From a virus: DNA of 62,847 nt. The notes under the pieces were generated by a model, which saw only the letters and a program-made list of their open reading frames with translations, was not told the origin of the DNA and made no database searches. Location of the stretch: positions 1 to 62,847 of the IMG/VR virus record IMGVR_UViG_3300035091_000011; one strand, given 5' to 3'. Positions 1 through 62,847 of the stretch are shown here, in pieces; positions within the stretch are counted from its first letter, which is position 1, and the number at the start of each line of letters is the position of its first letter. The translations under genes and the position numbers were made by a program.

Positions 1-127
1 TCGCAGCCCAGCGGAGAGATCTTCAACCAGCTTCTGCTGCTCGGCGATTTGCGCGCGTTTGATTCCGATGTCGAGGAGGTCGATCATCACCCGTACTGGT
101 TCAGGGAGTTCGTCGAGGTGTTGCTGC
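1..127. repeat. Terminal overlap, left copy
   Basis: These 127 bases are identical to the last 127 bases of the window. The length equals a common maximum assembler k-mer, and a gene reads in frame across the join when one copy is removed. I therefore read it as proof of a circular map and not as a physical terminal repeat of the virion DNA. Confidence 0.93.
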
Positions 128-2994
128 AAGATGGAGAGGTCTACCTTGTTGAGCGCGTCCTGTAACTCACTGCTCAGCCCAGTGATGTTGATGCGTAGAT
201 CCTTCAGCGCCTCAGTGAAGCGCGCTTTGAGTCGTCCAGTCTCAGCTTCAGATGTACGACCCTGTTCCTCAAGGAGATCGAATCGCACCTGCTCGCGTTG
301 CTTAAACAACTCCTTGGTTAGCTCAGCCTCAGCCCGAGTGAGGTCATCCGTCACATTCTTCCGTGCTCGTTGCAGGGTGAGGATGCGCGTGGAGATCTCA
401 GCGTTCTGCGTCTCGAACTCATTGAGCGCCTCAGCTAATCCTCGTTGCCGGTTGATCTCAGCTGTCTGCAACGCCAGGGTGCGCGCCTGACCCTTCAACT
501 TGGGATCAGCCAGCACCTCAGCCCGCGCCGTCTCAAACTCAGCCTTGATTTGTTTCTGGCGTAGCATGAACTCCTCAGCCAGTGCCCCGCTTAGCCCTTT
601 CTCCTTGGCTAGCTCAGCATCGATCTCAGCTTCCTGAATTCGTTTGCGCTCAGCGAAGAAGGACTTCACCGACTTGAGGCGATCTTCGAAGGCATTGTCG
701 AGTTGCTTGGATTCTCGATCCAGTCCATCCTTAGTGAGGGCGAATTGCTGGTCCAGGGACGACCTGAGCAAGTTGATGCGATTCTTGTCCTGCTGCTCGG
801 CAAGTTTGTCCTGCACCTCCCGGAACTTATCAACTTGCCGACGCAGCACTCGCGCAGCTTTATCACTACCTTCATCTGCGGGTTTAGGAACTCTGCGCCC
901 GGCCCGTCTAAATATCCCCTCCGCTGCTACGTCTTCCTCAGTCAAGGGAACGCTGGTTTCACCGCGCGCCGAGAAGGGAGCAGGCACCGCCGCAGCTTTG
1001 CGCATTGCCGCAAAGAACCGAGCTACGATCACCGCTACTGCGGAGGTAGGATTAACCGAGAGCGCAGCACGGAGAAACATCTCCTCCAGTGCGTCTCTAA
1101 TCCTATCTGCTTCCTTGATCAGCGAAGTGGAAAGACTCACCGCGAACGTGATCGCCATGCGTTGCGCGATGATCACCAGTTCGATGATGGCGGAGTTAAT
1201 CAACCTCGTGAGCGCAATGATCGCCCGTCCGATGATTGCCTGTAGACGGATCATCAACTGCGGCAACTCGTCAATCGCTCCAATCACGATCCGAGAGAAC
1301 GCCTGCCATGCGCCTTTCCAGTCTCCGTCGATGAGTTTGAGGATCAGATCTACGAAGTCTGAGAATATCCGCACAAACCTCACTGTCACATCGACGATGA
1401 ACTGGAACGCTTCCCCGACAACCTGCACTACCACCTTCCCGTACTTCTCCCAGGCTGCGGTAACGATAGCGAGGACTTTGGTGGTGATTGATTCCAGTGT
1501 CGGGAGGATGCGTCGCGTTGCTTCGTCGATCACCGCACGGATGCGATTAAACGCAGCGCTGATTGCGTTGGCTGCGTTGTTGACCAGCTCACGAATCCCA
1601 AGGAAGTTCGTCTTCCACGCTGCTCCGAGTGCGACGATCACTGTGGTCATCTCCCCGACGATGATCACGAGTCCGGCGAGGATTGCTGCAAGTGCGGGCA
1701 GGCCGATTGATCCCAGTAGCGGCAACACCGTTACAAGCGCCGTAGTCAGCGCTCCCAGTCCTGATACCAGTCCGCCGACAATAAACAACACTGGTCCAAT
1801 CGCAGCTACTAGTGCTCCGAGCGCAATCACGACTACCTGGATACTTTCTGGGAGTTGGCGGAATCCTTCGGCCAGCTTCGTAATAATCGGTTCGAGAAGA
1901 TTGATCAGCTTCGTCAGTGGTGGAAGGATGGCGTCTCCAAGTGCGAGTGAGGCGCGGAACACGGAATCCTGGAAGTTCTCAAAGGCGTTCTTCGCACCAG
2001 CGGCTGCACGGGGGAGCTTAGCCAGTGCGTCAGTGAGCTTATTGAAGAATTGCTGCGATGAGAGTCCCAGCTTCTGAATATCCTGAGCATTAACCGTACC
2101 GAAGGCTTGGAGTAGTGCCTGTCCGACTGCCGGTGCGGCTTCGATGATGGGTTTGAGATCCTGCGCCACTACCTTGCCCTTAGCTGCGAGTTGGCCCAAC
2201 TGAACAGTGACGCGTTCCAGTTCATCTCGTCCTCCGCCCGTGAGCGCTACAGCATTAGCAAATTGAATCAGCGCCTTCTCAGCATCGCGCGCACTGAATC
2301 CTACCGCCTGTAATCGAATCGAACCCTGGATCGCCTCCTGGAATCCAATTCCCGGCGCTTTAGCGATCTCCTTCAGCCGTTCCAGTTGCTTAGCTGTCTC
2401 AGCTGACGTTCCCGCCATCACCTCCAGCCCACGGCGTAAGGAATCGAACTCAATGGCATTCTTCGTAGCAGTGGTGGCAAGTGCAGTAAGTGGCGCGGTG
2501 AGAAGAATGGACGCAGTCAATCCCAGAGATCGTAAACCCCCGCCGACCCTGAGCGCTGCTGCTCCCAGTGAGTTCAAGTGTCTTGCCGCGAGTTGAACCT
2601 GGTTCCCCGAAGCGGTAATAGTACGAGCAACGTTTGCAGCCCCCGCCGCTACCCTCTGCTGCGCTGCCTGTAGTCTCTGCTGCGCCACTGTTAATCGTGC
2701 CGCTGCTACCTGCGCACGTCCCTGCGCTGTTGTAACCTGCTGTGTTTGAACCGCTAGTCGTTGCTGCTGAACCTGTAAGCGCTGCTGTTGGAGTTGAAGC
2801 CGTTGTTGAGCTAAGGCTAGCCTTTGTGTCGCTACCGCCGCGCGATTGTTTGCATTCGCTTGTGCGGTACTGGCCCCGACTGACGCAACCGAGGAGAGCT
2901 TCTGCTTAACCTGATCCAGCCCACGGAGAGTCTTATTGAGATTCCGCAGGAGAACTTCGAGTTCGATAATGAGTTTGGTTGAACCAGCAGCCAT
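1..2994 (-). CDS. Tape measure protein, N-terminal 998 residues (gene continues at 61599..62720)
   Basis: This part of a 1371-residue tape measure protein has no stop in frame from the ATG at 2994 down to base 1, and the frame continues in register at base 62720. Tape measure proteins set tail length and line the tail tube. Residues about 40-100 are Gln/Leu-rich coiled coil. Residues about 150-350 resemble the tape-measure N-terminal domain, with a GTSAETAKQLERL-type segment. Residues about 375-465 are strongly hydrophobic, as expected for the membrane-crossing part. Residues about 690-1000 are charged coiled coil. It follows the G/GT chaperones and the Com-like gene, the usual position. Confidence is high on length, composition and context. 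Confidence 0.93.
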   Translation of the reverse strand, partial: MAAGSTKLIIELEVLLRNLNKTLRGLDQVKQKLSSVASVGASTAQANANNRAAVATQRLALAQQRLQLQQQRLQVQQQRLAVQTQQVTTAQGRAQVAAARLTVAQQRLQAAQQRVAAGAANVARTITASGNQVQLAARHLNSLGAAALRVGGGLRSLGLTASILLTAPLTALATTATKNAIEFDSLRRGLEVMAGTSAETAKQLERLKEIAKAPGIGFQEAIQGSIRLQAVGFSARDAEKALIQFANAVALTGGGRDELERVTVQLGQLAAKGKVVAQDLKPIIEAAPAVGQALLQAFGTVNAQDIQKLGLSSQQFFNKLTDALAKLPRAAAGAKNAFENFQDSVFRASLALGDAILPPLTKLINLLEPIITKLAEGFRQLPESIQVVVIALGALVAAIGPVLFIVGGLVSGLGALTTALVTVLPLLGSIGLPALAAILAGLVIIVGEMTTVIVALGAAWKTNFLGIRELVNNAANAISAAFNRIRAVIDEATRRILPTLESITTKVLAIVTAAWEKYGKVVVQVVGEAFQFIVDVTVRFVRIFSDFVDLILKLIDGDWKGAWQAFSRIVIGAIDELPQLMIRLQAIIGRAIIALTRLINSAIIELVIIAQRMAITFAVSLSTSLIKEADRIRDALEEMFLRAALSVNPTSAVAVIVARFFAAMRKAAAVPAPFSARGETSVPLTEEDVAAEGIFRRAGRRVPKPADEGSDKAARVLRRQVDKFREVQDKLAEQQDKNRINLLRSSLDQQFALTKDGLDRESKQLDNAFEDRLKSVKSFFAERKRIQEAEIDAELAKEKGLSGALAEEFMLRQKQIKAEFETARAEVLADPKLKGQARTLALQTAEINRQRGLAEALNEFETQNAEISTRILTLQRARKNVTDDLTRAEAELTKELFKQREQVRFDLLEEQGRTSEAETGRLKARFTEALKDLRINITGLSSELQDALNKVDLSILQQHLDELPEPVRVMIDLLDIGIKRAQIAEQQKLVEDLSAGLR

Positions 2995-3017
2995 AGTAGA
3001 TCACTATGGCGCTCGGT

Positions 3018-3206
3018 CTATTGAGCAGGCGCTCGTGGTAGTAGGCGTAGTTTAGCAGATACAGGCTTGGGATGGTGAAGGATTATCGCCACTGAGACTG
3101 AGTTCATTCTCTTGCAATGACGACACTTGACCTGCACGAAGGATTCCTGGGTCATGCGACACAGTAACTTGTCGCAGTAGAGACAGTTGACATCGATCAG
3201 CTTCAT
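3018..3206 (-). CDS. Com-like zinc-ribbon protein
   Basis: A 62-residue protein with C8-x2-C11 and C28-x2-C31, and the order CDKLL then VQVKCRHCKRMN. This closely resembles the zinc-binding Com protein of Mu-like phages, which activates translation of the mom DNA-modification gene. Its start overlaps the stop of the GT reading frame as ATGA, so it is translationally coupled to the tail chaperone. No mom-like gene is seen, so the target is unknown; regulating the tape measure mRNA just downstream is one possibility. Family assignment is fairly firm, function is inferred. Confidence 0.72.
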   Translation of the reverse strand: MKLIDVNCLYCDKLLCRMTQESFVQVKCRHCKRMNSVSVAIILHHPKPVSAKLRLLPRAPAQ

Positions 3207-4011
3207 CTCAGCCCTGCCAACTTCTGCGCCTTCTCCTGCAAATGCTCAGGAATCTGCCCCCACATGACATCGATCTCACCCTTCAGCTTCTGCTGCTCCT
3301 GTACCGGGAGATTGACGTAATCGTCGTGCTGCTGCTTGTCCATGAGCGCTTGTTCCTGCGGGGTCAGCAACTGACGCTCGCCGCGATTCAAGAGACGCCT
3401 GTAACTGCGCGCCAGCTTGTTGAAGTGCTCCTGATACTTGCGCCCATCTGAGATCTGCGCCACCCGAAACTCGTGCACGCGCAGCATCCGCCCTAGTGCG
3501 GCCTCAACCGCGATCTCGTGCAGGTAATGTTCAACCTGAGTTAAGGTGTAGTTGTCGAAGATGAATTGGGTGGTTCCGTAGCCGTGGCTGACGAGGGTAT
3601 GGACGTGACTCCACCATGCTGTTGAATCAGACTTTCTATTCTTTTGAACGCCGCCTTCATCCGCTCGGCGTTCCGGGGATCGAAAAAATAGTCAACATTC
3701 CTCTCAACAATCACCGTGAGCAACTCCAACCCTTCGACTGGATCTTTGTCTTCCAGCCACTCCACCGGCTCCTCGATTGCCACTGAGATCAGTCCCAGCG
3801 CAGGTTCACCGGCGAGGGCAAGAGCGTTGACGAGGAGATCAGTTGCATCAGCTTTCGTGGCTGAGCGCATGAGATAACCCAGTGGAGCAATGTGAGGCAG
3901 TGCTCGCACCATCTTACCAAGGGCGAATTCCCTGATCTGGAAAGTTCGCCCAAAGGCTGAGACTGGAACCGGGAGATTCGCGGCTTTGTTGATTGCTGAT
4001 TCTTCCTGCAC
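3203..4011 (-). CDS. Tail assembly chaperone GT-type fusion made by -1 frameshift
   Basis: Reading of the G-type gene can slip back one base at T TTT TTC (3688 to 3682). The -1 frame is open from 3691 to the TGA at 3203, giving a protein of about 269 residues: 110 from the G frame and 159 from the T frame. The T part has WW, then a Y-T-L-T-Q-V element resembling the eI..yTl.qi segment of GT proteins, then a charged helix rich in Gln. In lambda and most siphophages GT binds the tape measure while G coats it, and both leave before tail completion. The frameshift is inferred from the canonical slippery heptamer, the correct frame offset and gene order. Confidence 0.85.
3541..4011 (-). CDS. Tail assembly chaperone (gpG-like), unshifted product
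   Basis: A 156-residue protein directly after the major tail protein gene and before the tape measure gene, the position of gpG in siphophages. The first 110 residues are shared with the GT product; the residues after F110 form a Ser/Thr/Pro-rich tail that looks like a non-conserved end, as expected for the short frameshift partner. The sequence itself shows helical segments and no catalytic motif. The call rests on position, size and the slippery site. Confidence 0.82.
   Translation of the reverse strand: MQEESAINKAANLPVPVSAFGRTFQIREFALGKMVRALPHIAPLGYLMRSATKADATDLLVNALALAGEPALGLISVAIEEPVEWLEDKDPVEGLELLTVIVERNVDYFFDPRNAERMKAAFKRIESLIQQHGGVTSIPSSATATEPPNSSSTTTP
3682..3688 (-). promoter_or_regulatory. 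Programmed -1 ribosomal frameshift site
   Basis: The minus strand reads T TTT TTC with zero-frame codons TAT TTT TTC (Y108 F109 F110 of the upstream gene). This is a canonical X XXY YYZ slippery heptamer. A stop in the -1 frame lies just upstream at 3692, so the -1 frame can only be entered in a window of a few codons that contains the heptamer. Confidence 0.85.
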
Positions 4012-4041
4012 TTACTCCTCCTGATGATGGTCCTGTCCAGC

Positions 4042-4887
4042 CTAAGTCGAAGGCGACGCTGAATGTGACGGCGACACTGAAGCTGATGGTGACAGCGACG
4101 GGCTGACCGATGCTGATGGCACCGCTGAGCCGGGGTCGAGATAGATGAAGCGGGCGAACTGACCCTCGGCGTCGGATTGCGCGCGCGTGGGATCGGTTAA
4201 GGCTGAGCCGTTGAGCGAGAGTTGGTTGAACTCGTCGCTGATCAGTCCGATTGTTTCCGCTGGATCGAGGCGATTCTTGAAGATATCCACGATCATGCGC
4301 TCGAAGTCTGAACCCACACTCGTCGCGGTGTTCTTGCCATACAGTCTCGTGTAGATCTCCGGAGCCGCAGTCTTGAATACGCCCACCTGCCGAGATGCCG
4401 CATTTACGTAACTCGCGGTGATCGGTCCAGTTACTCCACTAACATCACTGAACTGGAACACGCCTGACGCGTCCCATGTGTACTTACTCGTGGAGACTGC
4501 TACACCGGCAGATTTGAGCGAGAACCCGGAGACGCGTCCCAGTGATTGCACGCCGTAGAGGACATTGGCCTCGGGTGCGCTGGTCATCACGGCTTCGTCT
4601 GTGATGGTGGTTGTGGCAATGGTTGAGCCTTCGCCGTAGGTAGCGAGTTCAAGGTTGGTCTCCTTGAAGTCGTCCACGGTGATCGTGACATTCGCGTTCA
4701 ACTCTGTGGTGATACGCGCATCCGTCGCCCGCAGTCCTGAGTACGACTCCTTATGAGTCAGCACCTCAGTTGAGAGTCCCAGGTTGAACTCCGGCGCATT
4801 ACCAAACCACTTGAAGGGAGCGATTGGATCTCCACTGGCGTTTCGGTTGGCCCAAAAGGCCGGTCCTTGTCCCGAGAAGAGTGACAT
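4042..4887 (-). CDS. Major tail protein with Ser-Pro repeat tail
   Basis: A 281-residue protein preceding the G/GT chaperone genes and following tail-completion genes, so by synteny it is the tail tube protein. Residues 1 to about 255 look like a compact beta-rich domain (many T/V/S alternations, e.g. TTELNANVTITVDDFKETN). Residues about 256-281 switch abruptly to alternating serine, ending HSASPST. The same ending closes two other proteins of this genome. If the tail projects from the tube it would decorate every subunit along the shaft. Tube identity is inferred from position and size. Confidence 0.83.
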   Translation of the reverse strand: MSLFSGQGPAFWANRNASGDPIAPFKWFGNAPEFNLGLSTEVLTHKESYSGLRATDARITTELNANVTITVDDFKETNLELATYGEGSTIATTTITDEAVMTSAPEANVLYGVQSLGRVSGFSLKSAGVAVSTSKYTWDASGVFQFSDVSGVTGPITASYVNAASRQVGVFKTAAPEIYTRLYGKNTATSVGSDFERMIVDIFKNRLDPAETIGLISDEFNQLSLNGSALTDPTRAQSDAEGQFARFIYLDPGSAVPSASVSPSLSPSASVSPSHSASPST

Positions 4888-4892
4888 TTAAA

Positions 4893-5441
4893 CTACCTCC
4901 AGTTGGCTGCGTAATGGTTAAAATTCTGATTAACTGCGATCTGTTGCGCGATTCCCTGATCACGCGCATTCTCATACGCTTCCAGACACTTTGCAATGTC
5001 CTCGCGTGACATGCGGTGCTTGTAGAACAGGTGATCGATCATCCCGGCAAGTTGCTCCACCTTGTCGCACTCACTGGTGATGGCGTAAGAGTGGAGTTTA
5101 GCGTGATCATCATAAGTCTTGAGAATCACTTTACGATCCTGCGTCAGTAGCCGCCCGCCCATTTCCACCCAGCGTTGCGACGATCCGGGACAGCGGGCAG
5201 GCATGCGGAAGTATTCGGCAAAGTAGTGGAATTGTACCGCAACAAACGCGTCCATTGAGCGGTCGAACTTGAACCTGTCCTTCGGATTCCAGTTGAAGTT
5301 TGCCACTGCGGGTTGGACTGCTTCACAAATCGCTCCCCACGCGTCCGAGCAGAGTCCACGCCCTTCGACGTGACAGAAACGATCCTGGTACGCCGCCGGG
5401 CGAAGGGTGCTGCCTATTCGTAATGCTTCTGATGCTTTCAT
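4893..5441 (-). CDS. Unrecognised tail-module protein
   Basis: A 182-residue protein between the tail terminator-like gene and the major tail protein. It contains five cysteines (C23, C31, C39 near the N terminus), aromatic-rich stretches (FVAVQFHYFAEYF) and a C-terminal helix with NHYAANWR. I do not recognise a family. Its start overlaps the preceding stop as ATGA, so it is co-translated with tail genes. Confidence 0.75.
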   Translation of the reverse strand: MKASEALRIGSTLRPAAYQDRFCHVEGRGLCSDAWGAICEAVQPAVANFNWNPKDRFKFDRSMDAFVAVQFHYFAEYFRMPARCPGSSQRWVEMGGRLLTQDRKVILKTYDDHAKLHSYAITSECDKVEQLAGMIDHLFYKHRMSREDIAKCLEAYENARDQGIAQQIAVNQNFNHYAANWR

Positions 5442-6001
5442 CCAAGTCCTTCAATCAGTCTCACTGTTAACAATCCAAATCCCACATGCACCACTGTCGT
5501 TCCGAAGTTGTCCGGTTCCATCACCGGCATCTGCAACTCATCATGCCCCTCCACCCACTCACCAACTCCGGGAACTGCGAACCCAAGCTTGGGATTGTCA
5601 TTGATCGTCGTGCGAATCAGCTCCACGTTCGTCGAGAAAATGTTCTCACTGGAGTCGCCGAACTGGTAGAAGTAGGTCAGGCGGAATCGACGAGTGATGA
5701 TATTGCGCCCGCGTGGCTGCGTGATCAGCCGCGTGAAGTCTTCCTTCGCTGGAAGTTTCGCCTGAGAGAACGACTCCTCGCTGATCATCAGGCAGTTCAC
5801 GCGCTGCACTGTTCCACCACTGGAGAGGGTTGCAATATCGAGAGGCGATCTCAGTATCGCAACCTCAGTCCCTTCCTCTGACTTGAACGCCAATGCTAAG
5901 TAGTCAAAGATCTTCGTCTTCTTCGTATTGCTCGTGCCAATTACAGGTGTCAGCAGGGTCTTGAGCTGCGTCTTGATCTGGTTTGCTGTCGGTGCTGACA
6001 C
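5438..6001 (-). CDS. Tail terminator-like protein
   Basis: A 187-residue protein placed after the gp10-like tail completion gene and before the tail tube, where the terminator (lambda gpU-type) usually lies. It starts with a helix (NQIKTQLKTLLTP) and has alternating strands such as RRFRLTYFYQF and TTVVHVGFGLLTVRLIEG, consistent with the small alpha/beta terminator fold. Assignment is mainly positional. Confidence 0.6.
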   Translation of the reverse strand: MSAPTANQIKTQLKTLLTPVIGTSNTKKTKIFDYLALAFKSEEGTEVAILRSPLDIATLSSGGTVQRVNCLMISEESFSQAKLPAKEDFTRLITQPRGRNIITRRFRLTYFYQFGDSSENIFSTNVELIRTTINDNPKLGFAVPGVGEWVEGHDELQMPVMEPDNFGTTVVHVGFGLLTVRLIEGLG

Positions 6002-6002
6002 A

Positions 6003-6443
6003 TTAGTTCGTCGTGAAATTGCGCACTAGTTCGTTAGCTTTCGCAATCACCTTAGGCCTCGCCTGGGCCACTGCGATTCGACTGTAGCGCCGCGCTCGCA
6101 TCCCTGGTTTATCTCCGTAGGTGTAACCGCTCGGAGCGGGTTGCCCACTCACCGCGCCTGCGCGTCCAGTACCGTATTCGCCGAACAGTGGATAGGGAGC
6201 GCCGGACTTGGAGGTTGCGGTAGGGAACAGGCGATAGATACGCGCGTCTCCTTCTGTTACCGTCTCATCCTGCAAAGATCTCAATGTCACGCCCTTGTCG
6301 AACCAACGGAGGCGAATACTCGATTCCTCTTCCTCTCGCAGGATCTTCCCACCACTGCTGACGATGCTATCCCGTAACGACTCCATGCGAGATCTGAAAT
6401 TGTGAAAGATCGGGCCGAGTTCAACTGTGACTAACTCGCTCAA
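6003..6443 (-). CDS. HK97 gp10-like tail completion protein
   Basis: A 146-residue protein. The segment FGEYGTG followed by KPGMRARRYSRIAVAQARPKV matches the HK97 gp10/virion completion pattern (an E-Y-G-T motif, then a P-x-M/R-P-A-like loop and a closing helix). It sits in the neck gene series between head-closure-like and terminator-like genes. Confidence 0.68.
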   Translation of the reverse strand: MSELVTVELGPIFHNFRSRMESLRDSIVSSGGKILREEEESSIRLRWFDKGVTLRSLQDETVTEGDARIYRLFPTATSKSGAPYPLFGEYGTGRAGAVSGQPAPSGYTYGDKPGMRARRYSRIAVAQARPKVIAKANELVRNFTTN

Positions 6444-6802
6444 ATTCTCACCCCTGCGTGAAGTAGCTTGAACTCGTAACTCGGCACTGCACCGACGAAT
6501 GAATCCTTGCCGTGGAAGGTGAACACATCATCTCCAATTTGCACTGCGGTCATTTGTTTCAGCTTAGGCAATCGACATCCTTCCAGGTCTTCCACCACGA
6601 GTCGCTTGAAGCGCTTCCCCGCACTCACGTCTAAATACTCGCGCTTGTCGAGATACCAGTGGGAGTCGTAGGATGCGATTGGCGCCCCCCAGTTGTTCCG
6701 GTCCCCGCTCAGCAACTTGATGCACTGTTCCTGTACGAGTAGCTGGCGTAACCTGTCGTGCGCTCGTGCGATCCCTCGTGCTATTCGAGTTGGTCGATCC
6801 AT
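6440..6802 (-). CDS. Head closure or neck-type protein
   Basis: A 120-residue protein starting with an arginine-rich helix and followed by short strands. It overlaps the gp10-like gene by 4 bases. In the usual order (connector, closure, gp10-like, terminator) it occupies the closure slot. No diagnostic motif is visible. Confidence 0.55.
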   Translation of the reverse strand: MDRPTRIARGIARAHDRLRQLLVQEQCIKLLSGDRNNWGAPIASYDSHWYLDKREYLDVSAGKRFKRLVVEDLEGCRLPKLKQMTAVQIGDDVFTFHGKDSFVGAVPSYEFKLLHAGVRI

Positions 6803-6844
6803 TCATCTCACCTTCAGGACTAAACGTGGAATTGTCCTAAATCA

Positions 6845-7177
6845 TCACCACACCCACAACACCGGAACTGAAGTCGATCTAAACCACCCACCATCGCCTT
6901 CTCGAAACTCGGGCAATCCCAATAGGGGTCGCAACCTCTTGCGAATATCCATCAGCGCATCCTGGTCCTTCTCGTTCACTCCTTCACGCCCACCGTTCAC
7001 CAACTCCATCACACTCCCCGGTGCGTACTCGTTCCACGCTGAGACAAGATCCAGTGCTCGGCTCCATTGTGCGTCGTTCAAGTTGTCAATGAGCGCTGAG
7101 ATGAATTCGAAACTCGCCTCACCTGCGACTTCCCTGACGAAGTCGATATCCTCATCGCTTGGAGTCGGCAGCGGCAT
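6845..7177 (-). CDS. Small acidic protein in connector position
   Basis: A 110-residue acidic, helical protein with a GAGGTGAGGG Shine-Dalgarno ahead of the ATG. It ends in strands (GWFRSTSVPVLWVW). It lies between the capsid cluster and neck genes and could be the head-tail adaptor, but no motif confirms this. Confidence 0.6.
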   Translation of the reverse strand: MPLPTPSDEDIDFVREVAGEASFEFISALIDNLNDAQWSRALDLVSAWNEYAPGSVMELVNGGREGVNEKDQDALMDIRKRLRPLLGLPEFREGDGGWFRSTSVPVLWVW

Positions 7178-7186
7178 CCCTCACCT

Positions 7187-7582
7187 CTACGTACTCGGAC
7201 TCGCTGAATGACTGGGCGAAGTTGACGCGCTCGGACTGACTGATGGCGACGTGCTGCGACTGGCTGACGAACTAGCTGAACTACTCGGTGATGCGGAATG
7301 ACTCGGCGACGCAGATTGGCTCACGGTGGTTAGCGTAACCGCCTGCCACAGTCCATCTGAATCCACAACAGAGATCCCGCCCGCTGTTCGCATACAGATC
7401 GAACCCTTGCCGTAGTGACTGGCTGAGCCGTTGGTGAACAGGGAGTCAAGGACGAAGTCCGCCTCCGCTCCAATCACCTTGAACTTGCCGTCTGAATCCT
7501 GACCAAGTGCGAATGCGCCGTAGGTGCGTCCACTGTTGGAATAAGTACGCGAGAGGCGATTATTGATCTTCTTGAAGTTCAT
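7187..7582 (-). CDS. Small virion-type protein with Ser-Pro repeat tail
   Basis: A 131-residue protein. Residues 1-86 form a short globular part with many glycines. Residues about 88-131 are alternating serine (SPSHSASPS and similar) ending HSASPST, the same last seven residues as the major tail protein. It lies just after the capsid genes, so it may be a minor capsid decoration or neck protein. Function is otherwise unknown. Confidence 0.75.
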   Translation of the reverse strand: MNFKKINNRLSRTYSNSGRTYGAFALGQDSDGKFKVIGAEADFVLDSLFTNGSASHYGKGSICMRTAGGISVVDSDGLWQAVTLTTVSQSASPSHSASPSSSASSSASRSTSPSVSPSASTSPSHSASPST

Positions 7583-7654
7583 TAAAGATTCTCCCGATCT
7601 CTACAGATCTACGGCTGCTACTTCGCAGCGCTTGAGTCATCTTTCCGAGATAAT

Positions 7655-7879
7655 TTACCGCTTTAACCGATTCGCATCTCGTGTTCCCACTGAAACCGCC
7701 GCATCGGACCACGCCCGACCGGCAGATTCGACAGCTCGCCCAACTGTCTGTCCAACAGAACAACCAACGGACTTGGCCGCAGCCTGGGTGGCGCGTCCAG
7801 CCATCTCACCAACGTGACCAGCGGCGACGTTAGTTGCAACGCCTATAGAGGTTAATCGATCTACGGTTGAGTTCTTCAC
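7655..7879 (-). CDS. Small Ala/Gly-rich protein
   Basis: A 74-residue protein with repeated small residues (GHVGEMAGRATQAAAKSVG), likely amphipathic helix. Its ATG overlaps the stop of the preceding gene as ATGA, which supports translation. No family is recognised. Confidence 0.55.
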   Translation of the reverse strand: MKNSTVDRLTSIGVATNVAAGHVGEMAGRATQAAAKSVGCSVGQTVGRAVESAGRAWSDAAVSVGTRDANRLKR

Positions 7880-8100
7880 TTCGGTTCCTCCTTGGGGGTG
7901 AATTTCCCCTTGGTGGATTTCCAGTTGCCGGTGATGTCGCCGCGCGCGATCATTGCATCAAGTTCCTTTTGAGTAAATGCCGCAGCAAGCTCATCTTCCA
8001 TGCCATCGGAGAGAGTTTTGGACTGCGGTAACTTCTTCCCTTCCATCGCTGGAAGCATGACGCGAATACCATGAACGATTTTTCTATTGTCCTTCGCCAC
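7876..8100 (-). CDS. Small basic/acidic protein after the capsid gene
   Basis: A 74-residue protein 11 bases after the major capsid stop. It has an F-T-Q-K-E-L-D-A-M-I-A-R-G-D-I segment suggestive of a short helix-turn and a Lys/Glu-rich C terminus. Proteins of this kind are common beside phage capsid genes; the function is not known. Confidence 0.65.
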   Translation of the reverse strand: MAKDNRKIVHGIRVMLPAMEGKKLPQSKTLSDGMEDELAAAFTQKELDAMIARGDITGNWKSTKGKFTPKEEPK

Positions 8101-8111
8101 TTCAGTCTCCT

Positions 8112-9161
8112 TTAGGTCGCGAGAGTGTTTTCGACCCGAAGCTTCTGCTCATTCGGGATCGTAAAGGGATTGACCTGCACTTCCACGGTGAGATCCCGTC
8201 CCATCACCGACTCTTCGTAGTACACCGTCTGACCGCGCGTGTCGATGCCGGGATTCCCGGAGGCGCGGGCAATTTCCATTGCTCTCACCACTGGAGCAAA
8301 CACTGTACGTCCTACTCCGCCACCGGAAGGCACCGCAGCGATATACCCAGCAGGCCAAACATTAGTGGAAGTGGTCGAGATGCCGCCGTCATTGAACACG
8401 TCGAGCGTATCGTCGAATAGGAAGAAATTGAACGGGATGCCGAGTTCGTCGCTGACCAGCTCCGCCAATCGCCCACGCGGGACGATCGTGCCGAGTGCGG
8501 TATTAGGTGCGTCGGCATGAATTGCGCGATGGAGCGCAGTGCGCAACACTACTCCTGCCACGGGGCCGATCTTGTCCTGTGCGTCTTCGAGGAAGGAGAT
8601 CAATAAATCCCACGCATTGACACTATTGTCGTCCCATGCCGTACCAGCGGTAGTGAGACGATCCGAGGCAAAGTCGTAGCTGACTGTGTGGGTGGTGCCG
8701 GTTTGCGGGTTCTTAGCTACGTTCGTCCCCGTGGCCCAGGCAGTGAACGCATCCACTTCAATACGCCGATCATTCGCCTGGACGATCTGTGCCACTTTCC
8801 CCGGAATGCTTCGTCCGAGGATTTGGTTGATTACTTCGGAGTTCGCGTTCGCGCGCTCACTGAGCTTCTGAATCTCGTACTCGTCCCATTTGTAATAACC
8901 CTCGACTGGAATCATCGAGAGTTCGCGTAACGGAGGAGTAATGTCGGGAATCAGCCGTCCGCGAGAGTTCCATTCGCGTCTATCTGACACGGGTCGGAAA
9001 TCAATCGTGGTGACTTCTTTTAAGTCGATTGAATCCACGTCCTGACGCGGAAAGAAGATCGGCCAACGCAACCGTCCGGTGTTATTGCGGGAGATCGTTT
9101 GCGCGACTACGGTTAGAGACGCAGGCGATAACTCCTCAACCAGTGGAATAAGTGATCTCAT
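8112..9161 (-). CDS. Major capsid protein (lambda gpE-like)
   Basis: A 349-residue protein in the order scaffold, decoration, capsid, which is diagnostic for the lambda-gpE capsid family. It has the early IPEGYYKW-like strand, a long helical part, and the closing VEVQVNPFTIPNEQKLRVENTLAT typical of the C-terminal strand of this family. It would form the HK97-fold head shell. The start has a strong AGGAGG-type SD. No Ser-Pro tail is present on this protein. Confidence 0.87.
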   Translation of the reverse strand: MRSLIPLVEELSPASLTVVAQTISRNNTGRLRWPIFFPRQDVDSIDLKEVTTIDFRPVSDRREWNSRGRLIPDITPPLRELSMIPVEGYYKWDEYEIQKLSERANANSEVINQILGRSIPGKVAQIVQANDRRIEVDAFTAWATGTNVAKNPQTGTTHTVSYDFASDRLTTAGTAWDDNSVNAWDLLISFLEDAQDKIGPVAGVVLRTALHRAIHADAPNTALGTIVPRGRLAELVSDELGIPFNFFLFDDTLDVFNDGGISTTSTNVWPAGYIAAVPSGGGVGRTVFAPVVRAMEIARASGNPGIDTRGQTVYYEESVMGRDLTVEVQVNPFTIPNEQKLRVENTLAT

Positions 9162-9171
9162 TTATCGCCTC

Positions 9172-9588
9172 CTAAGTGAGCGTCAGGTTGATTTTGCAGC
9201 CGACCGCAGCTCCGAAAGCCGTCAGCTCATTCGCGGTCAACGCGCGTCCGAGATTGTCCTCGATCACGTCTCGGTTCACCGTGCCCATCGTGCCCATGCC
9301 GAGTGGATAGGTTTTGGTGTCGTTGCCGAGAGAGGTGTTCGTTGGCGGGACAGTGGCAAGGTGAAGGTTCTGCGGCTCGGGATTGACGGCGTAGATTACA
9401 CCGCTGCCGTCCGCGAGTGTGCCGTCCTGCTTGAACGGAACACCGGGTTTGAGCCAGCCGTCCGCATCAACCTCGTCTGTGGTAAGCTCACTTACATCCA
9501 CGAGTATCTGTTCCATTGCGAGAATCTCGCCGAGGAACACGGGAGCGTAAGTAGTCGTCCCGGTGGTCTTCTTAACATGCATTGGCAT
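9172..9588 (-). CDS. Head decoration protein (gpD-like)
   Basis: A 138-residue Thr/Val-rich beta protein between scaffold and capsid genes, the usual place of gpD-like decoration proteins that bind the expanded capsid. It ends in ANELTAFGAAVGCKINLTLT. Call by position, size and composition. Confidence 0.65.
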   Translation of the reverse strand: MPMHVKKTTGTTTYAPVFLGEILAMEQILVDVSELTTDEVDADGWLKPGVPFKQDGTLADGSGVIYAVNPEPQNLHLATVPPTNTSLGNDTKTYPLGMGTMGTVNRDVIEDNLGRALTANELTAFGAAVGCKINLTLT

Positions 9589-9600
9589 GGATTCGATCTC

Positions 9601-10341
9601 CTATGCTGACTGTCTTTCATTAAACGCCTTAAACGGATCGGCGATAGGCTGAGATTGCTCGACGTAATTCTTGGCGTAATCCTTGGCCCATGCGAACGGA
9701 TCGCCGGGAGCTGGCGTGGTGGACATCTGCCCACCGGGAACTTCAACTTGCTTGTTTGCAACCTTCAGCGATGGCAGGAATGGAGTGATATCAGGCGAAC
9801 TCTCAATAAACTCCTTCGCAGGCTTCTCGGTGACGACGCCCTTGTCGTCCTTGAGCTGCACGAACCACTCGACGGTTTTGCCATCCTTCGCCGGTTTGGA
9901 GACAAACTCAGGCAAGTTAGGAAGGCGAATAAACGCCTCCTCGTTGAAGCCGAGTGCTTTCGATGCTTGGCGCAAGGAGTCGTCGCGTTTGCGTTTGTCG
10001 AGATCCGCCTTCAGTGTGCCGTGCTCGGTCAATTTGGCAGTAACTTCGTCCACTGTTCCCAGCGCCTTGTAGCCAGTCAACGCTTCTGCGTCGGCCTTTG
10101 CTACCAGCGCCTGACCGCGCGGAACACCACTAGTCTTACTCGCCTCAAGCGCATCGTCGAGGTCGCTGCGGAGTTTCTTCACCTTGGCTTCTTCGACTTC
10201 TTTCTCTTGCTTGAGGGTCTTACTAAGCACGAGCACCGGATGATCGTCTGACAAATCCGGCACCCACTTCGTTCCTGATTGCTTGTATTCAGCACGCAGC
10301 CCTTCTGGGATGTCGTCCTGTTTGTCGTAGATTTTCAGCAT
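9601..10341 (-). CDS. Scaffolding protein
   Basis: A 246-residue, highly charged protein with a long coiled coil (residues about 40-130, KTLKQEKEVEEAKVKKLRSD) and a flexible Pro/Thr-rich C-terminal part. It precedes decoration and capsid genes. Scaffolds direct procapsid assembly and then leave. A hairpin that looks like an intrinsic terminator lies immediately upstream of its start, so its level may be set by read-through. Confidence 0.78.
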   Translation of the reverse strand: MLKIYDKQDDIPEGLRAEYKQSGTKWVPDLSDDHPVLVLSKTLKQEKEVEEAKVKKLRSDLDDALEASKTSGVPRGQALVAKADAEALTGYKALGTVDEVTAKLTEHGTLKADLDKRKRDDSLRQASKALGFNEEAFIRLPNLPEFVSKPAKDGKTVEWFVQLKDDKGVVTEKPAKEFIESSPDITPFLPSLKVANKQVEVPGGQMSTTPAPGDPFAWAKDYAKNYVEQSQPIADPFKAFNERQSA

Positions 10342-10361
10342 CGTCTTTCTGACTCAGCGGT

Positions 10362-10416
10362 TAAAAATGAAAAGCCCGCTATCGAAGGAGTACGAGACTC
10401 ACTCAATAGCGGGCTT
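10362..10416 (-). terminator. Intrinsic terminator between portal and scaffold genes
   Basis: On the minus strand an 11-bp perfect stem (AAGCCCGCTAT / ATAGCGGGCTT; arms 10406-10416 and 10372-10382) with a 23-base loop is followed by TTTTCATTTTT. It lies before the scaffold start, so it would attenuate transcription into the capsid genes. Confidence 0.72.
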
Positions 10417-10444
10417 ACGAAGGGAAGCATCAATGGGCTGTCAA

Positions 10445-10660
10445 CTAAGGCGGCAGTGGGCGCTCGGAAGCGGAAACTGTCGTCGTCGCGCAGGATAACA
10501 TGGTTTTATCACTGACTGTCAACAAACTTTGCAGGAGATGTAGCGAAATTGTGCAGCGATGGACCTCACCGTGGTGGCGGGACTCGATTACGAGTGCGCC
10601 GTTAACGATACGCGCCGAAGGGAGTTTGCAGTTATCGTTATCGCAGAGAATCGGAGTCAT
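10445..10660 (-). CDS. Small protein coupled to portal gene
   Basis: A 71-residue protein whose ATG shares a base with the portal stop (TAATG). It has C6 and C11 and the strand-forming NGALVIESRHHGEVHRC, with His residues that could complete a metal site. Similar short RHHG-containing proteins occur in phages but I cannot name a function. Confidence 0.62.
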   Translation of the reverse strand: MTPILCDNDNCKLPSARIVNGALVIESRHHGEVHRCTISLHLLQSLLTVSDKTMLSCATTTVSASERPLPP

Positions 10661-12369
10661 TAGTTCACTGAGTTACTTACTGGTTTAGATGTTTGCTGAC
10701 CGGGAGTTGGAATTACCGACTCAGGCAGATCCGCCTCCGGCAACGTCGCTTCCTTGTCGATCCTCGCCTCCTCTGCGGCGTTATCCTCCACTCCACTCAA
10801 CCCGCGCGCAGTCTCGTCGCTGACGAGAGGCCGATTCTTCATCCCGCCCGGTTGGCGCATAAGCAGCGAGGTTTTAATCATCTCAGGATCAGGCGCTCCG
10901 GCGTCAATGAGCGTGTTGAAGTCCGCGCGGAGGGGGAGATAGCGGGATGACTGGTTGATGAAGAACGCAGCGAGGCGGAGAGTTGTCTCAAGTTGCCATC
11001 TCCCACAGGCGTCGAGCTCAGTTTTTGATTCCTTGAGTGAGCGCTCGTACTCTCGTCGTGCAACTTCTCGTGCTCGACCTGAAGTGTCAGCCTTGTCCAC
11101 GATTAGTACGTGACGTTGATGAGCCTGCGCGTAGATCGCAGCTTTCTCCTTGTCAATAGTGCGCTCAAACGTCTCTACCGACACTGGATCACTGATGTTG
11201 ATCCCTGGATCAGTGTAGCCGACGACGATCCCGTCCTCGTTGTAAATCGGCATTCCCATGAGGAAGTTGACCGCGCCTGCGCCTGTTTTGAACGTGCCGG
11301 GGAATTTCTTAGTTGTCGGAGAGGTCGCAGTTGGAGTCGAATCCACTCGCGTCGTGTCCTCAGTGATCGTCGGCTTCTCATTCGTCGCACCCGGAGGGAC
11401 GGCGTTGGTAATCGTCTGCTGGCGATGACCGGCGAGATTGACGTTGCGGATCATCTGCGTGTGCGCGAGGTTGACAGCGCGTTGGTTGGATTGGATTTGT
11501 TCGGTGATCAGGGCGTCGCGCGTCATCTCGTAGATGAGCAACCTACCTCCAAGTGGATAGGGATCGTAAGTAGTTGGATCACCTTTGTCTCGCACCACCT
11601 TGCACACTGTCTCACCGGCGTCGTTGAGGAAACTGAGTTCTGCGCATTGCGTCTTGATATCACCCTTCGCATCCAACTCCTCGAATAGGAAGATGCCGAG
11701 ATCGCGCATCGTCTCAGGATCGGTATAGACCATGCCGCGATCTGCGTAGACTGTTTGGAAGAAGATGAAGTCGAGGGCGTTGAGGAGGGAGGAGACAGAA
11801 GGGATTCCCCTGCCGTTGATCAGCCTCCCACGCGGGAACACAAGACGACGCACAACGATGCCTTCACAGACGAGAATCCGTGCAGCTTTCTGCAAGTCCT
11901 TCAACGCGAGTCGATCATTCCACCAGCGGGTAAGCGTGTTTCCTGTTTCCTTGGAGAATTCCTTGCGCGTTCCTTCGGGATCGTCTTCCTCCGTGACGAG
12001 GAATGACCACGAGGGTTCACGTCCAAGGATACCCCCGACGTGCGTCTTCACTACCTCCTTGATCACGTTCTCACTGACGAACCCTTTGCGAATCGCCTGT
12101 TTCATCGACTCTGCACCGGGCAGGGAAGCTGGTGGGAGTTGGCCAATGAAGCCATGACCCCATTGCCAGTGGTTGCCGCGATAGAATTCAGTAGCACGGA
12201 TGGCGCATTCAGTACGACGAGTTGCGGGACGGTGATCGTTAATGCCGACGAGATCTTCGAGGATGGACGGGAGGCGGAAGTCGCGCGTGCCTTCAGTTGG
12301 GATCTGGATGCGCGCACCAACTTGATTGGCGGCATCATCGTAGTCCCAGAGGTTGAAGGGTTTACCCAT
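10660..12369 (-). CDS. Portal protein
   Basis: A 569-residue protein upstream of scaffold and capsid genes. It has the N-terminal helical region (RATEFYRGNHWQWG), a wing-like central part, and a long helical segment KAAIYAQAHQRHVLIV..SGRAREVARREYERSLKE that matches the stem/crown helices of SPP1-type portals, then a disordered Pro-rich tail. Portals form the dodecameric DNA entry ring. It overlaps the upstream membrane-protein gene by 8 bases. Confidence 0.83.
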   Translation of the reverse strand: MGKPFNLWDYDDAANQVGARIQIPTEGTRDFRLPSILEDLVGINDHRPATRRTECAIRATEFYRGNHWQWGHGFIGQLPPASLPGAESMKQAIRKGFVSENVIKEVVKTHVGGILGREPSWSFLVTEEDDPEGTRKEFSKETGNTLTRWWNDRLALKDLQKAARILVCEGIVVRRLVFPRGRLINGRGIPSVSSLLNALDFIFFQTVYADRGMVYTDPETMRDLGIFLFEELDAKGDIKTQCAELSFLNDAGETVCKVVRDKGDPTTYDPYPLGGRLLIYEMTRDALITEQIQSNQRAVNLAHTQMIRNVNLAGHRQQTITNAVPPGATNEKPTITEDTTRVDSTPTATSPTTKKFPGTFKTGAGAVNFLMGMPIYNEDGIVVGYTDPGINISDPVSVETFERTIDKEKAAIYAQAHQRHVLIVDKADTSGRAREVARREYERSLKESKTELDACGRWQLETTLRLAAFFINQSSRYLPLRADFNTLIDAGAPDPEMIKTSLLMRQPGGMKNRPLVSDETARGLSGVEDNAAEEARIDKEATLPEADLPESVIPTPGQQTSKPVSNSVN

Positions 12370-12619
12370 TGAAGACTCCGGCGTTACCCAGCATAGTCAG
12401 GATACAACCGCAGATTACCAGCAGGACGAAAATAGCCCATCCAACCGGACCGGAGACAATCACCGCTACGAGCAGCCCTGTGTGTCGTCTGGCCCACCCG
12501 TAATACTCAACCAGTACTTCTGTTCTCGTCTGCCAGCTACCCAGCGGGGCTGCGTTAAGAACGATCCCAGCCGCTAGTACCAGTCCAGACAGTAGCCAAA
12601 CGATAATAAAGGTCTGCAT
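12362..12619 (-). CDS. Small two-helix membrane protein
   Basis: An 85-residue protein with two hydrophobic stretches, residues about 4-24 and 48-80 (the second could hold one long or two short spans). A basic YYGWARRH loop lies between them. Placed just before the portal gene and overlapping it. Function unknown. Confidence 0.6.
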   Translation of the reverse strand: MQTFIIVWLLSGLVLAAGIVLNAAPLGSWQTRTEVLVEYYGWARRHTGLLVAVIVSGPVGWAIFVLLVICGCILTMLGNAGVFNG

Positions 12620-12623
12620 TTGC

Positions 12624-13016
12624 TCACACCGAGGGAGACGTACTGGACGACGGACTCAAACTTGCACTAGCCACATCAACCACGCCATACAGATTAAGCA
12701 ACTTGTACCTGTACTGCGCCGTCGCTGGCGTTGGGCCATTCTCGGACTCGTACACATACTGCACTGTCACCGTGCGGATCTCGAACTTGCTCCGGGACTT
12801 GACGATGAAGTTTTGATCCGAGGTGATCCATAAGTCAACTGAAGTGGAGAGCGAGGGGAAGTTAGTGACTCCTAGAATCGCGGTCTTGCTCGCTTCGTCG
12901 TCGATGCGGTAAGTGGCTGAAGTGGGAGTGACAGGTAACGCGTTCTCATCGAAGAAGGAGACGGCGATAGGGAATGCGCTGCGCTCTGAGATTTCGATGA
13001 GACATTCGTTAGCCAT
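12624..13016 (-). CDS. Small beta-rich virion-type protein with Ser-Pro tail
   Basis: A 130-residue protein. It opens ANECLIEISERSAFPIAVSFFD, then VTPTSATYRIDD, a pattern of short Ig-like beta domains found in phage structural gene clusters. Residues about 117-130 are alternating serine (ASLSPSSSTSPSV). It is one of six proteins here that carry this tract. Confidence 0.7.
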   Translation of the reverse strand: MANECLIEISERSAFPIAVSFFDENALPVTPTSATYRIDDEASKTAILGVTNFPSLSTSVDLWITSDQNFIVKSRSKFEIRTVTVQYVYESENGPTPATAQYRYKLLNLYGVVDVASASLSPSSSTSPSV

Positions 13017-13242
13017 TGGAATACGTCGCAGTTAACCCGTCCGAACCCGCAGCGATCAATTCCTGACGCGGAGCAGCCCAACCATACTGAGCCACTGTGC
13101 CATCGTCACGAGAGCGCCATTTTAGCGTTACGCCCGTTTCATCCCGCTCGGTAAAGCATTCAATATCAGTGTACTGAATTACCTCGTAGCAATATCGTAT
13201 TCGGTTTATTATTAGACTCCCTTCGCCAACTCCTCCAACCAC
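13009..13242 (-). CDS. Small hypothetical protein, start uncertain
   Basis: The frame is open upstream to 13302, but that would overlap the glycosyltransferase by 91 bases. A GTG at 13242 would give 77 residues and a 31-base overlap. Content (RYCYEVIQYTDIECF, then TVAQYGWAAPRQELIAAGS) looks like a small beta domain. It overlaps the next gene by 8 bases. Confidence 0.5.
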   Translation of the reverse strand: MVGGVGEGSLIINRIRYCYEVIQYTDIECFTERDETGVTLKWRSRDDGTVAQYGWAAPRQELIAAGSDGLTATYSNG

Positions 13243-15008
13243 TCTCTCACTCGCCCGTAGATTAGCGGCCAGCCAGCAATCTGTCCATCTGTTTCTTCCC
13301 ACCCCTCCGCGAACTTCTTGTTCCTGAAGCTCTCAACGGAGAAGTGCGGCGTCGTCAACGTCTGCCCATGTCCAGTGATGTCGATATTAGGGAATTCCGA
13401 TTGCCAGTTGGAGACCTTTTCATCTCCGAACTTCCCACGCGTACCGGGTTCATAGGCCATGCGCTTCACGTCGAACACTCCACCATTCGCCTCGATCAAC
13501 TCCACGCGTTTGCGGTAGTGGTCCAGCAAGAGTTGACGGTTGGCGCAAATCCCACTCACTTGCTGGAGATTCGCCGTGCGAACCGCGTGACCGTCGGAAT
13601 AGCGCACTCGCCAGACGTTAGTATTGTAAAAGAAGGTATCGTCTCTCGGTGGAGTGAACTGGAAATGCGACGGGTGGTAAAACATGTCACTCTCACATAG
13701 GAACACGTAATCCGCCGTCGATCTCTCCAGCCCAGCGAGAACCTGATAGTGCATCGTACCGCCTGATTTCTCTCTATCGAGCACCACTGTCCAGTCGCCG
13801 AAGTCGGTTCGCTGGAGGGTTACGCAGCCTATCTCATGTCCGTTGGTTGCGTGCTTGAGATTGTTGCGGGCGGCGAGTTCGAGAGTTGGATCGTGGGAGT
13901 TGCAACTGTAGTACAGTGCGCAAGCCGTTGGTTTGCGTTGAATAGCCGGAGCGTAAGGAATCGACTTCCCCTGACGACGATAGAATTCGTCACCGGCTTG
14001 CTTCACCTGCTGGTAGACGGGGTTGTTATCGGTCCAATCGGGAACAGGTGCGAACTTCTCGATTAACCAGCTAAGAGGATAGACCTGCCTGGGCCAGAGG
14101 TTCTTTAACCAAAGTTCCTTACCGCGAGCCTTGGCCCGCTCCTTCCTGCCACCGTCAGCATATGGAAATCCAATGCCTCCAACCCTGAAGAAATGAGCGA
14201 ACCACGTATTCTGGTTAACCTTCAGTTCACCTCCTGATAAATGCGACTTGCAGGCGATCTCCGTTCCCATATCGCCCCATGAACCAAAAGATTCTTCACA
14301 AGGTTCAATCTCCCAATACCTGTCTCGCCTCATGGCCCAGCATGCTCCCAGCAGGCTCATAGTGTCATGTATAGGCTGTTGAGTCTCGGGACGAAACGGA
14401 ACATTATTCCGCTTACAGTATTTTTCATCGGAGGCATACGCGCCGTGATACTGGAAGTCCAAGTTAGTATCGAACCTCCACGAGTGCGTATAAGCCCGTC
14501 TCCTCCCCTCCTGTCCATCACGCGGCTTCCAGATCTTGACCTGTTTAAGATAACGTGAACCACATTGCTCGCACTTGGGAGGCTTGGGAGACTGGTCCTT
14601 GGTCCATGAGCAGCGTTTACAGCGCCATTCGAATACTTGCAAGTTATACTGTCCAGCCACAACCGTCCACTTCGGTTCGAATGTCGCCAGTAGTTTCTCG
14701 TCGAAGTTGGAATCTAAGCTACAATGTGCATCGAGCTTCATCACGTACTCACCAGTTGCAACTCGCGCTGCTTCATTGGTTGCAGCTCTCTGACCTATCG
14801 ACTTGCGATGCTGAATGACCGTGAGGCGGGAGTTGATGGGGAGTGGAGTGAGTGGCCACTGGGTGTCGTAGCCGTCGAGGACTGCGATCACTTCGGTCTT
14901 AGCTGAAGTATTAGCGAGGACATTGGTAATCGTCTCATGCAGGAGATCGATGTCGTAGTAGAATTCGTTCCTTGCGGGCACGAGCACTGAGAGGTGGTAA
15001 CGGCTCAT
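13212..15008 (-). CDS. GT2-type glycosyltransferase, two domains, with inserted zinc ribbon
   Basis: A 598-residue protein. The N-terminal GT-A fold starts LSVLVPARNE; VLDGYD (44-49) would bind the nucleotide sugar, and D93-A-H95 in KLDAHCS is a metal-binding D-x-H. A zinc ribbon is inserted at C130/C133/C146/C149. E239..GSWGDMGTEIA followed by SGG and W..HFFR resembles the acceptor region of GT2 enzymes such as polypeptide GalNAc-transferases. From about residue 360 a second domain has FLCESDMFYHP, a possible second GT-like site. It probably transfers sugar to a phage protein; the Ser-rich tracts in this genome are the obvious candidate acceptors. The acceptor is inference. Confidence 0.78.
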   Translation of the reverse strand: MSRYHLSVLVPARNEFYYDIDLLHETITNVLANTSAKTEVIAVLDGYDTQWPLTPLPINSRLTVIQHRKSIGQRAATNEAARVATGEYVMKLDAHCSLDSNFDEKLLATFEPKWTVVAGQYNLQVFEWRCKRCSWTKDQSPKPPKCEQCGSRYLKQVKIWKPRDGQEGRRRAYTHSWRFDTNLDFQYHGAYASDEKYCKRNNVPFRPETQQPIHDTMSLLGACWAMRRDRYWEIEPCEESFGSWGDMGTEIACKSHLSGGELKVNQNTWFAHFFRVGGIGFPYADGGRKERAKARGKELWLKNLWPRQVYPLSWLIEKFAPVPDWTDNNPVYQQVKQAGDEFYRRQGKSIPYAPAIQRKPTACALYYSCNSHDPTLELAARNNLKHATNGHEIGCVTLQRTDFGDWTVVLDREKSGGTMHYQVLAGLERSTADYVFLCESDMFYHPSHFQFTPPRDDTFFYNTNVWRVRYSDGHAVRTANLQQVSGICANRQLLLDHYRKRVELIEANGGVFDVKRMAYEPGTRGKFGDEKVSNWQSEFPNIDITGHGQTLTTPHFSVESFRNKKFAEGWEETDGQIAGWPLIYGRVREWLEELAKGV

Positions 15009-15221
15009 TTAGTCGTTGATAATAAAAGGTGGTCTAAGTCCGGTACGAACAAAGCGATTTAGTAAGACAAACTTATCAGGCCATTGTCCTTCGTAGGACG
15101 CATGGAACTTGTCACGATCTTCGAAAACCTTAGCCAAGCGATCCAGTTGCCTGATTACCTCACGAGTCGCCAGTTGGAACTGGAGCAGATTTACTTGAAT
15201 CTTGATTACGCCATCTGTCAT
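15009..15221 (-). CDS. Small hypothetical protein before glycosyltransferase
   Basis: A 70-residue helical protein (FQLATREVIRQLDRLAKVFEDRDKF). Its stop directly abuts the glycosyltransferase ATG and its start overlaps the upstream stop as ATGA. No family recognised. Confidence 0.6.
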   Translation of the reverse strand: MTDGVIKIQVNLLQFQLATREVIRQLDRLAKVFEDRDKFHASYEGQWPDKFVLLNRFVRTGLRPPFIIND

Positions 15222-15433
15222 TTCTTCAACAACCCCGCTGAGTAATTTGCCAGTCGGTTCAAATCCAGCTTATCAACTTTGGGGGCTTCTAAGCTCATAA
15301 GAACCTTGAGTCCTGAAAGAATTCCGTCCACTGACAACGTGCTGCATACGGAGGCGTCTCGAATTGCTTCAGCCGTTGCCGAAACCTTGGACTCCTGTAC
15401 GCCCATGCGACGAAGTTCATCTTCGAGAGTCAT
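15218..15433 (-). CDS. Small helical protein with LANYSAGLLKK C terminus
   Basis: A 71-residue acidic/helical protein. Its last 11 residues, LANYSAGLLKK, are identical to those of the gene just upstream, although the rest is unrelated and the codons differ (e.g. TCA-GCG-GGG-TTG-TTG here versus AGT-GCA-GGA-CTA-CTC there). This points to a selected C-terminal peptide signal. Function unknown. Confidence 0.65.
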   Translation of the reverse strand: MTLEDELRRMGVQESKVSATAEAIRDASVCSTLSVDGILSGLKVLMSLEAPKVDKLDLNRLANYSAGLLKK

Positions 15434-15756
15434 TTTTTGAGTAGTCCTGCACTGTAATTCGCCAGTTTCTCCATCTCAGCCTGCTCAATTACCAGCGTCG
15501 CCAGCGTCTTGTCCGGCCCGCGCAGGAACACCTTAACCTGATAGGTCCCATCATCCTGCTTGTTCAGTTGCAACTCACGACGACCGCGAGCTTTGATGAC
15601 ATAATCTTTTGTAGGCATGAGACTCTCCCTTAGTTGCTTTGCTTCATCCAACGAGATGAATTCCCCGTTGACGCACAACCAACCACGATGCGGGTTATTT
15701 TCAGCAATGGCGATTTTGAAGTCAAGGAGTTCGGGGAGGGGGACGAGTGGGGTCAT
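15430..15756 (-). CDS. Small protein sharing the LANYSAGLLKK C terminus
   Basis: A 108-residue protein with beta-type content (WLCVNGEFISLDEAKQLRESL, then GTYQVKVFLRGPDKT) and the same final 11 residues as its downstream neighbour. Overlaps that neighbour as ATGA. The two proteins are otherwise not alike. Function unknown. Confidence 0.65.
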   Translation of the reverse strand: MTPLVPLPELLDFKIAIAENNPHRGWLCVNGEFISLDEAKQLRESLMPTKDYVIKARGRRELQLNKQDDGTYQVKVFLRGPDKTLATLVIEQAEMEKLANYSAGLLKK

Positions 15757-15762
15757 TGTGAA

Positions 15763-15891
15763 TTACCAAAACTTAGCAAGGAAGTGATAACCTACGACCG
15801 CGCCGATGATCAACCCAACAATCGCCAAGACTGCGGAAACTACAAAGATCACCTTCACCGTTGGCTCTATCCATGAACCGTTGTCTCTCAT
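15763..15891 (-). CDS. Small single-span membrane protein (42 aa)
   Basis: ATG at 15891 overlaps the preceding stop as ATGA. The protein has a polar start (MRDNGSWIEPTVK) and one strong transmembrane span (residues about 14-36, VIFVVSAVLAIVGLIIG). Too short for a standard ORF cut-off but well supported by coupling and composition. Confidence 0.65.
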   Translation of the reverse strand: MRDNGSWIEPTVKVIFVVSAVLAIVGLIIGAVVGYHFLAKFW

Positions 15892-16097
15892 TCGATCACC
15901 TCCCAATCGTCCGCAAAGTAGTCTGATTCAGTCACCGTCCACGGATGCCATAGGCCATCATCCGGTCCAGTGGAAGAGAAGCCTTTAATACATAGCACGC
16001 CATTCTCCATGCCGACGAAGATGCGGGATGACCAGATGCGGCGACGAGCGCGGCGGTTGTCGGAGAAGATTGCGTGGAGGGTTTCGATGAAGTTCAT
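15888..16097 (-). CDS. Tad2-like (DUF2829-type) protein, candidate anti-Thoeris
   Basis: From the ATG at 16097 (TAATG overlap with the upstream stop; an in-frame TTG at 16103 is less likely) the protein has 69 residues. It follows the DUF2829 plan: MNF-x-E-T/A-L start, then R-R-R-x-W, a short strand pair, a PWTV segment and the terminal D-x-x-A-D-D-W-E-V. Tad2 proteins of this family bind and sequester the Thoeris signalling nucleotide. Family resemblance is by motif only and this copy is short. Confidence 0.55.
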   Translation of the reverse strand: MNFIETLHAIFSDNRRARRRIWSSRIFVGMENGVLCIKGFSSTGPDDGLWHPWTVTESDYFADDWEVIE

Positions 16098-16315
16098 TAC
16101 CAACTCACTCTCGTGTCAGGAATTAAAACATCTGAAAGATAGACATTGAATCCGCGCCTTCTTAATTCCGAGATAACCGCATCGCTAGGCCATCCATCAA
16201 AGCGAATAAACCTCCAGTTACGAGTCGCGGCCCTTTCTACCAAGGCTAGTACGTCTTCGACAGTCTTAGTGTTACGTTCAAATAGTCGCAGTGCATCGTC
16301 TGCTGATTCAATCAT
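16097..16315 (-). CDS. Small hypothetical protein
   Basis: Start chosen at ATG 16315, which overlaps the upstream stop as ATGA; an in-frame start at 16327 is possible. About 72 residues: helix (ADDALRLFERNTKTVEDVLALVERA) then alternating beta/alpha (WRFIRFDGWPSDAVISELRRRGFNVYLSDV), resembling a small nucleotide-type alpha/beta fold. No family recognised. Confidence 0.6.
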   Translation of the reverse strand: MIESADDALRLFERNTKTVEDVLALVERAATRNWRFIRFDGWPSDAVISELRRRGFNVYLSDVLIPDTRVSW

Positions 16316-18453
16316 GGCTTCACCCACATGAAATCTGTTGATTTACGTCCTTCGAAGATGTACCAGATCGGAATCCGATGCGCGTTCGTATACGCCTGCA
16401 CAGCTTCAACTACTCCACCACCAATCCAGCGCTTCTGGTCCAGTGCGTAATAGTCGTCGCCGGAGACGATGCCACCTGAGCGCACTCGCTTGGACCATTC
16501 GATGAGATCCTGTATGACGAAGTCGAAAAGATGATTGCCGTCGATATAACAGAAGTCCAACGAGTCCTCCTTTACATCACGTACAGCATTCATTGAGTAA
16601 TCAACGATCATCCGCGCAGCGTAACTGTTCGAGGTTTGAGTCCTGCGATAAGCTTCATTGTACGCAAACTCATGCTTCTCCTTCGACTTCCCCTGTGGGT
16701 TATCGCTGTAGTGATGCCACGGATCAACCAGCAGTAACTCGCATTCAGGGTTCGCCTTCAGTAAAACTTCACTGTACTTTCCTTCCGCCACCCCAATCTC
16801 CGCCCCGCGCTTGAATCCGAGTTCAGCGAACAGTGCAGCCAGATCGTTACGGTGAAAGTCGCGCAACTCGATTGGCATTGGCCCACGGAGACGTTGAGGA
16901 GAGATGGAGAATTTGCGAATGAGGTAGTCGTTGAGGGCGGTAGCGGACATCGGCTGTCGCTGCAATTTTTCAGCCTCGGCAGTAATCTTTTCGTAATCAC
17001 GCACCGCTCCGCACTTACACTGCGGTACTGACTGACCTTCCACCGCCTGAAAGTCATGGACGTGATCGCTATCAACGCTGTCGTGAACCTCGTAGTGAAT
17101 TTCAGGAGACTCAATAACATCGCGCATACCTACTTCTACTACCCCTTGCGGCCATCGTTGGTTAGCTTTATCCTTCCACGTCGCAGGAACGTCTCGTCGT
17201 GCCTGCCCGATAATGAGCCACTCCTTTTCAATTCGCTCTATCGTTATTTCATCGCCGCCGTAGGAGTAAGTCAACAGCAGTACTTTCTTCTTCCCTCGGA
17301 ACGGATTCTGATCAGAGCAGAGCATTGAGTTATTCACGACGATGTCTAGCGAGTCGTTCTTAACCAACGAACGTACTCTTTCGACAACGTCGATGGAGTG
17401 CTCGCTGAAGGGCGGCATGCTGCCGAGAATGCCGTAGCGGGCGGAGAGGATACGCAGCCCGGAATCTTGGCCGTCTGTCTCCGTAACCACCGCTGCTCCT
17501 GTTGCCATTCCGTTATCTCGCACCACCGTCTCCACTCCTGATCCAACTGCTCTTGGCTTACGTTCGGCATACAACACCTCCTCCCAATTCTCCGGCCAGC
17601 TCGGCACCGGCCAGAAGTGCTCGATGAGCCATTTGAACGGCAATGTCTGCTTATTCCACGCTTCGTTCCAGATCCACTTCATCGTCTGATTGCGACCTTG
17701 TACCAGTGCAGATTCAGCGAGACGATAGCCACGCCCGTACTTAGATCCTTTGTGAAGGTGAAGGTATTTACACTTCTTGTTAACTTTCACCTGACCGCCG
17801 CTGAGCCAGCACTTGAGGCCGAGTTCCTGAAACTCGCACCAGAAGGGGCCGTAGCTCGCCTCGTCCATCAGTTCCAGTCGCTGAAAGTAGCTCACGTGCA
17901 TGAACCAGCCGGAACCTTGTGATGACATCTCATCGTCAACGAGAACGTTGTTTCGCTCCAGCGCACGCTCAGGCCAGATCTTTCCATTCAGCCCCGGCCC
18001 ACCGAAGTCGTTGGGGTCGTCGGGGAAGGAGAGATAGTGGTAGTCGATGTAGAGTTTATGCGTGTCAGTGGGGCACCAGTTTTCAGGATCGAGTCGTCCC
18101 CGTCGCGGGACTACAATCCAGTCCTCATCACAGTCAGCCTTGAGTACCTCGTCGAATCCTTCACTGAACGAGCAATGACCATCGAACTTAGCGATGAACT
18201 TCGCCCCACGGGAGATCGCGCTGGCTACACCTTTGTTGATCGAACCGCGCATTCCAATCGACTGTCCATTGTGAATCGTATGCAACCTCGGATGACGCGC
18301 GGTGACTTCCTTCCAGTTTCCCGGCCACTTATCGGAATCGAGCACGGCGATAACTTCAGTCTCCTCGTCGCGCGCGTTGCGGAAGATGTCGTCGATGGTC
18401 GGGGTTAGGAAGCGCTCGTCACGCGAGGGGATGATGATTGAGAGTTTAGACAC
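16312..18453 (-). CDS. GT2 glycosyltransferase fused to a class I methyltransferase
   Basis: A 713-residue protein starting at GTG. Residues 1-250: GT-A fold with LSIIIPSRDE, VLDSD (38-41 region), D91-G-H93 and the acceptor region YGPFWCEFQELGLKCWLSGGQVKVNKKCKYLHLHKG. Residues about 330-450: a central alpha/beta domain I cannot name. Residues about 463-485 hold H-x-H plus C-x-C that may bind metal. Residues about 548-713: SAM-dependent methyltransferase (AEIGVAEGKYSEVLL, LLVDPW, DFCYIDGNHLFD, GGIVSGDDY), of the Methyltransf_24 type. It would add a sugar and then methylate it or another group. It overlaps both neighbours. Confidence 0.82.
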   Translation of the reverse strand: MSKLSIIIPSRDERFLTPTIDDIFRNARDEETEVIAVLDSDKWPGNWKEVTARHPRLHTIHNGQSIGMRGSINKGVASAISRGAKFIAKFDGHCSFSEGFDEVLKADCDEDWIVVPRRGRLDPENWCPTDTHKLYIDYHYLSFPDDPNDFGGPGLNGKIWPERALERNNVLVDDEMSSQGSGWFMHVSYFQRLELMDEASYGPFWCEFQELGLKCWLSGGQVKVNKKCKYLHLHKGSKYGRGYRLAESALVQGRNQTMKWIWNEAWNKQTLPFKWLIEHFWPVPSWPENWEEVLYAERKPRAVGSGVETVVRDNGMATGAAVVTETDGQDSGLRILSARYGILGSMPPFSEHSIDVVERVRSLVKNDSLDIVVNNSMLCSDQNPFRGKKKVLLLTYSYGGDEITIERIEKEWLIIGQARRDVPATWKDKANQRWPQGVVEVGMRDVIESPEIHYEVHDSVDSDHVHDFQAVEGQSVPQCKCGAVRDYEKITAEAEKLQRQPMSATALNDYLIRKFSISPQRLRGPMPIELRDFHRNDLAALFAELGFKRGAEIGVAEGKYSEVLLKANPECELLLVDPWHHYSDNPQGKSKEKHEFAYNEAYRRTQTSNSYAARMIVDYSMNAVRDVKEDSLDFCYIDGNHLFDFVIQDLIEWSKRVRSGGIVSGDDYYALDQKRWIGGGVVEAVQAYTNAHRIPIWYIFEGRKSTDFMWVKP

Positions 18454-18634
18454 CTGCTCGCGCCCTCCGTTGCCTCAAGTTCTCAAATACCGCTAAACAC
18501 TCAGGGCAGTCTACGTCTTTAACTTCTTCTTCAGCGTAGTCACCTGGCGCGTCTAGAGCACAGTCGAATAAGTGCCAGTGATGCAAGGCTCTGTCTCCGA
18601 GATCGCTAAGAGTGTTGTTAATATCTTCGCTCAC
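18446..18634 (-). CDS. Small CPEC-containing protein
   Basis: GTG at 18634 overlaps the stop of the RHH gene as GTGA, giving 62 residues (the frame is open further upstream but that would run over the RHH gene). Sequence has HHWHLFDCALD and VDCPECLAVF, possibly a His/Cys metal site. Function unknown. Confidence 0.6.
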   Translation of the reverse strand: MSEDINNTLSDLGDRALHHWHLFDCALDAPGDYAEEEVKDVDCPECLAVFENLRQRRARAGV

Positions 18635-18777
18635 TTCTTCTCCTTTGCGAGCTTCTCCTCCACTGCAATGACAATCTCCGCTGATACTGAGCGACGATTG
18701 CGATCTGCCAGTTTCTTCAACCGGGTCAGCACCTTGACAGGGAAGTAGATATGCGTGTCCTTGACTTGACCTTTCAT
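18631..18777 (-). CDS. Ribbon-helix-helix (Arc/MetJ-type) regulator
   Basis: A 48-residue protein from the ATG at 18777. The strand THIYFPVKV, helix LTRLKKLADRNRRS and helix VSAEIVIAVEEKLAKEKK form the complete RHH fold (x-I-x-F-P, then R-x-S-x-S-A-E-I). It heads the glycosyltransferase block, right after the giant repeat protein gene, and may regulate it. It is too short for common ORF cut-offs. Confidence 0.75.
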   Translation of the reverse strand: MKGQVKDTHIYFPVKVLTRLKKLADRNRRSVSAEIVIAVEEKLAKEKK

Positions 18778-18804
18778 GCGACATGGTTGTACTACAGGTG
18801 GAGA

Positions 18805-21800
18805 TTAGTTGTCAATTGTGAATTTCACCCCTGTCACTCTTGCTACAAATATCACTGAGGGTTGCTTCGGAGTGAACTCTACACTCGATTGACGCACATC
18901 GAAGTAGGCCGCAACTGCGATGGGAATTGGACCACTGGGAGAGGAACTGGTGGAAGGGGATTCGGATGACGAGGGGCTGATTGAGGCGCTGGAAGATTCG
19001 GATGGTGAGAGTGAGAGGGATGGGCTGGCGGAGGGACTGAGACTGGCGGACGGAGAGATGCTAGCCGATTCACTGGAGGACGGACTAATCGAGGGAGACT
19101 CCGATGAACTCGGACTTGGAGAGGCTGATTCGCTACCGCTAGGGGAGACTGACGAAGATGGCGAGGGAGTTGGGGATTCACTCGCGCTCGGACTGAGGGA
19201 GAGCGACTCACTTGCACTCGGGGAAGTTGACGCTGAACCACTGGAACTTGGACTAAGACTGCTACTTGGACTGGTCGTCGCACTCTCACTTGCAGATGGT
19301 GAGACGGATGCACTGGGACTGAGTGAAGGGGAAGTTGAGGTACTTGGACTGAGCGAAGATGAAGGAGAAACACTCGGACTCTCCGAAGCTGACGGCGAGA
19401 CTGAACTGCTGGGGGATAACGAGGGTGAGGTGGAAGAACTGGGGGAAATGGACGAGGACGGAGAGGCCGAGAGTGAGGAGGATGAGGAAGGAGATAGAGA
19501 GGCGCTGGGACTGATACTGGGACTAGTTGACGACGACGGACTTTGACTACTGCTTGGAGAGACGCTCGGACTCGTCGAGGAGCTTGGGGAGACGGATGGA
19601 GAGGGGCTGATAGATGCTGAAGCTGACGAACTGGGAGACTGGGAGGCGCTGGGACTGAGCGAGGGGCTGACACTGGACGATGGCGATACTGAGGGCGAGG
19701 GGGAGATGCTCGGACTGGTGGAACTGGATGGTGAAACGGATGAACTCGGGCTGATGCTCGGGCTAACTGAACTCGACGGGGAAGGGGAGCTTGACGGGCT
19801 GAGCGAGGGGCTTACGCTGCTGCTGGGAGACGCGCTGGATGACGGACTGAGCGACGGAGACGGGCTAACTGAAGGTGAAGCGCTGAATGAAGGGGAAACA
19901 CTTGCCGACGGACTCACACTTGGAGATGCGCTGGCACTTGGGGAGACGCTGGCTGAAGGGGACTGCGATAACGATGCCGAGGACGAAGGACTAAGACTGG
20001 CACTCGGGCTGAGACTTGGTGACGCTGAGCTTGACGGGCTCAGGGAACTGCTCGGGGAGATGGAAGGGGAAGCGCTACTCGATGGTGACGCGGACGAGCT
20101 GGGAGAGATCGATGGAGAGACGCTGGATGAAGGACTCGCACTGCTGCTGGGAGAGAGAGAGGGACTAACACTCGCCGATGGAGATGCTGAGCTTGAAGGG
20201 GAGAGGCTTGGAGATGTCGAACTGCTCGGACTGAGACTGCTGGACGGTGAGAGGGACGGACTCGCACTGCTGGAAGGTGATAACGAACCCGACGGAGAGA
20301 TGCTGGGGGACGCTGAGCTTGAAGGGCTGGTTGAGGCGCTTGGCGACACACTGGGCGATGCACTGCTACTAGGACTGAGCGAGGGGGATGGTGAGATCGA
20401 TGGCGATACTGAACTGCTCGGACTGGGTGATGAACTCGGGGAGACACTTGGCGAGGCACTGCTGCTCGGAGACTGAGACGCGCTCGGGCTGATGCTGGGC
20501 GATTCGCTACTGCTGGGTGAAGTACTCGCACTTGGGGATACACTCGGAGAGATCGAAGTCGAAGGCGAGACACTTGCACTTGGACTCAGACTCGGACTCT
20601 CGCTTGAGCTTGGGGAGGTGCTCGGGCTGGGACTGATGCTGGGTGAGGTGGATGACGAAGGACTGACGGATGGAGAAGGGGACACGCTTGGACTAACAGA
20701 CGAACTCGGGCTGAGCGAGGAACTTGGACTAATACTCGGAGACACGGAAGCTGACGGACTTACACTGGCACTCGGTGAGATCGAAGGCGACACAGATGAC
20801 GACGGTGATCCACTACTGCTCGGACTTACGCTTGGCGAGACAGAACTTGACGGGCTGAGACTGGGACTGGGTGAGACACTAGGGCTGACCGAAGTTGAAG
20901 GAGACAAGCTCGCACTCGGACTCACGCTGGGAGAGGGTGAACTGGAGGGGCTGACGGATGCACTGGGAGACAGGGATGGTGAAGAACTAGATGAAGGAGA
21001 TCCAGCAGTGATACTTCCACCGCCGAAGTCGTCCAGTTGCACGCCATTGTCGCTGAAGGTGCGAACGCCGATGAACCCGCCGCCGGTGTAGGTGGAATCA
21101 GTCCTCGTTGCGATCTCACCCCATGAGCCAGCGCTGGGTTTGTACTGGATCGAGAAAGAGTTCCCCTGAACGGAGACGCCGATGGAGTCGCCTGCTGCCA
21201 TACCCTGAGAGATCGATGCGCCAACTTGCGTGTCGAGCGATCCAGCCACCATCGTCCAGAGTTCAACCACGCTGTCTGAAGTCGCAAACAGGAAGTAACA
21301 ATTCCCGGTGTTGCCGGTTTGCATGCGGAAGGTGATGCCGAAGCGCGTGAAGGGAGCGTTGAGCGTGGCGAGGGTGATGTAAGCTTCCTGATTGGCGGTG
21401 AAGGAGGCAACGGACCAGTAGTCGGCGCGATGGCCGAAGGAAGCGTTGAGCTTATTCGACAGGACATTCATCCCCGTGCCGAGATCGGTCCAATTCGACG
21501 AGGGTGGTGGGCCTTCGTTGGCACGGTTAAAGTTGTCGAGGATTGAGGTGGTAGGGAAGGTTGATGGTGTTGAAGGGGAAGCGCTACTACTGGGCGAGGT
21601 GGATGCTGAGGGTGAGAGGCTCGGAGAAGGGCTGACCGAGGGGGAGGTTGACGAGGAGGGAGAAATCGAACTACTCGGTGAGGGAGAGCGGCTGATACTG
21701 GACGACGGGGAGACGGAGGGCGAAACAGATGCGCTTGGGGATACCGACGCACTTGGACTCGGACTGGAGATCGGAATGGCGAGGATCTCAATTAATCCAG

Positions 21801-23031
21801 TCGCAGTTGGACTCGCAGCCGAGAGTGTGAAGGAGTCGCTGGCGGAACTGCCGAGAGCGTTGTAGGTTTGATCCGCCGTTGAGATGCCTAGCCCATCAGT
21901 ACGTTCATTCCACCCACTCGGAGAGGTGAAAGTAGGGGTGCTGTCTGCGATACAAGTGGACTGGACGAGGGAGCGGTTGGCGATGCGGGATAGCGCGTCC
22001 CAGGTGGAAGTGGTGGAGGACGCATTGAGCCTGACATTCACCGCGCCAATCGGACTGGTCTGCTTGGTGTTGTAGAAGGTGCAGATTTGCGCTGAGAGTT
22101 CCGCTGATCCAGTGCGATTCACCTGACGATTGAGCGTGGCTGAAGCATAAGCCCACCACTTCGAGACGGTTGATCCCCCTCCACTGGTGGTGGTTTGCCA
22201 GGTGCCGATCAGGGTCCACGCGCCGTCGGTCATAGAGAGGGTGGTGGAACCGGAGCCTTCCACGGTAATGACGAGCAGATCCTTGTTGCCGTTGACATCG
22301 GAGTTAGTTGTACCCGTGGGGAGGGAGGGAGTGACGGTCGTGCCAGTGACAGTGGCTTGCGATGCTGAGCGATAGTAGGGGTAGTCAGCGGAAGGGACGG
22401 CGAAGATCCCTGCTACCCAGCGCACACCACTGGTAGGAGAGGCGTCCTGATTGGCGAGGGAGGTGTTTTGATCGGCGACTGTCTTGTTCGCCCCGTTCCC
22501 GACGAGGGTGCCGCTGATGATGATCTCCTCGTCCTGGGTGTAGCCGGAAGGGTCGGGGGCGTTGGTTGCGGCGCGCGAGAAGTAGATATGCAGCGCCAGC
22601 ATCTCCGGGGCGATGGTGGTGATAGTTGAGGGTCGGACAGGATTCGCAGTTCCAGTGGAGACGCTGCGCGCCAACCATGAAGCGAGAGTCATCACCCCTT
22701 CCTCGCTTGCGCCGTCGATGGCGTAAGCGATTGCCATGCGATTGACAGTTGCGCCGAGGGTGAATGCAGGGTTGGCTAAAGGAAGGGAATCGCCTGAGAG
22801 TACGCGTCGATAGAAGTAAGTGCCGAGGAGACCGTTGGCGGAGGTGCCTACCTGGGCTTGCTGGATGCGGCTCCAGCCGGTAGGGTTCCCGGTCCAGAGA
22901 GTGTTGCCGGTGTTGCCGACTGCGATAATGATGATATCACCGGCGGCATGGGTTGGGAGCGTGACAGTGATCGTAGACCCAGTGCCGCCGGGGTTGGTCT
23001 GGGTCGAGTCACGGATGGTTGGAGTAGCCAC
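18805..23031 (-). CDS. Giant Ser-Pro repeat surface protein (1408 aa)
   Basis: Domain order: residues 1 to about 418, Thr/Ser-rich beta domains (GDIIIIAVGNTGNTLWTG and a second similar copy around 230-410); 419-490, first alternating-serine tract; about 493-673, a lectin-like beta sandwich (SILDNFNRANEGPPPSSNWT, then YTGGGFIGVRTFSDNGVQLDDF); about 675-1367, an alternating-serine tract of some 690 residues; last 41 residues a short beta module (AAYFDVRQSSVEFTPKQPSV). The long tract has a 16-residue super-repeat. I infer a long fibre or mucin-like stalk on the virion, placed between terminase-linked structural genes and the glycosyltransferases. Confidence 0.8.
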   Translation of the reverse strand: MATPTIRDSTQTNPGGTGSTITVTLPTHAAGDIIIIAVGNTGNTLWTGNPTGWSRIQQAQVGTSANGLLGTYFYRRVLSGDSLPLANPAFTLGATVNRMAIAYAIDGASEEGVMTLASWLARSVSTGTANPVRPSTITTIAPEMLALHIYFSRAATNAPDPSGYTQDEEIIISGTLVGNGANKTVADQNTSLANQDASPTSGVRWVAGIFAVPSADYPYYRSASQATVTGTTVTPSLPTGTTNSDVNGNKDLLVITVEGSGSTTLSMTDGAWTLIGTWQTTTSGGGSTVSKWWAYASATLNRQVNRTGSAELSAQICTFYNTKQTSPIGAVNVRLNASSTTSTWDALSRIANRSLVQSTCIADSTPTFTSPSGWNERTDGLGISTADQTYNALGSSASDSFTLSAASPTATGLIEILAIPISSPSPSASVSPSASVSPSVSPSSSISRSPSPSSSISPSSSTSPSVSPSPSLSPSASTSPSSSASPSTPSTFPTTSILDNFNRANEGPPPSSNWTDLGTGMNVLSNKLNASFGHRADYWSVASFTANQEAYITLATLNAPFTRFGITFRMQTGNTGNCYFLFATSDSVVELWTMVAGSLDTQVGASISQGMAAGDSIGVSVQGNSFSIQYKPSAGSWGEIATRTDSTYTGGGFIGVRTFSDNGVQLDDFGGGSITAGSPSSSSSPSLSPSASVSPSSSPSPSVSPSASLSPSTSVSPSVSPSPSLSPSSSVSPSVSPSSSGSPSSSVSPSISPSASVSPSASVSPSISPSSSLSPSSSVSPSVSPSPSVSPSSSTSPSISPSPSTSPSSSESPSLSPSASVSPSTSISPSVSPSASTSPSSSESPSISPSASQSPSSSASPSVSPSSSPSPSSSVSPSISPSPSLSPSSSASPSVSPSASTSPSSSASPSISPSGSLSPSSSASPSLSPSSSLSPSSSTSPSLSPSSSASPSASVSPSLSPSSSASPSSSVSPSISPSSSASPSSSASPSISPSSSLSPSSSASPSLSPSASLSPSSSASLSQSPSASVSPSASASPSVSPSASVSPSFSASPSVSPSPSLSPSSSASPSSSVSPSLSPSSSPSPSSSVSPSISPSSSVSPSSSTSPSISPSPSVSPSSSVSPSLSPSASQSPSSSASASISPSPSVSPSSSTSPSVSPSSSQSPSSSTSPSISPSASLSPSSSSSLSASPSSSISPSSSTSPSLSPSSSVSPSASESPSVSPSSSLSPSTSTSPSLSPSASVSPSASESATTSPSSSLSPSSSGSASTSPSASESLSLSPSASESPTPSPSSSVSPSGSESASPSPSSSESPSISPSSSESASISPSASLSPSASPSLSLSPSESSSASISPSSSESPSTSSSPSGPIPIAVAAYFDVRQSSVEFTPKQPSVIFVARVTGVKFTIDN
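18936..21002 (-). repeat. Long alternating-serine coding repeat
   Basis: About 2.07 kb encoding (S-x)n with x mostly P, S, A, V, T, L, I. A frequent unit is 16 residues (48 bases), e.g. SPSSSASPSVSPSAST. All six serine codons are mixed, so DNA copies have diverged while the protein pattern is kept. Parts of the antisense strand are open by composition only. Confidence 0.9.
21562..21775 (-). repeat. Short alternating-serine coding repeat in the giant protein
   Basis: Encodes about 70 residues of the same S-x pattern (residues 419-490 of the 1408-residue protein), linking the N-terminal beta domains to the lectin-like domain. Confidence 0.85.
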
Positions 23032-23046
23032 ATTACCAAGTTCAAC

Positions 23047-23436
23047 TTATTGCGTGTAGGGACGACCGACAATGGAGAAGCCGAGTCCGGATACCCAGAT
23101 CGAACTGTCAACCAGCGCTGTAACGATGACGATTGGCGCAGCGGCGATGATTGTCTGACCTTGACCACCGACGACCATTTGCAACTGTGGCGTGATGCCT
23201 TCACCGGAGGAGGTGTAGATCTTATACTCAGCACCATTGGGACCACTGGGGTTCTCCGATTCCTGCCGAATGAGGATTTCGTAGAAACTCTCCGGGCCAT
23301 TGAAGAACACGCTTCTCTCATAGAGTACATCCGGAGCGAGGAGATCTGTCGGAAGAGGAAAGAACACCTGCTCGTTGACGGAATTCGCGTTACCACCATA
23401 AGCAGTAGAGCCGCAGGCTGATGATCCGTAGGCCAT
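23047..23436 (-). CDS. Small structural-type protein
   Basis: A 129-residue protein with a Gly/Tyr/Ala-rich N terminus (YGSSACGSTAYGG) and beta-strand content ending WVSGLGFSIVGRPYTQ. It is sandwiched between other virion-type genes. No family recognised; a minor head or fibre-base protein is plausible. Confidence 0.65.
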   Translation of the reverse strand: MAYGSSACGSTAYGGNANSVNEQVFFPLPTDLLAPDVLYERSVFFNGPESFYEILIRQESENPSGPNGAEYKIYTSSGEGITPQLQMVVGGQGQTIIAAAPIVIVTALVDSSIWVSGLGFSIVGRPYTQ

Positions 23437-23447
23437 AGGAGTCGTTC

Positions 23448-24053
23448 TCAGGTGATCGAGCTATAGATCGGAAGATAGCCGAGTAGGGTTCCAGTTGCGT
23501 CTTTGATTGGCAGCTTCCCCACCACTGTGCCTACTGGACCAGTTGCACTCACGCTCTGCGTAGTGGCGAGATCAATATTACTGAACACCACTACCCCATC
23601 GGGATCAACTACAGCCAGCGTGCCGGAATTCCCCGCCCCCTGAACATCGCCGATGAGCACCTGATCCGAGGTAATCTCAATGTTGTCGTTGGGAATGTCT
23701 ACGGCAATATAAGGATTAGCACTGTTGAAAACATTTCCCACCAGATCGAGAATCGTCTGCCGGGTGAAAGCCTGCATTATCTTGTAAGTCTTACCGCTGA
23801 GGTTGTGATCCTGGGCTGAAGTGAACTCTTTCCCACGCTCAACAGTGAGAGTAAATCCATCGTTGTCGGTGATGCGAATGATCTCCACACCGGGATCGTC
23901 GGACGGGTCAGGGTAGTCAGTTGCATTCCACCAGACGGCATTGCAGAGAGTAGGTAGACGTTCTCCACCGGCGAGTAGGTTAATTTCAGTTACCGAGGAG
24001 TCGTAACCGGCAGAATCGACGGTAGCTTTAGCAAAGTTTATAACTGCATCCAT
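23448..24053 (-). CDS. Phage structural protein, fibre/appendage type
   Basis: A 201-residue protein. The opening (AVINFAKATVDSAGYDSSVTEINLLAG), an NAVWWNATDYPDPSDDPGVEIIRIT segment and a TLTVERGKEFTS..HNLSGKTYK segment form a recognisable module of short phage structural proteins, often next to fibre genes. A GGAGGAC SD precedes the ATG. It ends in a short beta domain (GTLLGYLPIY). Confidence 0.7.
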   Translation of the reverse strand: MDAVINFAKATVDSAGYDSSVTEINLLAGGERLPTLCNAVWWNATDYPDPSDDPGVEIIRITDNDGFTLTVERGKEFTSAQDHNLSGKTYKIMQAFTRQTILDLVGNVFNSANPYIAVDIPNDNIEITSDQVLIGDVQGAGNSGTLAVVDPDGVVVFSNIDLATTQSVSATGPVGTVVGKLPIKDATGTLLGYLPIYSSIT

Positions 24054-24178
24054 GTGAGAGTAGTCCTCCGAGTGGAGAGTGTAGCATGAGTGGTAGATGG
24101 AGTGAGAGGGTTAATTGCGCAGCAGGGGAGAGTTGAGTTAGAATCCCGCTACTCACTTGAAGTGTTAAAGTCACAAAG

Positions 24179-24220
24179 GAAGCTGATCAATTACTCGTGA
24201 AGGGGGCGTTGGTCAGCTTC
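24179..24220 (-). terminator. Hairpin after the terminase gene
   Basis: A 12-bp stem with one G-U type mismatch (24179-24190 with 24209-24220) lies just past the terminase stop in leftward transcription. It is followed by CCTTTGTGACTTT, a weak T-tract, so it is a likely but not strong terminator. The rest of the 24054-24232 gap shows nothing else I can name. Confidence 0.5.
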
Positions 24221-24232
24221 TGGCGTCTGAGC

Positions 24233-25873
24233 TTAAACGTATTCCATGTAGGAGTAACTCTCCACTGCTTCCTGCTCCACCTGTCGCCTCCTCGGAAAGA
24301 ACGCCATCACTACCGCGTCGCCATCGTCGGTGGATCTCCCCAGTCGTTTCTTGATGTCCTTCTTACTCTCAACAGTGATTTTCCCGCTGGAGGTGTCCTT
24401 GCCGCGCTTGGGGGCAGTTAGATCTCCAGTGAGCAAGTCGCAGGGCGGGAGGGCGATGTCGGAATCATAGGCAGGATCGAGGAGTTCGCGCATGTTCCAC
24501 CAGGCAGCTGAGCGACAGTTGACGAATTCGAGTTCTTTGGCTCGATCCTTGAGGTTAGTTGCTTCTGACGCGTTGAACGCCTGGATGCGCTTCACTGGGA
24601 ATTGTTCGCGCAGACGATCCACTGGACCACTGCCGATCCCGATCACGTCCACCATTGCGTAGGCGTGGGTATAGCGATCCAGTATCCCTTTCACCCTACC
24701 CACTATCGGCATGGTGTCTGCAATCGAGTAGCGATCCAGTTGGGTGATCATGTTCCCCTGACGACGTGCAATCACTGTCTTGTCGCCAAGGTCTGAGCGC
24801 GCGATATCCACGCCGACACAGGTGAACTCCTCCTCGTGAGCGGCGGATTGCCATTCCCAGTTGGGCCAGAGGGAGCGTTCCGCGCCGTCCGCCCAGTTCC
24901 AGTGGTCCTGTCGCAGTTTGATTCGCTGCAACCAGCGCTCATTCGCAGCCTCTACCCAGGCGAGCGGGATTACGCAGTCCTCGGTGGATTCGCAGAAGTT
25001 CCCGAGCACGCGATTCTGGAATACCGCTGAATTCTCTCCCCACTGGCGGCGGCGTTGTTCGACAAAGTCAGGAGTTGCGCGACCCGCTGCGATGCACTCC
25101 TCGATAGTCACATGCCGCACCCACCAGTCCTCCAGTCCGGGTTTACGATTATGGATCTCGTAGAAGCGACCTTGCGGATCACCCGGAGTAGAGATAGCAA
25201 GGGCAATGATCTCCTTCCCTACGCCACCCATGAGCGCTCCCTCCGCCGCATCCCAGCGCGAGGATTCGATGGCTTTAGCTTCGTCGAAGATGTAGAGGAG
25301 GTGATCGGCGTGGCCTCCTTCAGTGCCGGTTTCCTCGGAGGAGGTGATCGACGAGGCTTTACCTGTAGTGAGTCGCAATGTCTCAGCCATAAGTTCGTAC
25401 TGGGTGAATTTGTTGCGCCCTACCTTGTCCCACTTGATCCGCGTGGACCACTTGCGCACTTCCGGCCAGAGGAAATCGCTGAGTTGGCGGCTGACTGAAG
25501 CTGTAGTGATGATCTTCCAGTCGGACTTGTCAGGGAGAGCGTCACGCGTGAGCGCGAACCAGAGGATTGCTATCGAGGCAACACAGGTCTTGCCGAGAGT
25601 GTGTGGCCCTCGCACTGCTGCGCGACAGACATTTCCACGCCGCTCAGTAACGAGCGCTGAGAGAATCTCCTGCTGGTAGGGAGTCAGTCCTCCTCCTTCG
25701 GACCATTCAACGCAATCACGCGCGAATCCCACTGGATCGTTCATGTATTGCTGTTTGAACACTTCACCGGGCTTGTCCAGGGAGCGCAGGTATTCGAGAA
25801 ACTGGACGCGATATTCGATGGGCCAGGTGAGCGGGTCAGGGCCGAGTTGGAGTTGGCGGCGGGGACGGGGCAT
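24233..25873 (-). CDS. terL: Terminase large subunit
   Basis: A 546-residue packaging motor. ATPase: Walker A-like R-G-P-H-T-L-G-K-T (about residue 88-96) and Walker B LLYIFDEAKAI. Nuclease: GVDIARSDLGDKT, then AMVDVIGIGSGPVDRL, and a final DDGDAVVMAFF with the conserved acidic residues of the RNase H-like domain. It would cut and pump DNA into the procapsid with the portal. A -10-like TATCAT lies 7 bases before the ATG, so the mRNA may be leaderless. Confidence 0.94.
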   Translation of the reverse strand: MPRPRRQLQLGPDPLTWPIEYRVQFLEYLRSLDKPGEVFKQQYMNDPVGFARDCVEWSEGGGLTPYQQEILSALVTERRGNVCRAAVRGPHTLGKTCVASIAILWFALTRDALPDKSDWKIITTASVSRQLSDFLWPEVRKWSTRIKWDKVGRNKFTQYELMAETLRLTTGKASSITSSEETGTEGGHADHLLYIFDEAKAIESSRWDAAEGALMGGVGKEIIALAISTPGDPQGRFYEIHNRKPGLEDWWVRHVTIEECIAAGRATPDFVEQRRRQWGENSAVFQNRVLGNFCESTEDCVIPLAWVEAANERWLQRIKLRQDHWNWADGAERSLWPNWEWQSAAHEEEFTCVGVDIARSDLGDKTVIARRQGNMITQLDRYSIADTMPIVGRVKGILDRYTHAYAMVDVIGIGSGPVDRLREQFPVKRIQAFNASEATNLKDRAKELEFVNCRSAAWWNMRELLDPAYDSDIALPPCDLLTGDLTAPKRGKDTSSGKITVESKKDIKKRLGRSTDDGDAVVMAFFPRRRQVEQEAVESYSYMEYV

Positions 25874-25880
25874 GGGAGGG

Positions 25881-25886
25881 ATGATA
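25881..25886 (-). promoter_or_regulatory. Possible -10 element for a leaderless terL transcript
   Basis: Minus strand TATCAT, then 7 bases (CCCTCCC), then the terL ATG at 25873. A weak TTGCGG lies only 15 bases upstream, so the -35 is poor. The spacing to the ATG matches the better promoters of this genome, and no SD is seen. Confidence 0.4.
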
Positions 25887-25927
25887 ACACCGCGCGGGTA
25901 GCCGCAACTGAGATTATTGTCTCATTA

Positions 25928-26003
25928 ATCCCGAACCACCACTCCTTGACTAGCCCCCGACATCGACACGTATCGATGTTAGTCCTTGGAGTGGGTTCGG
26001 GAT
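25928..26003. other. Long imperfect inverted repeat upstream of terL
   Basis: Outer arms 25928-25945 (ATCCCGAACCACCACTCC) and 25989-26003 pair with one small bulge; inner arms 25960-25966 and 25973-25979 (ACATCGA/TCGATGT) pair perfectly around a 6-base loop. The whole can fold as one long hairpin. It fills much of the 178-base gap between terL and the secreted-protein gene. It could be an RNA structure, a processing site or a packaging site. Confidence 0.6.
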
Positions 26004-26051
26004 CTGGGCAACTGGAATTCTAATTACCCGGATCTGCTTCAATTACTGTAA

Positions 26052-26327
26052 CTACTTCCTACTCGCCAGTGGACACCCGGCGTCGTTCATACAGCGAATC
26101 GTATTCAGTGCTTCCTGCCACGCGCAGTTAGACGTAGATCCTCCCGTGGCGATGCAGAGATTGTAAATCCCTTCGCTCATCTGGCGACATAATGAACCGG
26201 CCAGATCGCAATCACCAGAGGCGCACGCTCGCTCCACCGGCCCGGAGGGAGCGACGAGGGCGTAAGTCAGGGTTAGGAGTAGAATGAGAAAGATCAGCTT
26301 GCGTTTCAATTTTGATTCGAGTTGCAT
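26052..26327 (-). CDS. Small secreted cysteine-rich protein
   Basis: Start chosen at ATG 26327, which has GGAAAGGAAA upstream; an in-frame TTG start further up is unlikely. About 91 residues: basic start, a hydrophobic signal segment (KLIFLILLLTLTYALVA), then seven cysteines in about 60 residues (ACASGDC, LCRQ, LCIA, NCAW, RCMN, GCPL). It is probably exported and disulfide-bonded. Function unknown; secreted Cys-rich phage proteins can act on the host surface. Confidence 0.65.
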   Translation of the reverse strand: MQLESKLKRKLIFLILLLTLTYALVAPSGPVERACASGDCDLAGSLCRQMSEGIYNLCIATGGSTSNCAWQEALNTIRCMNDAGCPLASRK

Positions 26328-26400
26328 TTGAGAGGGTATTTCCTTTCCAAGTTCTGAGTTGAGTAGAACGAGGAAGAATACCTCACTCGACAACTGCTTA

Positions 26401-26613
26401 CTACTCAACCAGCACTAGGTCTGGCAGTTTCACGAGGTAATAGTTGCCGTCAGCGCGTGAACTAATCGCCGCTTGCTCCAGTGCGGTGGCAACGATATCA
26501 AGAGCCTTGACGTAGGCCGGGTTGCGCTCTACGTGACACTTACCGCGAGCTTCATTAGCAGCGATTCGCACGGCATGGATGAGAGATTGCTGTGACAGGG
26601 ATTTCTTGCTCAC
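26401..26613 (-). CDS. Small hypothetical protein
   Basis: A 70-residue protein with a GTG start. Helical throughout (SLIHAVRIAANEARG, then YVKALDIVATALEQAA) and a short hydrophobic end. It lies in the small-gene string between the regulators and terL. No family recognised. Confidence 0.6.
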   Translation of the reverse strand: MSKKSLSQQSLIHAVRIAANEARGKCHVERNPAYVKALDIVATALEQAAISSRADGNYYLVKLPDLVLVE

Positions 26614-26617
26614 GGCA

Positions 26618-26761
26618 CTACTTCACCCGTTGTTCCAGCACTGCAATGCGACGCTGGAGATCGCGCAACTTAGAACGAATTACAAGGTTCGTGGTAAACA
26701 GCACGAAGAGTAGTAGGATGACCGCTAGGAACGTATTGCCTGTATCCTGCTGCTCACTCAC
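26618..26761 (-). CDS. Small membrane-anchored coiled-coil protein
   Basis: Start taken as GTG 26761, overlapping the upstream stop by 8 bases; the frame is open further upstream inside that gene. 47 residues: polar start, one transmembrane helix (FLAVILLLFVLFTTNLVI), then a basic coiled coil (SKLRDLQRRIAVLEQRV). Topology resembles small spanin- or holin-accessory proteins, but nothing specific is seen. Confidence 0.6.
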   Translation of the reverse strand: MSEQQDTGNTFLAVILLLFVLFTTNLVIRSKLRDLQRRIAVLEQRVK

Positions 26762-27038
26762 TTGTCGGCCTCCGTGGCGCGAGACGCTTGCAATCGGGAT
26801 CACGCCGCACGTTATAGCCTTCGACGATCTCCAGTTGCTTTACGCGCTCGATGAAATTCAAACGTGGGTCACCTGATATTAAGTCAGTATTCGTTAAGGC
26901 ATAGAGACACGCCTGCATGAAGTCGTACATCGACACTTCGTATTCAGGATCGTACCACTCGCCGAATGCGACATTACCGCCACGACCGATACCCGTTTTG
27001 ACTCCTGCCGTCAGGTGACTGCTAAGCCTTAGTGTCAT
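26754..27038 (-). CDS. Conserved-type hypothetical protein
   Basis: A 94-residue protein. The order AFGEWYDPEYEVSMYDFMQACLYALTNTD, then RLNFIERVKQLEIVEGYN suggests a small helical domain. Its ATG overlaps, as ATGA, the stop of the short in-frame extension that follows the gene upstream. Confidence 0.62.
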   Translation of the reverse strand: MTLRLSSHLTAGVKTGIGRGGNVAFGEWYDPEYEVSMYDFMQACLYALTNTDLISGDPRLNFIERVKQLEIVEGYNVRRDPDCKRLAPRRPTSE

Positions 27039-27112
27039 TTACGCCCCTTCCGCTTCCCATTCCCCACCTTCCCCAGCGGCCATCTCCTCCCGCACGCGTT
27101 ACACCTCGGCGG
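27035..27112 (-). other. In-frame CxxC extension behind a TAG stop
   Basis: After the TAG at 27113-27115 the same frame stays open for 25 more codons (PPRCNACGRRWPLGKVGNGK and a basic end) and stops in a TGA that overlaps the next ATG. It has no convincing start of its own. It could be a read-through tail supplying two more zinc-binding cysteines, or the remains of a longer gene cut by a recent TAG. Confidence 0.4.
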
Positions 27113-27340
27113 CTAGTAGATCTCCCGACGCGAAACTCCATTAACCATCCAGCGCTCCGGCTTTAACGGTCGCCACTGACTATAAGTGTGATCGACATGG
27201 ATCATCCTCGTCGCTTGACACTTGCAACAGTTCTGTAAAATCATCCCGTCTGGTATTACCGTCCAGATTGGCCCGCGATGAGCGTGCCAGCAGTGTTGGT
27301 GATTACTTTCCTGACCAGTTCCCAACGACTTCAGTTTCAT
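27113..27340 (-). CDS. Small zinc-binding protein, TAG-terminated
   Basis: Start taken as the ATG at 27340 (75 residues); a further in-frame ATG at 27388 would overlap the upstream gene more deeply. It contains HQHCWHAH and CCKC with strands (PIWTVIPDGMIL), a zinc-ribbon-like half. The frame continues past the TAG with a C-x2-C element, which might complete the metal site. Confidence 0.58.
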   Translation of the reverse strand: MKLKSLGTGQESNHQHCWHAHRGPIWTVIPDGMILQNCCKCQATRMIHVDHTYSQWRPLKPERWMVNGVSRREIY

Positions 27341-27518
27341 CTTTTTCACCCCCGAATCCTGCTCCTTTTTCCTTGGCCCAGCGCGCATTAGCCGCTAATC
27401 TTGCAATCTGCGTCCGACGCTTGGCTGACAGCTTCTCCTTGCGCGCTTTACCGCCTTTCAGCCCGCCCAGTCGGCCCAGTTCGACCGCAGCGGCTAATTT
27501 AGTAGTTGACTTCTTCAT
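27303..27518 (-). CDS. KGG/AANARW-motif basic protein, leaderless
   Basis: From ATG 27518 the protein has 71 residues. It carries LGGLKGGKARKEKLSAKRR followed by TQIARLAANARW, a short basic motif found in many small bacterial and phage proteins and thought to bind nucleic acid. A consensus promoter places transcription start within a few bases of this ATG. A second copy of the motif occurs in the plus-strand gene at 45323. Confidence 0.68.
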   Translation of the reverse strand: MKKSTTKLAAAVELGRLGGLKGGKARKEKLSAKRRTQIARLAANARWAKEKGAGFGGEKDETEVVGNWSGK

Positions 27519-27527
27519 TGCTTGAGC

Positions 27528-27556
27528 AGTATAGTAGAAGCGGTCAAGTATGTCAA
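27528..27556 (-). promoter_or_regulatory. Sigma-70 promoter, leaderless type (leftward)
   Basis: Minus strand TTGACA (27556-27551), 17-base spacer, TATACT (27533-27528), then 9 bases to the ATG at 27518. A full consensus -35 with a near-consensus -10. The spacer holds GCGGTCAA (plus strand 27540-27547), which also occurs in the 30.47-kb operator. Confidence 0.85.
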
Positions 27557-27586
27557 GAGAGAATTTCGTGCAGGACGGCAATTACT

Positions 27587-27823
27587 ATGGAAACCGGAAA
27601 AGTCGAGTTCGCGCCGGACCACGAATCAGGGAAAAAGTATCCCGACATGACGAAGGTATACCAGCGTCTTCGCCAACGCCATGAGTATCAACAGTTGAGA
27701 GACGCGGTGGTTGAGACTGCAACCTCTTGGTACAAGGGAGACGAACAACAGGCGGATAAAAGAGGATTGAAAGACGCAATTAAGGCGTTGATTACCTTTG
27801 AACCCGAGCACAACATCAAATGA
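27587..27823 (+). CDS. Small hypothetical protein (plus-strand trio, first)
   Basis: ATG at 27587, 78 residues. Charged and helical (DMTKVYQRLRQRHEYQQLRDAV, then RGLKDAIKALITF). It opens a three-gene rightward unit divergent from the leaderless leftward gene at 27518. No family recognised. Confidence 0.6.
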   Translation: METGKVEFAPDHESGKKYPDMTKVYQRLRQRHEYQQLRDAVVETATSWYKGDEQQADKRGLKDAIKALITFEPEHNIK

Positions 27824-28011
27824 CCTCTGATCCAGTCATTCCAGTGTCGTCGTGGCCACTTGTCGTCGTCATCGAAGACTGTTTCATCCCTGAGTGGAGC
27901 GAAGAGATCGTCAAATCAGTTGCCGCAACTTCGACGGAGGTGACTGGAGCGGTGATCTACGCGCTGGCGGTGTATGCGGAGGCGGGGTTGAAGGGGGAGA
28001 GGCTGAATTAA
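27820..28011 (+). CDS. Small hypothetical protein (trio, second)
   Basis: 63 residues, ATGA overlap with the first gene. Acidic, with VVVIEDCFIPEWSEEIV then an Ala/Val-rich helix. Function unknown. Confidence 0.58.
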   Translation: MTSDPVIPVSSWPLVVVIEDCFIPEWSEEIVKSVAATSTEVTGAVIYALAVYAEAGLKGERLN

Positions 28012-28221
28012 GTGGCGAAATTCAAAGTTGGACAACGAGTCTGGTTTACCAAGTCGATGCGGATCTGCGATGTAGTGGAAATCCTGCCTAAACGCCGCAA
28101 GAAAGACGAGCAGAAGTATATTGTCGCCGCAATCGACACCGGGAAGCAGTTGTATGCCGACGAAGAAAGGTTGATCGATCTTAATCAGCACGCTCAGGAC
28201 TGGGACGCCTCTCCCTGTTAG
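28012..28221 (+). CDS. Small basic beta-type protein (trio, third)
   Basis: 69 residues from a GTG start preceded by GGGGGAGAGG. FKVGQRVWFTKS..CDVVEILPKRRK..KYIVAAIDTGKQLYADEERL has the feel of a small SH3-like or KOW-like barrel. Function unknown. Confidence 0.6.
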   Translation: MAKFKVGQRVWFTKSMRICDVVEILPKRRKKDEQKYIVAAIDTGKQLYADEERLIDLNQHAQDWDASPC

Positions 28222-28639
28222 GGCGATAAGTACCTTTTTGTAATTTCCAATTCCAATAATTTCCGAGTTGAGTGTTTAGCTGAGTTAAACAGCGGTGGGA
28301 ATTTAGATCGCGTACGAGTGACCATGTCTCCCGCTCCCCGCACCCAACCCTTCAACTCCCGCCTACCGGGGGGTGCGCAAGTAGGAGTGAGGCGAGGGGT
28401 GCGGCACGGCGCTTGCTTACCTGCTTAATTAGCCTCGATTGTGGTCATCGTTAAGCGCGGTGGTTAAGCGTTGTAGTCGAATTCCTTAGCGATCCGTCAG
28501 CTTAACCTCAAGCACTACATTCAATGTCGGCACTCCCACCTACTCACTGTAGTAGTAGCCCGCGACGACGTAGTACGACTACGATCGCCACTCACAACTG
28601 CGTATGTTTCACGTGGAACTGCAGGACTTCGAGGTAGGA
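28222..28639. other. 418-base non-coding gap between convergent genes
   Basis: I find no credible gene here. It holds a parS-like palindrome near its right end, GTTTA/TAAAC arms at 28274-28290, a CCCCGCACCC element (28336-28345) that can pair with either of two GGGGTGCG copies (28370 and 28396), and CGTAGT-ACG-ACTACG (28569-28583). Such repeat density next to the terminase small-subunit gene would fit a packaging or partition locus. Confidence 0.6.
28605..28620. promoter_or_regulatory. parS-like site
   Basis: TGTTTCACGTGGAACT. The inner 14 bases fit the palindrome GTTNCACGTGNAAC that chromosomal ParB (Spo0J) proteins bind in many bacteria. It lies in the only long non-coding gap. No parA or parB gene is seen in the phage, so host ParB would be the reader. 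The match is read from sequence, the role is inferred. Confidence 0.65.
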
Positions 28640-29146
28640 CTACTTCGACTTCTCTTCTTTTTGCTGATCGGGAGACGGAGGGAGAAAGTGCAGGGATTGA
28701 GCAATCTGTGCTGGTATCTTCTCAGTACCTAAATGCTTCATCCGTTCTCGGATCTCCTCATTCAATCCTTCAATATCCACTGTCACTTTATCCCTGTACT
28801 TGGGGCGATGGGCCTTCAGCCAGAACATCTTGAGTAGTGCGTTACCTGGCTTTCCGTTGACACCAAGCGCCTCTTCATAGGTTGAGGTTTCCATCACATC
28901 TGCCGCGTCCTCGAAGGAATCATGCACGGCAGACGCAAATTGCTCATCCTCTTCCATCCACTTGTATACAGTGGACCTTGCGATACGTGCTGCCTGTGCC
29001 GCATGGAAGATCGACGCCTTGCGCCTATACCACTCCACGAAGGTACATTTATTCTCCACTGTCCGACCGTCGCCCAGGAATTCGTAGTCGCAGATCGGGA
29101 TAAACTCAACAGGCTCAACTACTTGTGGGGTTATCGCAGCACTCAT
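28640..29146 (-). CDS. terS: Terminase small subunit-like protein
   Basis: Start at ATG 29146 because TATACT sits 7 bases before it; 168 residues. WYRRKASIFHAAQAARIARSTVYKWMEED is a helix-turn-helix, followed by FASAVHDSFEDAADVMETSTYEEAL and ALLKMFWLKAHRPKYRDK, the layout of the HTH-type small terminase subunits (phBC6A51-like). It would recognise packaging DNA for TerL. The gap next to it contains many repeats. Assignment is by domain order, not by a full match. Confidence 0.68.
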   Translation of the reverse strand: MSAAITPQVVEPVEFIPICDYEFLGDGRTVENKCTFVEWYRRKASIFHAAQAARIARSTVYKWMEEDEQFASAVHDSFEDAADVMETSTYEEALGVNGKPGNALLKMFWLKAHRPKYRDKVTVDIEGLNEEIRERMKHLGTEKIPAQIAQSLHFLPPSPDQQKEEKSK

Positions 29147-29153
29147 CAGTGGG

Positions 29154-29184
29154 AGTATAGCACCAATCGTAAGGCGCAGATCAA
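29154..29184 (-). promoter_or_regulatory. Promoter before terS, leaderless type
   Basis: Minus strand TTGATC (29184-29179), 19-base spacer, TATACT (29159-29154), 7 bases, ATG at 29146. The spacer is longer than ideal but the -10 and its distance to the ATG match the other leaderless promoters. Confidence 0.6.
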
Positions 29185-29240
29185 GAGGAATATCACCGTG
29201 AGGTTTCGCCACAGGGTGTAAGTGTAAGTAGACATTAGAG

Positions 29241-29360
29241 TTACCTCGCAGCGCGAACTAATGCGAGTAGTAGCCTGTAACCTCCCCATGCGAGTAACCC
29301 GCAGCCGAGGAAGAATGAGCCGATGAAGATGGCGAAGATTGCTAGTAGTAGGAGTTCCAT
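29241..29360 (-). CDS. Small membrane protein (39 aa)
   Basis: ATG at 29360 with AGGTGAC ahead. Almost entirely hydrophobic (MELLLLAIFAIFIGSFFLG, then LLAWGGYRLLLALVRAAR). One or two membrane spans. Function unknown. Confidence 0.55.
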   Translation of the reverse strand: MELLLLAIFAIFIGSFFLGCGLLAWGGYRLLLALVRAAR

Positions 29361-29370
29361 GAGTCACCTG

Positions 29371-29625
29371 TTAAGTCGTTTGAGATGCGTTGGTTAGGCT
29401 CGGGTTAAGTAGTAGTTTACGCGCCTCGATCCGCAACTTAATCCCGCGTGTAATGAGCCTCTGTTCATCATTATGATCGCCCCAGTATTCGCGCACTCGC
29501 ACGGTTTCAGTGTCGCGGGCTAGTTCTGCGATAACCTGTTCACGCGTGACCCTGCCGGTTGTGAAAGCGAAAGATAGGTTAGATACGCCTTTGGAGATTA
29601 ACTGTTCGTCATCGGTGTTGAACAT
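29371..29625 (-). CDS. Small hypothetical protein
   Basis: 84 residues with a GAGAGG SD. Charged and helical (TREQVIAELARDTETVRV, then RGIKLRIEARKLLLNPS). No family recognised. It lies between two tiny membrane-protein genes. Confidence 0.6.
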   Translation of the reverse strand: MFNTDDEQLISKGVSNLSFAFTTGRVTREQVIAELARDTETVRVREYWGDHNDEQRLITRGIKLRIEARKLLLNPSLTNASQTT

Positions 29626-29634
29626 AGGAACCTC

Positions 29635-29754
29635 TCAGTTTAAGGCACGCCACGCGCAAGTGAGCGTGAATATGATAGTAAGACCTAGTGCAAGGCGATA
29701 CCACCACCAAAGTTCTCTATCGCTCATTGGATTAAGCTCCGTATCGTTGGACAT
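29635..29754 (-). CDS. Small membrane protein (39 aa)
   Basis: ATG 29754 lies inside the end of the repressor gene (23-base overlap); an internal ATG at 29727 is an alternative. Aromatic WWWYR leads into one span (LALGLTIIFTLTCAW). Function unknown. Confidence 0.5.
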   Translation of the reverse strand: MSNDTELNPMSDRELWWWYRLALGLTIIFTLTCAWRALN

Positions 29755-29989
29755 CTAGAATGCTGTTCGGCGTCACTCGGTAAAGATTACAGAGAGTCGC
29801 CAGTTCCGTTGCCTTCAATGGACGCGATCCTGTTTCGATTGCACTGATTACCTGTCGAGTGATGCCTAATCTCTCTGCAACCGTGCACTGTCGTAGTCTT
29901 AGGTACCTTCGCGCTTCAGCGAGGCGTTGACCGATCTGAGAGTTAGATCGACGATTAAACCTAGTAATGTATTCATCACTCTCACTCAT
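29732..29989 (-). CDS. XRE-family helix-turn-helix regulator
   Basis: 85 residues with a strong AAGGAG SD. IGQRLAEARRYLRLRQCTVAERLGITRQVISAIETGSRPLKATELATLCNLY is a complete Cro/CI-type HTH (Q/R-V-I-S-A-I-E core). It is close to the divergent promoters at 30.44-30.55 kb, whose TTGAC-N4-GTCAA sites are candidate operators. Repressor role is inferred. Confidence 0.85.
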   Translation of the reverse strand: MSESDEYITRFNRRSNSQIGQRLAEARRYLRLRQCTVAERLGITRQVISAIETGSRPLKATELATLCNLYRVTPNSILDVQRYGA

Positions 29990-30020
29990 CCCCTGTTCAC
30001 TCCTTTACTGAGGTTACTAC

Positions 30021-30248
30021 CTATTCCAAACTGCCGCCGTGCTTATGACGCGAGCAATCAGCCGGAAAGGAGCGCCGACACTGCTTGCACTCATGCCAGC
30101 GTGAATAAAGTCGATGCCGGAGATTTGCGCTGCCACAATCGGGACATACGGCTTTAATTGCTCGCATTCGCTTAACCCGTGGCGACAAGCGAGGTAAGTC
30201 CTCGACAGTCGCACCTTGCCCGCTTATTGTGATTAGAATTGCACTCAT
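30021..30248 (-). CDS. Zinc-ribbon protein
   Basis: 75 residues with GGATAGAGGGG ahead of the ATG. C-P-D-C and C-K-Q-C pairs about 18 residues apart (residues 35-38 and 54-57) form a zinc ribbon. It overlaps the end of the upstream HTH gene by 77 bases in another frame, so one of the two ends may be shorter in reality. Confidence 0.62.
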   Translation of the reverse strand: MSAILITISGQGATVEDLPRLSPRVKRMRAIKAVCPDCGSANLRHRLYSRWHECKQCRRSFPADCSRHKHGGSLE

Positions 30249-30438
30249 CCCCTCTATCCTTTCGCTTCGGTCTGCCTGCGCCGTTGCGCCGCCGGTTAAA
30301 CTTCTCCAGCTCGCGCTCAGTGATAAACCACGCCTGCCCTATCCGCTGCGCCTTGATGCGACCAGTAGTCACAAGTAGCCAAACTCGTTGACGGCTGAGA
30401 TCCAGGTTATCGGCGGCTTGTGGAATAGTTAGCAGCAT
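30172..30438 (-). CDS. Excisionase/HTH_17-like DNA-binding protein, leaderless
   Basis: 88 residues. LTIPQAADNLDLSRQRVWLLVTTGRIKAQRIGQAWFITERELEKFNR is a MerR/excisionase-type winged helix. The C-terminal 35 residues are basic and Cys-containing and overlap the next gene. Promoter elements end 9 bases before the ATG. With no integrase in the genome it more likely acts as a transcription regulator than as an excisionase. Confidence 0.8.
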   Translation of the reverse strand: MLLTIPQAADNLDLSRQRVWLLVTTGRIKAQRIGQAWFITERELEKFNRRRNGAGRPKRKDRGDECNSNHNKRARCDCRGLTSLVATG

Positions 30439-30447
30439 CGTGGAAGC

Positions 30448-30477
30448 ACTCTACTACAATCCATTGACAGCGGTCAA
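30448..30477 (-). promoter_or_regulatory. Leftward promoter, leaderless type
   Basis: Minus strand TTGACC (30477-30472), 18-base spacer, TAGAGT (30453-30448), 9 bases, ATG at 30438. The -35 is half of the palindromic operator at 30464-30477. Confidence 0.6.
30464..30477. promoter_or_regulatory. Operator-like palindrome 1
   Basis: TTGAC-AGCG-GTCAA, arms inverted repeats of 5 bases, overlapping the -35 of the leftward promoter. A near copy (TTGACAGCGGTAAA) lies 55 bases away over the -35 of the rightward promoter. Confidence 0.6.
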
Positions 30478-30518
30478 CGGCTATTTTCTTTCGTCAGGCA
30501 CATTGAGGAAATAAACTA

Positions 30519-30532
30519 TTGACAGCGGTAAA
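30519..30532. promoter_or_regulatory. Operator-like half-site 2
   Basis: TTGACAGCGGTAAA shares 13 of 14 bases with operator 1 and contains the -35 of the methyltransferase promoter. One protein bound at both could control divergent transcription. Confidence 0.55.
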
Positions 30533-30547
30533 CAACAGGCGTAGTAT
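30519..30547 (+). promoter_or_regulatory. Sigma-70 promoter, leaderless type (rightward)
   Basis: TTGACA (30519-30524), 17-base spacer, TAGTAT (30542-30547), then 7 bases (CACCTGT) and the ATG at 30555. No SD is present. Confidence 0.82.
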
Positions 30548-30554
30548 CACCTGT

Positions 30555-31217
30555 ATGAAACGAACGAAGATAGAAGTAGACAAGAAAGCGTATCGCGGGG
30601 AACCTGCCGCGACCCGGAAGAAGATCACCGCATTCCCGCTGAAGAATCAACCTCAGGCAGGGAAGTCTGGCTATGTGAGGTATGCGCCTGTGTCGCTACT
30701 TAAAATGGAGCGAGTATGGGCCATGCCTAACCTTGAAACCTTCAGTGTGAAACCGATCGGCGAGATCGTGCAGCGCTATCTGCGGCAGTCCTATGTCAGT
30801 ATCGACCCCTTCGCTCGGAACAAGCGCTGGGCCACGTATACCAACGATCTCAACCCGGCCACCGAGGCTGAACATCACTTGGACGTGGTTGACTTCTTCA
30901 CTGAACTGGAACAACGGAAGGTTAAGGCGGACCTGCTCCTGTTCGACCCTCCCTACTCACCACGTCAAATCAAGGAGTGCTACAACTCCATCGGCAGGGC
31001 GATGACCGTAGCTGATGGACAAAGTGCGAGGCTGAAGAAACTCTGGCGACAGGCGGCGCTGCCAATCCTCACCAATGACGCTATTGTCCTCTGCTGCGGC
31101 TGGAACAGTGTCGGCTTCGGCAAAGTGCTCGGATTCGAACTGATTGAGATCCTTCTCGTCTGTCATGGAGGAGATCACAACGACACGATAGTCACCGTCG
31201 AGCGCAAAGGAGCGTGA
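30555..31217 (+). CDS. Adenine-type DNA methyltransferase
   Basis: 220 residues from ATG 30555, chosen because the promoter leaves only 7 bases before it. D131-P-P-Y (LLLFDPPYSPRQIKECY) is motif IV of N6-adenine/N4-cytosine methyltransferases. The N-terminal part ERVWAMPNLETFSVKPIGEIVQRYL is typical of phage-encoded methyltransferases of this small type. It is a one-gene unit with its own promoter and terminator. It probably protects phage DNA from restriction or marks it for regulation. Confidence 0.82.
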   Translation: MKRTKIEVDKKAYRGEPAATRKKITAFPLKNQPQAGKSGYVRYAPVSLLKMERVWAMPNLETFSVKPIGEIVQRYLRQSYVSIDPFARNKRWATYTNDLNPATEAEHHLDVVDFFTELEQRKVKADLLLFDPPYSPRQIKECYNSIGRAMTVADGQSARLKKLWRQAALPILTNDAIVLCCGWNSVGFGKVLGFELIEILLVCHGGDHNDTIVTVERKGA

Positions 31218-31231
31218 GGCGAGGGGATCGG

Positions 31232-31260
31232 GACTGCGCGAGGGCGCGGTCTTAATTTTA
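31232..31260 (+). terminator. Intrinsic terminator after the methyltransferase
   Basis: GACTGCGC (31232-31239), loop GAGG, GCGCGGTC (31244-31251), then TTAATTTTA. An 8-bp stem with one G-T pair and a T-rich tail directly behind the gene. Confidence 0.75.
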
Positions 31261-31262
31261 CC

Positions 31263-31291
31263 TTGACTTACACTATGACTAGGATTATGAT
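31263..31291 (+). promoter_or_regulatory. Sigma-70 promoter, leaderless type (rightward)
   Basis: TTGACT (31263-31268), 17-base spacer, TATGAT (31286-31291), 7 bases (TAGGAAC), ATG at 31299. It follows the terminator directly and would start the long rightward early operon. Confidence 0.82.
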
Positions 31292-31298
31292 TAGGAAC

Positions 31299-31403
31299 AT
31301 GAAGAAATGCTTACGCTGTAAATACGAGTGGAAGCCACGAAAGAAAGGAAGGCCGGTGGAATGTCCGAATTGCAAAAATCGACATTGGGACAAGGTGAAA
31401 TAG
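31299..31403 (+). CDS. Free-standing zinc ribbon (34 aa), leaderless
   Basis: 34 residues: C4-x2-C7 then W-x-P-R, C22-x2-C25 and HW. The same ribbon (CKYxWxPR..CPxC..HW) ends the GIY-YIG protein encoded just downstream, so this looks like a detached copy of that domain. It overlaps the GIY-YIG gene by 43 bases in another frame. Confidence 0.72.
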   Translation: MKKCLRCKYEWKPRKKGRPVECPNCKNRHWDKVK

Positions 31404-31840
31404 ATCTCAAGTCCCTGCCGAGTCTTCCGCTATACGAAAGGCACAACCTGCCAAGTGGTAGCGCCTTGTACTTTGTTCGCAATGGTGATGACGTTTTATA
31501 CATCGGCGGCACGCTGGCATTGAGAAAGCGATGGCGCAGGCATAAGCAGCTAATCAGACTGCCTGCTACCTCTGTTATTACATGGATAGAAATGTCTGCT
31601 GAACAAATACCTGTCGCTGAGGCGTTGGCTGTCGAGAGGTTTACTCCGATACTTAACAAACAAAGACCTTGCGCCGATCTGCGAGCGGGCCTCATTCGCA
31701 CGCAAGTATCAGATGAGGCGACAATCTGCAAGTGCAGGCTATGCAAGTACCAATGGGTGCCGCGTACGACAAAGGTGCCGCGTCAGTGTCCGAAGTGCTG
31801 GTCAACTCATTGGAATCAGTCGAAAGGGAAATCAAAATGA
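31361..31840 (+). CDS. GIY-YIG nuclease with C-terminal zinc ribbon
   Basis: 159 residues from ATG 31361. SGSALYFVRNGDDVLYIGGTLALRKRWRRH is the GIY-YIG core (Y-F-V, Y-I-G-G, catalytic R in LRKRW); VERFTPILNK supplies the later E and N. Residues about 122-150 form a zinc ribbon of the CKYxW type. Such proteins are homing or DNA-cleaving nucleases, or repair factors. Which role applies is not visible. Confidence 0.75.
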   Translation: MSELQKSTLGQGEIDLKSLPSLPLYERHNLPSGSALYFVRNGDDVLYIGGTLALRKRWRRHKQLIRLPATSVITWIEMSAEQIPVAEALAVERFTPILNKQRPCADLRAGLIRTQVSDEATICKCRLCKYQWVPRTTKVPRQCPKCWSTHWNQSKGKSK

Positions 31841-32283
31841 GCAACCTGTCATGGAAACCAAGACTAAACGGTAAAACTTACTGCGCTCCTGCGTGTGGCG
31901 GCGGCTGCACTAAGGCAGCATACGACAATGCCGTAGCAAGTGCCAACGCACTCGTTAAGCGGATGAAAGGTGCGGGCTGGCGTACTGTGGTATTCGAGAA
32001 CTTTGGCTGGCACTGGCGCGTAATCTCCGGCCCAGTACAGGTTTATCCATCAGGCGACGGCAGATTTTGGGCCATGATTAGTAGCGAGCCAAAGGGTAGC
32101 GCAGGCGGCTTAGCGGCATGGACACCGACTCGTAATCTGCATTTCAAAGATCCCAATCGAGCAGCGCGTCACGCCTTGAAATACGCCGAGCAATACGTGA
32201 GCAAATTAAACGAAGTAATTACCGCCGCATGTGAAGCAACCGGAATGAAACCAACCAGTCCGAAACGGAGGGGGAGGGGATGA
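31837..32283 (+). CDS. Hypothetical protein
   Basis: 148 residues, ATGA overlap with the GIY-YIG gene. Has a CAPACGGGCTKAAYDNAV segment, then WRTVVFENFGWHWRVISGPVQVYPSG and a helical end (ARHALKYAEQYVSKLNEVI). Looks like a small alpha/beta protein; no family recognised. Confidence 0.68.
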   Translation: MSNLSWKPRLNGKTYCAPACGGGCTKAAYDNAVASANALVKRMKGAGWRTVVFENFGWHWRVISGPVQVYPSGDGRFWAMISSEPKGSAGGLAAWTPTRNLHFKDPNRAARHALKYAEQYVSKLNEVITAACEATGMKPTSPKRRGRG

Positions 32284-32645
32284 AGGTCAATATTAAGCCA
32301 CCGAATAAGCAGTTCTACAACGAGCGCTGCAAGGCTGCGAAAGACTGCTTCAAACACGCCGACATCATGCCGCCGTTTCTCGTCACTTATATGTGCTACT
32401 CGGTAATGTACCGCGCGTTAGGTGGCAACTTTAGAATTCTACGCTATGTAATGGGCCAGCTTTTCTCGGATGTGTGGGGTGATTACCGTAGCCGCCTTTG
32501 GTGGACGTGGCACCTGTACGTTAGATGTCGTACCCGCGACGAGATCCAGGAACTAGTTGACGTGGAACTTGAGAAACTCACCGGCGAAGATGAACGGGAG
32601 TGGCCGAATGTGGTAATCGCCGACGAGGAGGAAGCACGACAATGA
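32280..32645 (+). CDS. Hypothetical protein
   Basis: 121 residues, ATGA overlap with the gene before. Aromatic-rich and helical (RLWWTWHLYVRCRTRDEIQELVDVELEKL), acidic C terminus. No family recognised. Confidence 0.65.
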   Translation: MKVNIKPPNKQFYNERCKAAKDCFKHADIMPPFLVTYMCYSVMYRALGGNFRILRYVMGQLFSDVWGDYRSRLWWTWHLYVRCRTRDEIQELVDVELEKLTGEDEREWPNVVIADEEEARQ

Positions 32646-33034
32646 CCACTCTAACCAGAACCCACGACTCCGCAACTTGCAACTCAGCCAATGGTCAACC
32701 GTGCGAGTTCTGCGTTGCTGCAATGAAGTACGAGACGCGACAGAAGACGAGCGGGTGTAACTGCGACTTACATCGCCTAGATCAGACTGAGCGGACGAAG
32801 TTGATCGACGCAGCGGTTGATGCCACTAACACTGAGATACGCACCTGTGGCGACGTGCTCACCACCTTCGCCGACGACTGGGAACTGGCACCGTTGTCGA
32901 TGACGCGCACCACTGAGCGCGAGTGTGCGGAGTATTGGTATCAGATGGGCCAACGGGCAAAAGGGCGAGAGATGCTCATGCAGCAGAGTGCGGATTACCG
33001 GGAGATGTTGCGAGTGGGGAAGGGGAGGGTTTAG
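32642..33034 (+). CDS. Hypothetical Cys-containing protein
   Basis: 130 residues from ATG 32642 (ATGA overlap). CEFC and GCNCDLH could form a zinc site near the N terminus; the rest is helical and charged. Function unknown. Confidence 0.65.
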   Translation: MTTLTRTHDSATCNSANGQPCEFCVAAMKYETRQKTSGCNCDLHRLDQTERTKLIDAAVDATNTEIRTCGDVLTTFADDWELAPLSMTRTTERECAEYWYQMGQRAKGREMLMQQSADYREMLRVGKGRV

Positions 33035-33036
33035 AG

Positions 33037-33420
33037 ATGAAACGAAACAGACGACTACTACTGAAAACTGCGAAACGGATTGAGGAAATCCCTAAGAGCT
33101 ACAACCAGGATACGTGGTGCGAACTTGACGATGAAGCGCCATGCGGGACAGTTGCATGCTTAGCTGGCGAGATAATTATCTGTTCGGAACGAAAAACTCA
33201 AGATGGTATAGATAAGCTGCATCGTACTAGCTCGGTTGGGGTGGCGGCTAGAAACTTAGCAGGTCTAAACTTTTGGGAAGGTCATGCTCTGTTCTATTCA
33301 CCGTCAAGCTGGCCTGAATCTTTTTCAGACCGTTACTTTCGAGCTAAGTCGCAACGTGGACGTGCCAACGCCGCTGCTGATCTACTTCGTTATCTCGCAG
33401 ACGGAGGCAGGGTCGCATGA
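33037..33420 (+). CDS. Conserved phage-type protein with CGTVACLAG motif
   Basis: 127 residues with GGGGAGGG before the ATG. The C-G-T-x-x-C-L-A-G-x-I motif after a short helical start recurs in small phage and bacterial proteins of unknown role. LFYSPSSWPESF and a C-terminal helix follow. Confidence 0.68.
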   Translation: MKRNRRLLLKTAKRIEEIPKSYNQDTWCELDDEAPCGTVACLAGEIIICSERKTQDGIDKLHRTSSVGVAARNLAGLNFWEGHALFYSPSSWPESFSDRYFRAKSQRGRANAAADLLRYLADGGRVA

Positions 33421-33668
33421 CCACTCCACAATCCAACTTCGACACTCTCCGCGAGCGATTGCGCGAACGTATTACCGAGCCGCGCTCCGACTACAACCAC
33501 GGCTCCTGTCTCAACTGCGAGGCGCAACTCACCCAGGCCGACATCGACAACGACAGGACTTGTACGAATTGCGGTTCGAACATTGATACCGACGATGAGG
33601 ATCTCTACGACGAAGAGTTTAGCGATCACGTTGACGATACGCCGGACGATCTGTGGGAGTATCGCTAG
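33417..33668 (+). CDS. Zinc-ribbon protein, acidic tail
   Basis: 83 residues, ATGA overlap. CLNC and CTNC pairs about 15 residues apart make a zinc ribbon; the last 25 residues are very acidic. Possibly a DNA mimic or protein-binding module; inference only. Confidence 0.65.
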   Translation: MTTPQSNFDTLRERLRERITEPRSDYNHGSCLNCEAQLTQADIDNDRTCTNCGSNIDTDDEDLYDEEFSDHVDDTPDDLWEYR

Positions 33669-33694
33669 AAGTAGCACGACAGGAGAAGAAATAG

Positions 33695-33931
33695 ATGGCT
33701 TTAGCAAGCGGACGAGTAGCAGCGGTAGAGACAGCTAAGGCTGAATGCCTGCGTCGGTGGCCCATGTTGATGCTCAAGTGTGAAGCTGTCTACTACGACT
33801 ACAAACTCAAGGGCTACGTGGTCACAGCGGATGATCTTTCTTACGGCGGACACCGCACAGTCGGAACAGGATTGTCAGCATCGGAAGCGTGGTCGAACTG
33901 CTTAGCGAATTTGGAGGATCAACTTCAATGA
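33695..33931 (+). CDS. Small hypothetical protein
   Basis: 78 residues with AGGAGAAG ahead of the ATG. CEAVYYDYKLKGYVVTADDLSYGGHRTVGTGLSASEAWSNCL suggests a small alpha/beta sandwich with a closing helix, a pattern seen in short phage proteins. Function unknown. Confidence 0.62.
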   Translation: MALASGRVAAVETAKAECLRRWPMLMLKCEAVYYDYKLKGYVVTADDLSYGGHRTVGTGLSASEAWSNCLANLEDQLQ

Positions 33932-34269
33932 GCGATGAGAAGGCAACAGCGCGACCGTGGGAGCTTGGAAGCAAAGTCTTTCACCAAGGCGTGGACTGCC
34001 GCGAAGTATCGAGTCCTGCCGCCGGCGGTAAGTGGGGCGGAGGATACATCGGAGCTTTCGCTGAAGCCGACGCGGAATTGATCGTCACCGCGGTCAACGA
34101 GCGCGACGAACTCGTTGCAGAAGTGGGCCGACTCAAAGCGTGGGTGCGAAACATTCTCGACTCAGGCGTAGAGTTTGAAGATCCGCGGCTCAGTTATAAG
34201 ACCATGCAGATCGAGAAACGGGACTTGGAAGAAGGGCTGGAACTAATCGGCGTAAAGCAAGGCAAATAA
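33928..34269 (+). CDS. Small hypothetical protein with coiled coil
   Basis: 113 residues from ATG 33928 (ATGA overlap). N-terminal beta part, then AFAEADAELIVTAVNERDELVAEVGRLKAWV, the common phage pattern of an A-x-A-x-L-I-V-x-A-V-N motif leading into a coiled coil. Role unknown. Confidence 0.65.
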   Translation: MSDEKATARPWELGSKVFHQGVDCREVSSPAAGGKWGGGYIGAFAEADAELIVTAVNERDELVAEVGRLKAWVRNILDSGVEFEDPRLSYKTMQIEKRDLEEGLELIGVKQGK

Positions 34270-34314
34270 AACGACGGTAATGGATCGTTTTCTACGCCAT
34301 GTGTAGTAGAGGCG

Positions 34315-34530
34315 ATGAAAATGAAAAGATGTCCCACTTGTAAACACGAAGAACACAAACCCGGTTGCTGCAGGAATGACAACTGCGGCGCAAGTGAGAT
34401 CTCGCATAGTGATGCAATAGGTAAGCACGACAGGACGCGAGTGGTGACGCAACAGAACTTCACCACAGGTACGGTATCGGTAGTCGAGATTACGCGTATC
34501 AGATCGCGTAATCTTGGCGACAGGAATTAA
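34315..34530 (+). CDS. Small Cys/His-rich protein
   Basis: 71 residues. CPTCKHEEHKPGCCRNDNC could bind one or two metal ions. The second half is unlikely to be structured. Function unknown. Confidence 0.55.
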   Translation: MKMKRCPTCKHEEHKPGCCRNDNCGASEISHSDAIGKHDRTRVVTQQNFTTGTVSVVEITRIRSRNLGDRN

Positions 34531-34558
34531 TAATCTCAACCTTGAAAGGACAACTAAC

Positions 34559-34885
34559 ATGACTGAAATCAGCCTTAGAAACATCGGCCACGGCTTCAAG
34601 CCGCAACCCTCAGATGCCCTCCTCTGTATTGAATGCGATGGCGAGTACGACGCTCCACTTCACTACGCGCGAGCGGATTACCCACTGGAGTACAGGCCGT
34701 TCGTATTGAATCAACCAACACTTCTGTACATCGACGCCGATGGTAAGAGAATCGAACTGCCACTAACCAATGAACAGGCTGAAGTGGCGATCGACGCCGT
34801 TAACCTGACTGCCATCGACAACAGTGAAGCGGAGAAACCGTGTCATCAGTGGAAGTATTCCAAAGTAGTAAACAAGACGAGGTAA
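34559..34885 (+). CDS. Hypothetical protein
   Basis: 108 residues from ATG 34559 with AAAGGA ahead. LLCIECDGEYDAPLHYARADYPLEYRPFVLNQPTLLYIDADGKRIELPLTNEQAEVAI looks beta-rich. Ends near the TAATG junction with the next small gene. Confidence 0.6.
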   Translation: MTEISLRNIGHGFKPQPSDALLCIECDGEYDAPLHYARADYPLEYRPFVLNQPTLLYIDADGKRIELPLTNEQAEVAIDAVNLTAIDNSEAEKPCHQWKYSKVVNKTR

Positions 34886-35010
34886 TGGATCAAGTTCGCC
34901 GTTACGGTTTCGCAGATCGAACCTGTGCTGAGTGCAAATACGGTGCTGTTGATAATGAAGGGTTGTGCGTGATCGACGCTACGCATGAAGCAGTCAGACG
35001 GGTCGCGTAA
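34885..35010 (+). CDS. Small CxxC protein (41 aa)
   Basis: ATG shares a base with the preceding TAA. FADRTCAECKYGAVDNEGLCVIDA has three cysteines that may bind zinc. Too short for a usual ORF cut-off; supported by the overlap. Confidence 0.55.
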   Translation: MDQVRRYGFADRTCAECKYGAVDNEGLCVIDATHEAVRRVA

Positions 35011-35027
35011 AGGGAGAAGGTGAGTAG

Positions 35028-35324
35028 ATGGCTGAGAATGACTGGTGTCGGGCTCACGACTGCGCCTATCCGTGCGCACGATGCGTAAGTGATCAGGGCG
35101 TTACAGAAGCTGACCAGCACGCTTATTCCAAACTTCCGCAGGGCTGGTTTGAGTGGTTTGAGCTTATGGTGCGCTGTCCAGAGTTTCGCCTAAAACGCCT
35201 TGAAGAACGCAGCCTTGTTGAGCGAAGGATTACAGGTAAATGGCCCGACATTGAAGTGCGATATCGAAGAATCACCAAACCAAAACGCGCTGCTATCAGA
35301 CAAGGAAACACGGATGCTGAATGA
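35028..35324 (+). CDS. Small hypothetical protein with Cys-rich N terminus
   Basis: 98 residues with GGGAGAAGG ahead. CRAHDCAYPCARC at the N terminus resembles short zinc-binding heads of phage proteins, followed by WFEWFELMVRCPEF and a basic end. Function unknown. Confidence 0.62.
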   Translation: MAENDWCRAHDCAYPCARCVSDQGVTEADQHAYSKLPQGWFEWFELMVRCPEFRLKRLEERSLVERRITGKWPDIEVRYRRITKPKRAAIRQGNTDAE

Positions 35325-35550
35325 GAGTGAGCTGATCGAGATGCGGCGAATCGCGGAGAAAGCAGCCGAGCAAATCCCGCATCCAAAGGGCTGTGACTGC
35401 ACGGCTCAGTTCAATCGAAAGTTCTCACCGGCTACTTGTGCAGAACTGGTGCGGCGGCTCATCTCAGCGGAAGCGGAAACTAAGCGGTTGCGAGAAGAAC
35501 TAAAGCAAGCTCAGAAGGCGGCTGAAAAGTGGTATCACGAACGCTACTAA
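35314..35550 (+). CDS. Small helical protein
   Basis: 78 residues from ATG 35314, which has CAAGGAAAC before it and overlaps the previous gene. CDC and a second Cys may bind metal; the C-terminal half is coiled coil (AETKRLREELKQAQKAAEKW). Confidence 0.6.
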   Translation: MLNESELIEMRRIAEKAAEQIPHPKGCDCTAQFNRKFSPATCAELVRRLISAEAETKRLREELKQAQKAAEKWYHERY

Positions 35551-35564
35551 CGAACGGAGCAGCC

Positions 35565-36290
35565 ATGACTACTGATTCACCACAGGCGCAACCACCGAAC
35601 AGGATTTGGCTTCCTAAGCGGGCGCTTTCCCTTCCTGAGCCGCCGTATGGCTATAAAGAAAGTGACGGAACATGGTACTCGCGAGAGGATCTTCCCCGCG
35701 CAGCAGCGGACGACGCGGGACTATTCAAGAATGTGTGCCGCATTCATACCGAATGGACGATTGATCGCTACTTGATGAGCAATGCAGTTAACAGTCTCGA
35801 TCCAGCAGAGAAAGCACAGAGGCATATTGAGCTTTGTCAGTTCTACGTTGCGGCGGTTCGTGGTTGCTCGCGCAAAGACGCAATGAGCGATTACGAGGAA
35901 GACTTTGATCGCCTGCACGAAGAATCGCAGAAGCTTACCAGTTCACTCGATACAGAGATCGGATTCCCGCTTGACCGTACGCCGGATTACGCCGACTTAA
36001 ACCCGAAGTTCTTTGAGCGCTTCCACGCGATTGCATGTCGAGCATTAGCCACTCCCCGCGTTGAAACAGGGTTAACAGTAGAAGCAGCGCTGGTTGAGTT
36101 GCGAGAGCTGTTTCCGCAACGCTCTCTTATCGTCTCAGCGTTCGCGCGGCCTGATGAATACAGTATCGCAGTCGCCAGCGAAGATGAATATGAATTGTTC
36201 AGCTACGACACGTTGGATCAATGCTTAGCCGAAGTCCGCAGTTGGGGCAAGTCCACGCAGAATGAAAAGGTAAACCATGAGAACAAATAG
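35565..36290 (+). CDS. Hypothetical protein
   Basis: 241 residues from ATG 35565. Opens with a PNRIWLPKRAL..PYGYKESDGTWYSREDL segment, a strand pattern common at the N terminus of mosaic phage proteins, then a helical middle and a C-terminal alpha/beta part (SLIVSAFARPDEYSIAVASEDEYELF). No family recognised. Confidence 0.65.
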   Translation: MTTDSPQAQPPNRIWLPKRALSLPEPPYGYKESDGTWYSREDLPRAAADDAGLFKNVCRIHTEWTIDRYLMSNAVNSLDPAEKAQRHIELCQFYVAAVRGCSRKDAMSDYEEDFDRLHEESQKLTSSLDTEIGFPLDRTPDYADLNPKFFERFHAIACRALATPRVETGLTVEAALVELRELFPQRSLIVSAFARPDEYSIAVASEDEYELFSYDTLDQCLAEVRSWGKSTQNEKVNHENK

Positions 36291-36447
36291 CGCACTTAAG
36301 CAATGCGCCGAATGGCTTTGCTACTGTCTTGAAATTGGATGGCCCAAGTCTACGCTGGATCGGTTAGAGGATCTATGGTGGCAATACCATGATGATTGCG
36401 GACGGCTAATTCAGTCCCGCGCAGAGAGGGAAGGAGAGAAGTCGTGA
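36277..36447 (+). CDS. Small hypothetical protein (56 aa)
   Basis: ATG 36277 overlaps the preceding gene by 14 bases. ALKQCAEWLCYCLEIGWPKSTLDRLEDLWWQYHDDCGR is compact and helical with Trp and Cys, a recurrent kind of small phage protein. It is missed by a 60-residue cut-off. Confidence 0.6.
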   Translation: MRTNSALKQCAEWLCYCLEIGWPKSTLDRLEDLWWQYHDDCGRLIQSRAEREGEKS

Positions 36448-36746
36448 CCCGAACCGAGCATTTGCTGGATATTCTCATTGAGGAATGTGCCGAAGTCATC
36501 CAGCGGGCCACGAAAGCGAAACGCTTTGGCTTGCATGAAGTACAGCCCCAACAGGAACTGACTAACGCTCAGCGGATCGTCTATGAGTTGAACGACATCG
36601 TCGCGGTGGCCGATATGTTCATGCCGCCGCATTGGATGAACGAGGAAATGCTTGAGGCTAAACGTACGAAGGTCGAGCGCTTCCTTGAGTATTCAAAAGA
36701 GTGCGGAACATTGGACGAGCGCGAAGTGGAAGGCGGTGAACTATGA
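36444..36746 (+). CDS. MazG-like nucleotide pyrophosphohydrolase
   Basis: 100 residues from GTG 36444 (GTGA overlap). HLLDILIEECAEVIQRATKAKRFG with E-E-C-A-E then NAQRIVYELNDIVAVADMF (E-x-x-D) is the metal-binding helix pair of all-alpha NTP pyrophosphatases. It may clear nucleotides or alarmones during infection; the substrate is unknown. Confidence 0.75.
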   Translation: MTRTEHLLDILIEECAEVIQRATKAKRFGLHEVQPQQELTNAQRIVYELNDIVAVADMFMPPHWMNEEMLEAKRTKVERFLEYSKECGTLDEREVEGGEL

Positions 36747-36850
36747 GTGAGACACAGGAGCTAATTCTTTGGATCATTGGTGACCTAATGCTGGTGATTG
36801 GTTTCTGGAGAACGTTCTTTCCAGCTAAGAAAGGCGGTGAGGGATCGTGA
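36743..36850 (+). CDS. Small single-span membrane protein (35 aa)
   Basis: ATGA overlap at the start and GTGA overlap at the end. ELILWIIGDLMLVIGFW forms one membrane helix, followed by a basic end. Function unknown. Confidence 0.55.
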   Translation: MSETQELILWIIGDLMLVIGFWRTFFPAKKGGEGS

Positions 36851-37140
36851 GCAGAGAGACGTTTCTAAAAGATGAGGACGGTGAAGTTTATTCACTGGAT
36901 AATCTTGCCACGCAAAAGTGGTTGGACGGTCATTACAGCGGCTTGGATCAATGCTGCGTCTACCTGGAGCGGAAAGCGACCGAGTTATTCGCACAACGAC
37001 AACGCGACAAGGCCGTCGAGTTACAGAACCTTGCAGACGAACTAAAGAAGGAACTGCGACCGCAGATGGTCAGGAGAGCGGAGGAACACGAGCGCGAATT
37101 TCCGTCGAAAGTGAAAGGTGGAACACATGAGCAGGATTGA
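36847..37140 (+). CDS. Small hypothetical protein
   Basis: 97 residues from a GTG. VYSLDNLATQKWLDGHYSGLDQCCVYLERKATELFAQRQRDKAVELQNLADELKKEL is strongly helical and matches a common small phage protein type of unknown role. Confidence 0.62.
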   Translation: MSRETFLKDEDGEVYSLDNLATQKWLDGHYSGLDQCCVYLERKATELFAQRQRDKAVELQNLADELKKELRPQMVRRAEEHEREFPSKVKGGTHEQD

Positions 37141-38308
37141 TGAGATTCGCAGATGGAGTCGAATTCAAGCGGACATGGAACGCACCGCTGCTAAGAACGG
37201 CATTTCTTCCGGTGAATCGGAGAATGAAAAGAAACTTCGTGAGGACATCGACTATCTCCTGTCTCAGCTTAAAGACGGTGGAGCAGCGTCGCCTATGGAC
37301 ATCACAAAGCTTTACAACGAGTTTGCTTCACGAGCGCGGTTGATAGCCCATGACCAGAGAAACGACATCAGCCAGTACGCGGTCTATATGGATGCCATTG
37401 ATGAGATCTTCCGAGGACTTGCCACCGCCTCAACCGAGACGAGCGCGCGGTGCGGGGAGTGCGGACATCACGGATTTGTGGACCGAGCCGGTATTTGTCG
37501 CGCGTTCGTGAAGTGGAACAACGATGCCGGGGAACGGGGTATAGACCTATGCGGCTGCCAGTGTGTATTCCCTGCATCAACTGAAGTGGCGGGGGAGCAG
37601 TCGCTAGTATCGAGTGACTACGAAAACGGCTTTGAAACGGGCTGTGCGTTTGCGGTTGCCGCTTACGAAGATAATCAAGGCCACTTAAGATTCACGTTTC
37701 AGGGCATCGATTGCTGTAAATTTTGTAAGCTTGTATGGCCCGCCGACGGATGGACACGATGGTGTAAAGGCCCGCATGAATTGTCCCTACGTGATCGCAC
37801 CGCCTCTGCTACTCCAGTAGCGCAACCAGACGTGTGCTCGCAATGTAGTCAACCCCTGATCAGAGATGCTGCTGGAGATCTGTTTCACGCAGCAACCGGA
37901 TCGTATGAATGTGGAGTAGCGCAACCAGAAGCCGGGGCGGTGAACGACAGTGGCCCGCCAACAAGCGAAGCCGCTAAGGCGCATGGGCTAAGACGGATCA
38001 AGCGTAGGCATTTTTATCCGAGCATTCCTCACACCGCAGGGGAACCGATTGTCACAACGAGAGATGTTGGCGGATACCGGATCTATGAAACGCCCGGAAG
38101 TACTTCTATTATCCCGGTAATACCAATCCCGGAAGATCCCAGCACTACTACGCCCGCCACTGCAGCAGGAGAAATGGGAATGTTCTTGGCTCGCGAGATC
38201 GCTTCGCATATTGAAGGAACCACGCCTCTATCAATAGGCGGGCCGTTGTTACATCAGATCGCCGCCATTATCTCCCGTCACATGGATGGAGATAATAATG
38301 GGCGATAA
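37127..38308 (+). CDS. Mosaic zinc-binding hypothetical protein
   Basis: 393 residues from ATG 37127. Helical N terminus, then three separate Cys-rich modules: CGECGHHGFVDRAGIC near 110, CCKFCKLVWP..WCKG near 195, CSQCSQPLIRD near 235. The C-terminal third is low-complexity then helical. It looks like several small domains joined together, and no enzyme motif is seen. Confidence 0.65.
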   Translation: MSRIDEIRRWSRIQADMERTAAKNGISSGESENEKKLREDIDYLLSQLKDGGAASPMDITKLYNEFASRARLIAHDQRNDISQYAVYMDAIDEIFRGLATASTETSARCGECGHHGFVDRAGICRAFVKWNNDAGERGIDLCGCQCVFPASTEVAGEQSLVSSDYENGFETGCAFAVAAYEDNQGHLRFTFQGIDCCKFCKLVWPADGWTRWCKGPHELSLRDRTASATPVAQPDVCSQCSQPLIRDAAGDLFHAATGSYECGVAQPEAGAVNDSGPPTSEAAKAHGLRRIKRRHFYPSIPHTAGEPIVTTRDVGGYRIYETPGSTSIIPVIPIPEDPSTTTPATAAGEMGMFLAREIASHIEGTTPLSIGGPLLHQIAAIISRHMDGDNNGR

Positions 38309-38780
38309 AGGCAGCGGGCGGCGCACGCACGGTCGCAGCAACACGCAAGAATACAGGATTTGGAGCAACATGCGGCGGCGGTGTTCCAGCCCTACGTATA
38401 ACGGCTACAAGCATTATGGCGGGCGTGGTATTACGGTTTGCGAGCGCTGGCAAAACTTCGAAAACTTCTTAGCCGACATGGGCGAGCGGCCCAGTTCATC
38501 TCACTCACTAGACCGAATCAACAACAATGGTAGCTACTCGCCTGAAAACTGCCGATGGTCTACGCAGAAAGAACAGTGCAACAACAACCGACACAACAAG
38601 TATGTGGTCGTTAACGGTGAGACGCTGACCCTCACACAGCTTGCTGAACGCCACGGATTGCCGCCGCAGTTAGTCACTGACCGCGCTTACCACGGCTGCC
38701 CGGTTGATCAGCTAACCAGGCCCTCAGGCCAAGCGAAATGGAGACATGGAAATAAATGGACAGGCAAGACACTGACATGA
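38298..38780 (+). CDS. AP2/HNH-type homing endonuclease-like protein
   Basis: 160 residues (an ATG at 38286 is also possible). EYRIWSNMRRRCSSPTYNGYKHYGGRGITVCERW, then SLDRINNNGSYSPENCRWST and EQCNNNRHN are the signature of a large family of phage HNH-like endonucleases (D-R-I-N-N-N-G-x-Y-x-x-E-N-C-R-W). Likely a mobile element in its own right. A helical DNA-binding part follows (LTQLAERHGLPPQLVTDRA). Confidence 0.8.
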   Translation: MGDKGSGRRTHGRSNTQEYRIWSNMRRRCSSPTYNGYKHYGGRGITVCERWQNFENFLADMGERPSSSHSLDRINNNGSYSPENCRWSTQKEQCNNNRHNKYVVVNGETLTLTQLAERHGLPPQLVTDRAYHGCPVDQLTRPSGQAKWRHGNKWTGKTLT

Positions 38781-39016
38781 CGAACTTCCCTGTAGTAGAG
38801 CAACGACATTACTTCTGTTCGTGCAGTGCTGCGTGTACCGCAGAAGAATACATTGAGCATGTGTTTGAGAAGGGACATGATCGTGCTCTTGAACAGCGAA
38901 AGGGCGAGACTCCAAATGTCAAACCCTGCCCCAACGACAACACTCCTATGCAGTCTGCTATCTCTCAGTACGTGCGTTGTCCTGTGTGTGGGTATCAGGA
39001 AGGAATTAAAAGTTGA
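38777..39016 (+). CDS. Zinc-ribbon protein
   Basis: 79 residues, ATGA overlap. CSCSAAC at the start and CPNDN..RCPVCGYQEG at the end form a zinc-ribbon-like set. Function unknown. Confidence 0.6.
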   Translation: MTNFPVVEQRHYFCSCSAACTAEEYIEHVFEKGHDRALEQRKGETPNVKPCPNDNTPMQSAISQYVRCPVCGYQEGIKS

Positions 39017-39183
39017 AACGTAAACAGAAACGCAAGTGTCTCGTCTGCAATCATTCTGGCAAGCTCAAGCAGGGACGCTGCCAGCAAAGAGTATTAAGAC
39101 AGACTGCTGCGACGATGTTTGGGGTTGATCCGTGCTTGTGTTTGTGTTTGAGAAAGGGTGAAGGGGGACAATCAGGGAAGTGA
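39013..39183 (+). CDS. Small basic Cys-rich protein (56 aa), TTG start
   Basis: TTG at 39013 overlaps the preceding TGA as TTGA. KRKQKRKCLVCNHSGKLK then CLCLCLRKG. Probably a zinc-binding nucleic-acid binder. It overlaps the NinB-like gene as GTGA. Confidence 0.5.
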   Translation: MKRKQKRKCLVCNHSGKLKQGRCQQRVLRQTAATMFGVDPCLCLCLRKGEGGQSGK

Positions 39184-39605
39184 ATAAAGACACGCTGCTC
39201 ATAAACATGGACGACGCGGCTGCGAAGCGCCAACTGATGATCGAAATCGGGCGGTTGTCGGGACTCTATGAGATCTATATTAAACCCCGAAAGCGAACTC
39301 GCTCACTCGATCAGAACGCCTACTACTTCGCCGCAGTCGTGACGCCCTTTCGGGATTGGCTGCGGGAAAATTATGGTGATTCTCAAATGTCCACCGATGA
39401 CGCGCATGAAATGCTTAAAGTTAAGATCCTCGGCTTGACAGAAAAACAAATTCCAGACTCGACTGAGACAGTAACGATCATTCCTCGATCCAAGACTTTA
39501 ACCGTGGAAGAATTTAGCGAATACATCGAAAAGTGCGCGAAGTGGTTAAGTGAATTTTGTGGGATTATAGTCGTATCGTCCGATCTCTTTTACGAAACGA
39601 GGTAA
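39180..39605 (+). CDS. NinB-like recombination protein
   Basis: 141 residues from a GTG. KPRKRTRSLDQNAYYFAAVVTPFRDWL followed by DAHEMLKVKIL and VEEFSEYIEKCAKWLSEF matches lambda NinB (Orf), a single-strand DNA binding recombination mediator (R-S-x-x-Q-N-x-x-Y core). It sits next to an exonuclease and an SSB-like gene, a recombination cassette. Confidence 0.78.
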   Translation: MNKDTLLINMDDAAAKRQLMIEIGRLSGLYEIYIKPRKRTRSLDQNAYYFAAVVTPFRDWLRENYGDSQMSTDDAHEMLKVKILGLTEKQIPDSTETVTIIPRSKTLTVEEFSEYIEKCAKWLSEFCGIIVVSSDLFYETR

Positions 39606-39607
39606 CA

Positions 39608-40285
39608 ATGGCGCGACCCAAAGGCGGATACAAAACTAAAGACGGCGTTAAGTGCGTCGGCGTAACAACGGTAATCTCACGCTTCAAGGATTCGGGAGGC
39701 ATCATTTACTGGGCGTGGGAGCAAGGCCGTGATGGTTTCGATTTCCGCGAAACCCGCGACGACGCCGCTACCGCCGGAACATTGGCCCACGCGCTTGTAG
39801 AATACCACATTACTAAGAAGTCCGATGCTGAATTAACGGCCCTAATTGAAGAAGAAAGAGTCAAGCCCGAAATTCTGGAAAGGGCTAATAGGGCATTTAG
39901 TAACTACTTGAATTGGGAACGATTCACTAAGTTACAGGTAATTCAGACCGAGATGGCCCTGGTGTCAGAAAAACATCTATTCGGCGGAACCTTCGACGGC
40001 ATCGCGGTTGTAGAAATCGAAGGCAAGCGAGCCTTAACAGACTGGAAAACCTCATCCGCAATCTATCGGGACGCATTGGTCCAAGTCGCGGCCTACAAAG
40101 GGCTGTGGGAAGAAAACTATCCCGACCAGCCCATTGAGGGAGGTTTTCACCTTTGTCGATTCAGCCGTGATCACGGGGATTTTTCACACCATTACTTTGA
40201 GAACCTTGACGAAGCATGGGAACAGTTTCTTTTGCTTCGCAGGGCATATGAGATCGATAAGCAACTGAAAAAGAGGGCAGCATGA
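39608..40285 (+). CDS. RecB-family PD-(D/E)XK exonuclease
   Basis: 225 residues. GTLAHALVEYH, then FGGTFDGIAVVEI with the catalytic D, TDWKTSSA with D-x-K, and the helix QVAAYKGLWEENY are the ordered motifs of Cas4/RecB-like phage exonucleases. Between NinB- and SSB-like genes it would process DNA ends for recombination. Confidence 0.82.
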   Translation: MARPKGGYKTKDGVKCVGVTTVISRFKDSGGIIYWAWEQGRDGFDFRETRDDAATAGTLAHALVEYHITKKSDAELTALIEEERVKPEILERANRAFSNYLNWERFTKLQVIQTEMALVSEKHLFGGTFDGIAVVEIEGKRALTDWKTSSAIYRDALVQVAAYKGLWEENYPDQPIEGGFHLCRFSRDHGDFSHHYFENLDEAWEQFLLLRRAYEIDKQLKKRAA

Positions 40286-41019
40286 CAGATAAACCACGAA
40301 ATCCAAAACTGGAGATCGAAACAAACATTCCCGTCGTCCTAACCATCGGCAAAAACTTTTGGCAGGGCAGTAATGAATATGGCAAATCTTACGCCTACGA
40401 GGTGACTTGCAACGGCTCTGAGCACACGTTCTTCGCCTCGGAATTTGTCCATGATCGCTTTCGGGCCTTTGGTCAGGGAGCGACGGTAAAAGTCGTCAAG
40501 CGGCAGAAGGCGGGTCAAAAAAGCGCCACTTGGGAGATTGGCGAGGTTAATGGAAACGGAGCCTCGGCAGCACCCCAACGGCAAGAGCTAAAATACGAAC
40601 CCTCTAAATTCAACCGGGACGCATACCGAGAGCAAAGAATCGAGCGCATGACCCAAGCATATCAAGATGCGGTAAAAGTAAGAGACGCCGTGGGTGACGA
40701 ATTCAGCGGGGAGGATCTGCGATCCATTGCTATTTCGTTCGTGATTGAAGAGAACCGAGATCGAGTTCCCTTGAACGTCGTGGAAAAGCCGCCCGACGCC
40801 CATATTCCTGAACTATTGGAAGCGATCAAGAAAACTCTGGTGGACTACGTTCCGGGTGATAGCGAAATCGACAAAGCCTCTAAGGCTGAACTATTAGAGA
40901 AGGGGTTCGGCACCCGGAAGTGGCAAGAAGTCACTCAGAAATCGGCGGAAGAACTTTCAGAAGGCCACGCAAAACTCCAAGCGGCGATCCAGGAAGAAAT
41001 TGACGACGTTCCGTTTTAG
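40282..41019 (+). CDS. SSB-like single-strand DNA binding protein
   Basis: 245 residues, ATGA overlap. The first 80 residues are OB-like strands (PVVLTIGKNFWQGSNEYGK). The very C terminus, EEIDDVPF, matches the acidic tip of bacterial SSB (D-D-x-P-F) that recruits host repair and replication proteins. The middle is helical and not typical SSB. The role is fairly secure because of the tip and neighbours. Confidence 0.72.
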   Translation: MTDKPRNPKLEIETNIPVVLTIGKNFWQGSNEYGKSYAYEVTCNGSEHTFFASEFVHDRFRAFGQGATVKVVKRQKAGQKSATWEIGEVNGNGASAAPQRQELKYEPSKFNRDAYREQRIERMTQAYQDAVKVRDAVGDEFSGEDLRSIAISFVIEENRDRVPLNVVEKPPDAHIPELLEAIKKTLVDYVPGDSEIDKASKAELLEKGFGTRKWQEVTQKSAEELSEGHAKLQAAIQEEIDDVPF

Positions 41020-41042
41020 CCTTGGGCCACAGAGAAAAGTTG

Positions 41043-41072
41043 TTGCGTTGAGATAGACAGAGATTCTATAAT
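41043..41072 (+). promoter_or_regulatory. Promoter before replication gene
   Basis: TTGCGT (41043-41048), 18-base spacer, perfect TATAAT (41067-41072). It leaves a leader of about 170 bases before the replication gene. This leader has small hairpins (CGGCT/AGCCG at 41138-41153, CGGC/GCCG at 41216-41231). Confidence 0.65.
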
Positions 41073-41213
41073 CTCCCTGCTTTTTGACAATCTTAGGTTT
41101 GACGCGCTGAGTGGCTCCAGCGTACCATCTTACCGGACGGCTTTTCACAGCCGCGTTTTCGCAACGACTTTCTATCTACGGTAAGGGGTAGGACGGCGGG
41201 CCACAAACGCGAG

Positions 41214-41240
41214 CGCGGCGGTGAAAGGCCGTTTTCTTTT
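41214..41240 (+). terminator. Terminator-like hairpin in the replication leader
   Basis: CGGC-GGTGAAAG-GCCG then TTTTCTTTT, 10 bases before the ATG of the replication gene. The stem is short, so this may be an attenuator. Another small stem followed by CGTTTTC lies at 41138-41153. Confidence 0.4.
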
Positions 41241-41249
41241 ATCCCCTAA

Positions 41250-42068
41250 ATGAGCGTTAAGGTAATGACTGCGGTATGGGAACTTGCCCCGTACTCCGAA
41301 AACAAACTAATCGTACTCCTCGCACTCGCAGACTGGTCAAACGACAACGGGTACTGCTGGCCTTCCATGCAGGCATTGGCGGACAAGGCTCGTATAGACA
41401 TTCGTAGCGCCCGACGCATTATCCGCAGCCTCCAAAACGATGACCTCCTGAGCGTCGTAGAGGGAGGTGGTCGAGCCAAACAGAACCATTACCAGATTAA
41501 CCTAGCCAAACTCGACGGATTAGAAACTAGGACACAGCGCCCTAGTTTACAAAACTCGGACATGGAAAACACGGACACTGGGGGTATCAAAACTAGGACA
41601 TTGGAGACACAAACTAGGACATTGGGTGCAGAAACTAGGACACGGGTGTCCGCCGATCCGTTAGTAGAACCGTCAATAATACAACCGTCAATAGATCCGC
41701 CATACGGAGGAGCGGCGTTTCTTGAGGCTTTAGAAGCCTTTCAGGACTCCCGAAAGACGATGCGCAAGCCCTTAACGACAACCGCCCGCAGGCTGCTGTT
41801 CCGAAAACTTGCGGGCTGGGACGAGGGGCGGGCGACTCAGGCGCTCGAAGACGCGGTTATCAATCGCTGGCAAGGTGTTTTTGAGCCGCGTGTAAATGGA
41901 AATGGAGCAAATAATGGAAAAAGCGACCGATCCTGCAATTATCAAACGCCTGCTGAACGCAGAAACGCTTCCACGATCCGAAACCTCGAACGTGCGCGCC
42001 AGTTACGCAGCGGAGGTAACGGAACAGTTGACGATGTACTTCGCGGGCAATCCGGCAAAGCCGATTGA
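41250..42068 (+). CDS. Replication initiator with internal origin
   Basis: 272 residues. MSVKVMTAVWEL..NKLIVLLALADWSNDNGYCWPSMQALADKARIDIRSARRIIRSLQNDDLL is a winged helix of the phage replisome-organiser type. Residues about 90-135 are a low-complexity linker with repeated T-R-T motifs, encoded by the iterons. The C terminus (about 150-230) is helical and may bind a helicase or loader. The arrangement copies lambda O. The last 155 bases overlap the next gene in another frame. Confidence 0.8.
   Translation: MSVKVMTAVWELAPYSENKLIVLLALADWSNDNGYCWPSMQALADKARIDIRSARRIIRSLQNDDLLSVVEGGGRAKQNHYQINLAKLDGLETRTQRPSLQNSDMENTDTGGIKTRTLETQTRTLGAETRTRVSADPLVEPSIIQPSIDPPYGGAAFLEALEAFQDSRKTMRKPLTTTARRLLFRKLAGWDEGRATQALEDAVINRWQGVFEPRVNGNGANNGKSDRSCNYQTPAERRNASTIRNLERARQLRSGGNGTVDDVLRGQSGKAD
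41524..41642. other. Iteron cluster, candidate replication origin
   Basis: AAACTAGGACA at 41524, 41590, 41611 and 41632 (the last three exactly 21 bases apart), variants AAACTCGGACA (41552) and AAACACGGACA (41567), and one inverted CCTAGTTT (41541-41548). They lie inside the initiator gene. 21-base spacing is two helical turns. Confidence 0.78.
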
Positions 42069-42390
42069 CGAAGAATTTGACCTGATGGTCGATGCTTGGA
42101 CGCTAACGCTTCAGGATGCCGTGCCAGAGCGCCGTCTTGGTGAAAGCATTGCCGAAGCACGCAGAACCCGCAATTCGAGTTTCATGCTCGACGTTTCCGA
42201 GGTTTGCACTGCGTGGCAACGACTGAAAGGCGCAGAACGATCCGTACCTCCGGTCGGAACCTATGACTGGCGAGCAAAAAACATCTGCCCTCATTGTAAC
42301 GGGACTGGCACGAGGCCAGTCATTAAACGAGACTCAATTCTAGGGCGTGATTACACCTACGGAACGTCATGCCCACATGAGAGCACATGA
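41914..42390 (+). CDS. Replication-linked protein with CxxC finger
   Basis: 158 residues from ATG 41914, overlapping the initiator gene by 155 bases. Helical N-terminal part (IIKRLLNAETLPRSET, then FDLMVDAWTLTLQDAVPERRL) and a C-terminal ICPHCNGTGTRPV finger with a later C-P-H. Position suggests a helicase-loader or replication accessory protein; not proven. Confidence 0.62.
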   Translation: MEKATDPAIIKRLLNAETLPRSETSNVRASYAAEVTEQLTMYFAGNPAKPIDEEFDLMVDAWTLTLQDAVPERRLGESIAEARRTRNSSFMLDVSEVCTAWQRLKGAERSVPPVGTYDWRAKNICPHCNGTGTRPVIKRDSILGRDYTYGTSCPHEST

Positions 42391-42593
42391 AGAAAGAAAC
42401 CCCTCGTGAGCGCGTTGAGTCATTCATTTTACGTCGCCGTGAGGAAGTCGGAGAATTCGTTTCCGAGAAACTGGCTCCTGACGGGTATGTAGAAGTGAAA
42501 TTCGCTAATGCTACGTTCTTTACGCCACCAGAGGATCGGGTTGTTTATAGAGACGGAGTCGATTATCAACGTCCTCCACTGAGAAAGCCATGA
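42387..42593 (+). CDS. Small hypothetical protein
   Basis: 68 residues, ATGA overlap. Basic helix (RVESFILRRREEVGEFV) then beta (GYVEVKFANATFFTPPEDRVVYRDGVDY). No family recognised. Confidence 0.62.
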   Translation: MKKETPRERVESFILRRREEVGEFVSEKLAPDGYVEVKFANATFFTPPEDRVVYRDGVDYQRPPLRKP

Positions 42594-42784
42594 GAACCTG
42601 TCGTTATTGTCATAAGCCAAAACCTTTGACGGAATTTGGAATTAACAACTTCCTGCCCGACAAGATTGCCTTGTACTGCAAAGCCTGTAATAGACTGAAG
42701 AAAGCTGAGTCGAAAGAACGGGCCAGATACTTATTGTTAAATACGAGGGTCAGGGTTTCTCTTTCACTGCTGGGCATGAAATGA
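42590..42784 (+). CDS. HNH-style zinc finger protein
   Basis: 64 residues, ATGA overlap. CRYCHKPKPLTEF..LYCKACNRLKKAESKERAR is the zinc-binding half commonly seen at the N terminus of phage HNH nucleases, without the catalytic H-N-H. May act with the next nuclease gene. Confidence 0.65.
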   Translation: MRTCRYCHKPKPLTEFGINNFLPDKIALYCKACNRLKKAESKERARYLLLNTRVRVSLSLLGMK

Positions 42785-43257
42785 AGCGTTCCACGCTCAA
42801 GCGATCTGGTTTCGCTAAAAAGACTTACGCTCAAGCATTGGCATCACGAAAGCCTAAACAGCGAAGACCGATTCATGGCGTTAGAATTGATCCGGCTGAT
42901 AAGTATTTTTCTCTTTACATCAGGTATCGAGCTAACTGGATCTGCGAACGCTGTCAAAAGCAATTTGAGGTTGGTAGCCAGGGACTTCATTGTTCTCACT
43001 TTTGGGGCCGCGCGAGAGAGTCCACCAGATTCGATCCGGTTAACTGTGTAGCCCACTGTCACGGATGCCACTCGTTTCTGACCGCAAATCCCGAACTGCA
43101 TCGGGAGTGGAAATTAAAACAGATCGGACAAGCGGAATATGATAAGTTAACTATTAGAGCCTTTACCACCCAAAAGAAAGACCGCGCTCTCACGGCAATG
43201 GTCTATAGGGAATTATACGAAGAAGAAAAATTACGATTTGAGCAATTTGTCTCTTGA
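42781..43257 (+). CDS. NinG/Rap-like recombination nuclease
   Basis: 158 residues, ATGA overlap. KRSGFAKKTYAQAL..R, DKYFSLYIRYRANWICERCQKQF, GLHCSHFWGRARESTRFDP and NCVAHCHGCHSFLTANP are the ordered Cys/His and HNH-like motifs of NinG (Rap), which acts on branched recombination intermediates. The fit of context with NinB strengthens the call. Confidence 0.72.
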   Translation: MKRSTLKRSGFAKKTYAQALASRKPKQRRPIHGVRIDPADKYFSLYIRYRANWICERCQKQFEVGSQGLHCSHFWGRARESTRFDPVNCVAHCHGCHSFLTANPELHREWKLKQIGQAEYDKLTIRAFTTQKKDRALTAMVYRELYEEEKLRFEQFVS

Positions 43258-43282
43258 CTTTCTACAATTCGTCCGCTAACAT
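43254..43282 (+). promoter_or_regulatory. Sigma-70 promoter, leaderless type (rightward)
   Basis: TTGACT (43254-43259, overlapping the preceding TGA), 17-base spacer, TAACAT (43277-43282), 9 bases, ATG at 43292. Confidence 0.72.
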
Positions 43283-43291
43283 GACTTACAA

Positions 43292-43528
43292 ATGCGAACA
43301 CGTAACGGATATAAAGCATGTCCAAAATGCGGCGGGTCGGGAGAAATAAAAGATCCGGCTGAAACCGGGAAGCAAATGCGCGCACTGCGCAACGCTTCGG
43401 GGAAAAGTTTGCGGCACGTCGCGGGGGCGATGAAGGTCAGTCCAGCTTACGTCAGCGATTTGGAGTTAGGCAGGCGAGGCTGGGCTGACAGTCTTTTGGA
43501 GCGCTACAAGAGGGCAGTTAAGGCATAG
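43292..43528 (+). CDS. Zinc-finger plus XRE-type HTH regulator, leaderless
   Basis: 78 residues. C10-P-K-C13-G-G-S-G near the N terminus resembles a DnaJ-type half-finger. Residues 28-78 are an XRE HTH (MRALRNASGKSLRHVAGAMKVSPAYVSDLELGRRG). It heads the clamp-containing unit and may regulate it. Confidence 0.78.
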   Translation: MRTRNGYKACPKCGGSGEIKDPAETGKQMRALRNASGKSLRHVAGAMKVSPAYVSDLELGRRGWADSLLERYKRAVKA

Positions 43529-43537
43529 GGTTACGTG

Positions 43538-43588
43538 GGAGAGAGTCTCGGAGGCGATTCCGCAACAAGTCGCGCTCCGACTCTCTCC
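43538..43588 (+). promoter_or_regulatory. Strong hairpin in front of an SD
   Basis: Arms 43538-43557 (GGAGAGAGTC and GGAG core) and 43570-43588 pair over about 18 bases with two small irregularities and a 12-base loop. No T-tract follows. The next gene's TTGGAG SD starts at once after it. It may control translation or protect the mRNA end. Confidence 0.6.
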
Positions 43589-43601
43589 TTGGAGAAAGAA
43601 A

Positions 43602-43829
43602 ATGCACATATCAAGCCAGTGCGAAGAAATTCTGAGATATCTGCAATCGGGTAAACCGTTAACTCCCCTGGAGGCCCTAGAGAAGTTTGGTTGCTTCCGT
43701 CTTGGCGGCAGAATCTACGAGCTGAAACAACAGGGTCATAAGATAGAAACGAACATGATTAAAAGGAATGGTAAGCGATATGCAGAATATAGACTCGCCT
43801 CATTGGCAGGAAATCACCCCGAGCAGTGA
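43602..43829 (+). CDS. Phage winged-helix (HTH_39/55-type) protein
   Basis: 75 residues. QCEEILRYLQSGKPLTPLEALEKFGCFRLGGRIYELKQQGHKIETNMI is the common small phage HTH that opens with C-x-x-I-L and has P-L-T-P-x-E-A. Likely a DNA-binding regulator. It follows the hairpin. Confidence 0.78.
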   Translation: MHISSQCEEILRYLQSGKPLTPLEALEKFGCFRLGGRIYELKQQGHKIETNMIKRNGKRYAEYRLASLAGNHPEQ

Positions 43830-44022
43830 ACCCCTCGACGTGGTTCTTACCTTATCCGAACGTGAACAGTTGGCCCAACAGGTCGCAGGTGATAACTACG
43901 GTTTATCACTTGAAGATTTTGCTCATCGCGGTATGACCCGTGGCCGTTTATTTCCCGATGAGAGACGCGCGTTCAATGCCGGATGGGAAGCCGCTAAGAC
44001 TTACTACAATGTTCGTGATTAA
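43780..44022 (+). CDS. Small hypothetical protein
   Basis: 80 residues from ATG 43780, overlapping the HTH gene by 50 bases. DVVLTLSEREQLAQQVAGDNYGLSLEDFAHRGMTRGRLFPDERRAFNAGWEAAKTYY. The F-x-A-G-W-x-A-A ending is frequent in short phage proteins. Function unknown. Confidence 0.55.
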   Translation: MQNIDSPHWQEITPSSEPLDVVLTLSEREQLAQQVAGDNYGLSLEDFAHRGMTRGRLFPDERRAFNAGWEAAKTYYNVRD

Positions 44023-45106
44023 TAGAAAGCAACTGGCCGACGAGCTTTCACTGCTGTCTCAAATAGCGGTCGAGAGAAACGTCATTCCTGCCCTCTCAGC
44101 TATTCGCTTCGAGGTTCGGGACGGAAACGCCTCCCTTCTTGCTTCTAACGCGGATATAGCGCTATTCACAGACCTTCCAGCGGAGGGTGAAGACTGGCAA
44201 GGCTGTATTCCCGCTCGTCAGCTAACCGATCTAATTAAGTTAGCAAAAGCCGATAAGATCGTCTTTACCTCTCAAGGGGAACAGGTTCAAATAACCTGGG
44301 GTCGCTCACGTCACAGATTGCCCGTCATCGAGTTTGCCAAGTTTCCTGCTGTGCAAGGGCCAACGGCAGAAGGAGAGCGCCTATCGGTCAAGACGATAGA
44401 CTTTACCTCGGCAATGGAAAGAGTGCTTCCCTGCGCCGATCGTGACGGCACGATGAAGTGGATGGTTCAAGGCGTCAAGCTGGAAGCGAAGGATAAAGAG
44501 TTAAAGATTGTCGGAACCAACACGCATCGCTTAGGGGTGGCAACTATCGCCTCAGAGGGAACCTTGGATCTATTTGTTCCGCTGAATGCCGCCTTGCTGC
44601 TCCCCCGACTAAAATCTGAGGAAGTTTTGATCTGGCATGACGGTAGTCAGGCATCCTTCAACTTTGGTCCACGAACTCTGATTACGAGACTGATGACCAG
44701 CACGTTTCCAGACTGGAAAATGTTCATGCCCAAACATCTTCCCTTGACCGCTACGTGCTATACGGAAGAATTGATTGGAGCTTTCAAACGCGCGAACGTA
44801 ACCCGTGAGGAAACATTCAAAACCGGAGTGGGCAGAATTCAACTTGGGGTAGTTTTGGTTTTTGGGAAAGAGGAGCTAGTGATCGACACGAAGCATGGAG
44901 TCAAAGGCCGTTCAGAGGAATCCGTTCTTTTGAATTCAAATCTAACCGGCGATCTGGTTTACATGGGAATTAATCCCGACTACGTAATGGATTTTTTGAG
45001 GTTCGCGGGAGAGACAACCGAGTGCGCCCTGAAGGATGGAAACTCGGTTTTGCGATTAACCGATAGCTCTAACTTCGAATATGTAGTAGTGCCGACGCGA
45101 TTATGA
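44009..45106 (+). CDS. dnaN: DNA polymerase sliding clamp (DnaN-like)
   Basis: 365 residues from ATG 44009, the normal length for a bacterial beta clamp. FVINRKQLADELSLLSQIAVERNVIPALSAIRFEV is domain 1; TNTHRLGVA, TRLMTSTFPDWKMFMP (the S-x-F-P-D-W segment) and the C-terminal NSNLTGDLVYMGINPDYVMDFLRFAGE with EYVVVPTRL ending are typical. A clamp ring would tether polymerase. The phage has no polymerase, so it must serve host Pol III or mediate late transcription. Confidence 0.88.
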   Translation: MFVINRKQLADELSLLSQIAVERNVIPALSAIRFEVRDGNASLLASNADIALFTDLPAEGEDWQGCIPARQLTDLIKLAKADKIVFTSQGEQVQITWGRSRHRLPVIEFAKFPAVQGPTAEGERLSVKTIDFTSAMERVLPCADRDGTMKWMVQGVKLEAKDKELKIVGTNTHRLGVATIASEGTLDLFVPLNAALLLPRLKSEEVLIWHDGSQASFNFGPRTLITRLMTSTFPDWKMFMPKHLPLTATCYTEELIGAFKRANVTREETFKTGVGRIQLGVVLVFGKEELVIDTKHGVKGRSEESVLLNSNLTGDLVYMGINPDYVMDFLRFAGETTECALKDGNSVLRLTDSSNFEYVVVPTRL

Positions 45107-45282
45107 GTAAGCGAGTCGAACCCGAAAAGGATACTGAACAGTGGACTCCTGATCGAATAGCGGCGCTGGTGTGCGTGGTGCGCGCTTACGGGAAGAAGTC
45201 GCATGTGTTTCTGGATCACTCGAACAAGTGTCAGTGCGGGGAGAAGGATTTGAATGCGTATAGGGATTTGGTGTTGAGATAG
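45103..45282 (+). CDS. Small hypothetical protein (59 aa)
   Basis: ATGA overlap with the clamp gene. EQWTPDRIAALVCVVRAYGKKSHVFLDHSNKCQCGEKDL has a C-x-C near the end. Just under a 60-residue cut-off. Function unknown. Confidence 0.6.
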   Translation: MSKRVEPEKDTEQWTPDRIAALVCVVRAYGKKSHVFLDHSNKCQCGEKDLNAYRDLVLR

Positions 45283-45285
45283 ATA

Positions 45286-45315
45286 TTGACTCGATGCTTA
45301 TCGTCATGCTATGCT
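45286..45315 (+). promoter_or_regulatory. Sigma-70 promoter, leaderless type (rightward)
   Basis: TTGACT (45286-45291), 18-base spacer, TATGCT (45310-45315), 7 bases (TAGCGCC), ATG at 45323. No SD. Confidence 0.75.
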
Positions 45316-45322
45316 TAGCGCC

Positions 45323-45565
45323 ATGAAGAAACATACAACCGAACAGCAGGCACGAGCGGCTGTGAGCAAACTCCGCATAAAGACAGCCAAGCATCCGCTG
45401 GCTAAGGAAATGAGCGACATCGCCGACAGTCTCGACGGGCTAATCAACGCCGCCTCGCTCATGGGTCAGAAGGGTGGAGAGGCGCGGGCTAAGAAGTTGA
45501 GTAAGAAGCGGCGAAGCGACATTGCGCGACAGGCGGCGAATGCGAGGTGGGGAAATGACGGCTAA
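45323..45565 (+). CDS. KGG/AANARW-motif basic protein, leaderless
   Basis: 80 residues from ATG 45323. C-terminal MGQKGGEARAKKLSKKRR then SDIARQAANARW matches the leftward gene at 27518 nearly residue for residue, while the N-terminal halves differ. Both genes sit behind leaderless promoters. Probably nucleic-acid binding; role unknown. Confidence 0.7.
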   Translation: MKKHTTEQQARAAVSKLRIKTAKHPLAKEMSDIADSLDGLINAASLMGQKGGEARAKKLSKKRRSDIARQAANARWGNDG

Positions 45566-45707
45566 GCAAGCCTGCTGCACAAACGGCTGCGTAATCAATA
45601 CCCTTGTCGGCGGTGATCATGCTTACTGTCAGTGTCACTGCCATCGAGAGACATTGCCTGCGATTCCTCCGTCGAGGAAGCTACGAAAGAAGAAGCAACG
45701 CATATGA
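45555..45707 (+). CDS. Small Cys/His-rich protein (50 aa)
   Basis: Start ATG 45555 inside the previous gene. CCTNGCV..YCQCHCH could bind metal, followed by a basic tail. Function unknown. Confidence 0.52.
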   Translation: MTAKQACCTNGCVINTLVGGDHAYCQCHCHRETLPAIPPSRKLRKKKQRI

Positions 45708-45874
45708 CCCCTCCCAAACTCGCAATCGCAATCGATCTGGATGATCTATCCGCGCTCATGGACGAGTACGTAGACAGTCAGGGGCTGGATATCAAAGGGG
45801 CGCTCACTTTGAGCATGTTCTTATTATGGTTACGAAAGAGACAGGAGACGAGCGATGAGACGAAACAAAATTGA
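45704..45874 (+). CDS. Small acidic protein (56 aa)
   Basis: ATGA overlap. KLAIAIDLDDLSALMDEYVDSQGLDIKGALTLSMFLLWLRKRQE. Amphipathic helices; unknown. Confidence 0.55.
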   Translation: MTPPKLAIAIDLDDLSALMDEYVDSQGLDIKGALTLSMFLLWLRKRQETSDETKQN

Positions 45875-46163
45875 ACCAAGCAGGAAGCAATTAACGTCAC
45901 AGCAGCAATACCTACTACAACGGATTCCTTCTTCATACCAGATGAACGGTTATAAGGAGCGCCCTGAACCCGCTGAAGTTAAACAGGCGCGCAAGGTTAT
46001 CGACCGCTGGGAAAAAGAGGAAAAGCTACTGCGGTGTCAGGTTGGTCAGCGCAGCGAAGCGCTACTACGTAAAGCGCGCGAAGCCGTGTATTTCGATACG
46101 CCGGAGAAGGCACTGGCAATCATCAAGCAATGCGAGAAGATGCTAAAAGGTTGTGAAGGATGA
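45855..46163 (+). CDS. Small basic helical protein
   Basis: 102 residues with AGGAGACGAGCG before the ATG. Basic (RRNKIEPSRKQLTSQQQYLL, then ARKVIDRWEKEEKLLRCQ). No family recognised. Confidence 0.6.
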   Translation: MRRNKIEPSRKQLTSQQQYLLQRIPSSYQMNGYKERPEPAEVKQARKVIDRWEKEEKLLRCQVGQRSEALLRKAREAVYFDTPEKALAIIKQCEKMLKGCEG

Positions 46164-46543
46164 ATCTTAAAAATGTTCTCCGTACCTATTCTCTATTACG
46201 CTTACTCACCAACGACGAATCCGCTCTCCTCGAAACGCTCCGCAGTCTGAGTGAGAGTGAGCGGGAGCAACTGGTGGAGTCGTTGAGTCCGGGGAAGGCG
46301 GTGGGGAAGAAGCGCAAGGTGAAGAGTGGCGGGAAGTCGTCGAGAGCTGCATCACTGGCTGAGCAGATCAAGAGCAGTAAGCGACAAGGACCAGAACGAC
46401 GATCATGTACTTACGTTCACCCCGATGGTGGTGGTATTTGCAGCTGGGACGAACAGGCGCTAATTCACGACGCTAAAGGTGGTTATCAGGGTTATCATGA
46501 ATTCCAGCCACCGCAAGTAGCAGCGGCGACGGGAGGGGATTGA
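46160..46543 (+). CDS. Basic hypothetical protein
   Basis: 127 residues, ATGA overlap. Helical N terminus, Lys-rich linker (KAVGKKRKVKSGGKSS) and a short C-terminal beta module with SCTYVHPDGGGICSWDEQAL. Might bind nucleic acid; unknown. Confidence 0.6.
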   Translation: MNLKNVLRTYSLLRLLTNDESALLETLRSLSESEREQLVESLSPGKAVGKKRKVKSGGKSSRAASLAEQIKSSKRQGPERRSCTYVHPDGGGICSWDEQALIHDAKGGYQGYHEFQPPQVAAATGGD

Positions 46544-46545
46544 GG

Positions 46546-46821
46546 ATGAACGAGATAGAAATCGACAAGGATATTCCGATTCCCGTGCGTAACGGAAACC
46601 ACGGACCAAAGTATGCGCACGTCGTTAGAAAACTCGAAGTGGGCGACAGTTTTTGGATCGCTAAGGATAAGGTAGGTTCTGGATTTCCTGCTTCTATCCG
46701 TAATCTCTCCAGAGCACTGCAGATTAGAACCACTACACGTACCGAGGAAAAGGATAACGTAGAAGGCTGGCGCGTGTGGCGGGTTAAGAATGACACAACC
46801 CCCGCCACGAGTGGAGAGTGA
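46546..46821 (+). CDS. Conserved small phage protein
   Basis: 91 residues from ATG 46546 with GGAGGGG ahead. IEIDKDIPIPVRNG..YAHVVRKLEVGDSFWIAKD..RVWRV is a frequently seen phage pattern (I-D-K-D-I-P-I-P, G-D-S-F, R-V-W-R-V). Role unknown; the fold may be a small beta barrel. Confidence 0.72.
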   Translation: MNEIEIDKDIPIPVRNGNHGPKYAHVVRKLEVGDSFWIAKDKVGSGFPASIRNLSRALQIRTTTRTEEKDNVEGWRVWRVKNDTTPATSGE

Positions 46822-46824
46822 GAG

Positions 46825-47169
46825 ATGGGACTAAAAGCTATCAAGTTTGAATACGAGTTCAACGCTATCGACTGCGCAAACTGCGGGATGCCGTTTGGGA
46901 TTACACCGGACTTTGAAGACCGACGACGGCAGGACCATCGTGGCTTCCATTGTCCAAACGGTCACTCTAATGTCTATCGAGGGGAAACCGAAGCAGAGAA
47001 ATTGCAGAAGCGTCTCGATGCCGAACGTCGTCAAACTGCAATGGAACGTGAGCAGCGGTTGAAAGCTGAGCGGCAACTGGCCCGAGTAAGGAAGGGCGTT
47101 TGCCCTAAGTGCAATCGCTCATTCAAAGCACTGGAACGCCACATGGCGACGAAGCATAAGGGTGGATGA
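46825..47169 (+). CDS. Two-zinc-finger coiled-coil protein
   Basis: 114 residues. N-terminal DCANCGMPFGITPDFEDRR..GFHCPNGH zinc ribbon, central coiled coil (EAEKLQKRLDAERRQTAME), C-terminal classical CPKCNRSFKALERHMATKH (C2H2). This architecture recurs in phages and is presumed DNA-binding. Confidence 0.75.
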   Translation: MGLKAIKFEYEFNAIDCANCGMPFGITPDFEDRRRQDHRGFHCPNGHSNVYRGETEAEKLQKRLDAERRQTAMEREQRLKAERQLARVRKGVCPKCNRSFKALERHMATKHKGG

Positions 47170-47369
47170 CAATGCTCTGCGCTGAGTGCAACGACCCCTT
47201 CATCTCTAATCACTACCACCTCGTCTGTGATCTCTGCGGCGACTATCTCTCACGTCGCTACGATCAGTTGCAGGAGTTCCGTGTGGGGGTGCTGGATCTG
47301 AGCGTAGTAGCTAGTCGTGCAGTGTTCGGAGAAGGAGCGGAAGTGGAGAAAGTTTGGAGGGTTGGATAG
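47166..47369 (+). CDS. Small Cys-rich protein
   Basis: 67 residues, ATGA overlap. LCAECNDPFISNHYHLVCDLCGDYL contains two CxxC pairs. Function unknown. Confidence 0.58.
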   Translation: MTMLCAECNDPFISNHYHLVCDLCGDYLSRRYDQLQEFRVGVLDLSVVASRAVFGEGAEVEKVWRVG

Positions 47370-47852
47370 ATGGCGCTGATATTTGTAGACGTTGAATCTG
47401 ATGGACCATGCATCGGTAGGGGTGAGATGACGGAGTTTGGCGCGGTGGAATTCAAGACGCGCAAGGTCTTCCACGGCGTTCTCTGGGAGGCGTTTCCCGA
47501 TCCGGTGAATCCCGCTATTCCGAAACGAACCGGAAAGAAGTTTGACGAGGTTGAGGTTTACCTGCGCTTTGCGATTTGGTTAGAGCAATTCGGCGGGCGT
47601 CCGGTGTTTGTGAGTGATAACCCGGCATTTGACTGGCAATGGATCAATCATGGCTTCTGGACCACGATGAATAAGAATCCTTTTGGGTTCAGTGCACGGC
47701 GAATTGGTGATTTTGCGGCAGGACTGCGCGGCGACTTTTACGCGAAACAGGACTGGAAGGGTTTACGGCGCACGAAGCATGATCACAACCCAGTCAACGA
47801 CGCAATGGGTAATGTCGAAGCGTTTGAGCGATTACTGCGAGGTGAGCGATGA
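47370..47852 (+). CDS. DnaQ-like 3'-5' exonuclease
   Basis: 160 residues. FVDVESDG (D-x-E), VSDNPAFDWQWINH and the closing KHDHNPVNDAMGN (H...D) give the DEDDh set. It could proofread for host polymerase or trim DNA ends. Good motif support. Confidence 0.78.
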   Translation: MALIFVDVESDGPCIGRGEMTEFGAVEFKTRKVFHGVLWEAFPDPVNPAIPKRTGKKFDEVEVYLRFAIWLEQFGGRPVFVSDNPAFDWQWINHGFWTTMNKNPFGFSARRIGDFAAGLRGDFYAKQDWKGLRRTKHDHNPVNDAMGNVEAFERLLRGER

Positions 47853-48058
47853 CAGGAGAGAGTTTGGAGGGTGGGATGAGAGAGGTAGTTAAGCAATGTC
47901 CGTCCACTGTTAAGCTCGGCGAGGAACGGATGGAGGTTCACTGTGAATACGGTGAAGGCCACGAGGGAAGCCACGGGGAGTTTGGCGGTTCGGTTGATGA
48001 GCACTCTGGTAAGAATGTCAGCGTGACCATTGAATGGGTGGAGGAATTTGAGCCGTGA
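47849..48058 (+). CDS. Small phage protein with GHEGSHG motif
   Basis: 69 residues, ATGA overlap. VHCEYGEGHEGSHGEFGG is a short metal-binding-like motif (C-x-x-G-x-G-H-x-G-x-H-G) seen in small phage proteins. Role unknown. Confidence 0.62.
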   Translation: MTGESLEGGMREVVKQCPSTVKLGEERMEVHCEYGEGHEGSHGEFGGSVDEHSGKNVSVTIEWVEEFEP

Positions 48059-48315
48059 TTCACTATCAAGTTGGAGATAGCGTTAAGTGCCTGCTGTGTG
48101 AGCGAAGTAAATCGTGGGGCGTATATGACAGCGCAACTGGAGCGGCAGTCTGTAAAGACTGTCAGAACGCAGTGCAGAAGCAGCGTGACCTTGAGGAACG
48201 AGAATCAGCGATCTGTCCTGAAGATATGGGATTCGAGGAATATATTGCCGTTCTTGAAAAGAAGATCACCGAACTGCGGGCAGCGGCAGATGCGAGCGAT
48301 CAGGGAGGACTCTAA
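48055..48315 (+). CDS. Small zinc-ribbon coiled-coil protein
   Basis: 86 residues from GTG (GTGA overlap). CLLCERSKSW and CKDCQNAV make a ribbon, then helical coiled coil. Function unknown. Confidence 0.6.
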   Translation: MIHYQVGDSVKCLLCERSKSWGVYDSATGAAVCKDCQNAVQKQRDLEERESAICPEDMGFEEYIAVLEKKITELRAAADASDQGGL

Positions 48316-48560
48316 TGGCAATCACTAGCTACATCGGCGCACCGGAAGATGAGCTGGGATACTGGGATGATAAGTATCCAGACGAGGAAGTGGACGATCC
48401 TGAACTTGAGCAACAGGTGTACGAAGCATTCAAAGAGCGAGGTTGGATCGTGCCGACAACCGAGGCTGAAGCTCGCGCTGCCGACGGCTACGAGCCAACA
48501 CCAGAAGAACTGGACGAATGGTATCGCTCAATTGCTGAACCGTACGGAGGCGCATTATGA
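48315..48560 (+). CDS. Small acidic protein
   Basis: 81 residues, TAATG overlap. Strongly acidic (DELGYWDDKYPDEEVDDPELEQQVYEAF). Could be a DNA mimic; nothing specific seen. Confidence 0.58.
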   Translation: MAITSYIGAPEDELGYWDDKYPDEEVDDPELEQQVYEAFKERGWIVPTTEAEARAADGYEPTPEELDEWYRSIAEPYGGAL

Positions 48561-48709
48561 GTGACGACGAGAAACTAAGCATGGACTTCGAGTACTGTCC
48601 GGCCTGCGCTAGCGAGCTTGACACTGGTTACGAGTGCTTGGGCTGCGGACGCGACTGGCGACAGTGGACGATGGCGTTTGTTAGTGTCGAAGAAGTGGAG
48701 TCACCGTAA
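48557..48709 (+). CDS. Small zinc-ribbon protein (50 aa)
   Basis: ATGA overlap. YCPACASELDTGYECLGCGRDW is a full ribbon. Below a 60-residue cut-off, but overlaps on both sides support it. Confidence 0.62.
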   Translation: MSDDEKLSMDFEYCPACASELDTGYECLGCGRDWRQWTMAFVSVEEVESP

Positions 48710-48897
48710 TGACCACCCCAACCAACAAAGAAATCAACGACGTACTGGACAAGTTGGAATCGCCCAAGTGGCAATCCGATGCTGAGCGCGACAACCTGCA
48801 AGTGGTAAACATCCACGACTCAGGTGCGCCGGTGCTGGACAGGGATCGAGTGTTGCGGGAGTCGTATCCAGATCACGCGGGGAGGAATGGACGATGA
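48709..48897 (+). CDS. Small hypothetical protein
   Basis: 62 residues, TAATG overlap. Polar, helical start (NKEINDVLDKLESPKW). Function unknown. Confidence 0.55.
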   Translation: MTTPTNKEINDVLDKLESPKWQSDAERDNLQVVNIHDSGAPVLDRDRVLRESYPDHAGRNGR

Positions 48898-49166
48898 TAA
48901 GTGAGACGTACCGAGTGAACCACGGTGGGCTTATGCGGTGCTGTCTACTAACGCTCGACGACGAGATGTTACGACGGCAAAGGGCGAGAGAATCTCTAAT
49001 GCACGAAGGCGATGTTCTCAGGTGTCAGTACTGCCACGACGAATACGGAATGGTCTGTAACACAGAAACATATGACGGCGTCCTAAGCTGGCACTGGGCC
49101 AAGCCGCTACCGACTTCTATCAAGGCGGGTAACTCGCAACCAAAGGAGGATACAACGGAAAACTAA
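48894..49166 (+). CDS. Last gene of the rightward operon
   Basis: 90 residues, ATGA overlap. GGLMRCCLLTLDDEMLRRQR and LRCQYCHDEYGMV with LSWHWAKPL resemble a small zinc-containing phage protein. A terminator follows. Confidence 0.62.
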   Translation: MISETYRVNHGGLMRCCLLTLDDEMLRRQRARESLMHEGDVLRCQYCHDEYGMVCNTETYDGVLSWHWAKPLPTSIKAGNSQPKEDTTEN

Positions 49167-49184
49167 ACTCTATCGCAACGCAAA

Positions 49185-49226
49185 GGGAGACGCTCACTCG
49201 ATTGCTTGGGAGGGCGTCTTCTTTTA
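49185..49226 (+). terminator. Terminator between convergent operons
   Basis: AGACGC (49188-49193) pairs with GCGTCT (49214-49219), extended by wobble pairs, then CTTTTA. It ends the rightward operon next to the leftward lysis-side gene. Confidence 0.62.
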
Positions 49227-49640
49227 CTCCGAGTCCGATGAACGTAATCTGTCAGCCTCGCTATAACTAATTCCATGCGCATCCAGCAATCCCTTGAGTC
49301 GCTTCATCTGGTGCTCGTGTAAGGTCAACCTCGTTGCCTGTTGCGCATTCAGTCGTCGCTCATCCTCTAAATCCAGCATCGTATCCGTCGCCTTTCTCTC
49401 CCAATGATCTCGCTCACTTTTCAACCTCTCTGCTCCAGCGATGGCCTGAGTTGCAGCTTGAATCAACGACACGTCAGTATTTACTGTGATTTGTCTCGTT
49501 TCAGCGTTCAGCTTCGCAATCTCAATCGGTTCACGTTTGCGCCGCGTTAACCATCCACCTACCCATCCAAGAGAGCTTGCAAGCAATAGCCCAAGGATTT
49601 GCAGTAAGCTGTGAGGAATGGCGAGTGAATCCAGTTGCAT
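49224..49640 (-). CDS. Membrane-anchored coiled-coil protein (spanin-like topology)
   Basis: 138 residues: N-terminal hydrophobic span (ILGLLLASSLGWVGGWL), then a long charged coiled coil (TQAIAGAERLKSERDHWERKATDTM). It looks like an inner-membrane spanin or a holin accessory and is the last gene of the leftward cassette. No lysis function is proven. Confidence 0.58.
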   Translation of the reverse strand: MQLDSLAIPHSLLQILGLLLASSLGWVGGWLTRRKREPIEIAKLNAETRQITVNTDVSLIQAATQAIAGAERLKSERDHWERKATDTMLDLEDERRLNAQQATRLTLHEHQMKRLKGLLDAHGISYSEADRLRSSDSE

Positions 49641-49643
49641 GAC

Positions 49644-50135
49644 TCATCGACGATCTAAGACCTGGTTAAGATAGGTTAGGGTTTCTGCGAGGGTTCGTTG
49701 CTCGCGTTCGTCCTTGACGCGATCCTTGGCGATTAACCTGAAGGACGGTTTTCCGAATCGCTCCGGCTTGTCAGCGCGCGGGTAATAATGCCCTCCGTAC
49801 TGAGCGGTGTCATCAGGTAAGGGGAGGTCCAACGGAATCGGCCTCACGCACCAGAATCGGCCCATACAGGAGAGATCAGCTCGGTCCTTGTCAGTGTAAA
49901 TACCCTGAATCTCGTTCCAGCATAAGCGCTCCACCTTACCTTCGATCTCAACTGCGTCTACCGCTGGAATGCTCATACGCTTGAACGCAAAACGCACGAA
50001 TGGCATGTAGGCCCAATGGAAGAAAACTCGCTGCCACCACGGAGAACTCCGGTCGATTCCGTACTTTCGCTGCGTTACGCAGAATACGTTTTTAACCTCA
50101 GTGGCAATCTCCGGTGGTATCGGGTGCGCGCTCAC
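49644..50135 (-). CDS. Unrecognised protein of the lysis-side cassette
   Basis: 163 residues from GTG 50135 (the frame is open a little further up). VTQRKYGIDRSSPWWQRVFFHWAYMPFVRFAFKRM contains an aromatic stretch that may contact membrane, followed by CWNEIQGIY..LSCMGRFWCV. No endolysin motif found. Function unknown. Confidence 0.6.
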   Translation of the reverse strand: MSAHPIPPEIATEVKNVFCVTQRKYGIDRSSPWWQRVFFHWAYMPFVRFAFKRMSIPAVDAVEIEGKVERLCWNEIQGIYTDKDRADLSCMGRFWCVRPIPLDLPLPDDTAQYGGHYYPRADKPERFGKPSFRLIAKDRVKDEREQRTLAETLTYLNQVLDRR

Positions 50136-50136
50136 G

Positions 50137-50334
50137 TCACGGCCTCTTGCCGGGAGACCCAGGATCACCGGGATTATCGTCCTGTGGTGTTGGTTGAGGC
50201 GCGGGAGCGGGCGCGGGTGGTGGACTCGGCTGAGTCGGTCTGGTTGGTTGCGTAGGTTGTGTCGGTTTGTCAGGTTTGCTACTCATCTGTTGTGCTGCCT
50301 TTCTCCATTCGTAGTCGTCACTTGCATCGCGCAT
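50137..50334 (-). CDS. Small Pro-rich protein
   Basis: 65 residues (an internal start at 50286 is possible). The sequence is mostly P/T/Q repeats (PTQPTRPTQPSPPPAPAPAP). Could be a disordered linker or spacer. It would be translated with neighbours. Confidence 0.5.
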   Translation of the reverse strand: MRDASDDYEWRKAAQQMSSKPDKPTQPTQPTRPTQPSPPPAPAPAPQPTPQDDNPGDPGSPGKRP

Positions 50335-50349
50335 GGTACTGCAACTTTC

Positions 50350-50823
50350 CTACCTGACGACATCGGTTTCTTTTCTCATAGCGGTGACGAGATCTCCGCC
50401 AATTTCAAATCTCACATGAATCAGCGTCAGGATATCCAGAGCAAACTTCTTTCGCATTGGGCTGCTGTCGTGGTTAACTACGTCCTGTAACATCGACTTC
50501 AGCTTCTCCAGATCTTTCTCACTCTGAATCTCATCCCGCTGAAATTTCTCCAGCAGTTCGTCAAGCTCTTTCGTATGAGGTGAATGTAGCGCCTGCGCCG
50601 ACGAGAAGCTCACCCCTTTCCAAAACACTTCAACCTGCTTCTTGAGTACCTGCAGCTCAGCGCGCATTTCACTGACCGCTTCCGGTATTCCCTTGAATGG
50701 CGCAACTGAGTCACTAATCTGTTTACTCCAATCGCCTCGCTGGTCTTTTTTGCGCTGGTAAAGCGTATTGATAACCGATAGCGCCAGTGCTACTAATCCG
50801 ACGTATGGTAATAGCTCCTTCAG
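50350..50823 (-). CDS. Membrane protein, probable CTG start
   Basis: The first ATG is at 50667, but the frame is open to a CTG at 50823 that overlaps the PAS gene stop as CTGA. That form has 157 residues with a membrane span at the N terminus (LLPYVGLVALALSVINTLY) and then a coiled coil (VSEMRAELQVLKKQ). The CTG start is inferred from the overlap pattern. Confidence 0.55.
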   Translation of the reverse strand: MKELLPYVGLVALALSVINTLYQRKKDQRGDWSKQISDSVAPFKGIPEAVSEMRAELQVLKKQVEVFWKGVSFSSAQALHSPHTKELDELLEKFQRDEIQSEKDLEKLKSMLQDVVNHDSSPMRKKFALDILTLIHVRFEIGGDLVTAMRKETDVVR

Positions 50824-51263
50824 TCCTCAACTCTCCTTACTGTAGCCTCGATCAGTGTCTCATTTGTGTCGGTGTTGTAAATCAAGTTGATGACCACGGG
50901 GAACTCACGCCCTGATTTATGTCGTCCTTTGAGCGTCCCGCCTGCTCCCATTGGACGGTTACGTGGATGCCTGACATAGCCTTCCCTAAATCCCTTGTGC
51001 TTGGGCCGTACCGACTCTGGAACGAGAATGTCGACACTCTGCCCGATCAACTCAGAGGGGTGATAGCCAAACGTCGCGCAAACTTCCTCGTTGACTGCGA
51101 TAATCCTCTCCCCGTCTGAGATAATCTTTGCATCGCTGGATCTCATCCATGACTTGAATAGAAACGAGTAACTAAGAAAGGGCCGCGCTGCTGTTTCCAG
51201 TAAAGCGTCCGAAGTGGCCGATTCGTTCAAAGACGTGTTAGGGGATTCGTCGGGTTCTGTCAT
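50820..51263 (-). CDS. PAS-domain protein
   Basis: 147 residues. Residues about 45-145 are a PAS fold: GERIIAVNEEVCATFGYHPSELIGQSVDILVPESVRPKHKGF, then GRHKSGREFPVVINLIYN. No kinase, phosphodiesterase or HTH part is attached. Free PAS domains are unusual in phages. It may sense a ligand or bind a host PAS-containing regulator. It sits among small membrane-protein genes. Confidence 0.8.
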   Translation of the reverse strand: MTEPDESPNTSLNESATSDALLETAARPFLSYSFLFKSWMRSSDAKIISDGERIIAVNEEVCATFGYHPSELIGQSVDILVPESVRPKHKGFREGYVRHPRNRPMGAGGTLKGRHKSGREFPVVINLIYNTDTNETLIEATVRRVED

Positions 51264-51290
51264 TAGACGGTTAGTGTTATAAACTGTTAA

Positions 51291-51436
51291 TTACAGTCCT
51301 TCAGTGGCTAAGTGATTCGTGCAGCTTTCTTTCCATCTTTTTAGTTGCCATAGCGTCGGACTCCTTGGTTGACTTCGTTAGGCCACCCTAGCTGAATTTA
51401 GTTTTCAACGGTTTCTGCCAACCTGAAGGACTGTAA
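51291..51436. repeat. 14-base inverted repeats bounding a gene gap
   Basis: TTACAGTCCTTCAG (51291-51304) and its exact reverse complement (51423-51436) flank the 118 bases between the PAS gene and the next gene. They could form a long-range stem, be two operator sites, or be remains of a small element. ACTGT-N5-ACAGT (51284-51298) overlaps the first copy. Nothing else is seen in the gap. Confidence 0.6.
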
Positions 51437-51444
51437 ACTCAAAT

Positions 51445-51738
51445 TCAGTACCTCGCCCGCCAGCGTCTCCCCTCAGCGAGACTCCGTGCTCTCACCCGCG
51501 CATTGAACTCATCGTAATCCTGCAACGCGCGAATTGGAACCAACTTCCCTTCCACCACCTGCGCCTCATACTTCCCCGTCAGGATCGCTCCCTTGCCCCA
51601 CTGCGCAGGCCAATCAATGTCGCGGAATTCAACTCGATCCCTTCCCTCGCCACACACTACTGACGGTGGGGCGAGATTCACCACTGTGCAGGTGACGGGG
51701 TGCTGGGACAGGGTTAGAGCAAGTAGTAGGCCGAGCAT
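51445..51738 (-). CDS. Small secreted protein
   Basis: 97 residues with an N-terminal hydrophobic segment (LGLLLALTLSQHPVTC). The remainder has short strands and a basic end with RVRARSLAEGRRWRARY. Probably exported. Function unknown. Confidence 0.58.
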   Translation of the reverse strand: MLGLLLALTLSQHPVTCTVVNLAPPSVVCGEGRDRVEFRDIDWPAQWGKGAILTGKYEAQVVEGKLVPIRALQDYDEFNARVRARSLAEGRRWRARY

Positions 51739-51741
51739 TGA

Positions 51742-51963
51742 TTAGCCCTCCGGTGGTGCGGGTGCGGCTGGAGTATTCGCTGCGACTGCGGTTGCCAGCG
51801 CGGTACCACTCGAATCCAGATCTGATTGCAGCTTTGCCAGCTTCGCCGGATCAGTCCCCGCATCTCGCAGCCTGTCCGCAAATCCGTTGATCAACGCCGT
51901 GGCGCTGTCCATCACCGTGACCTCTTCCGCAACTTCAGTTTCCAATGCGCTAATATCCTGCAT
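51742..51963 (-). CDS. Small helical protein
   Basis: 73 residues: SALETEVAEEVTVMDSATALINGFADRLRDAG then Ala/Pro-rich end. This is a frequent small phage protein in the lysis or late region (coiled coil with AAPAPPEG tail). Function unknown. Confidence 0.62.
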   Translation of the reverse strand: MQDISALETEVAEEVTVMDSATALINGFADRLRDAGTDPAKLAKLQSDLDSSGTALATAVAANTPAAPAPPEG

Positions 51964-51966
51964 CTT

Positions 51967-52173
51967 TCATTCTCCTTCTGGTTGATTGTTATCGACTGCT
52001 TGTTTCAAATTCTCTCCCGCAGTGTTCAACTTATGAATCACCGCCTGGACTCGCTCATCGAGCTTCACTGCTCGTTCCATCACATCAGTGCGCCGATTGT
52101 ACGCGCCGAGGAAGGCGTTGAGCAGGTAGAACAGATTCCCTGTTTTGCGAATCTCGTAAATAGTGTCTGACAT
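51967..52173 (-). CDS. Small hypothetical protein
   Basis: Start ATG 52173 (69 codons incl. stop); a GTG at 52191 right after the upstream stop is an alternative. Helical (NLFYLLNAFLGAYNRRTDVMERAVKL). Function unknown. Confidence 0.55.
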   Translation of the reverse strand: MSDTIYEIRKTGNLFYLLNAFLGAYNRRTDVMERAVKLDERVQAVIHKLNTAGENLKQAVDNNQPEGE

Positions 52174-52191
52174 TGATCTGAACAGTCTCAC

Positions 52192-52440
52192 TTACTCATT
52201 CTCATGCCCAAGCTTCTTCAGCTCAGCGTTCTCGGTTCTAAACTGCACGTAAGTTGCCGCTGCGTCCTCCAGCACTTGCGCGCGCGCCATCCCTGACGAG
52301 GCCATGCGCCGTTCGATCTCTTCCTGCCCCAGCGTGATCAGCCTACTGCCGAGAATGGCGATCTCCGAGTGTCCAGTGACTGTACCGAGCACTGGCAGTA
52401 ACTCCTGTAACCCTGCGATGATGTCGTGAATGTCGGGCAT
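52192..52440 (-). CDS. Small hypothetical protein
   Basis: 82 residues, helical, Leu/Ile rich start (IIAGLQELLPVLGTVTG) and acidic C terminus. Common in phage lysis-side strings. Function unknown. Confidence 0.58.
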   Translation of the reverse strand: MPDIHDIIAGLQELLPVLGTVTGHSEIAILGSRLITLGQEEIERRMASSGMARAQVLEDAAATYVQFRTENAELKKLGHENE

Positions 52441-52443
52441 GGG

Positions 52444-52884
52444 CTATTTCACCGCCTTCTCCATTGTCGTGAGATCTTTGTCCAGCTTACTCACCACTTT
52501 CTCCGCCTTCAGTAGTGAGAGATCTGCCAGCACGTCCGAGTACAACGCGCGCAACTGAGTAAGATTCTCTCTGACGAAACTCACATCCTGCGGCGGAAGG
52601 ATTCCCTGTGGGTATTTCTTATCCAGCTCAATCAGGATGTTATTAAACTTCTCACCCTTATCGCCAATCACCCCAAGCTTCGCCGCAACCTTATCCTTCG
52701 TGGCGAGGGACATGCGACCGGATTTGTACAGTTCCGCCACTGCGCGATTTGCCAGTAGTACATCGTGAGCAAGTTCATTCGATGCTCCTGCTGCGCGATC
52801 AAGGTCGTTGGATGATGGACAGGCAGTGGTGATGATTGCCAGTGCGAGTACGAGAGGAATCAGTTGTCGTCGTTGTCGAATCAT
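52444..52884 (-). CDS. Lipoprotein
   Basis: 146 residues. Basic start, hydrophobic stretch and a lipobox (ITTA-C22) indicate a lipid-anchored exported protein. The mature part is helical (LAHDVLLANRAVAELYKSG..KVSKLDKDLTTMEKAVK). It overlaps the holin-like gene as ATGA. It could be an outer-membrane spanin partner or a superinfection-exclusion protein. Confidence 0.72.
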   Translation of the reverse strand: MIRQRRQLIPLVLALAIITTACPSSNDLDRAAGASNELAHDVLLANRAVAELYKSGRMSLATKDKVAAKLGVIGDKGEKFNNILIELDKKYPQGILPPQDVSFVRENLTQLRALYSDVLADLSLLKAEKVVSKLDKDLTTMEKAVK

Positions 52885-53150
52885 TTACTCTCCTGATTGA
52901 GTCGATCCAGTGCGTTGTTCTCGTCTGATTGAGCCGCAGCAGCACGAACGCTGGGACTACTCGCGCCGCCTTGGAGGCGTTCGCTGAGTGTGGTTACAGT
53001 CGCCCCAAGTGCGAGAATGAACGCAGCTACTTTAGGAGGCATAAACTGAAACATCCCGCCAATCTGCATCGCCACAATCAGCATCGACACATAGGACAGG
53101 CCCGAGATAAGCCGCCCCAGTGGTCCGTATAGAATTGATCCATTCATCAC
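52881..53150 (-). CDS. Holin-like protein
   Basis: 89 residues with two hydrophobic helices (LISGLSYVSMLIVAMQIGGMF and VAAFILALGATVTTLSERL) and a polar C terminus, the layout of small holins. Situated at the start of the lysis-side cassette. Function by topology only. Confidence 0.62.
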   Translation of the reverse strand: MMNGSILYGPLGRLISGLSYVSMLIVAMQIGGMFQFMPPKVAAFILALGATVTTLSERLQGGASSPSVRAAAAQSDENNALDRLNQESK

Positions 53151-53189
53151 CTTGCAGTTTACCGCTCAATCCTCCAGTTTGTCACGGTT

Positions 53190-55064
53190 TTATTGCACCG
53201 TGACTTGTACGGTTTTAGTTCCACATGGCCCACTGACCACAACTCCGCTCGACTTCTTCTTCGTTTGCAACCCGAATTCGACAATCACACTGGAGCCACT
53301 GACAGATCTCGTCTGCGGTGGATTTACCGTGACCTGACCCGAGGTTTGGGTCGCACTCACCGTCGCAGGTGAACTCAACCCGAAGAGATTCACCACAAGC
53401 TTACCCGTGCTCCACTGCGGGATGACTGGAGTTGATACGGTCATCGTGCAGGGCGCGGGTGTAGGTCCGGGAGTCGGAGTTGGGGTTGGAGTTGGAGTTG
53501 GGTTAGGAACTGACGGAGTTGGTGTCGCGCTCGGACTGGGAAGTGGCGTCGGCGTTGGCGACGGACTCGGCAGTGGCGTAGGCGAAGGTAGTGGAACGTT
53601 CGTCGCTCCTGCTCTCCAAGCCAGATACCGTCCTCCTGATCGATAACTCTCGTCATACTCCTTACCGCGCGTATTCGCCAGCCCTCTCCACCCATCACTT
53701 CCCGAGTAAGTCGCGGCGAATATCTCATCTCCGCGAGTGAGATAGCTGGCGTCCCCGCTGAGCAAGAATGCATATCCAAACACATGCAACGCCGTGGCGT
53801 TCAACTGTCTCACTTCCGAGATTTGACTCGTATCCGCCGGTGGGAAGGAGTTCGCTGCTGCGCCACAACCAGTCTCGCAGTTCACTGGAGGATTGCCGAT
53901 AGTGCCGTGGACGAAGTAATACATCCCGCCCCAGGTGCGGTTATAGCTTTTCGTATACTCGTGATCAGCCGACTTGAGAATTGCCGCACGTATAGTCGCA
54001 TCCCCGGTGAGTCGATGCACCTGGATCATCGCCTCATTCAGTATTCCTACCTGAAACGGCTGCTCACTTCCGCTGAACGGAAAGTCCTCGTCATTCCACC
54101 TGTACGATCCATCGGTACTTTGCAAGCGCGCATAATACCCCACCGCCACCCTCAACGCTCTCGCCTTGAAATCAGCTCTCACCGCTGGTTCTGGATGGGT
54201 AGCGGCGAGATTAGTTGCGTCCATCAGCATGAACGACCCGTCGCGCACGCCGAAGTAGAAGCCGGGATAGTCAATGCGAATCTCATCCCAGAGATGGAAT
54301 TGATACTCGACGTAGTCCTTGATCCACGGCCACATCTCAGGTCGTCCATCCAACGCGCGCAACATCAGCCCGCTCACCGCTGCCATTCTCGGCGCAAGTG
54401 AGTCACCTGAGATCGAAACGAGATTCTTGCCTTCGTCAATGATTGGCTGGGAGTACCACGAATCCGCAGCTTTCCTCGCACAGTCCCGGAATGCGACATT
54501 CCCGGTGCGGTGGTAGTTCCCGTACTGAGTAAGGATGAAGTTGTAGTACATCTGGTAGCCTTGATAACTATCCATCTCCTGCCCGCTCGGGGCGGATATC
54601 GTGCGACTCGATCCAGTCTCGCCTTCCCAGGGCAGCGTGAGAGTGAGTTGCGTGTCGCTCTGAACGGATGAGACGATCTTGATCAACCTGCGACTGGATG
54701 ATCCGTTTGAGATGATAGCGTACTCCTTCACCTCGCTGAGGAAGTGCGTTCCCACTCCAGTGACACTTGTACTACCCTTCGTGACAGACACGGTGCCTGA
54801 GATCGGCACATTTCCCGGCGTATGCGCAACATCAGGGAAAGCCGCGCATAGACTCAGTCCGCGATCCGTTGCAGTCTGATCAAACCAACTCGCACCGGGA
54901 ATCGCCGACGTTCCCGACTTCACCTGTGGCCCGATGATGAACTCGATCTCAGGGGAGGGAAATACAACCAACTCCGGCGCTGGGGCAGAGCTGGCCGATC
55001 TCACCACCACTGTAACTAGCAATGTTACAAACAGGATAATCGTATAGGGGATTCTTATTCTCAT
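53190..55064 (-). CDS. Secreted alpha-toroid enzyme with Thr/Pro linker
   Basis: 624 residues. N-terminal signal peptide ([19 protein letters not shown]). A short beta domain (about 80-150), then a helical repeat domain about 160-470 ([69 protein letters not shown]) of the (alpha/alpha)6 toroid kind found in polysaccharide hydrolases and lyases. Then a Pro/Thr/Ser linker and a C-terminal beta module with two Cys. It may degrade host surface polysaccharide or act as the lysis enzyme. Catalytic residues are not assigned. Confidence 0.65.
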
Positions 55065-55076
55065 TTTCTACTCCTT

Positions 55077-57194
55077 CTAAGTTGAGGGACTGCTACTATG
55101 TGACGGGCTAAGGGAGGGTGATGGTGATTGCGACTGAGAGGGACTGGGACTGAGCGAAATGCTGGACGAAGGCGACGCTGAGCTACTTGGGCTGAGCGAG
55201 TGCGAGATCGACGCCGAGGGAGAAAGTGACGAGACTCCAGTCCCTTCAGGCGTGTTGAGCAGCTCGCGGAATCTCCATGCCACTTGGACCACATTGTCCG
55301 TTTGCCATGCGAGTTCGAGTTGATCTGCGTCTAAGCGACAATACTTGAGCAGGGAGACGAAGCGGAGATTTGCTGTCGTCGGCACTGCGGCATCGAGTCG
55401 CAATGTCTCATTCTCTCCTGCGAGTTCAAACGCAATCACTCGTCGAAACTTCATCGTCCCGTCCCAGTAGACGAATGCGAGATCCCTCCTCGGCTCAGCC
55501 AGTGCGTACGCATCCGAATAATTCGTATCTCTCACCGTGATCTGATGTTCAGGAATGTTGATGAACAGGATCTCGAAATCCTCCTGCATTGTCGCTACCC
55601 AGAGGAGTTGCAGCGCTCCTACTCGCTCATAATACCACCCCAGGAACGCGGAGATGAGATCTATTCCCTGGATCGTCATGCGATAGGAGAATGTCTCACT
55701 GGCAGCGATGGTGTCGGACTCAAATGACATCAACCCGGTGTCGAAGTCCACGTCTGATCCCGCTCGTTCCAGCTCGTACTCCCGCTGTTCACTCCAGTCG
55801 TTCGACTGCCACGCGCGGCCATCGAACACTTCTACATCTCGATACTTGATGGTTGGAGTGAATGTCGTAATTCGATTCGGAATGAGTTGCTCATCCTCGG
55901 GCAGCAGTCGCGCGGTGAGGTTCAACTCCTCAACGACATCGCTATGACCTTTGATGCTGAGTTGAGGTTGCAGCAGCGCGCGTCTCACGGGATACACCGA
56001 GGAGAGATAAGCTGCGTAGGAGTGGACGAGTGGCTCATGCTCAACTGAGTTCGGATTCAGTGACGTAATCAACCTCTCCTCCCAGTGCGAGATCACTCCA
56101 CTGCCATCCACTTCTCTGAATCCGATCCATGATCCGATCTCGTAGTCCTTGTATGCGGTGGTGATCGGCGTGAGAGTAGTTGAGACATCCAACGACTCCA
56201 GCAGTCTCTCCGCGTACTGTCTGATTGGGATGAACCACTTGCGATTCTGGTTAGCCCAAAGAAGTGCGCGCAACTTACGCCGTTCGCTCTGGTTCTTCAG
56301 CACTTGGACGAACTCCAACTCTCGTCTCGGCGTAGGTCGTTCACTCACTGATTCTTCAACTCCACTCACAGCTTGTGACAGTCCAGTGCGAAAGCTAATG
56401 CGCTCAATCAGCGCCTCAGTCCAGTTGTGACGGAAGGGGAAGGAGATCGGATCGGGTTCGAACGATGACAGGAGGATCGCGGTTGGGTTCGCGTCCGATC
56501 TCCCGTTGAGAAACGTCGCCCCGACCGCAGCTTCGTATATCGTCACACCCTGTTCAGCGGTGAGCGCGGTAGGGACAATCGTCGGCTCATCCAATCCCTG
56601 ACTCGGCCAGAGGTTTTGATTCTGCGCACTCCCAAAGAACCAGGCGTTGCTACTGCCGACGTTAATATCCGCAGTGGGGAGATCTGAGCGTTGAGCTACG
56701 AGATCCGCGTTCCAGTAGAGCAGCATAGTTGCGCTGTTGCGGACTCCCATCGCCATGCCGAACGTGTCTCGCACCGGAGGAGTGTAGTTGAGTTCGTAAT
56801 CCGTGCCACTGATATTGAGCGTGAACCTGACATCGCCTCCTCCCGGATCGAGCGCAAGCCAATTCCCTCCGCCCAGTCCGATCTGTCCATTGCGTGTGAT
56901 GAGGTGCGACTGCTGCGACGAGTCACTACTGATGTAGCCCCAAGCGATCCACGTGAACGTAGAGCGAATATCCGACTGTGGCGCGTCCGCAATCAGCACC
57001 TTCCCCACTGAGCCGCTCATCGCAAACGACGCTGGATCGGTGAGGATGGGCGACGCTACGCCAAACGTCGGCGTGTAGAGGGTTCCATCTGTGCCATAAG
57101 ATGACGAGTCCACTAGTACCGTGCCGCCGACTTCGTTGAGTCGGAAGAACAGCACTGGGTTGAAGCTGAGGATTATGTCTTGATAACTTGCCAT
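55077..57194 (-). CDS. Tail-tip protein with LamG-like head and Ser-Pro tail
   Basis: 705 residues. Residues about 1-220 form a LamG/concanavalin-like sandwich (VLFFRLNEVGGTVLVDSSS..GTDGTLY). The middle is a beta/alpha tail-type domain with ISFRTGLSQ and RRLLEFVQVLKNQSERR. Residues about 655-705 are alternating serine ending HSSSPST. Its start shares a base with the upstream stop (TAATG). Likely a distal tail or receptor-binding structural protein. Confidence 0.75.
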   Translation of the reverse strand: MASYQDIILSFNPVLFFRLNEVGGTVLVDSSSYGTDGTLYTPTFGVASPILTDPASFAMSGSVGKVLIADAPQSDIRSTFTWIAWGYISSDSSQQSHLITRNGQIGLGGGNWLALDPGGGDVRFTLNISGTDYELNYTPPVRDTFGMAMGVRNSATMLLYWNADLVAQRSDLPTADINVGSSNAWFFGSAQNQNLWPSQGLDEPTIVPTALTAEQGVTIYEAAVGATFLNGRSDANPTAILLSSFEPDPISFPFRHNWTEALIERISFRTGLSQAVSGVEESVSERPTPRRELEFVQVLKNQSERRKLRALLWANQNRKWFIPIRQYAERLLESLDVSTTLTPITTAYKDYEIGSWIGFREVDGSGVISHWEERLITSLNPNSVEHEPLVHSYAAYLSSVYPVRRALLQPQLSIKGHSDVVEELNLTARLLPEDEQLIPNRITTFTPTIKYRDVEVFDGRAWQSNDWSEQREYELERAGSDVDFDTGLMSFESDTIAASETFSYRMTIQGIDLISAFLGWYYERVGALQLLWVATMQEDFEILFINIPEHQITVRDTNYSDAYALAEPRRDLAFVYWDGTMKFRRVIAFELAGENETLRLDAAVPTTANLRFVSLLKYCRLDADQLELAWQTDNVVQVAWRFRELLNTPEGTGVSSLSPSASISHSLSPSSSASPSSSISLSPSPSQSQSPSPSLSPSHSSSPST

Positions 57195-60064
57195 TAGGCT
57201 AAGGTAATTCCATACTTATCTGCAAGATACTGTCGCACACTTGCTCTATTCGTGCTGCCGATGTCTACGTTATAAGTAACTCGCTCGGCAATATCACTGG
57301 TCAAGCCATTAGAACCAATTCCCGCAGTAAAGGACGTTGACGCAGATCCGCGTGCAGTAGAAGCGGTTGTGTCGTTGTTAACCTTGATGTTGATGTTCGT
57401 CCCATCGTACCAACATTCAACGATGTACCAGACGTTTTGCGTGTAGGTCGATGTGCTGCCAAGGAATGTGCCGTCTGATCCCCCGCTGCGCTGCCATACT
57501 CCAAACCTGTTACTGCCGTCATTCTTCAAATTAATGCCGCCCTGACCGCCGCCATAGGAGAACAGAAATGGTGCGGTGTTTTGATTCGATCCCCCATTTG
57601 CCTGCGGACGAATCACGATAAACGTGGTCCATGCGGTAGTTGAGTAGATGGTTGAAAGAGTATTACTAAAAACGTACTGATCTGTTGAGTCGGCAAATCT
57701 CAGGTAGGGCTTGCCATTTGCTCCACCTGTTTTGAATAGAGGCTTATTTGCGGTTGTGCTCTGCGTCCACTTGCGCGTGCCAGTGATTTGATCAAGCCAG
57801 TCGGTAACTGTATCGCCATCATTAAAGCCGCTCAGCGAGGACTGATCCGCCATCACCCACTCGGTAATACCGCTCACGTCGTCTGGCGCAAACGGCGGCG
57901 CGCTGGGAGAGATGCTGGAACTGGGTGATTGTGACGCACTGGTAGAGTGCGAAGGACTAGCTGAAGCGCTAGGGCTGACGGAGGCTGAGATTGAAGTTGA
58001 AGGTGATGGACTTGCTGAGCTGCTGGAGCTCGGCGACACACTCGAACTCGTACTCGCTGAAGCACTTGATGAAGGTGATTGCGAGGCGCTCGGTGATAGA
58101 GATGACGAGGGTGATTGCGAACTGGATGGACTCACAGAAGCACTCGGACTCACTGAGGGGCTTGCTGAGTGAGATGGACTGACACTGGCCGAAGGACTTA
58201 AACTCGGACTTCCAATCGCACTCACATCGATCGTCGCGCAAACCTTCACTCCATTGGTGGCTGTACGTGTTGAGAACGTCTGCACACAGAACTGATATGG
58301 ACCTACGGCCAACGCGGGCCAGGTAAAGGTATCCTTGTTATCGTTGTCAGGCCATAAGTACGCAGGGGATAAAGCCTGGACGCCTCCGGGTTCAGTCACG
58401 TACAACCGAGCATATTGCCCACCTGGAGCGTAAGCACCAAAAATAATACCTCCGGTAATCGACGCCTGAAATTGATTGGTATTCGTTAGTATTAGATCTA
58501 CTTTTAGTCCGTCTGGGTCAAACTCTGCTTCATTCCAACTCGCACTGGGAGGCGCAGTGTCCAGTCCAGTTGCGGGATCTTCGTGCTGCGTTCCAGATGG
58601 TTCGCCAAAGGTGCGCAACCCGGTGGAGAACTGGTCCTCGATCAGTACCAGCCTATAGTCACGCTCATCCGGCCCGTTGGGAGTGATCGCCAGCACGCGC
58701 ATGACTATGGAGAATGTCGGTGACTCCCACTCGAATAGCAATACCTCTCCCCTGTACGTCAGCCTCCCAAACGAGGCAAACACGAAGCACTCCAGTGGGG
58801 CGCGGGGGAGTGAGATCGCCCTCCCGTCTCTCGTCGCAATCACATTCGCTTGCTCGAAATCAGCCACACCAAGGAAAGTCTTCGTCTCAGGAACCGTGCG
58901 CCCATCCTGGATCAGTTGATTCGCCGGATCGATGTAGAGCGCCTTCCTCCCTTTGAAGTTGTTGCCCTGATCGGGGAACTCGACCTGGATCTTGTTCTTC
59001 GTATCCTCGTAAGTTCCCGGTGTGAAGCGTTCGACTCGGGTGATATTGTCCTGACTCAGCACGCGCAGTGAGTTGAACGAGTAGTCGCGTCGAATGAGCC
59101 TAATAGTCAGCCCGAGCGAAGGGGACGGCTCTGGTACTGCGTCGATCTGCGCGAGCACGTCCTGCACTACCTGTTGAGGAGATGCTCCACTGGTTTCGAT
59201 CACCCCTGACCAGCCATTGTTCTCGTTGTAGAGATCCTCCGCTACTGAGCGCCAGTTGTTGAGATTCAACTCCTCCACTGGAACTCTCGCACCGTACTCA
59301 AGCGACGTACTCCATTCGTAGATCGCTTCCATCGGGTTCATATGCCGCCCGATCTTATTAAACCTTGTAGCGAGATTGTCGGGTTGACGACGACAAGTGA
59401 TCTTCCACTGTTTGAACCTCGGAATCGACCCCACTCCACCGGCTGCAAAGTATCCCGACTCAGTAAACCCACTCGGGCCGCGCTTCACGAGGGCTGCGAT
59501 TCCACGCAAGCTCGGCGTCTTGTTCGGCGCGGTAGTGAGGAGAGATTCGAGGTAGGAGTTGGTATGATCGGTGTAGTTCCCGCGCGTGAGATCACACCAT
59601 GCGTACTCGCCGCCTTCACCCGGAGGCTGGTCCCCACCCCAGGCTTGCGGGTCGTCAATGAGAAATCCCCCGCCGGAGTTATCACTTCCGACTGTCGCAG
59701 CAAACACTGGTCTATCGTTGATCGTAATGCGCTCAACGTGTACATCCGGCCCCCAGCACAGCGGGAACATCTCGCCGATATAGGAGCGGTAAGCGACGGT
59801 GATCGTATCGAGCAGGAATGCGAATGACCCTAACCAGATGTAATCAGTCCAGTGCGAATCTCGCTCCACTGCGCGCTGCTTGTAATCCCCGTACCACATG
59901 CGCGCCGGAGTGAGTTCAAAGGTGCCGCCACCGTAGGGGATGGGACGAAGTTCATCTGGCTGGTTGTTCTTTTGGAGATCCTCAAATGTGGTACGCTTGG
60001 GACGTTGACGAGTGACTTCACCCAGGATCATTTGTCCGACGAACAGGAGTGCTTGCCAGAACAT
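57194..60064 (-). CDS. Tail-tip/hub protein with Ser-Pro linker and LamG-like end
   Basis: 956 residues. N-terminal membrane-like opening (FWQALLFVGQMILG) then a long hub-like region (PIPYGGGTFELTPARMWYGDYKQRA, QVEFPDQGNNFKGRKALYIDPANQL, ATRDGRAISLPRAPLECFVF) typical of central tail-tip attachment proteins. Residues 618-722 are alternating serine. The last 230 residues are a LamG-like sandwich (WLDQITGTRKWTQSTTANKPLF..GKPYLRFADSTDQYV). It would present a binding domain on a flexible stalk. Confidence 0.82.
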   Translation of the reverse strand: MFWQALLFVGQMILGEVTRQRPKRTTFEDLQKNNQPDELRPIPYGGGTFELTPARMWYGDYKQRAVERDSHWTDYIWLGSFAFLLDTITVAYRSYIGEMFPLCWGPDVHVERITINDRPVFAATVGSDNSGGGFLIDDPQAWGGDQPPGEGGEYAWCDLTRGNYTDHTNSYLESLLTTAPNKTPSLRGIAALVKRGPSGFTESGYFAAGGVGSIPRFKQWKITCRRQPDNLATRFNKIGRHMNPMEAIYEWSTSLEYGARVPVEELNLNNWRSVAEDLYNENNGWSGVIETSGASPQQVVQDVLAQIDAVPEPSPSLGLTIRLIRRDYSFNSLRVLSQDNITRVERFTPGTYEDTKNKIQVEFPDQGNNFKGRKALYIDPANQLIQDGRTVPETKTFLGVADFEQANVIATRDGRAISLPRAPLECFVFASFGRLTYRGEVLLFEWESPTFSIVMRVLAITPNGPDERDYRLVLIEDQFSTGLRTFGEPSGTQHEDPATGLDTAPPSASWNEAEFDPDGLKVDLILTNTNQFQASITGGIIFGAYAPGGQYARLYVTEPGGVQALSPAYLWPDNDNKDTFTWPALAVGPYQFCVQTFSTRTATNGVKVCATIDVSAIGSPSLSPSASVSPSHSASPSVSPSASVSPSSSQSPSSSLSPSASQSPSSSASASTSSSVSPSSSSSASPSPSTSISASVSPSASASPSHSTSASQSPSSSISPSAPPFAPDDVSGITEWVMADQSSLSGFNDGDTVTDWLDQITGTRKWTQSTTANKPLFKTGGANGKPYLRFADSTDQYVFSNTLSTIYSTTAWTTFIVIRPQANGGSNQNTAPFLFSYGGGQGGINLKNDGSNRFGVWQRSGGSDGTFLGSTSTYTQNVWYIVECWYDGTNINIKVNNDTTASTARGSASTSFTAGIGSNGLTSDIAERVTYNVDIGSTNRASVRQYLADKYGITLA
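57898..58212 (-). repeat. Alternating-serine linker in tail-tip gene
   Basis: Encodes residues about 618-722 of the 956-residue protein with the same S-x pattern (SPSLSPSASVSPSHSASPS). Confidence 0.85.
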
Positions 60065-60391
60065 CTAAGCAATAACCCCCTCAACGACCAGTTGATCATA
60101 GCCTTTGTAGACGATCTGCTTCAGTTCTCGATTCCACTGCGGCCCCCAACGATCAGGACCAACGTCCAACGTATGAACCTTATGACGAAAACTCGGATGA
60201 ACCTTAACGTCGAATCCCGCCTGTAGCACGATGATTATATCGGCCCACTGACAAAGCATTGCGAATGTCTCGGCTGACGACGATCTCCAGCCACATGCCA
60301 ACGCTTCGTAGCCCTTTCGCTTTAGCCGATAAGCAAGAAATACGCTCCGGTTATTTCCGTTCTCGCAAATGCAAAGAATCTTAGGCTTCAT
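60065..60391 (-). CDS. CX5R phosphatase-like protein in the tail operon
   Basis: 108 residues. C9-E-N-G-N-N-R15-S is the CX5R(S) phosphate-binding loop of tyrosine-type phosphatases of the low-molecular-weight class; FLAYRLKRKGYEALACGW follows as in those enzymes. A D near VHTLDVGPDRWGP may be the general acid. It lies between tail-tip genes and abuts the hub gene. Could be a phosphatase that alters host signalling or sugar metabolism. Not proven catalytic. Confidence 0.68.
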   Translation of the reverse strand: MKPKILCICENGNNRSVFLAYRLKRKGYEALACGWRSSSAETFAMLCQWADIIIVLQAGFDVKVHPSFRHKVHTLDVGPDRWGPQWNRELKQIVYKGYDQLVVEGVIA

Positions 60392-60392
60392 C

Positions 60393-61184
60393 TTAGCTCA
60401 CCCCTCTCACCGCAGGATCAACATTCGGCGTGTACTGCCACCCACCCCAGTTCTCTCCATTGTTCGTCAAGGTCGCAAACTTATTCGCCCAGGTGTCATA
60501 GGCAAGGTCGTCTCCAGGGTAGACGGTCGCCGGGAACCCTACATCCAGCGTGAACCTCGGAAACCCTCCATTGAGATACAGGTGCCTCTCCCCGCCTTCG
60601 GTGAGGTCCGCGAGGATCGTGCGCTTGTCCAAGTTAGGAGCTTCAATAAACCCTCCCTTGTAGTGGTCGTCCAATTCAGTTATCCCCGTCACTGTGAGGA
60701 GATCGCGCTGGTCGTTGAACTCAGTGACGGAGATTGACTTGCCCAGCTCGGAAATGTCCACCCCACTGCGCGGATCGTAGATCGAGTAGCGCGACAGGGA
60801 ACTGAGCGAGTCAGTGAGGGATTCGCGCTCATAGTAGTGCCACACTGTTTTCAGGTGCAGGATGAACACTGACTCAGTAAGCTTGAACTGACATCTCACT
60901 ACCCAGCCGCGATAGTAGGGAGTGATCGCGTCACCTAACATCTCGTAGATTGTGAGAATGATCGGGAACGGTGGCGGAGTGAGCAGAATCTCCGTCAACT
61001 CACTCGACTCGATCATCGTCACGTCGATCTCTGCATCCTGCGGCTCATCTGAGTAAGTTGGCGCGGTGTGCAAGATCTCAATCGGAGTATAGCTTTCATC
61101 TGAGAACTCCTGCTCATGCGCCACCTTTACATAGCGATACGTTGCTGATCCCGCGACAAACTTGTAGAGGAAGGTGTTGAGCAT
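60393..61184 (-). CDS. Minor tail protein (BR0599/DUF2163-type)
   Basis: 263 residues. SYTPIEILHTAPTYSDEPQDAEIDVTMIES, ILTIYEMLGDAITPYYRGWVVR, SVFILHLKTVWHYY and the C-terminal KFATLTNNGENWGGWQYTPNVDP fit the phage BR0599-like tail-tip protein family found between tape measure and hub genes. Good context. Confidence 0.72.
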   Translation of the reverse strand: MLNTFLYKFVAGSATYRYVKVAHEQEFSDESYTPIEILHTAPTYSDEPQDAEIDVTMIESSELTEILLTPPPFPIILTIYEMLGDAITPYYRGWVVRCQFKLTESVFILHLKTVWHYYERESLTDSLSSLSRYSIYDPRSGVDISELGKSISVTEFNDQRDLLTVTGITELDDHYKGGFIEAPNLDKRTILADLTEGGERHLYLNGGFPRFTLDVGFPATVYPGDDLAYDTWANKFATLTNNGENWGGWQYTPNVDPAVRGVS

Positions 61185-61188
61185 GAGA

Positions 61189-61602
61189 CTAGAAAGTGAT
61201 CACCAGTGCTCCTATGCGAAATCTCGGTTGTTGGCCCACGACGACTGATTTTGACGGTACGATTGGACCGCCGTTATAGATCTTCCCCACCGCCCCACTC
61301 GCCGTATCGACGATGTCAAACGCGATGAGATCTCCATTCCCCACCGATCCAGCCGCAGGATAAGCGAGCACGATCCCGTTGCTCAGCTTCCCAGCATCCG
61401 CAGCAACAGTGAACACTGATCCATCCCGTGGTAGCTGATAGCGCGTATAGTTGGTGTAATTCGTCTCAGTGCCACCACCGGAGCGCGAGGAAGGAGCAAC
61501 AAGGAGACGCAGGTATAACGAACCTCCGATTGAGATCGCCGCGCCTCGATAGTAGAAGTCGAGGATCTCCTCCGCCATGTCGAAACTCGCCCATCCACTC
61601 AC
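61189..61602 (-). CDS. Small tail fibre-type protein
   Basis: 137 residues, GTG at 61602 overlapping the tape-measure stop (GTGA); an ATG at 61578 is an alternative start. ILDFYYRGAAISIGGSLYLRLLVAPSSRSGGGTETNY, ARY-like element and FDIVDTASGAVGKIYNGGPIVPSKSV..FRIGALVITF form a well-known phage tail/fibre module. Likely a minor tail protein. Confidence 0.75.
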   Translation of the reverse strand: MSGWASFDMAEEILDFYYRGAAISIGGSLYLRLLVAPSSRSGGGTETNYTNYTRYQLPRDGSVFTVAADAGKLSNGIVLAYPAAGSVGNGDLIAFDIVDTASGAVGKIYNGGPIVPSKSVVVGQQPRFRIGALVITF

Positions 61603-62720
61603 TTCCTCCCACCTCCAATCTTCCTGATCACCGGCGCATGGCGATGAAGGAAATCAACCATCACCTGCTCGCCTTCGGACGAGTTCACCCAGTCGCCCAG
61701 GTTTCGCTCATCCACCAGCACCTGTCGCAGTCGCATCGTCGAAGGAGTCCCAGCTACGGCCAATTCCCCAACACTCGCACTGGGCACACTCACACTCGGC
61801 ACGTTCACCGAGAGATCCGGCATTGCGAATCCCCCCGTTGCCAGCCCACGAATCCTCCCACCCAAGCCATGCGTCTCTTTAAGAAACGCCTTGAGAATAC
61901 TCACCTGACGCATTGCGTGCCTGGGATCGGTAGTGAGGACAGCCTCGGGAAACCCTCCCTCCACCACTCGCACTACCCCACCGGGAACTGCCGGGAATAG
62001 CCCGGTCGCTGCGCCCAGTGCGCCACCTATTCCTCCCAGCGACTCTGCCGCACTTCCAGCCCCGACAGTCGCCGCGAACGCCGCCCCCGCTGCGATCACC
62101 GTGGAAGCAAAGCTGGTTGCAGCGGAGATAACCGAGGTTACGAATGTGGTACTGGATGAACTCACCGCCGCAGTCAACGCCGTTCCCGCCGCTCCTGCCG
62201 CTGCGGTCAGTTGCGCTCCAGTTGCGGCTGCTTCGGTTTGCTTAGGCGCAAGTCCGAATAGTTTCGAGAAGAACCCGCCGATGGTGCCTTGTGTGTTGGT
62301 TGCGTCAGGTTTGAACAGTCCTTCCAGTTGTTTGACGATGGAAGTTGCTGCGATGTCGTTCAGCGTATCCAGCAGCCTCTCGCCGAAGCTGATCGCGGCG
62401 TCCTTCAGTCCCTCGAATCCCTTACGTGCCCCGCTGAATATCCCGCTGATTCCTGACTGGAGATCTGAGAACAGCGTTCGATTAATGTCCTGCCCGATGG
62501 TGTCGAGCGCCACGCCCAGCCGCTCAGTCTCTGCGATCTGCTGCTTGATCGAGTTGATGACCGACTGGTCCTTGATCGCTTCAGCCTTTGCCAACTCTCC
62601 CTTGAGCACGTCGAGCAGTACCGCACGATACTTCTGCTGGATAACGACGATTTCCTCCTGCGCCTTCCGCTCACTGATCAACCCATCCAGCACCTTGTTC
62701 TCGATTTGCGTCTCATCCAG
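61599..62720 (-). CDS. Tape measure protein, C-terminal 373 residues (continues from 1..2994)
   Basis: This is the end of the 1371-residue tape measure protein; it joins base 1 in frame. Residues about 999-1100 complete the coiled coil (IKRAQIAEQQKLVEDLSAGLR). Residues about 1170-1270 are Ala/Gly-rich and hydrophobic (AAAGAAGTALTAAVSS). The final part (LFPAVPGGVVRVVEGGFPEAVLTTDPRHAMRQVSI) is typical of tape-measure C termini. The stop overlaps the next GTG. Confidence 0.9.
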   Translation of the reverse strand: MDETQIENKVLDGLISERKAQEEIVVIQQKYRAVLLDVLKGELAKAEAIKDQSVINSIKQQIAETERLGVALDTIGQDINRTLFSDLQSGISGIFSGARKGFEGLKDAAISFGERLLDTLNDIAATSIVKQLEGLFKPDATNTQGTIGGFFSKLFGLAPKQTEAAATGAQLTAAAGAAGTALTAAVSSSSTTFVTSVISAATSFASTVIAAGAAFAATVGAGSAAESLGGIGGALGAATGLFPAVPGGVVRVVEGGFPEAVLTTDPRHAMRQVSILKAFLKETHGLGGRIRGLATGGFAMPDLSVNVPSVSVPSASVGELAVAGTPSTMRLRQVLVDERNLGDWVNSSEGEQVMVDFLHRHAPVIRKIGGGRK

Positions 62721-62847
62721 TCGCAGCCCAGCGGAGAGATCTTCAACCAGCTTCTGCTGCTCGGCGATTTGCGCGCGTTTGATTCCGATGTCGAGGAGGT
62801 CGATCATCACCCGTACTGGTTCAGGGAGTTCGTCGAGGTGTTGCTGC
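62721..62847. repeat. Terminal overlap, right copy
   Basis: Exact copy of bases 1-127; see the left copy. Coordinates 62721-62847 should be dropped when the circle is closed. Confidence 0.93.

Follow-up and report, generated by a model that had tools for sequence, protein, structure and literature searches.

The stretch of DNA analysed here (the window) is a 62,847-nt IMG/VR virus record of a tailed phage whose structural genes form a block on the minus strand. In tracts of six ORFs of the window, Ser occupies every other position, and the genes for two glycosyltransferases (GTs), GT1 (13212-15008) and GT2-MT (16312-18453), are located between tract genes. The features are as follows, with tract regularity given as runs of Ser-x (S-x) pairs.

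4042..4887, minus strand: major tail protein (phrog_807, E 3.3e-48, residues 1-249 of 281)
4045..4116, minus strand: C-terminal tract of the major tail protein, 24 residues (258-281), longest S-x run 12 pairs
7190..7321, minus strand: C-terminal tract of ORF 7187-7582, 44 residues (88-131), longest S-x run 22 pairs
12627..12668, minus strand: C-terminal tract of ORF 12624-13016, 14 residues (117-130), S-x run 7 pairs, near GT1
13212..15008, minus strand: GT1, 598 residues, N-terminal GT-A domain (PF00535, E 2.5e-18) and a second domain (about 360-598)
16312..18453, minus strand: GT2-MT, 713 residues, GT1-like GT-A domain and C-terminal class I methyltransferase (residues 552-668)
18805..23031, minus strand: giant tract carrier, 1408 residues, between the terminase and the GTs
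21568..21765, minus strand: first tract of the giant, 66 residues (423-488)
18931..21000, minus strand: main tract region of the giant, about 690 residues (678-1367), containing 287 unbroken S-x pairs
55077..57194, minus strand: tail assembly protein (phrog_1082, E 5e-65) with a laminin-G-like domain (PF13385) and a C-terminal tract
55080-55229, minus strand: C-terminal tract of the tail assembly protein (residues 656-705), longest S-x run 25 pairs
57194..60064, minus strand: tail protein (phrog_1101, E 3.9e-57) with an internal tract
57899-58210, minus strand: internal tract of this tail protein (residues 619-722), longest S-x run 52 pairs

A preliminary description of this DNA had named the same six ORFs, and we find alternating-Ser tracts in all of them. 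The span it gave, 4042-23031, holds four of the carriers; ORFs 55077-57194 and 57194-60064 lie outside it. It had also treated all six as virion-type proteins, which PHROG profiles bear out for the three tail proteins; ORF 7187, ORF 12624 and the giant are assigned to the virion by gene position only. Four of the six carriers simply end in their tract; that of the major tail protein is an added tail, because the phrog_807 profile ends at residue 249. C-terminal to its tract, ORF 57194-60064 has a weak match to a laminin-G-like domain (PF13385, E 1.4e-4) that does not reach the cut-off of this profile. Two further ORFs lie close by: a 624-residue ORF (53190-55064) that has a signal-like segment at its N-terminus, matches tail-fibre PHROGs over one stretch and carries a Pro/Thr/Ser (PTPTP) tract distinct from the alternating-Ser type, and a small tail-block ORF (60065-60391) that, by reading of its sequence alone, resembles a low-molecular-weight phosphatase (ICENGNNRS).

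We compared the longest S-x run of each tract with a null in which residues were shuffled inside that tract. The observed runs, in window order, are 12, 22, 7, 287, 25 and 52 pairs, versus shuffle maxima of 10, 12, 7, 16, 12 and 14. Only the 14-residue tract of ORF 12624 is unexceptional on its own, its run equalling the shuffle maximum, and a tract is kept at the same position in tract-bearing relatives. In the major tail protein, the alternating Ser is kept at 84 of 84 positions across seven phages (the window and six relatives), while the codons, with switching between AGY and TCN, and the intervening residues vary. The tracts use all six Ser codons, and a codon cannot pass from AGY to TCN by a single base change. 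Judged from these sequences, the tracts are maintained at the protein level, with selection on Ser. Separately, DNA slippage as the origin of the tracts is ruled out by their mixture of AGY and TCN codons, which in the giant number 162 and 214, respectively.

Both GTs match PF00535 and carry the D-x-H motifs that the preliminary description had noted, DAH in GT1 and DGH in GT2-MT, and the methyltransferase it had placed on one of them is the PF13578 domain (E 9.1e-14) that ends the 713-residue protein. The GT-A domain of GT1 has DAH at residues 93-95, a zinc-ribbon-like C130..C149, WG at 244-245, LSGG at 257-260 and H272-x-FR; PF00535 is present in all 16 members of the GT1 family, and D93, H95 and H272 are invariant over the 16 phages. 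The PF00535 match of GT2-MT is weaker (E 8.6e-6), and a GT1-family HMM identifies it as a GT1 paralog (E 8e-104), with D91-G-H93, LSGG at 217-220 and H232/H234, residues that are invariant in the family alignment. The second domain of GT1 (about 360-598) carries E439-x-D441..YHPSHF and has no Pfam match, including none to a ricin-type lectin domain; its counterparts in other phages are separate genes or occur in swapped order. Among GT1 homologs, the one at L206:1-1706 has its domain order swapped, those at L201:3863-6001 and L008:3670-5961 contain large insertions, and that at L107:4522-6192 has, by eye, a GIY-YIG nuclease-like stretch in place of the second domain.

Structure prediction and a search had been proposed for the GTs. 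For GT1, the best PDB matches are polypeptide GalNAc-transferases whether a single sequence (E 2e-4), a profile (E 4.6e-15) or the fold (E 1e-14) is used; the best matches of the 16-member profile are polypeptide GalNAc-T1, T10 and T2, and with the GT1 model the top 48 Foldseek matches in the PDB are all polypeptide GalNAc-transferases. In the alignment with GalNAc-T1 (1xhb), D93 and H95 fall on its DAH and H272 on the His of its GH-x-FR motif. In GalNAc-transferase structures this His is the third metal-binding residue, a role inferred here for H272. The AlphaFold model of GT1 has a pLDDT of 84.6 and a pTM of 0.58, the relative placement of its two domains being uncertain. The GT2-MT model, built with six sequences, reached a pLDDT of 40 and was not used as evidence.

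A capsid protein search gave 11 relative loci. All relatives with tracts have GTs, and the more distant L011, L013 and L014 have no tracts and no PF00535 match over the whole record. Presence and absence of tract and GT nevertheless form a single split on the capsid-protein tree; since this comparison counts as one event, we extended the search beyond that clade. IMG/VR was scanned with a tract DNA pattern blind to GTs; a first pattern gave mostly simple SPSPSP repeats and was replaced by one that bars Pro at the x positions. As controls we used 50 tract-scan records with simple repeats only or no tract, which are not a random sample of IMG/VR. The GT1 profile was found in 35 of the 45 tract-found records versus 1 of the 50 controls (Fisher p 8e-16), and in 27 of the 28 tract-found records of at least 30 kb; the sole control match is partial and weak (1.7e-9), in a 264-residue ORF. 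PF00535 alone occurs in 35/45 tract-found records versus 6/50 controls. In one record, G054, a tract is present and the GT absent, the tract gene being cut by the contig edge.

The association also holds when the search starts from the enzyme. A relative of GT1 is encoded in 361 IMG/VR stretches, of which 80 were kept; within the DNA examined, 64 of these 80 GT1-family loci have tracts, the nearest being on the same strand as the GT1 homolog in all 64. Distance is only mildly informative (median 748 bp from GT1 to the nearest tract versus 2226 bp for other large ORFs; a tract within 300 bp for 19/64 versus 20%). Many contigs are fragments, and several tract-less GT1 loci are cut near the GT gene; there are also long GT1-positive virus records without a pattern-detected tract (64-kb G113, 112.6-kb G111, 30.8-kb G118 and 27.6-kb G116). 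G113, G111, G116 and G118, which are the records of L332, L322, L343 and L346, may have other acceptors, and L344 has a Ser/Thr-Pro tract (SPSHSISHTPSKTPSHTPS; L344:10989-11402) immediately after the GT, a variant acceptor-like tract. We grouped 124 loci by shared genes after removing families found in at least 12 loci, without which single-linkage on one shared protein merges most loci. Requiring two shared genes gave 60 groups, and requiring one gave 20 (largest 99); because the loci split in this way, the link between GT and tract is not that of one lineage. Modification of the tracts by the GTs, previously guessed from proximity, is thus supported by association in both directions; attachment of a sugar has not been shown. 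We regard the predicted GT-to-tract link as strongly supported by this association.

A methyltransferase of the same PF13578-type family as that of the window occurs in 100 of the 135 loci examined, and is the usual third partner in the putative cassette. Nucleotide-sugar enzymes (UDPG_MGDP_dh, GDP-mannose dehydratase-like) are found in some cassettes, and some include a TOD1/MUCI70 GT-like gene (L239:5817-6464; PF04765, E 3e-7) whose family is found in 18 loci. In 50,697 phage records, in which the presence of Che8 and Corndog, the phages that encode gp110 and gp38, respectively, is unconfirmed, we found no tblastn match for two GT1-family queries, no megablast match for the gene block, and no tblastn match for the capsid protein or the 7187 protein; tblastn of GT2-MT gave matches to its methyltransferase domain only.

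GT1-family loci are not confined to phages. Twenty-five come from cellular genomes, for the most part patescibacterial, and in many of these loci a tract ORF neighbours the GT. The Patescibacteria represented include Woesebacteria, Levybacteria, Zambryskibacteria, Daviesbacteria, Saccharimonadales and WWE3. A giant tract ORF adjoins the GT in several patescibacterial loci, and the complete chromosome CP066693.1 (L377) has the GT cassette beside a tract protein. One of the cellular-genome loci, L367, resembles phage sequence. In the phylum of L377, the GT is accessory, because only 4 of 287 sampled genomes carry it (E<=1e-30). TatC genes lie downstream of tract ORFs at L377:16907-17641 and L379:19728-20486, which may point to an export link for glycosylated surface proteins.

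Our analysis shows that the tracts are present and conserved, that the cassette is present and associated with tracts in unrelated phages as well as on patescibacterial contigs, and that GT1 matches GalNAc-transferases in fold and metal site. On this basis we propose with considerable confidence that the phage has a cassette of its own for protein O-glycosylation and uses the tracts as a portable acceptor tag on structural proteins; this glycosylation has itself not been observed. In the host cytoplasm, the GalNAc-transferase-like GT-A domain of GT1 would most likely add the first sugar to tract Ser (or Thr). Extension of the glycan would fall to GT1's second domain and to the paralog GT2-MT, whose methyltransferase domain may cap it by O-methylation. 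The proteins that bear the tag would be the major tail protein, which is present in many copies, both tail-tip proteins, two small structural-block proteins and the giant carrier. That tract Ser is the acceptor, the order of the steps, the sugar, the methylation of the glycan and the surface coat are all inferred.

The GTs could instead modify the host cell surface, for superinfection exclusion or receptor change, the tract proteins being merely other variable structural proteins. Phage GTs of the GT1-type fold are often annotated as host-surface modifiers, and some long GT1-positive records lack a tract. The nearest relatives of GT1 are, however, polypeptide-acting GTs, and it is with the tract itself that the GT is associated, in unrelated phages as well as on patescibacterial contigs, so we think a host-surface role improbable. 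Glycosylation of phage DNA bases, shielding the genome, has a precedent, since GTs that hypermodify DNA are known from viruses (Pyle et al., 2024, cited in PMC12619734). Against this, the early-region ORFs scanned, which were not every ORF, include HNH, exonuclease, replication O-like and sliding-clamp genes and no base-modification enzyme, and the GT cassette also occurs with tract proteins on chromosomal contigs; we find this role barely credible. Both host-surface and DNA modification are less likely because the GT travels with the tract itself.

It is also conceivable that the tracts are not acceptors at all, and serve as flexible spacers or lectin-linked arms binding glycans that the cassette makes for another purpose. 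The laminin-G/ConA-like domains in ORFs 55077-57194 and 57194-60064 would suit such a role, as would the frequent length of tract proteins in other phages. A spacer, however, needs no strict Ser at every second position with a free alternate residue, whereas 84 of 84 Ser are kept, and in the major tail protein, ORF 7187 and ORF 12624 the tract is a bare C-terminal tail; we therefore judge a spacer role quite improbable. Against the glycosylation cassette itself we counted the lack of biochemical data, the tract-less long GT1 records, the GT-less G054, the lack of a ricin-type lectin match in GT1, the single split on the capsid tree, the low pLDDT (40) of GT2-MT and the uncertain domain placement in GT1 (pTM 0.58).

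We found no published description of such a phage glycosylation system in the open-access literature searched, and the cassette-tract system is untested in any cultured phage. Because the cassette travels with alternating-Ser tails across many unrelated uncultured phages and some ultra-small bacteria, the phage is likely to sugar-coat the proteins of its own particle. We lean slightly towards a broader proposal, in which a GalNAc-transferase-like cassette, made up of a GT, a second GT domain and a methyltransferase, and a Ser-x-Ser tag constitute a widespread, mobile prokaryotic O-glycosylation system common to many unrelated uncultured phages and Patescibacteria. Phages would use it to decorate their tails and further structural proteins with methylated glycans, as an independent counterpart of mucin-type glycosylation. 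If glycosylation by the cassette is real, many uncultured phages carry structural proteins sugar-coated by their own enzymes through a simple, transferable acceptor tag, which would matter for adsorption, for the stability of the particle and for its recognition by hosts. It would also provide a sequence rule to predict glycosylated virion proteins in metagenomes, offer a small GT/acceptor pair for bacterial expression that is related to animal mucin-type transferases, and connect phages, via the cassette common to both, with surface-type proteins of Patescibacteria.

With the GT27 polypeptide GalNAc-transferases, GT1 shares the GT-A fold, D-x-H with a third His, and the WG..E / GG / H-x-FR features, and the tracts resemble mucin domains as Ser/Pro/Ala/Thr-rich, low-complexity acceptors, a role that is predicted for the window. 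GT1 differs in being phage-encoded, in having no N-terminal membrane anchor that we could see, and in carrying, instead of a domain with a ricin-type lectin match, a second domain without a Pfam match. We do not claim GT27 membership for GT1, because it has no ricin-type lectin match and its donor is untested. The term "mucin-like", implying GalNAc on Ser/Thr, is the weakest wording of the preliminary description: donor specificity cannot be read from the present data.

In Gram-positive bacteria, alternating-Ser proteins receive their glycans from dedicated GTs whose genes lie next to those of the acceptors (PMC3794999, PMC6973325). The serine-rich SRR proteins (GtfA/GtfB, accessory Sec) and the staphylococcal SD-repeat (SDR) proteins (SdgA/SdgB) share with the window Ser at every second residue, very long tracts and dedicated GTs adjoining the acceptor. 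Their acceptors are cell-surface adhesins, whereas the putative acceptors here are phage structural proteins, and the two GTs of the block, unlike GtfA/GtfB or SdgA/SdgB, are PF00535 enzymes with GalNAc-transferase-like features. They matched no other GT class, including a GtfA/GtfB or SdgA/SdgB type, and the part of the window's ORFs that was scanned gave no match to Sec components.

A precedent to which the preliminary description had appealed is confirmed in the literature: mycobacteriophages use GTs that they encode themselves to glycosylate capsid and tail-tube proteins (PMC12363180, PMC12619734). Virion self-glycosylation is described for Che8, Corndog and Myrna (Freeman et al., 2023, as cited in these two articles). 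In these phages, as in the window, one genome encodes both the GT and the structural proteins that serve as acceptors, a role that is predicted for the proteins of the window. Their targets include the C-termini of tail-tube (and capsid) subunits, much like the C-terminal tract of the window's major tail protein. Unlike the mycobacteriophages, the phage described here would use an alternating-Ser tag on six proteins, together with a GalNAc-transferase-like two-domain GT and a methyltransferase.

What the first reader, a model, noticed from the sequence alone, without database searches (positions are those of the whole stretch)
18936..21002. Near-perfect serine alternation with a 16-residue super-repeat
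The long tract has Ser at every second position over about 690 residues, with P, S, A, V, T, L or I between. Many segments follow a 16-residue unit. In extended conformation all Ser would face one side and Pro/Val/Ala the other. Both TCN and AGY serine codons are mixed, which needs multiple base changes, so selection on the protein pattern is likely while recombination between DNA copies is reduced.
Basis: partly seen in the sequence, partly recalled or inferred. Interest (0 to 1): 0.75.

Follow-up and report, generated by a model that had tools for sequence, protein, structure and literature searches.

The report
Phage mucin-like tags with dedicated glycosyltransferases
An uncultivated phage carries long protein tracts with serine at every second position, also attached as tags to several of its tail proteins, and they almost always occur next to enzymes shaped like the animal enzymes that start mucin sugar coats, so these virus particles (and some ultra-small bacteria with the same gene set) probably wear a mucin-like sugar coat.

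Summary
Observation confirmed: minus-strand ORF 18805-23031 (1408 aa) has Ser at 342 of 344 alternate positions over 688 aa, mixed TCN/AGY codons, a 16-residue period and no DNA tandem repeat. It is one of six proteins in this phage with such segments: SPS tails end the major tail protein, a tail-assembly protein and two small structural-region proteins; one segment lies inside a tail protein. In 8-9 relatives the Ser stay fixed while codons switch between TCN and AGY. Two neighbouring genes encode glycosyltransferases (GTs); one folds like polypeptide GalNAc-transferases (pLDDT 93; the 29 best PDB entries are all GalNAc-Ts, Z 23-26). Tract and GT go together: 64/79 GT-bearing viral loci have a tract versus 0/120 random viral loci; most long tract-selected records carry the GT; GT-free relatives lack the tract; always same strand. 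Patescibacteria carry a cellular version, sometimes with tatC. Best reading: a cassette for mucin-like O-glycosylation of virion (and cell-surface) Ser/Pro tracts. Catalysis, sugar and host are inferred, not shown. No cultured phage record matched the GT.

The parts
18937..21000 (-). long alternating-Ser (SPSxS) tract, residues 678-1365
18805..23031 (-). whole ORF, 1408 aa, probable virion fibre/appendage protein lying in the structural region
   Evidence: no Pfam match
21571..21765 (-). first, short SPS tract, residues 423-487
21001..21570 (-). globular domain between the two tracts (residues 488-677, 'DNFNRANEGP...'); similar domains recur between tracts in L005
   Evidence: no sequence match in PDB
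18808..18936 (-). short C-terminal segment after the tract, recognisably similar in L005 and L006
13212..15008 (-). GT1: glycosyltransferase with GalNAc-transferase-like GT-A domain (res 1-330): D93xH95, W244G, E250, H272, plus a 4-Cys insertion (C130, C133, C146, C149)
16312..18453 (-). GT2: second glycosyltransferase of the same superfamily fused to a C-terminal Methyltransf_24 domain (Pfam residues 552-668)
4042..4887 (-). major tail protein (phrog_807); last 24 aa are an SPS tail ending SPSHSASPST (4045-4116)
7187..7582 (-). small protein of the structural region, function unknown; last 44 aa are an SPS tail ending SPSHSASPST (7190-7321)
12624..13016 (-). small protein of the structural region, function unknown; last 14 aa are an SPS tail (12627-12668)
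55077..57194 (-). tail assembly protein (phrog_1082); last 50 aa are an SPS tail (55080-55229)
57194..60064 (-). tail protein (phrog_1101); internal SPS segment, residues 619-722 (57899-58210)

Best explanation
The tract is a mucin-like acceptor domain for O-glycosylation, and the phage brings the enzymes for it. GT1 probably attaches a first sugar to the regularly spaced Ser (Thr) of SPSxS sequences, as polypeptide GalNAc-transferases do; GT2 probably adds or varies a further sugar and its methyltransferase domain probably methylates the product. Long tracts become stiff, extended sugar-coated stalks between the globular domains of the fibre-like protein; short C-terminal tails put sugars on the tail tube and other virion proteins. 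A related cassette in Patescibacteria would make a cell-surface glycoprotein, in some lineages exported by Tat. SHOWN: tract, tags, codon-independent conservation of Ser, predicted fold of GT1, gene linkage. INFERRED: catalytic activity, sugar, that the tract is the acceptor, role of the coat (stalk, protection or imitation of a host surface), and a patescibacterial host for the window's phage.
For: (1) Fold: GT1 model pLDDT 93; the 29 best PDB entries are all polypeptide GalNAc-transferases, Z 23.0-25.6 over about 270 residues, best other GT-A fold Z 19.3; profile search E 4e-15 to GALNT1; DxH and the later His are invariant in 59 sequences. (2) GT to tract: 71 of 80 GT loci have a tract once two records are read further, 22/22 with full flanks, 158 tracts on the GT's strand and 0 opposite; tract of 20 or more Ser in 64/79 versus 0/120 loci chosen by an unrelated pattern, p 5e-38. 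(3) Tract to GT, chosen blind to GT: 17/21 records of 20 kb or more carry it; of 45 control records only one has a strong match, and that record has a tract too. (4) Capsid relatives: 8/8 with GT have tracts, 3/3 without GT have none, p 0.006. (5) The methyltransferase is in 68/79 GT viral loci, 35/48 cellular loci, 0/69 controls, always on the same strand. (6) Tags with invariant Ser on three structural-region proteins across 7-9 relatives. (7) At least 9 viral/cellular changes forced by well-supported branches of the GT tree, so the linkage is not one inherited event.
Against: No activity, glycan or virion proteomics data. Some long records carry a tract but no such GT and no other GT2 (G018, G025); host enzymes could serve them. 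A few GT records show no tract in the parts read (G084, G085, G086, G090, G091), though in four of them the GT sits within about 2.2 kb of a contig end. GT1 is only about 20% identical to GalNAc-Ts over aligned residues, has no recognised ricin-type lectin domain, and its WGxxGxE differs from the animal WGGEN motif. The GT could act on other targets. Some loci are near-copies, so counts are not all independent.
Confidence: 0.72

Rival explanations
1. The tract is an unmodified, disordered or extended Pro/Ser linker or stalk that only needs to be flexible and soluble; the neighbouring glycosyltransferases act on other targets (host surface, cell wall).
For: Ser/Pro linkers between domains are common (general knowledge); a few tract-bearing records have no GT.
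Against: A mere linker needs no strict Ser at every second residue kept through TCN/AGY switches, nor extreme C-terminal tails with nothing behind them, nor near-obligate company of one GT family and methyltransferase on the same strand.
Confidence: 0.15
2. The tract is glycosylated, but GT1 is not the first enzyme: it extends sugars, while a host enzyme attaches the first one.
For: Two GTs of one superfamily per record, as SdgB and SdgA act in two steps on staphylococcal Ser-Asp repeats (PMC3794999); tract records without GT exist.
Against: The fold of GT1 matches polypeptide-acceptor enzymes better than sugar-chain enzymes such as chondroitin polymerase (Z 17.9).
Confidence: 0.1
3. Low-complexity DNA that spreads by slippage or recombination, with no selected protein function.
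For: Tract length varies widely among relatives; short DNA words are somewhat more repeated than in synonymous shuffles.
Against: Almost no tandem DNA repeat, codon identity between units at the level set by composition, longest exact repeat 16 nt as in shuffles, invariant Ser with switched codons in relatives.
Confidence: 0.03

Closest known systems
Staphylococcal Ser-Asp repeat (SDR) adhesins with SdgA/SdgB
   Same: Ser at every second position, long stalk, two dedicated GTs encoded next to the repeat protein, stepwise glycosylation of the repeats (PMC3794999); weak compositional matches to ClfA/SdrC models
   Different: X is Pro/Ala/Val/Leu/Ile instead of Asp; the GT here has a GalNAc-transferase-like fold (SdgA/B are closest to each other and then TarM by PMC3794999); the tags sit on virion proteins; no cell-wall anchor in the window protein
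Serine-rich repeat glycoproteins (GspB, Fap1; SRRPs)
   Same: Ser-rich repeats O-glycosylated by dedicated enzymes (PMC6973325, PMC7948813)
   Different: exported by accessory Sec; here virion proteins, and in some bacterial relatives tatC is the neighbour
Polypeptide GalNAc-transferases (CAZy GT27) and mucins
   Same: GT-A fold, DxH, later His, Ser/Thr/Pro-rich acceptor candidates
   Different: bacterial/viral, about 20% identity, 4-Cys insertion, no recognised lectin domain, donor sugar unknown
Mycobacteriophage virion glycosylation (Che8, Corndog, Myrna; Freeman et al. 2023, as cited in PMC12363180)
   Same: phage-encoded GTs put sugars on capsid and tail tube proteins
   Different: no GT match in any of 50,697 phage records, so the enzymes are not recognisable relatives by sequence; here the acceptors are alternating-Ser tracts and tails

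Membership tests
CAZy GT27 / polypeptide GalNAc-transferase | GT-A fold closest to GalNAc-Ts | tested here: met
   Z 23.0-25.6 for 29 GalNAc-T entries, next other protein 19.3
CAZy GT27 / polypeptide GalNAc-transferase | metal-binding DxH and later His | tested here: met
   D93, H95, H272 in 59/59
CAZy GT27 / polypeptide GalNAc-transferase | WGGEN-type motif | tested here: inconclusive
   WGxxGxE: W, G and last E align, the middle differs
CAZy GT27 / polypeptide GalNAc-transferase | C-terminal ricin-type lectin domain | tested here: inconclusive
   no Pfam match in the window GT1 C-terminal part, but that part was not folded well
CAZy GT27 / polypeptide GalNAc-transferase | transfers GalNAc from UDP-GalNAc to Ser/Thr of peptides | not testable with these tools
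   needs an enzyme assay
Serine-rich repeat glycoprotein (SRRP) | Ser-rich repeats | tested here: met
Serine-rich repeat glycoprotein (SRRP) | signal peptide for accessory Sec and LPXTG anchor | tested here: not met
   neither is in the ORF as read; the ORF lies in a phage structural region
MSCRAMM / SDR adhesin | Ser-Asp repeats and matching NCBIfam model above cut-off | tested here: not met
   no Asp in the tract; ClfA 44 bits versus cut-off 1150
Phage virion-glycosylation system | GT genes in the phage genome | tested here: met
   terminase, capsid and tail genes in the same record
Phage virion-glycosylation system | sugars found on virion proteins | not testable with these tools
   needs virion mass spectrometry

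The most novel reading that the evidence does not exclude
A mobile, previously undescribed prokaryotic mucin-type glycosylation cassette (GalNAc-transferase-like GT, second GT, methyltransferase, alternating-Ser acceptor proteins) shared by Patescibacteria and phages, in which the phage coats its tail and fibres with the same kind of sugar-covered surface as its host.
Probability: 0.45. Interest if true: 0.88.

Novelty: new variant of a known kind. Interest (0 to 1): 0.74.

Why it matters
It would be a protein O-glycosylation system with a GalNAc-transferase-like enzyme and mucin-like acceptors in phages and ultra-small bacteria, where my searches of open papers and cultured phage records found no description. 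It gives a simple, testable enzyme-substrate pair, a marker for a large set of uncultivated phages, a candidate for the surface chemistry of Patescibacteria, and possibly a relative from outside eukaryotes for the enzyme family that starts animal mucin glycans.

Tried and rejected
Slippage or uniform codons: rejected. Active codon diversification against repeats: not supported, exact repeats are not rarer than in synonymous shuffles. 16-mer as a functional unit: not general. Genes on the + strand over the tract: antisense shadows. First structure prediction of full GT1 with 3 sequences failed (pLDDT 32). Globular domain between tracts: no PDB sequence match. Homologues in cultured phages of GT1, a patescibacterial GT, the L242 N-terminal part and the capsid: none in 50,697 records. 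Prophage origin of the bacterial cassettes: no PF05065 capsid in 14 such genomes, which lowers but does not exclude it. Prevalence in the phylum: besides the query genome 2 of 191 sampled genomes carry it, so it is sparse. L112/G030, a tract record, was put among the controls by mistake and is left out of the counts.

Full report
CHECK. ORF 18805-23031 on the minus strand (1408 aa) contains the reported tract at residues 678-1365 (18937-21000). Ser occupies 342 of 344 alternate positions, Thr the other two. Shuffles of the same composition reach an alternate-Ser run of 23 at most; the observed run is 287. The 16-residue period is real (non-Ser positions 0.54 versus 0.21 in shuffles) and holds one register for about 24 units. 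All six Ser codons are mixed. The DNA shows almost no tandem repeat, codon identity between units is at the level set by composition (58 versus 64), and the longest exact repeat is 16 nt, as in synonymous shuffles; 9- and 12-mers are somewhat commoner than in shuffles. So the period lives in the protein, not in recent DNA copies.

IT IS NOT ALONE. Six proteins of this phage carry such segments: the ORF above (with a second short tract at residues 423-487); the major tail protein 4042-4887 (phrog_807, E 3e-48), a tail assembly protein 55077-57194 (phrog_1082) and two small proteins of the structural region, 7187-7582 and 12624-13016, all four at the extreme C-terminus; and internally a tail protein 57194-60064 (phrog_1101). 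Three end in SPSHSxSPST. Relatives found by the capsid protein carry the same tails on the three short proteins. In those tails the alternate Ser are fixed (one exception in one sequence) while 6 of 7 and 8 of 11 Ser columns contain both TCN and AGY codons: strong selection for Ser at alternate positions, with Pro fixed at some of the others and the rest free.

THE NEIGHBOURS. Downstream on the same strand lie GT1 (13212-15008) and GT2 fused to a Methyltransf_24 domain (16312-18453). GT1 hits GALNT10 and GALNT1 chains by plain phmmer (E 2e-4 and 1e-3). A profile of 59 relatives (A5) gives E 4e-15 to GALNT1. The AlphaFold2 model of its catalytic domain has pLDDT 93, and the 29 best PDB entries are polypeptide GalNAc-transferases at Z 23.0-25.6; the next other GT-A protein has 19.3. 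DxH and the later His are invariant; four Cys form an insertion (the second Cys falls in a gap in 9 of 59).

CO-OCCURRENCE. A scan of viral contigs with a GT alignment gave 80 loci; 69 have a tract, all 22 with full flanks do, and 158 tracts lie on the GT strand, none on the other. Further reading found tracts in two more records. Against 120 loci selected by an unrelated Walker-type pattern the count for tracts of 20 or more Ser is 64/79 versus 0/120, p 5e-38. Loci chosen by a tract pattern without regard to GT lie in 38 records, 19 with the GT, 17 of 21 among records of at least 20 kb. Of 45 control records without a tract near the pattern match, one had a strong GT match, and it proved to have a tract elsewhere; one weak match of 30 bits looks like a generic GT. 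Among capsid relatives 8 of 8 with GT have tracts and 3 of 3 without GT (whole record searched) have none in the DNA held. The methyltransferase is in 68/79 GT viral loci and 0/69 controls. A terminase model rings in 26 of 44 GT records, so many of these are clearly phages. Some loci are near-copies of each other, so the p values are indicative.

BACTERIAL RELATIVES. A scan of 84,980 genomes gave 48 loci, nearly all from Patescibacteria MAGs; 28 have a tract in the held DNA, and tracts of 20 or more Ser lie downstream of the strong GT in all 27 cases. L244 lies on a chromosome-level record (CP066693.1). In L244, L242, L235 and L221 a tatC gene follows the tract protein (PF00902 E 1e-41 in L244); tatC lies in 10 of 48 cellular loci and in no viral locus. 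No PF05065 capsid gene was found in 14 such genomes. The trait is sparse in the phylum. The GT tree needs 12 viral/cellular changes, at least 9 forced by well-supported branches. MAG binning can err, and a patescibacterial host for the window's own phage is an inference.

MECHANISM. The best reading is stepwise O-glycosylation of SPSxS sequences by GT1 then GT2, with methylation, giving sugar-coated stalks and tails. The closest worked example is the staphylococcal Ser-Asp repeat system with SdgB then SdgA next to the sdr genes (PMC3794999). Phage-encoded glycosylation of capsid and tail tube is known in mycobacteriophages (Freeman et al. 2023 as cited in PMC12363180). Work on Patescibacteria phages reports lectin-like and nucleotide-sugar genes but, in the passages searched, no such tract or enzyme (PMC12911398). 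Activity, sugar and role remain untested.

LIMITS. Papers under other licences and preprints were not searched. Tracts were defined by alternation, so the purity of Ser in the survey of 110 tracts is partly by construction; the codon mixing (108 of 110) and the varied periods are not.

Noticed in passing
L244:16907-17638, L242:18321-19052, L235:19728-20483, L221:12070-12825: tatC follows the alternating-Ser protein gene in several Patescibacteria, suggesting export by Tat after glycosylation in the cytoplasm.
   Followed up: partly
13212-15008 (residues 130-149): GT1 has a conserved CxxC...CxxC insertion, possibly zinc-binding, not known to me from animal GalNAc-transferases.
   Followed up: no
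18920-19546, 19706-20476, 20492-21091: Long + strand ORFs rich in D/E/G/L are the antisense reading of the Ser tract, an annotation trap.
   Followed up: yes
L005:2452-6717 versus window 18805-23031: The N-terminal and inter-tract globular domains of the fibre-like protein are swapped or duplicated between relatives while the tracts and C-terminal segment stay.
   Followed up: partly
L191 (G018) and L207 (G025): Phage records with long alternating-Ser tracts but no GT of this family and no other GT2; they may rely on host enzymes or be incomplete.
   Followed up: partly
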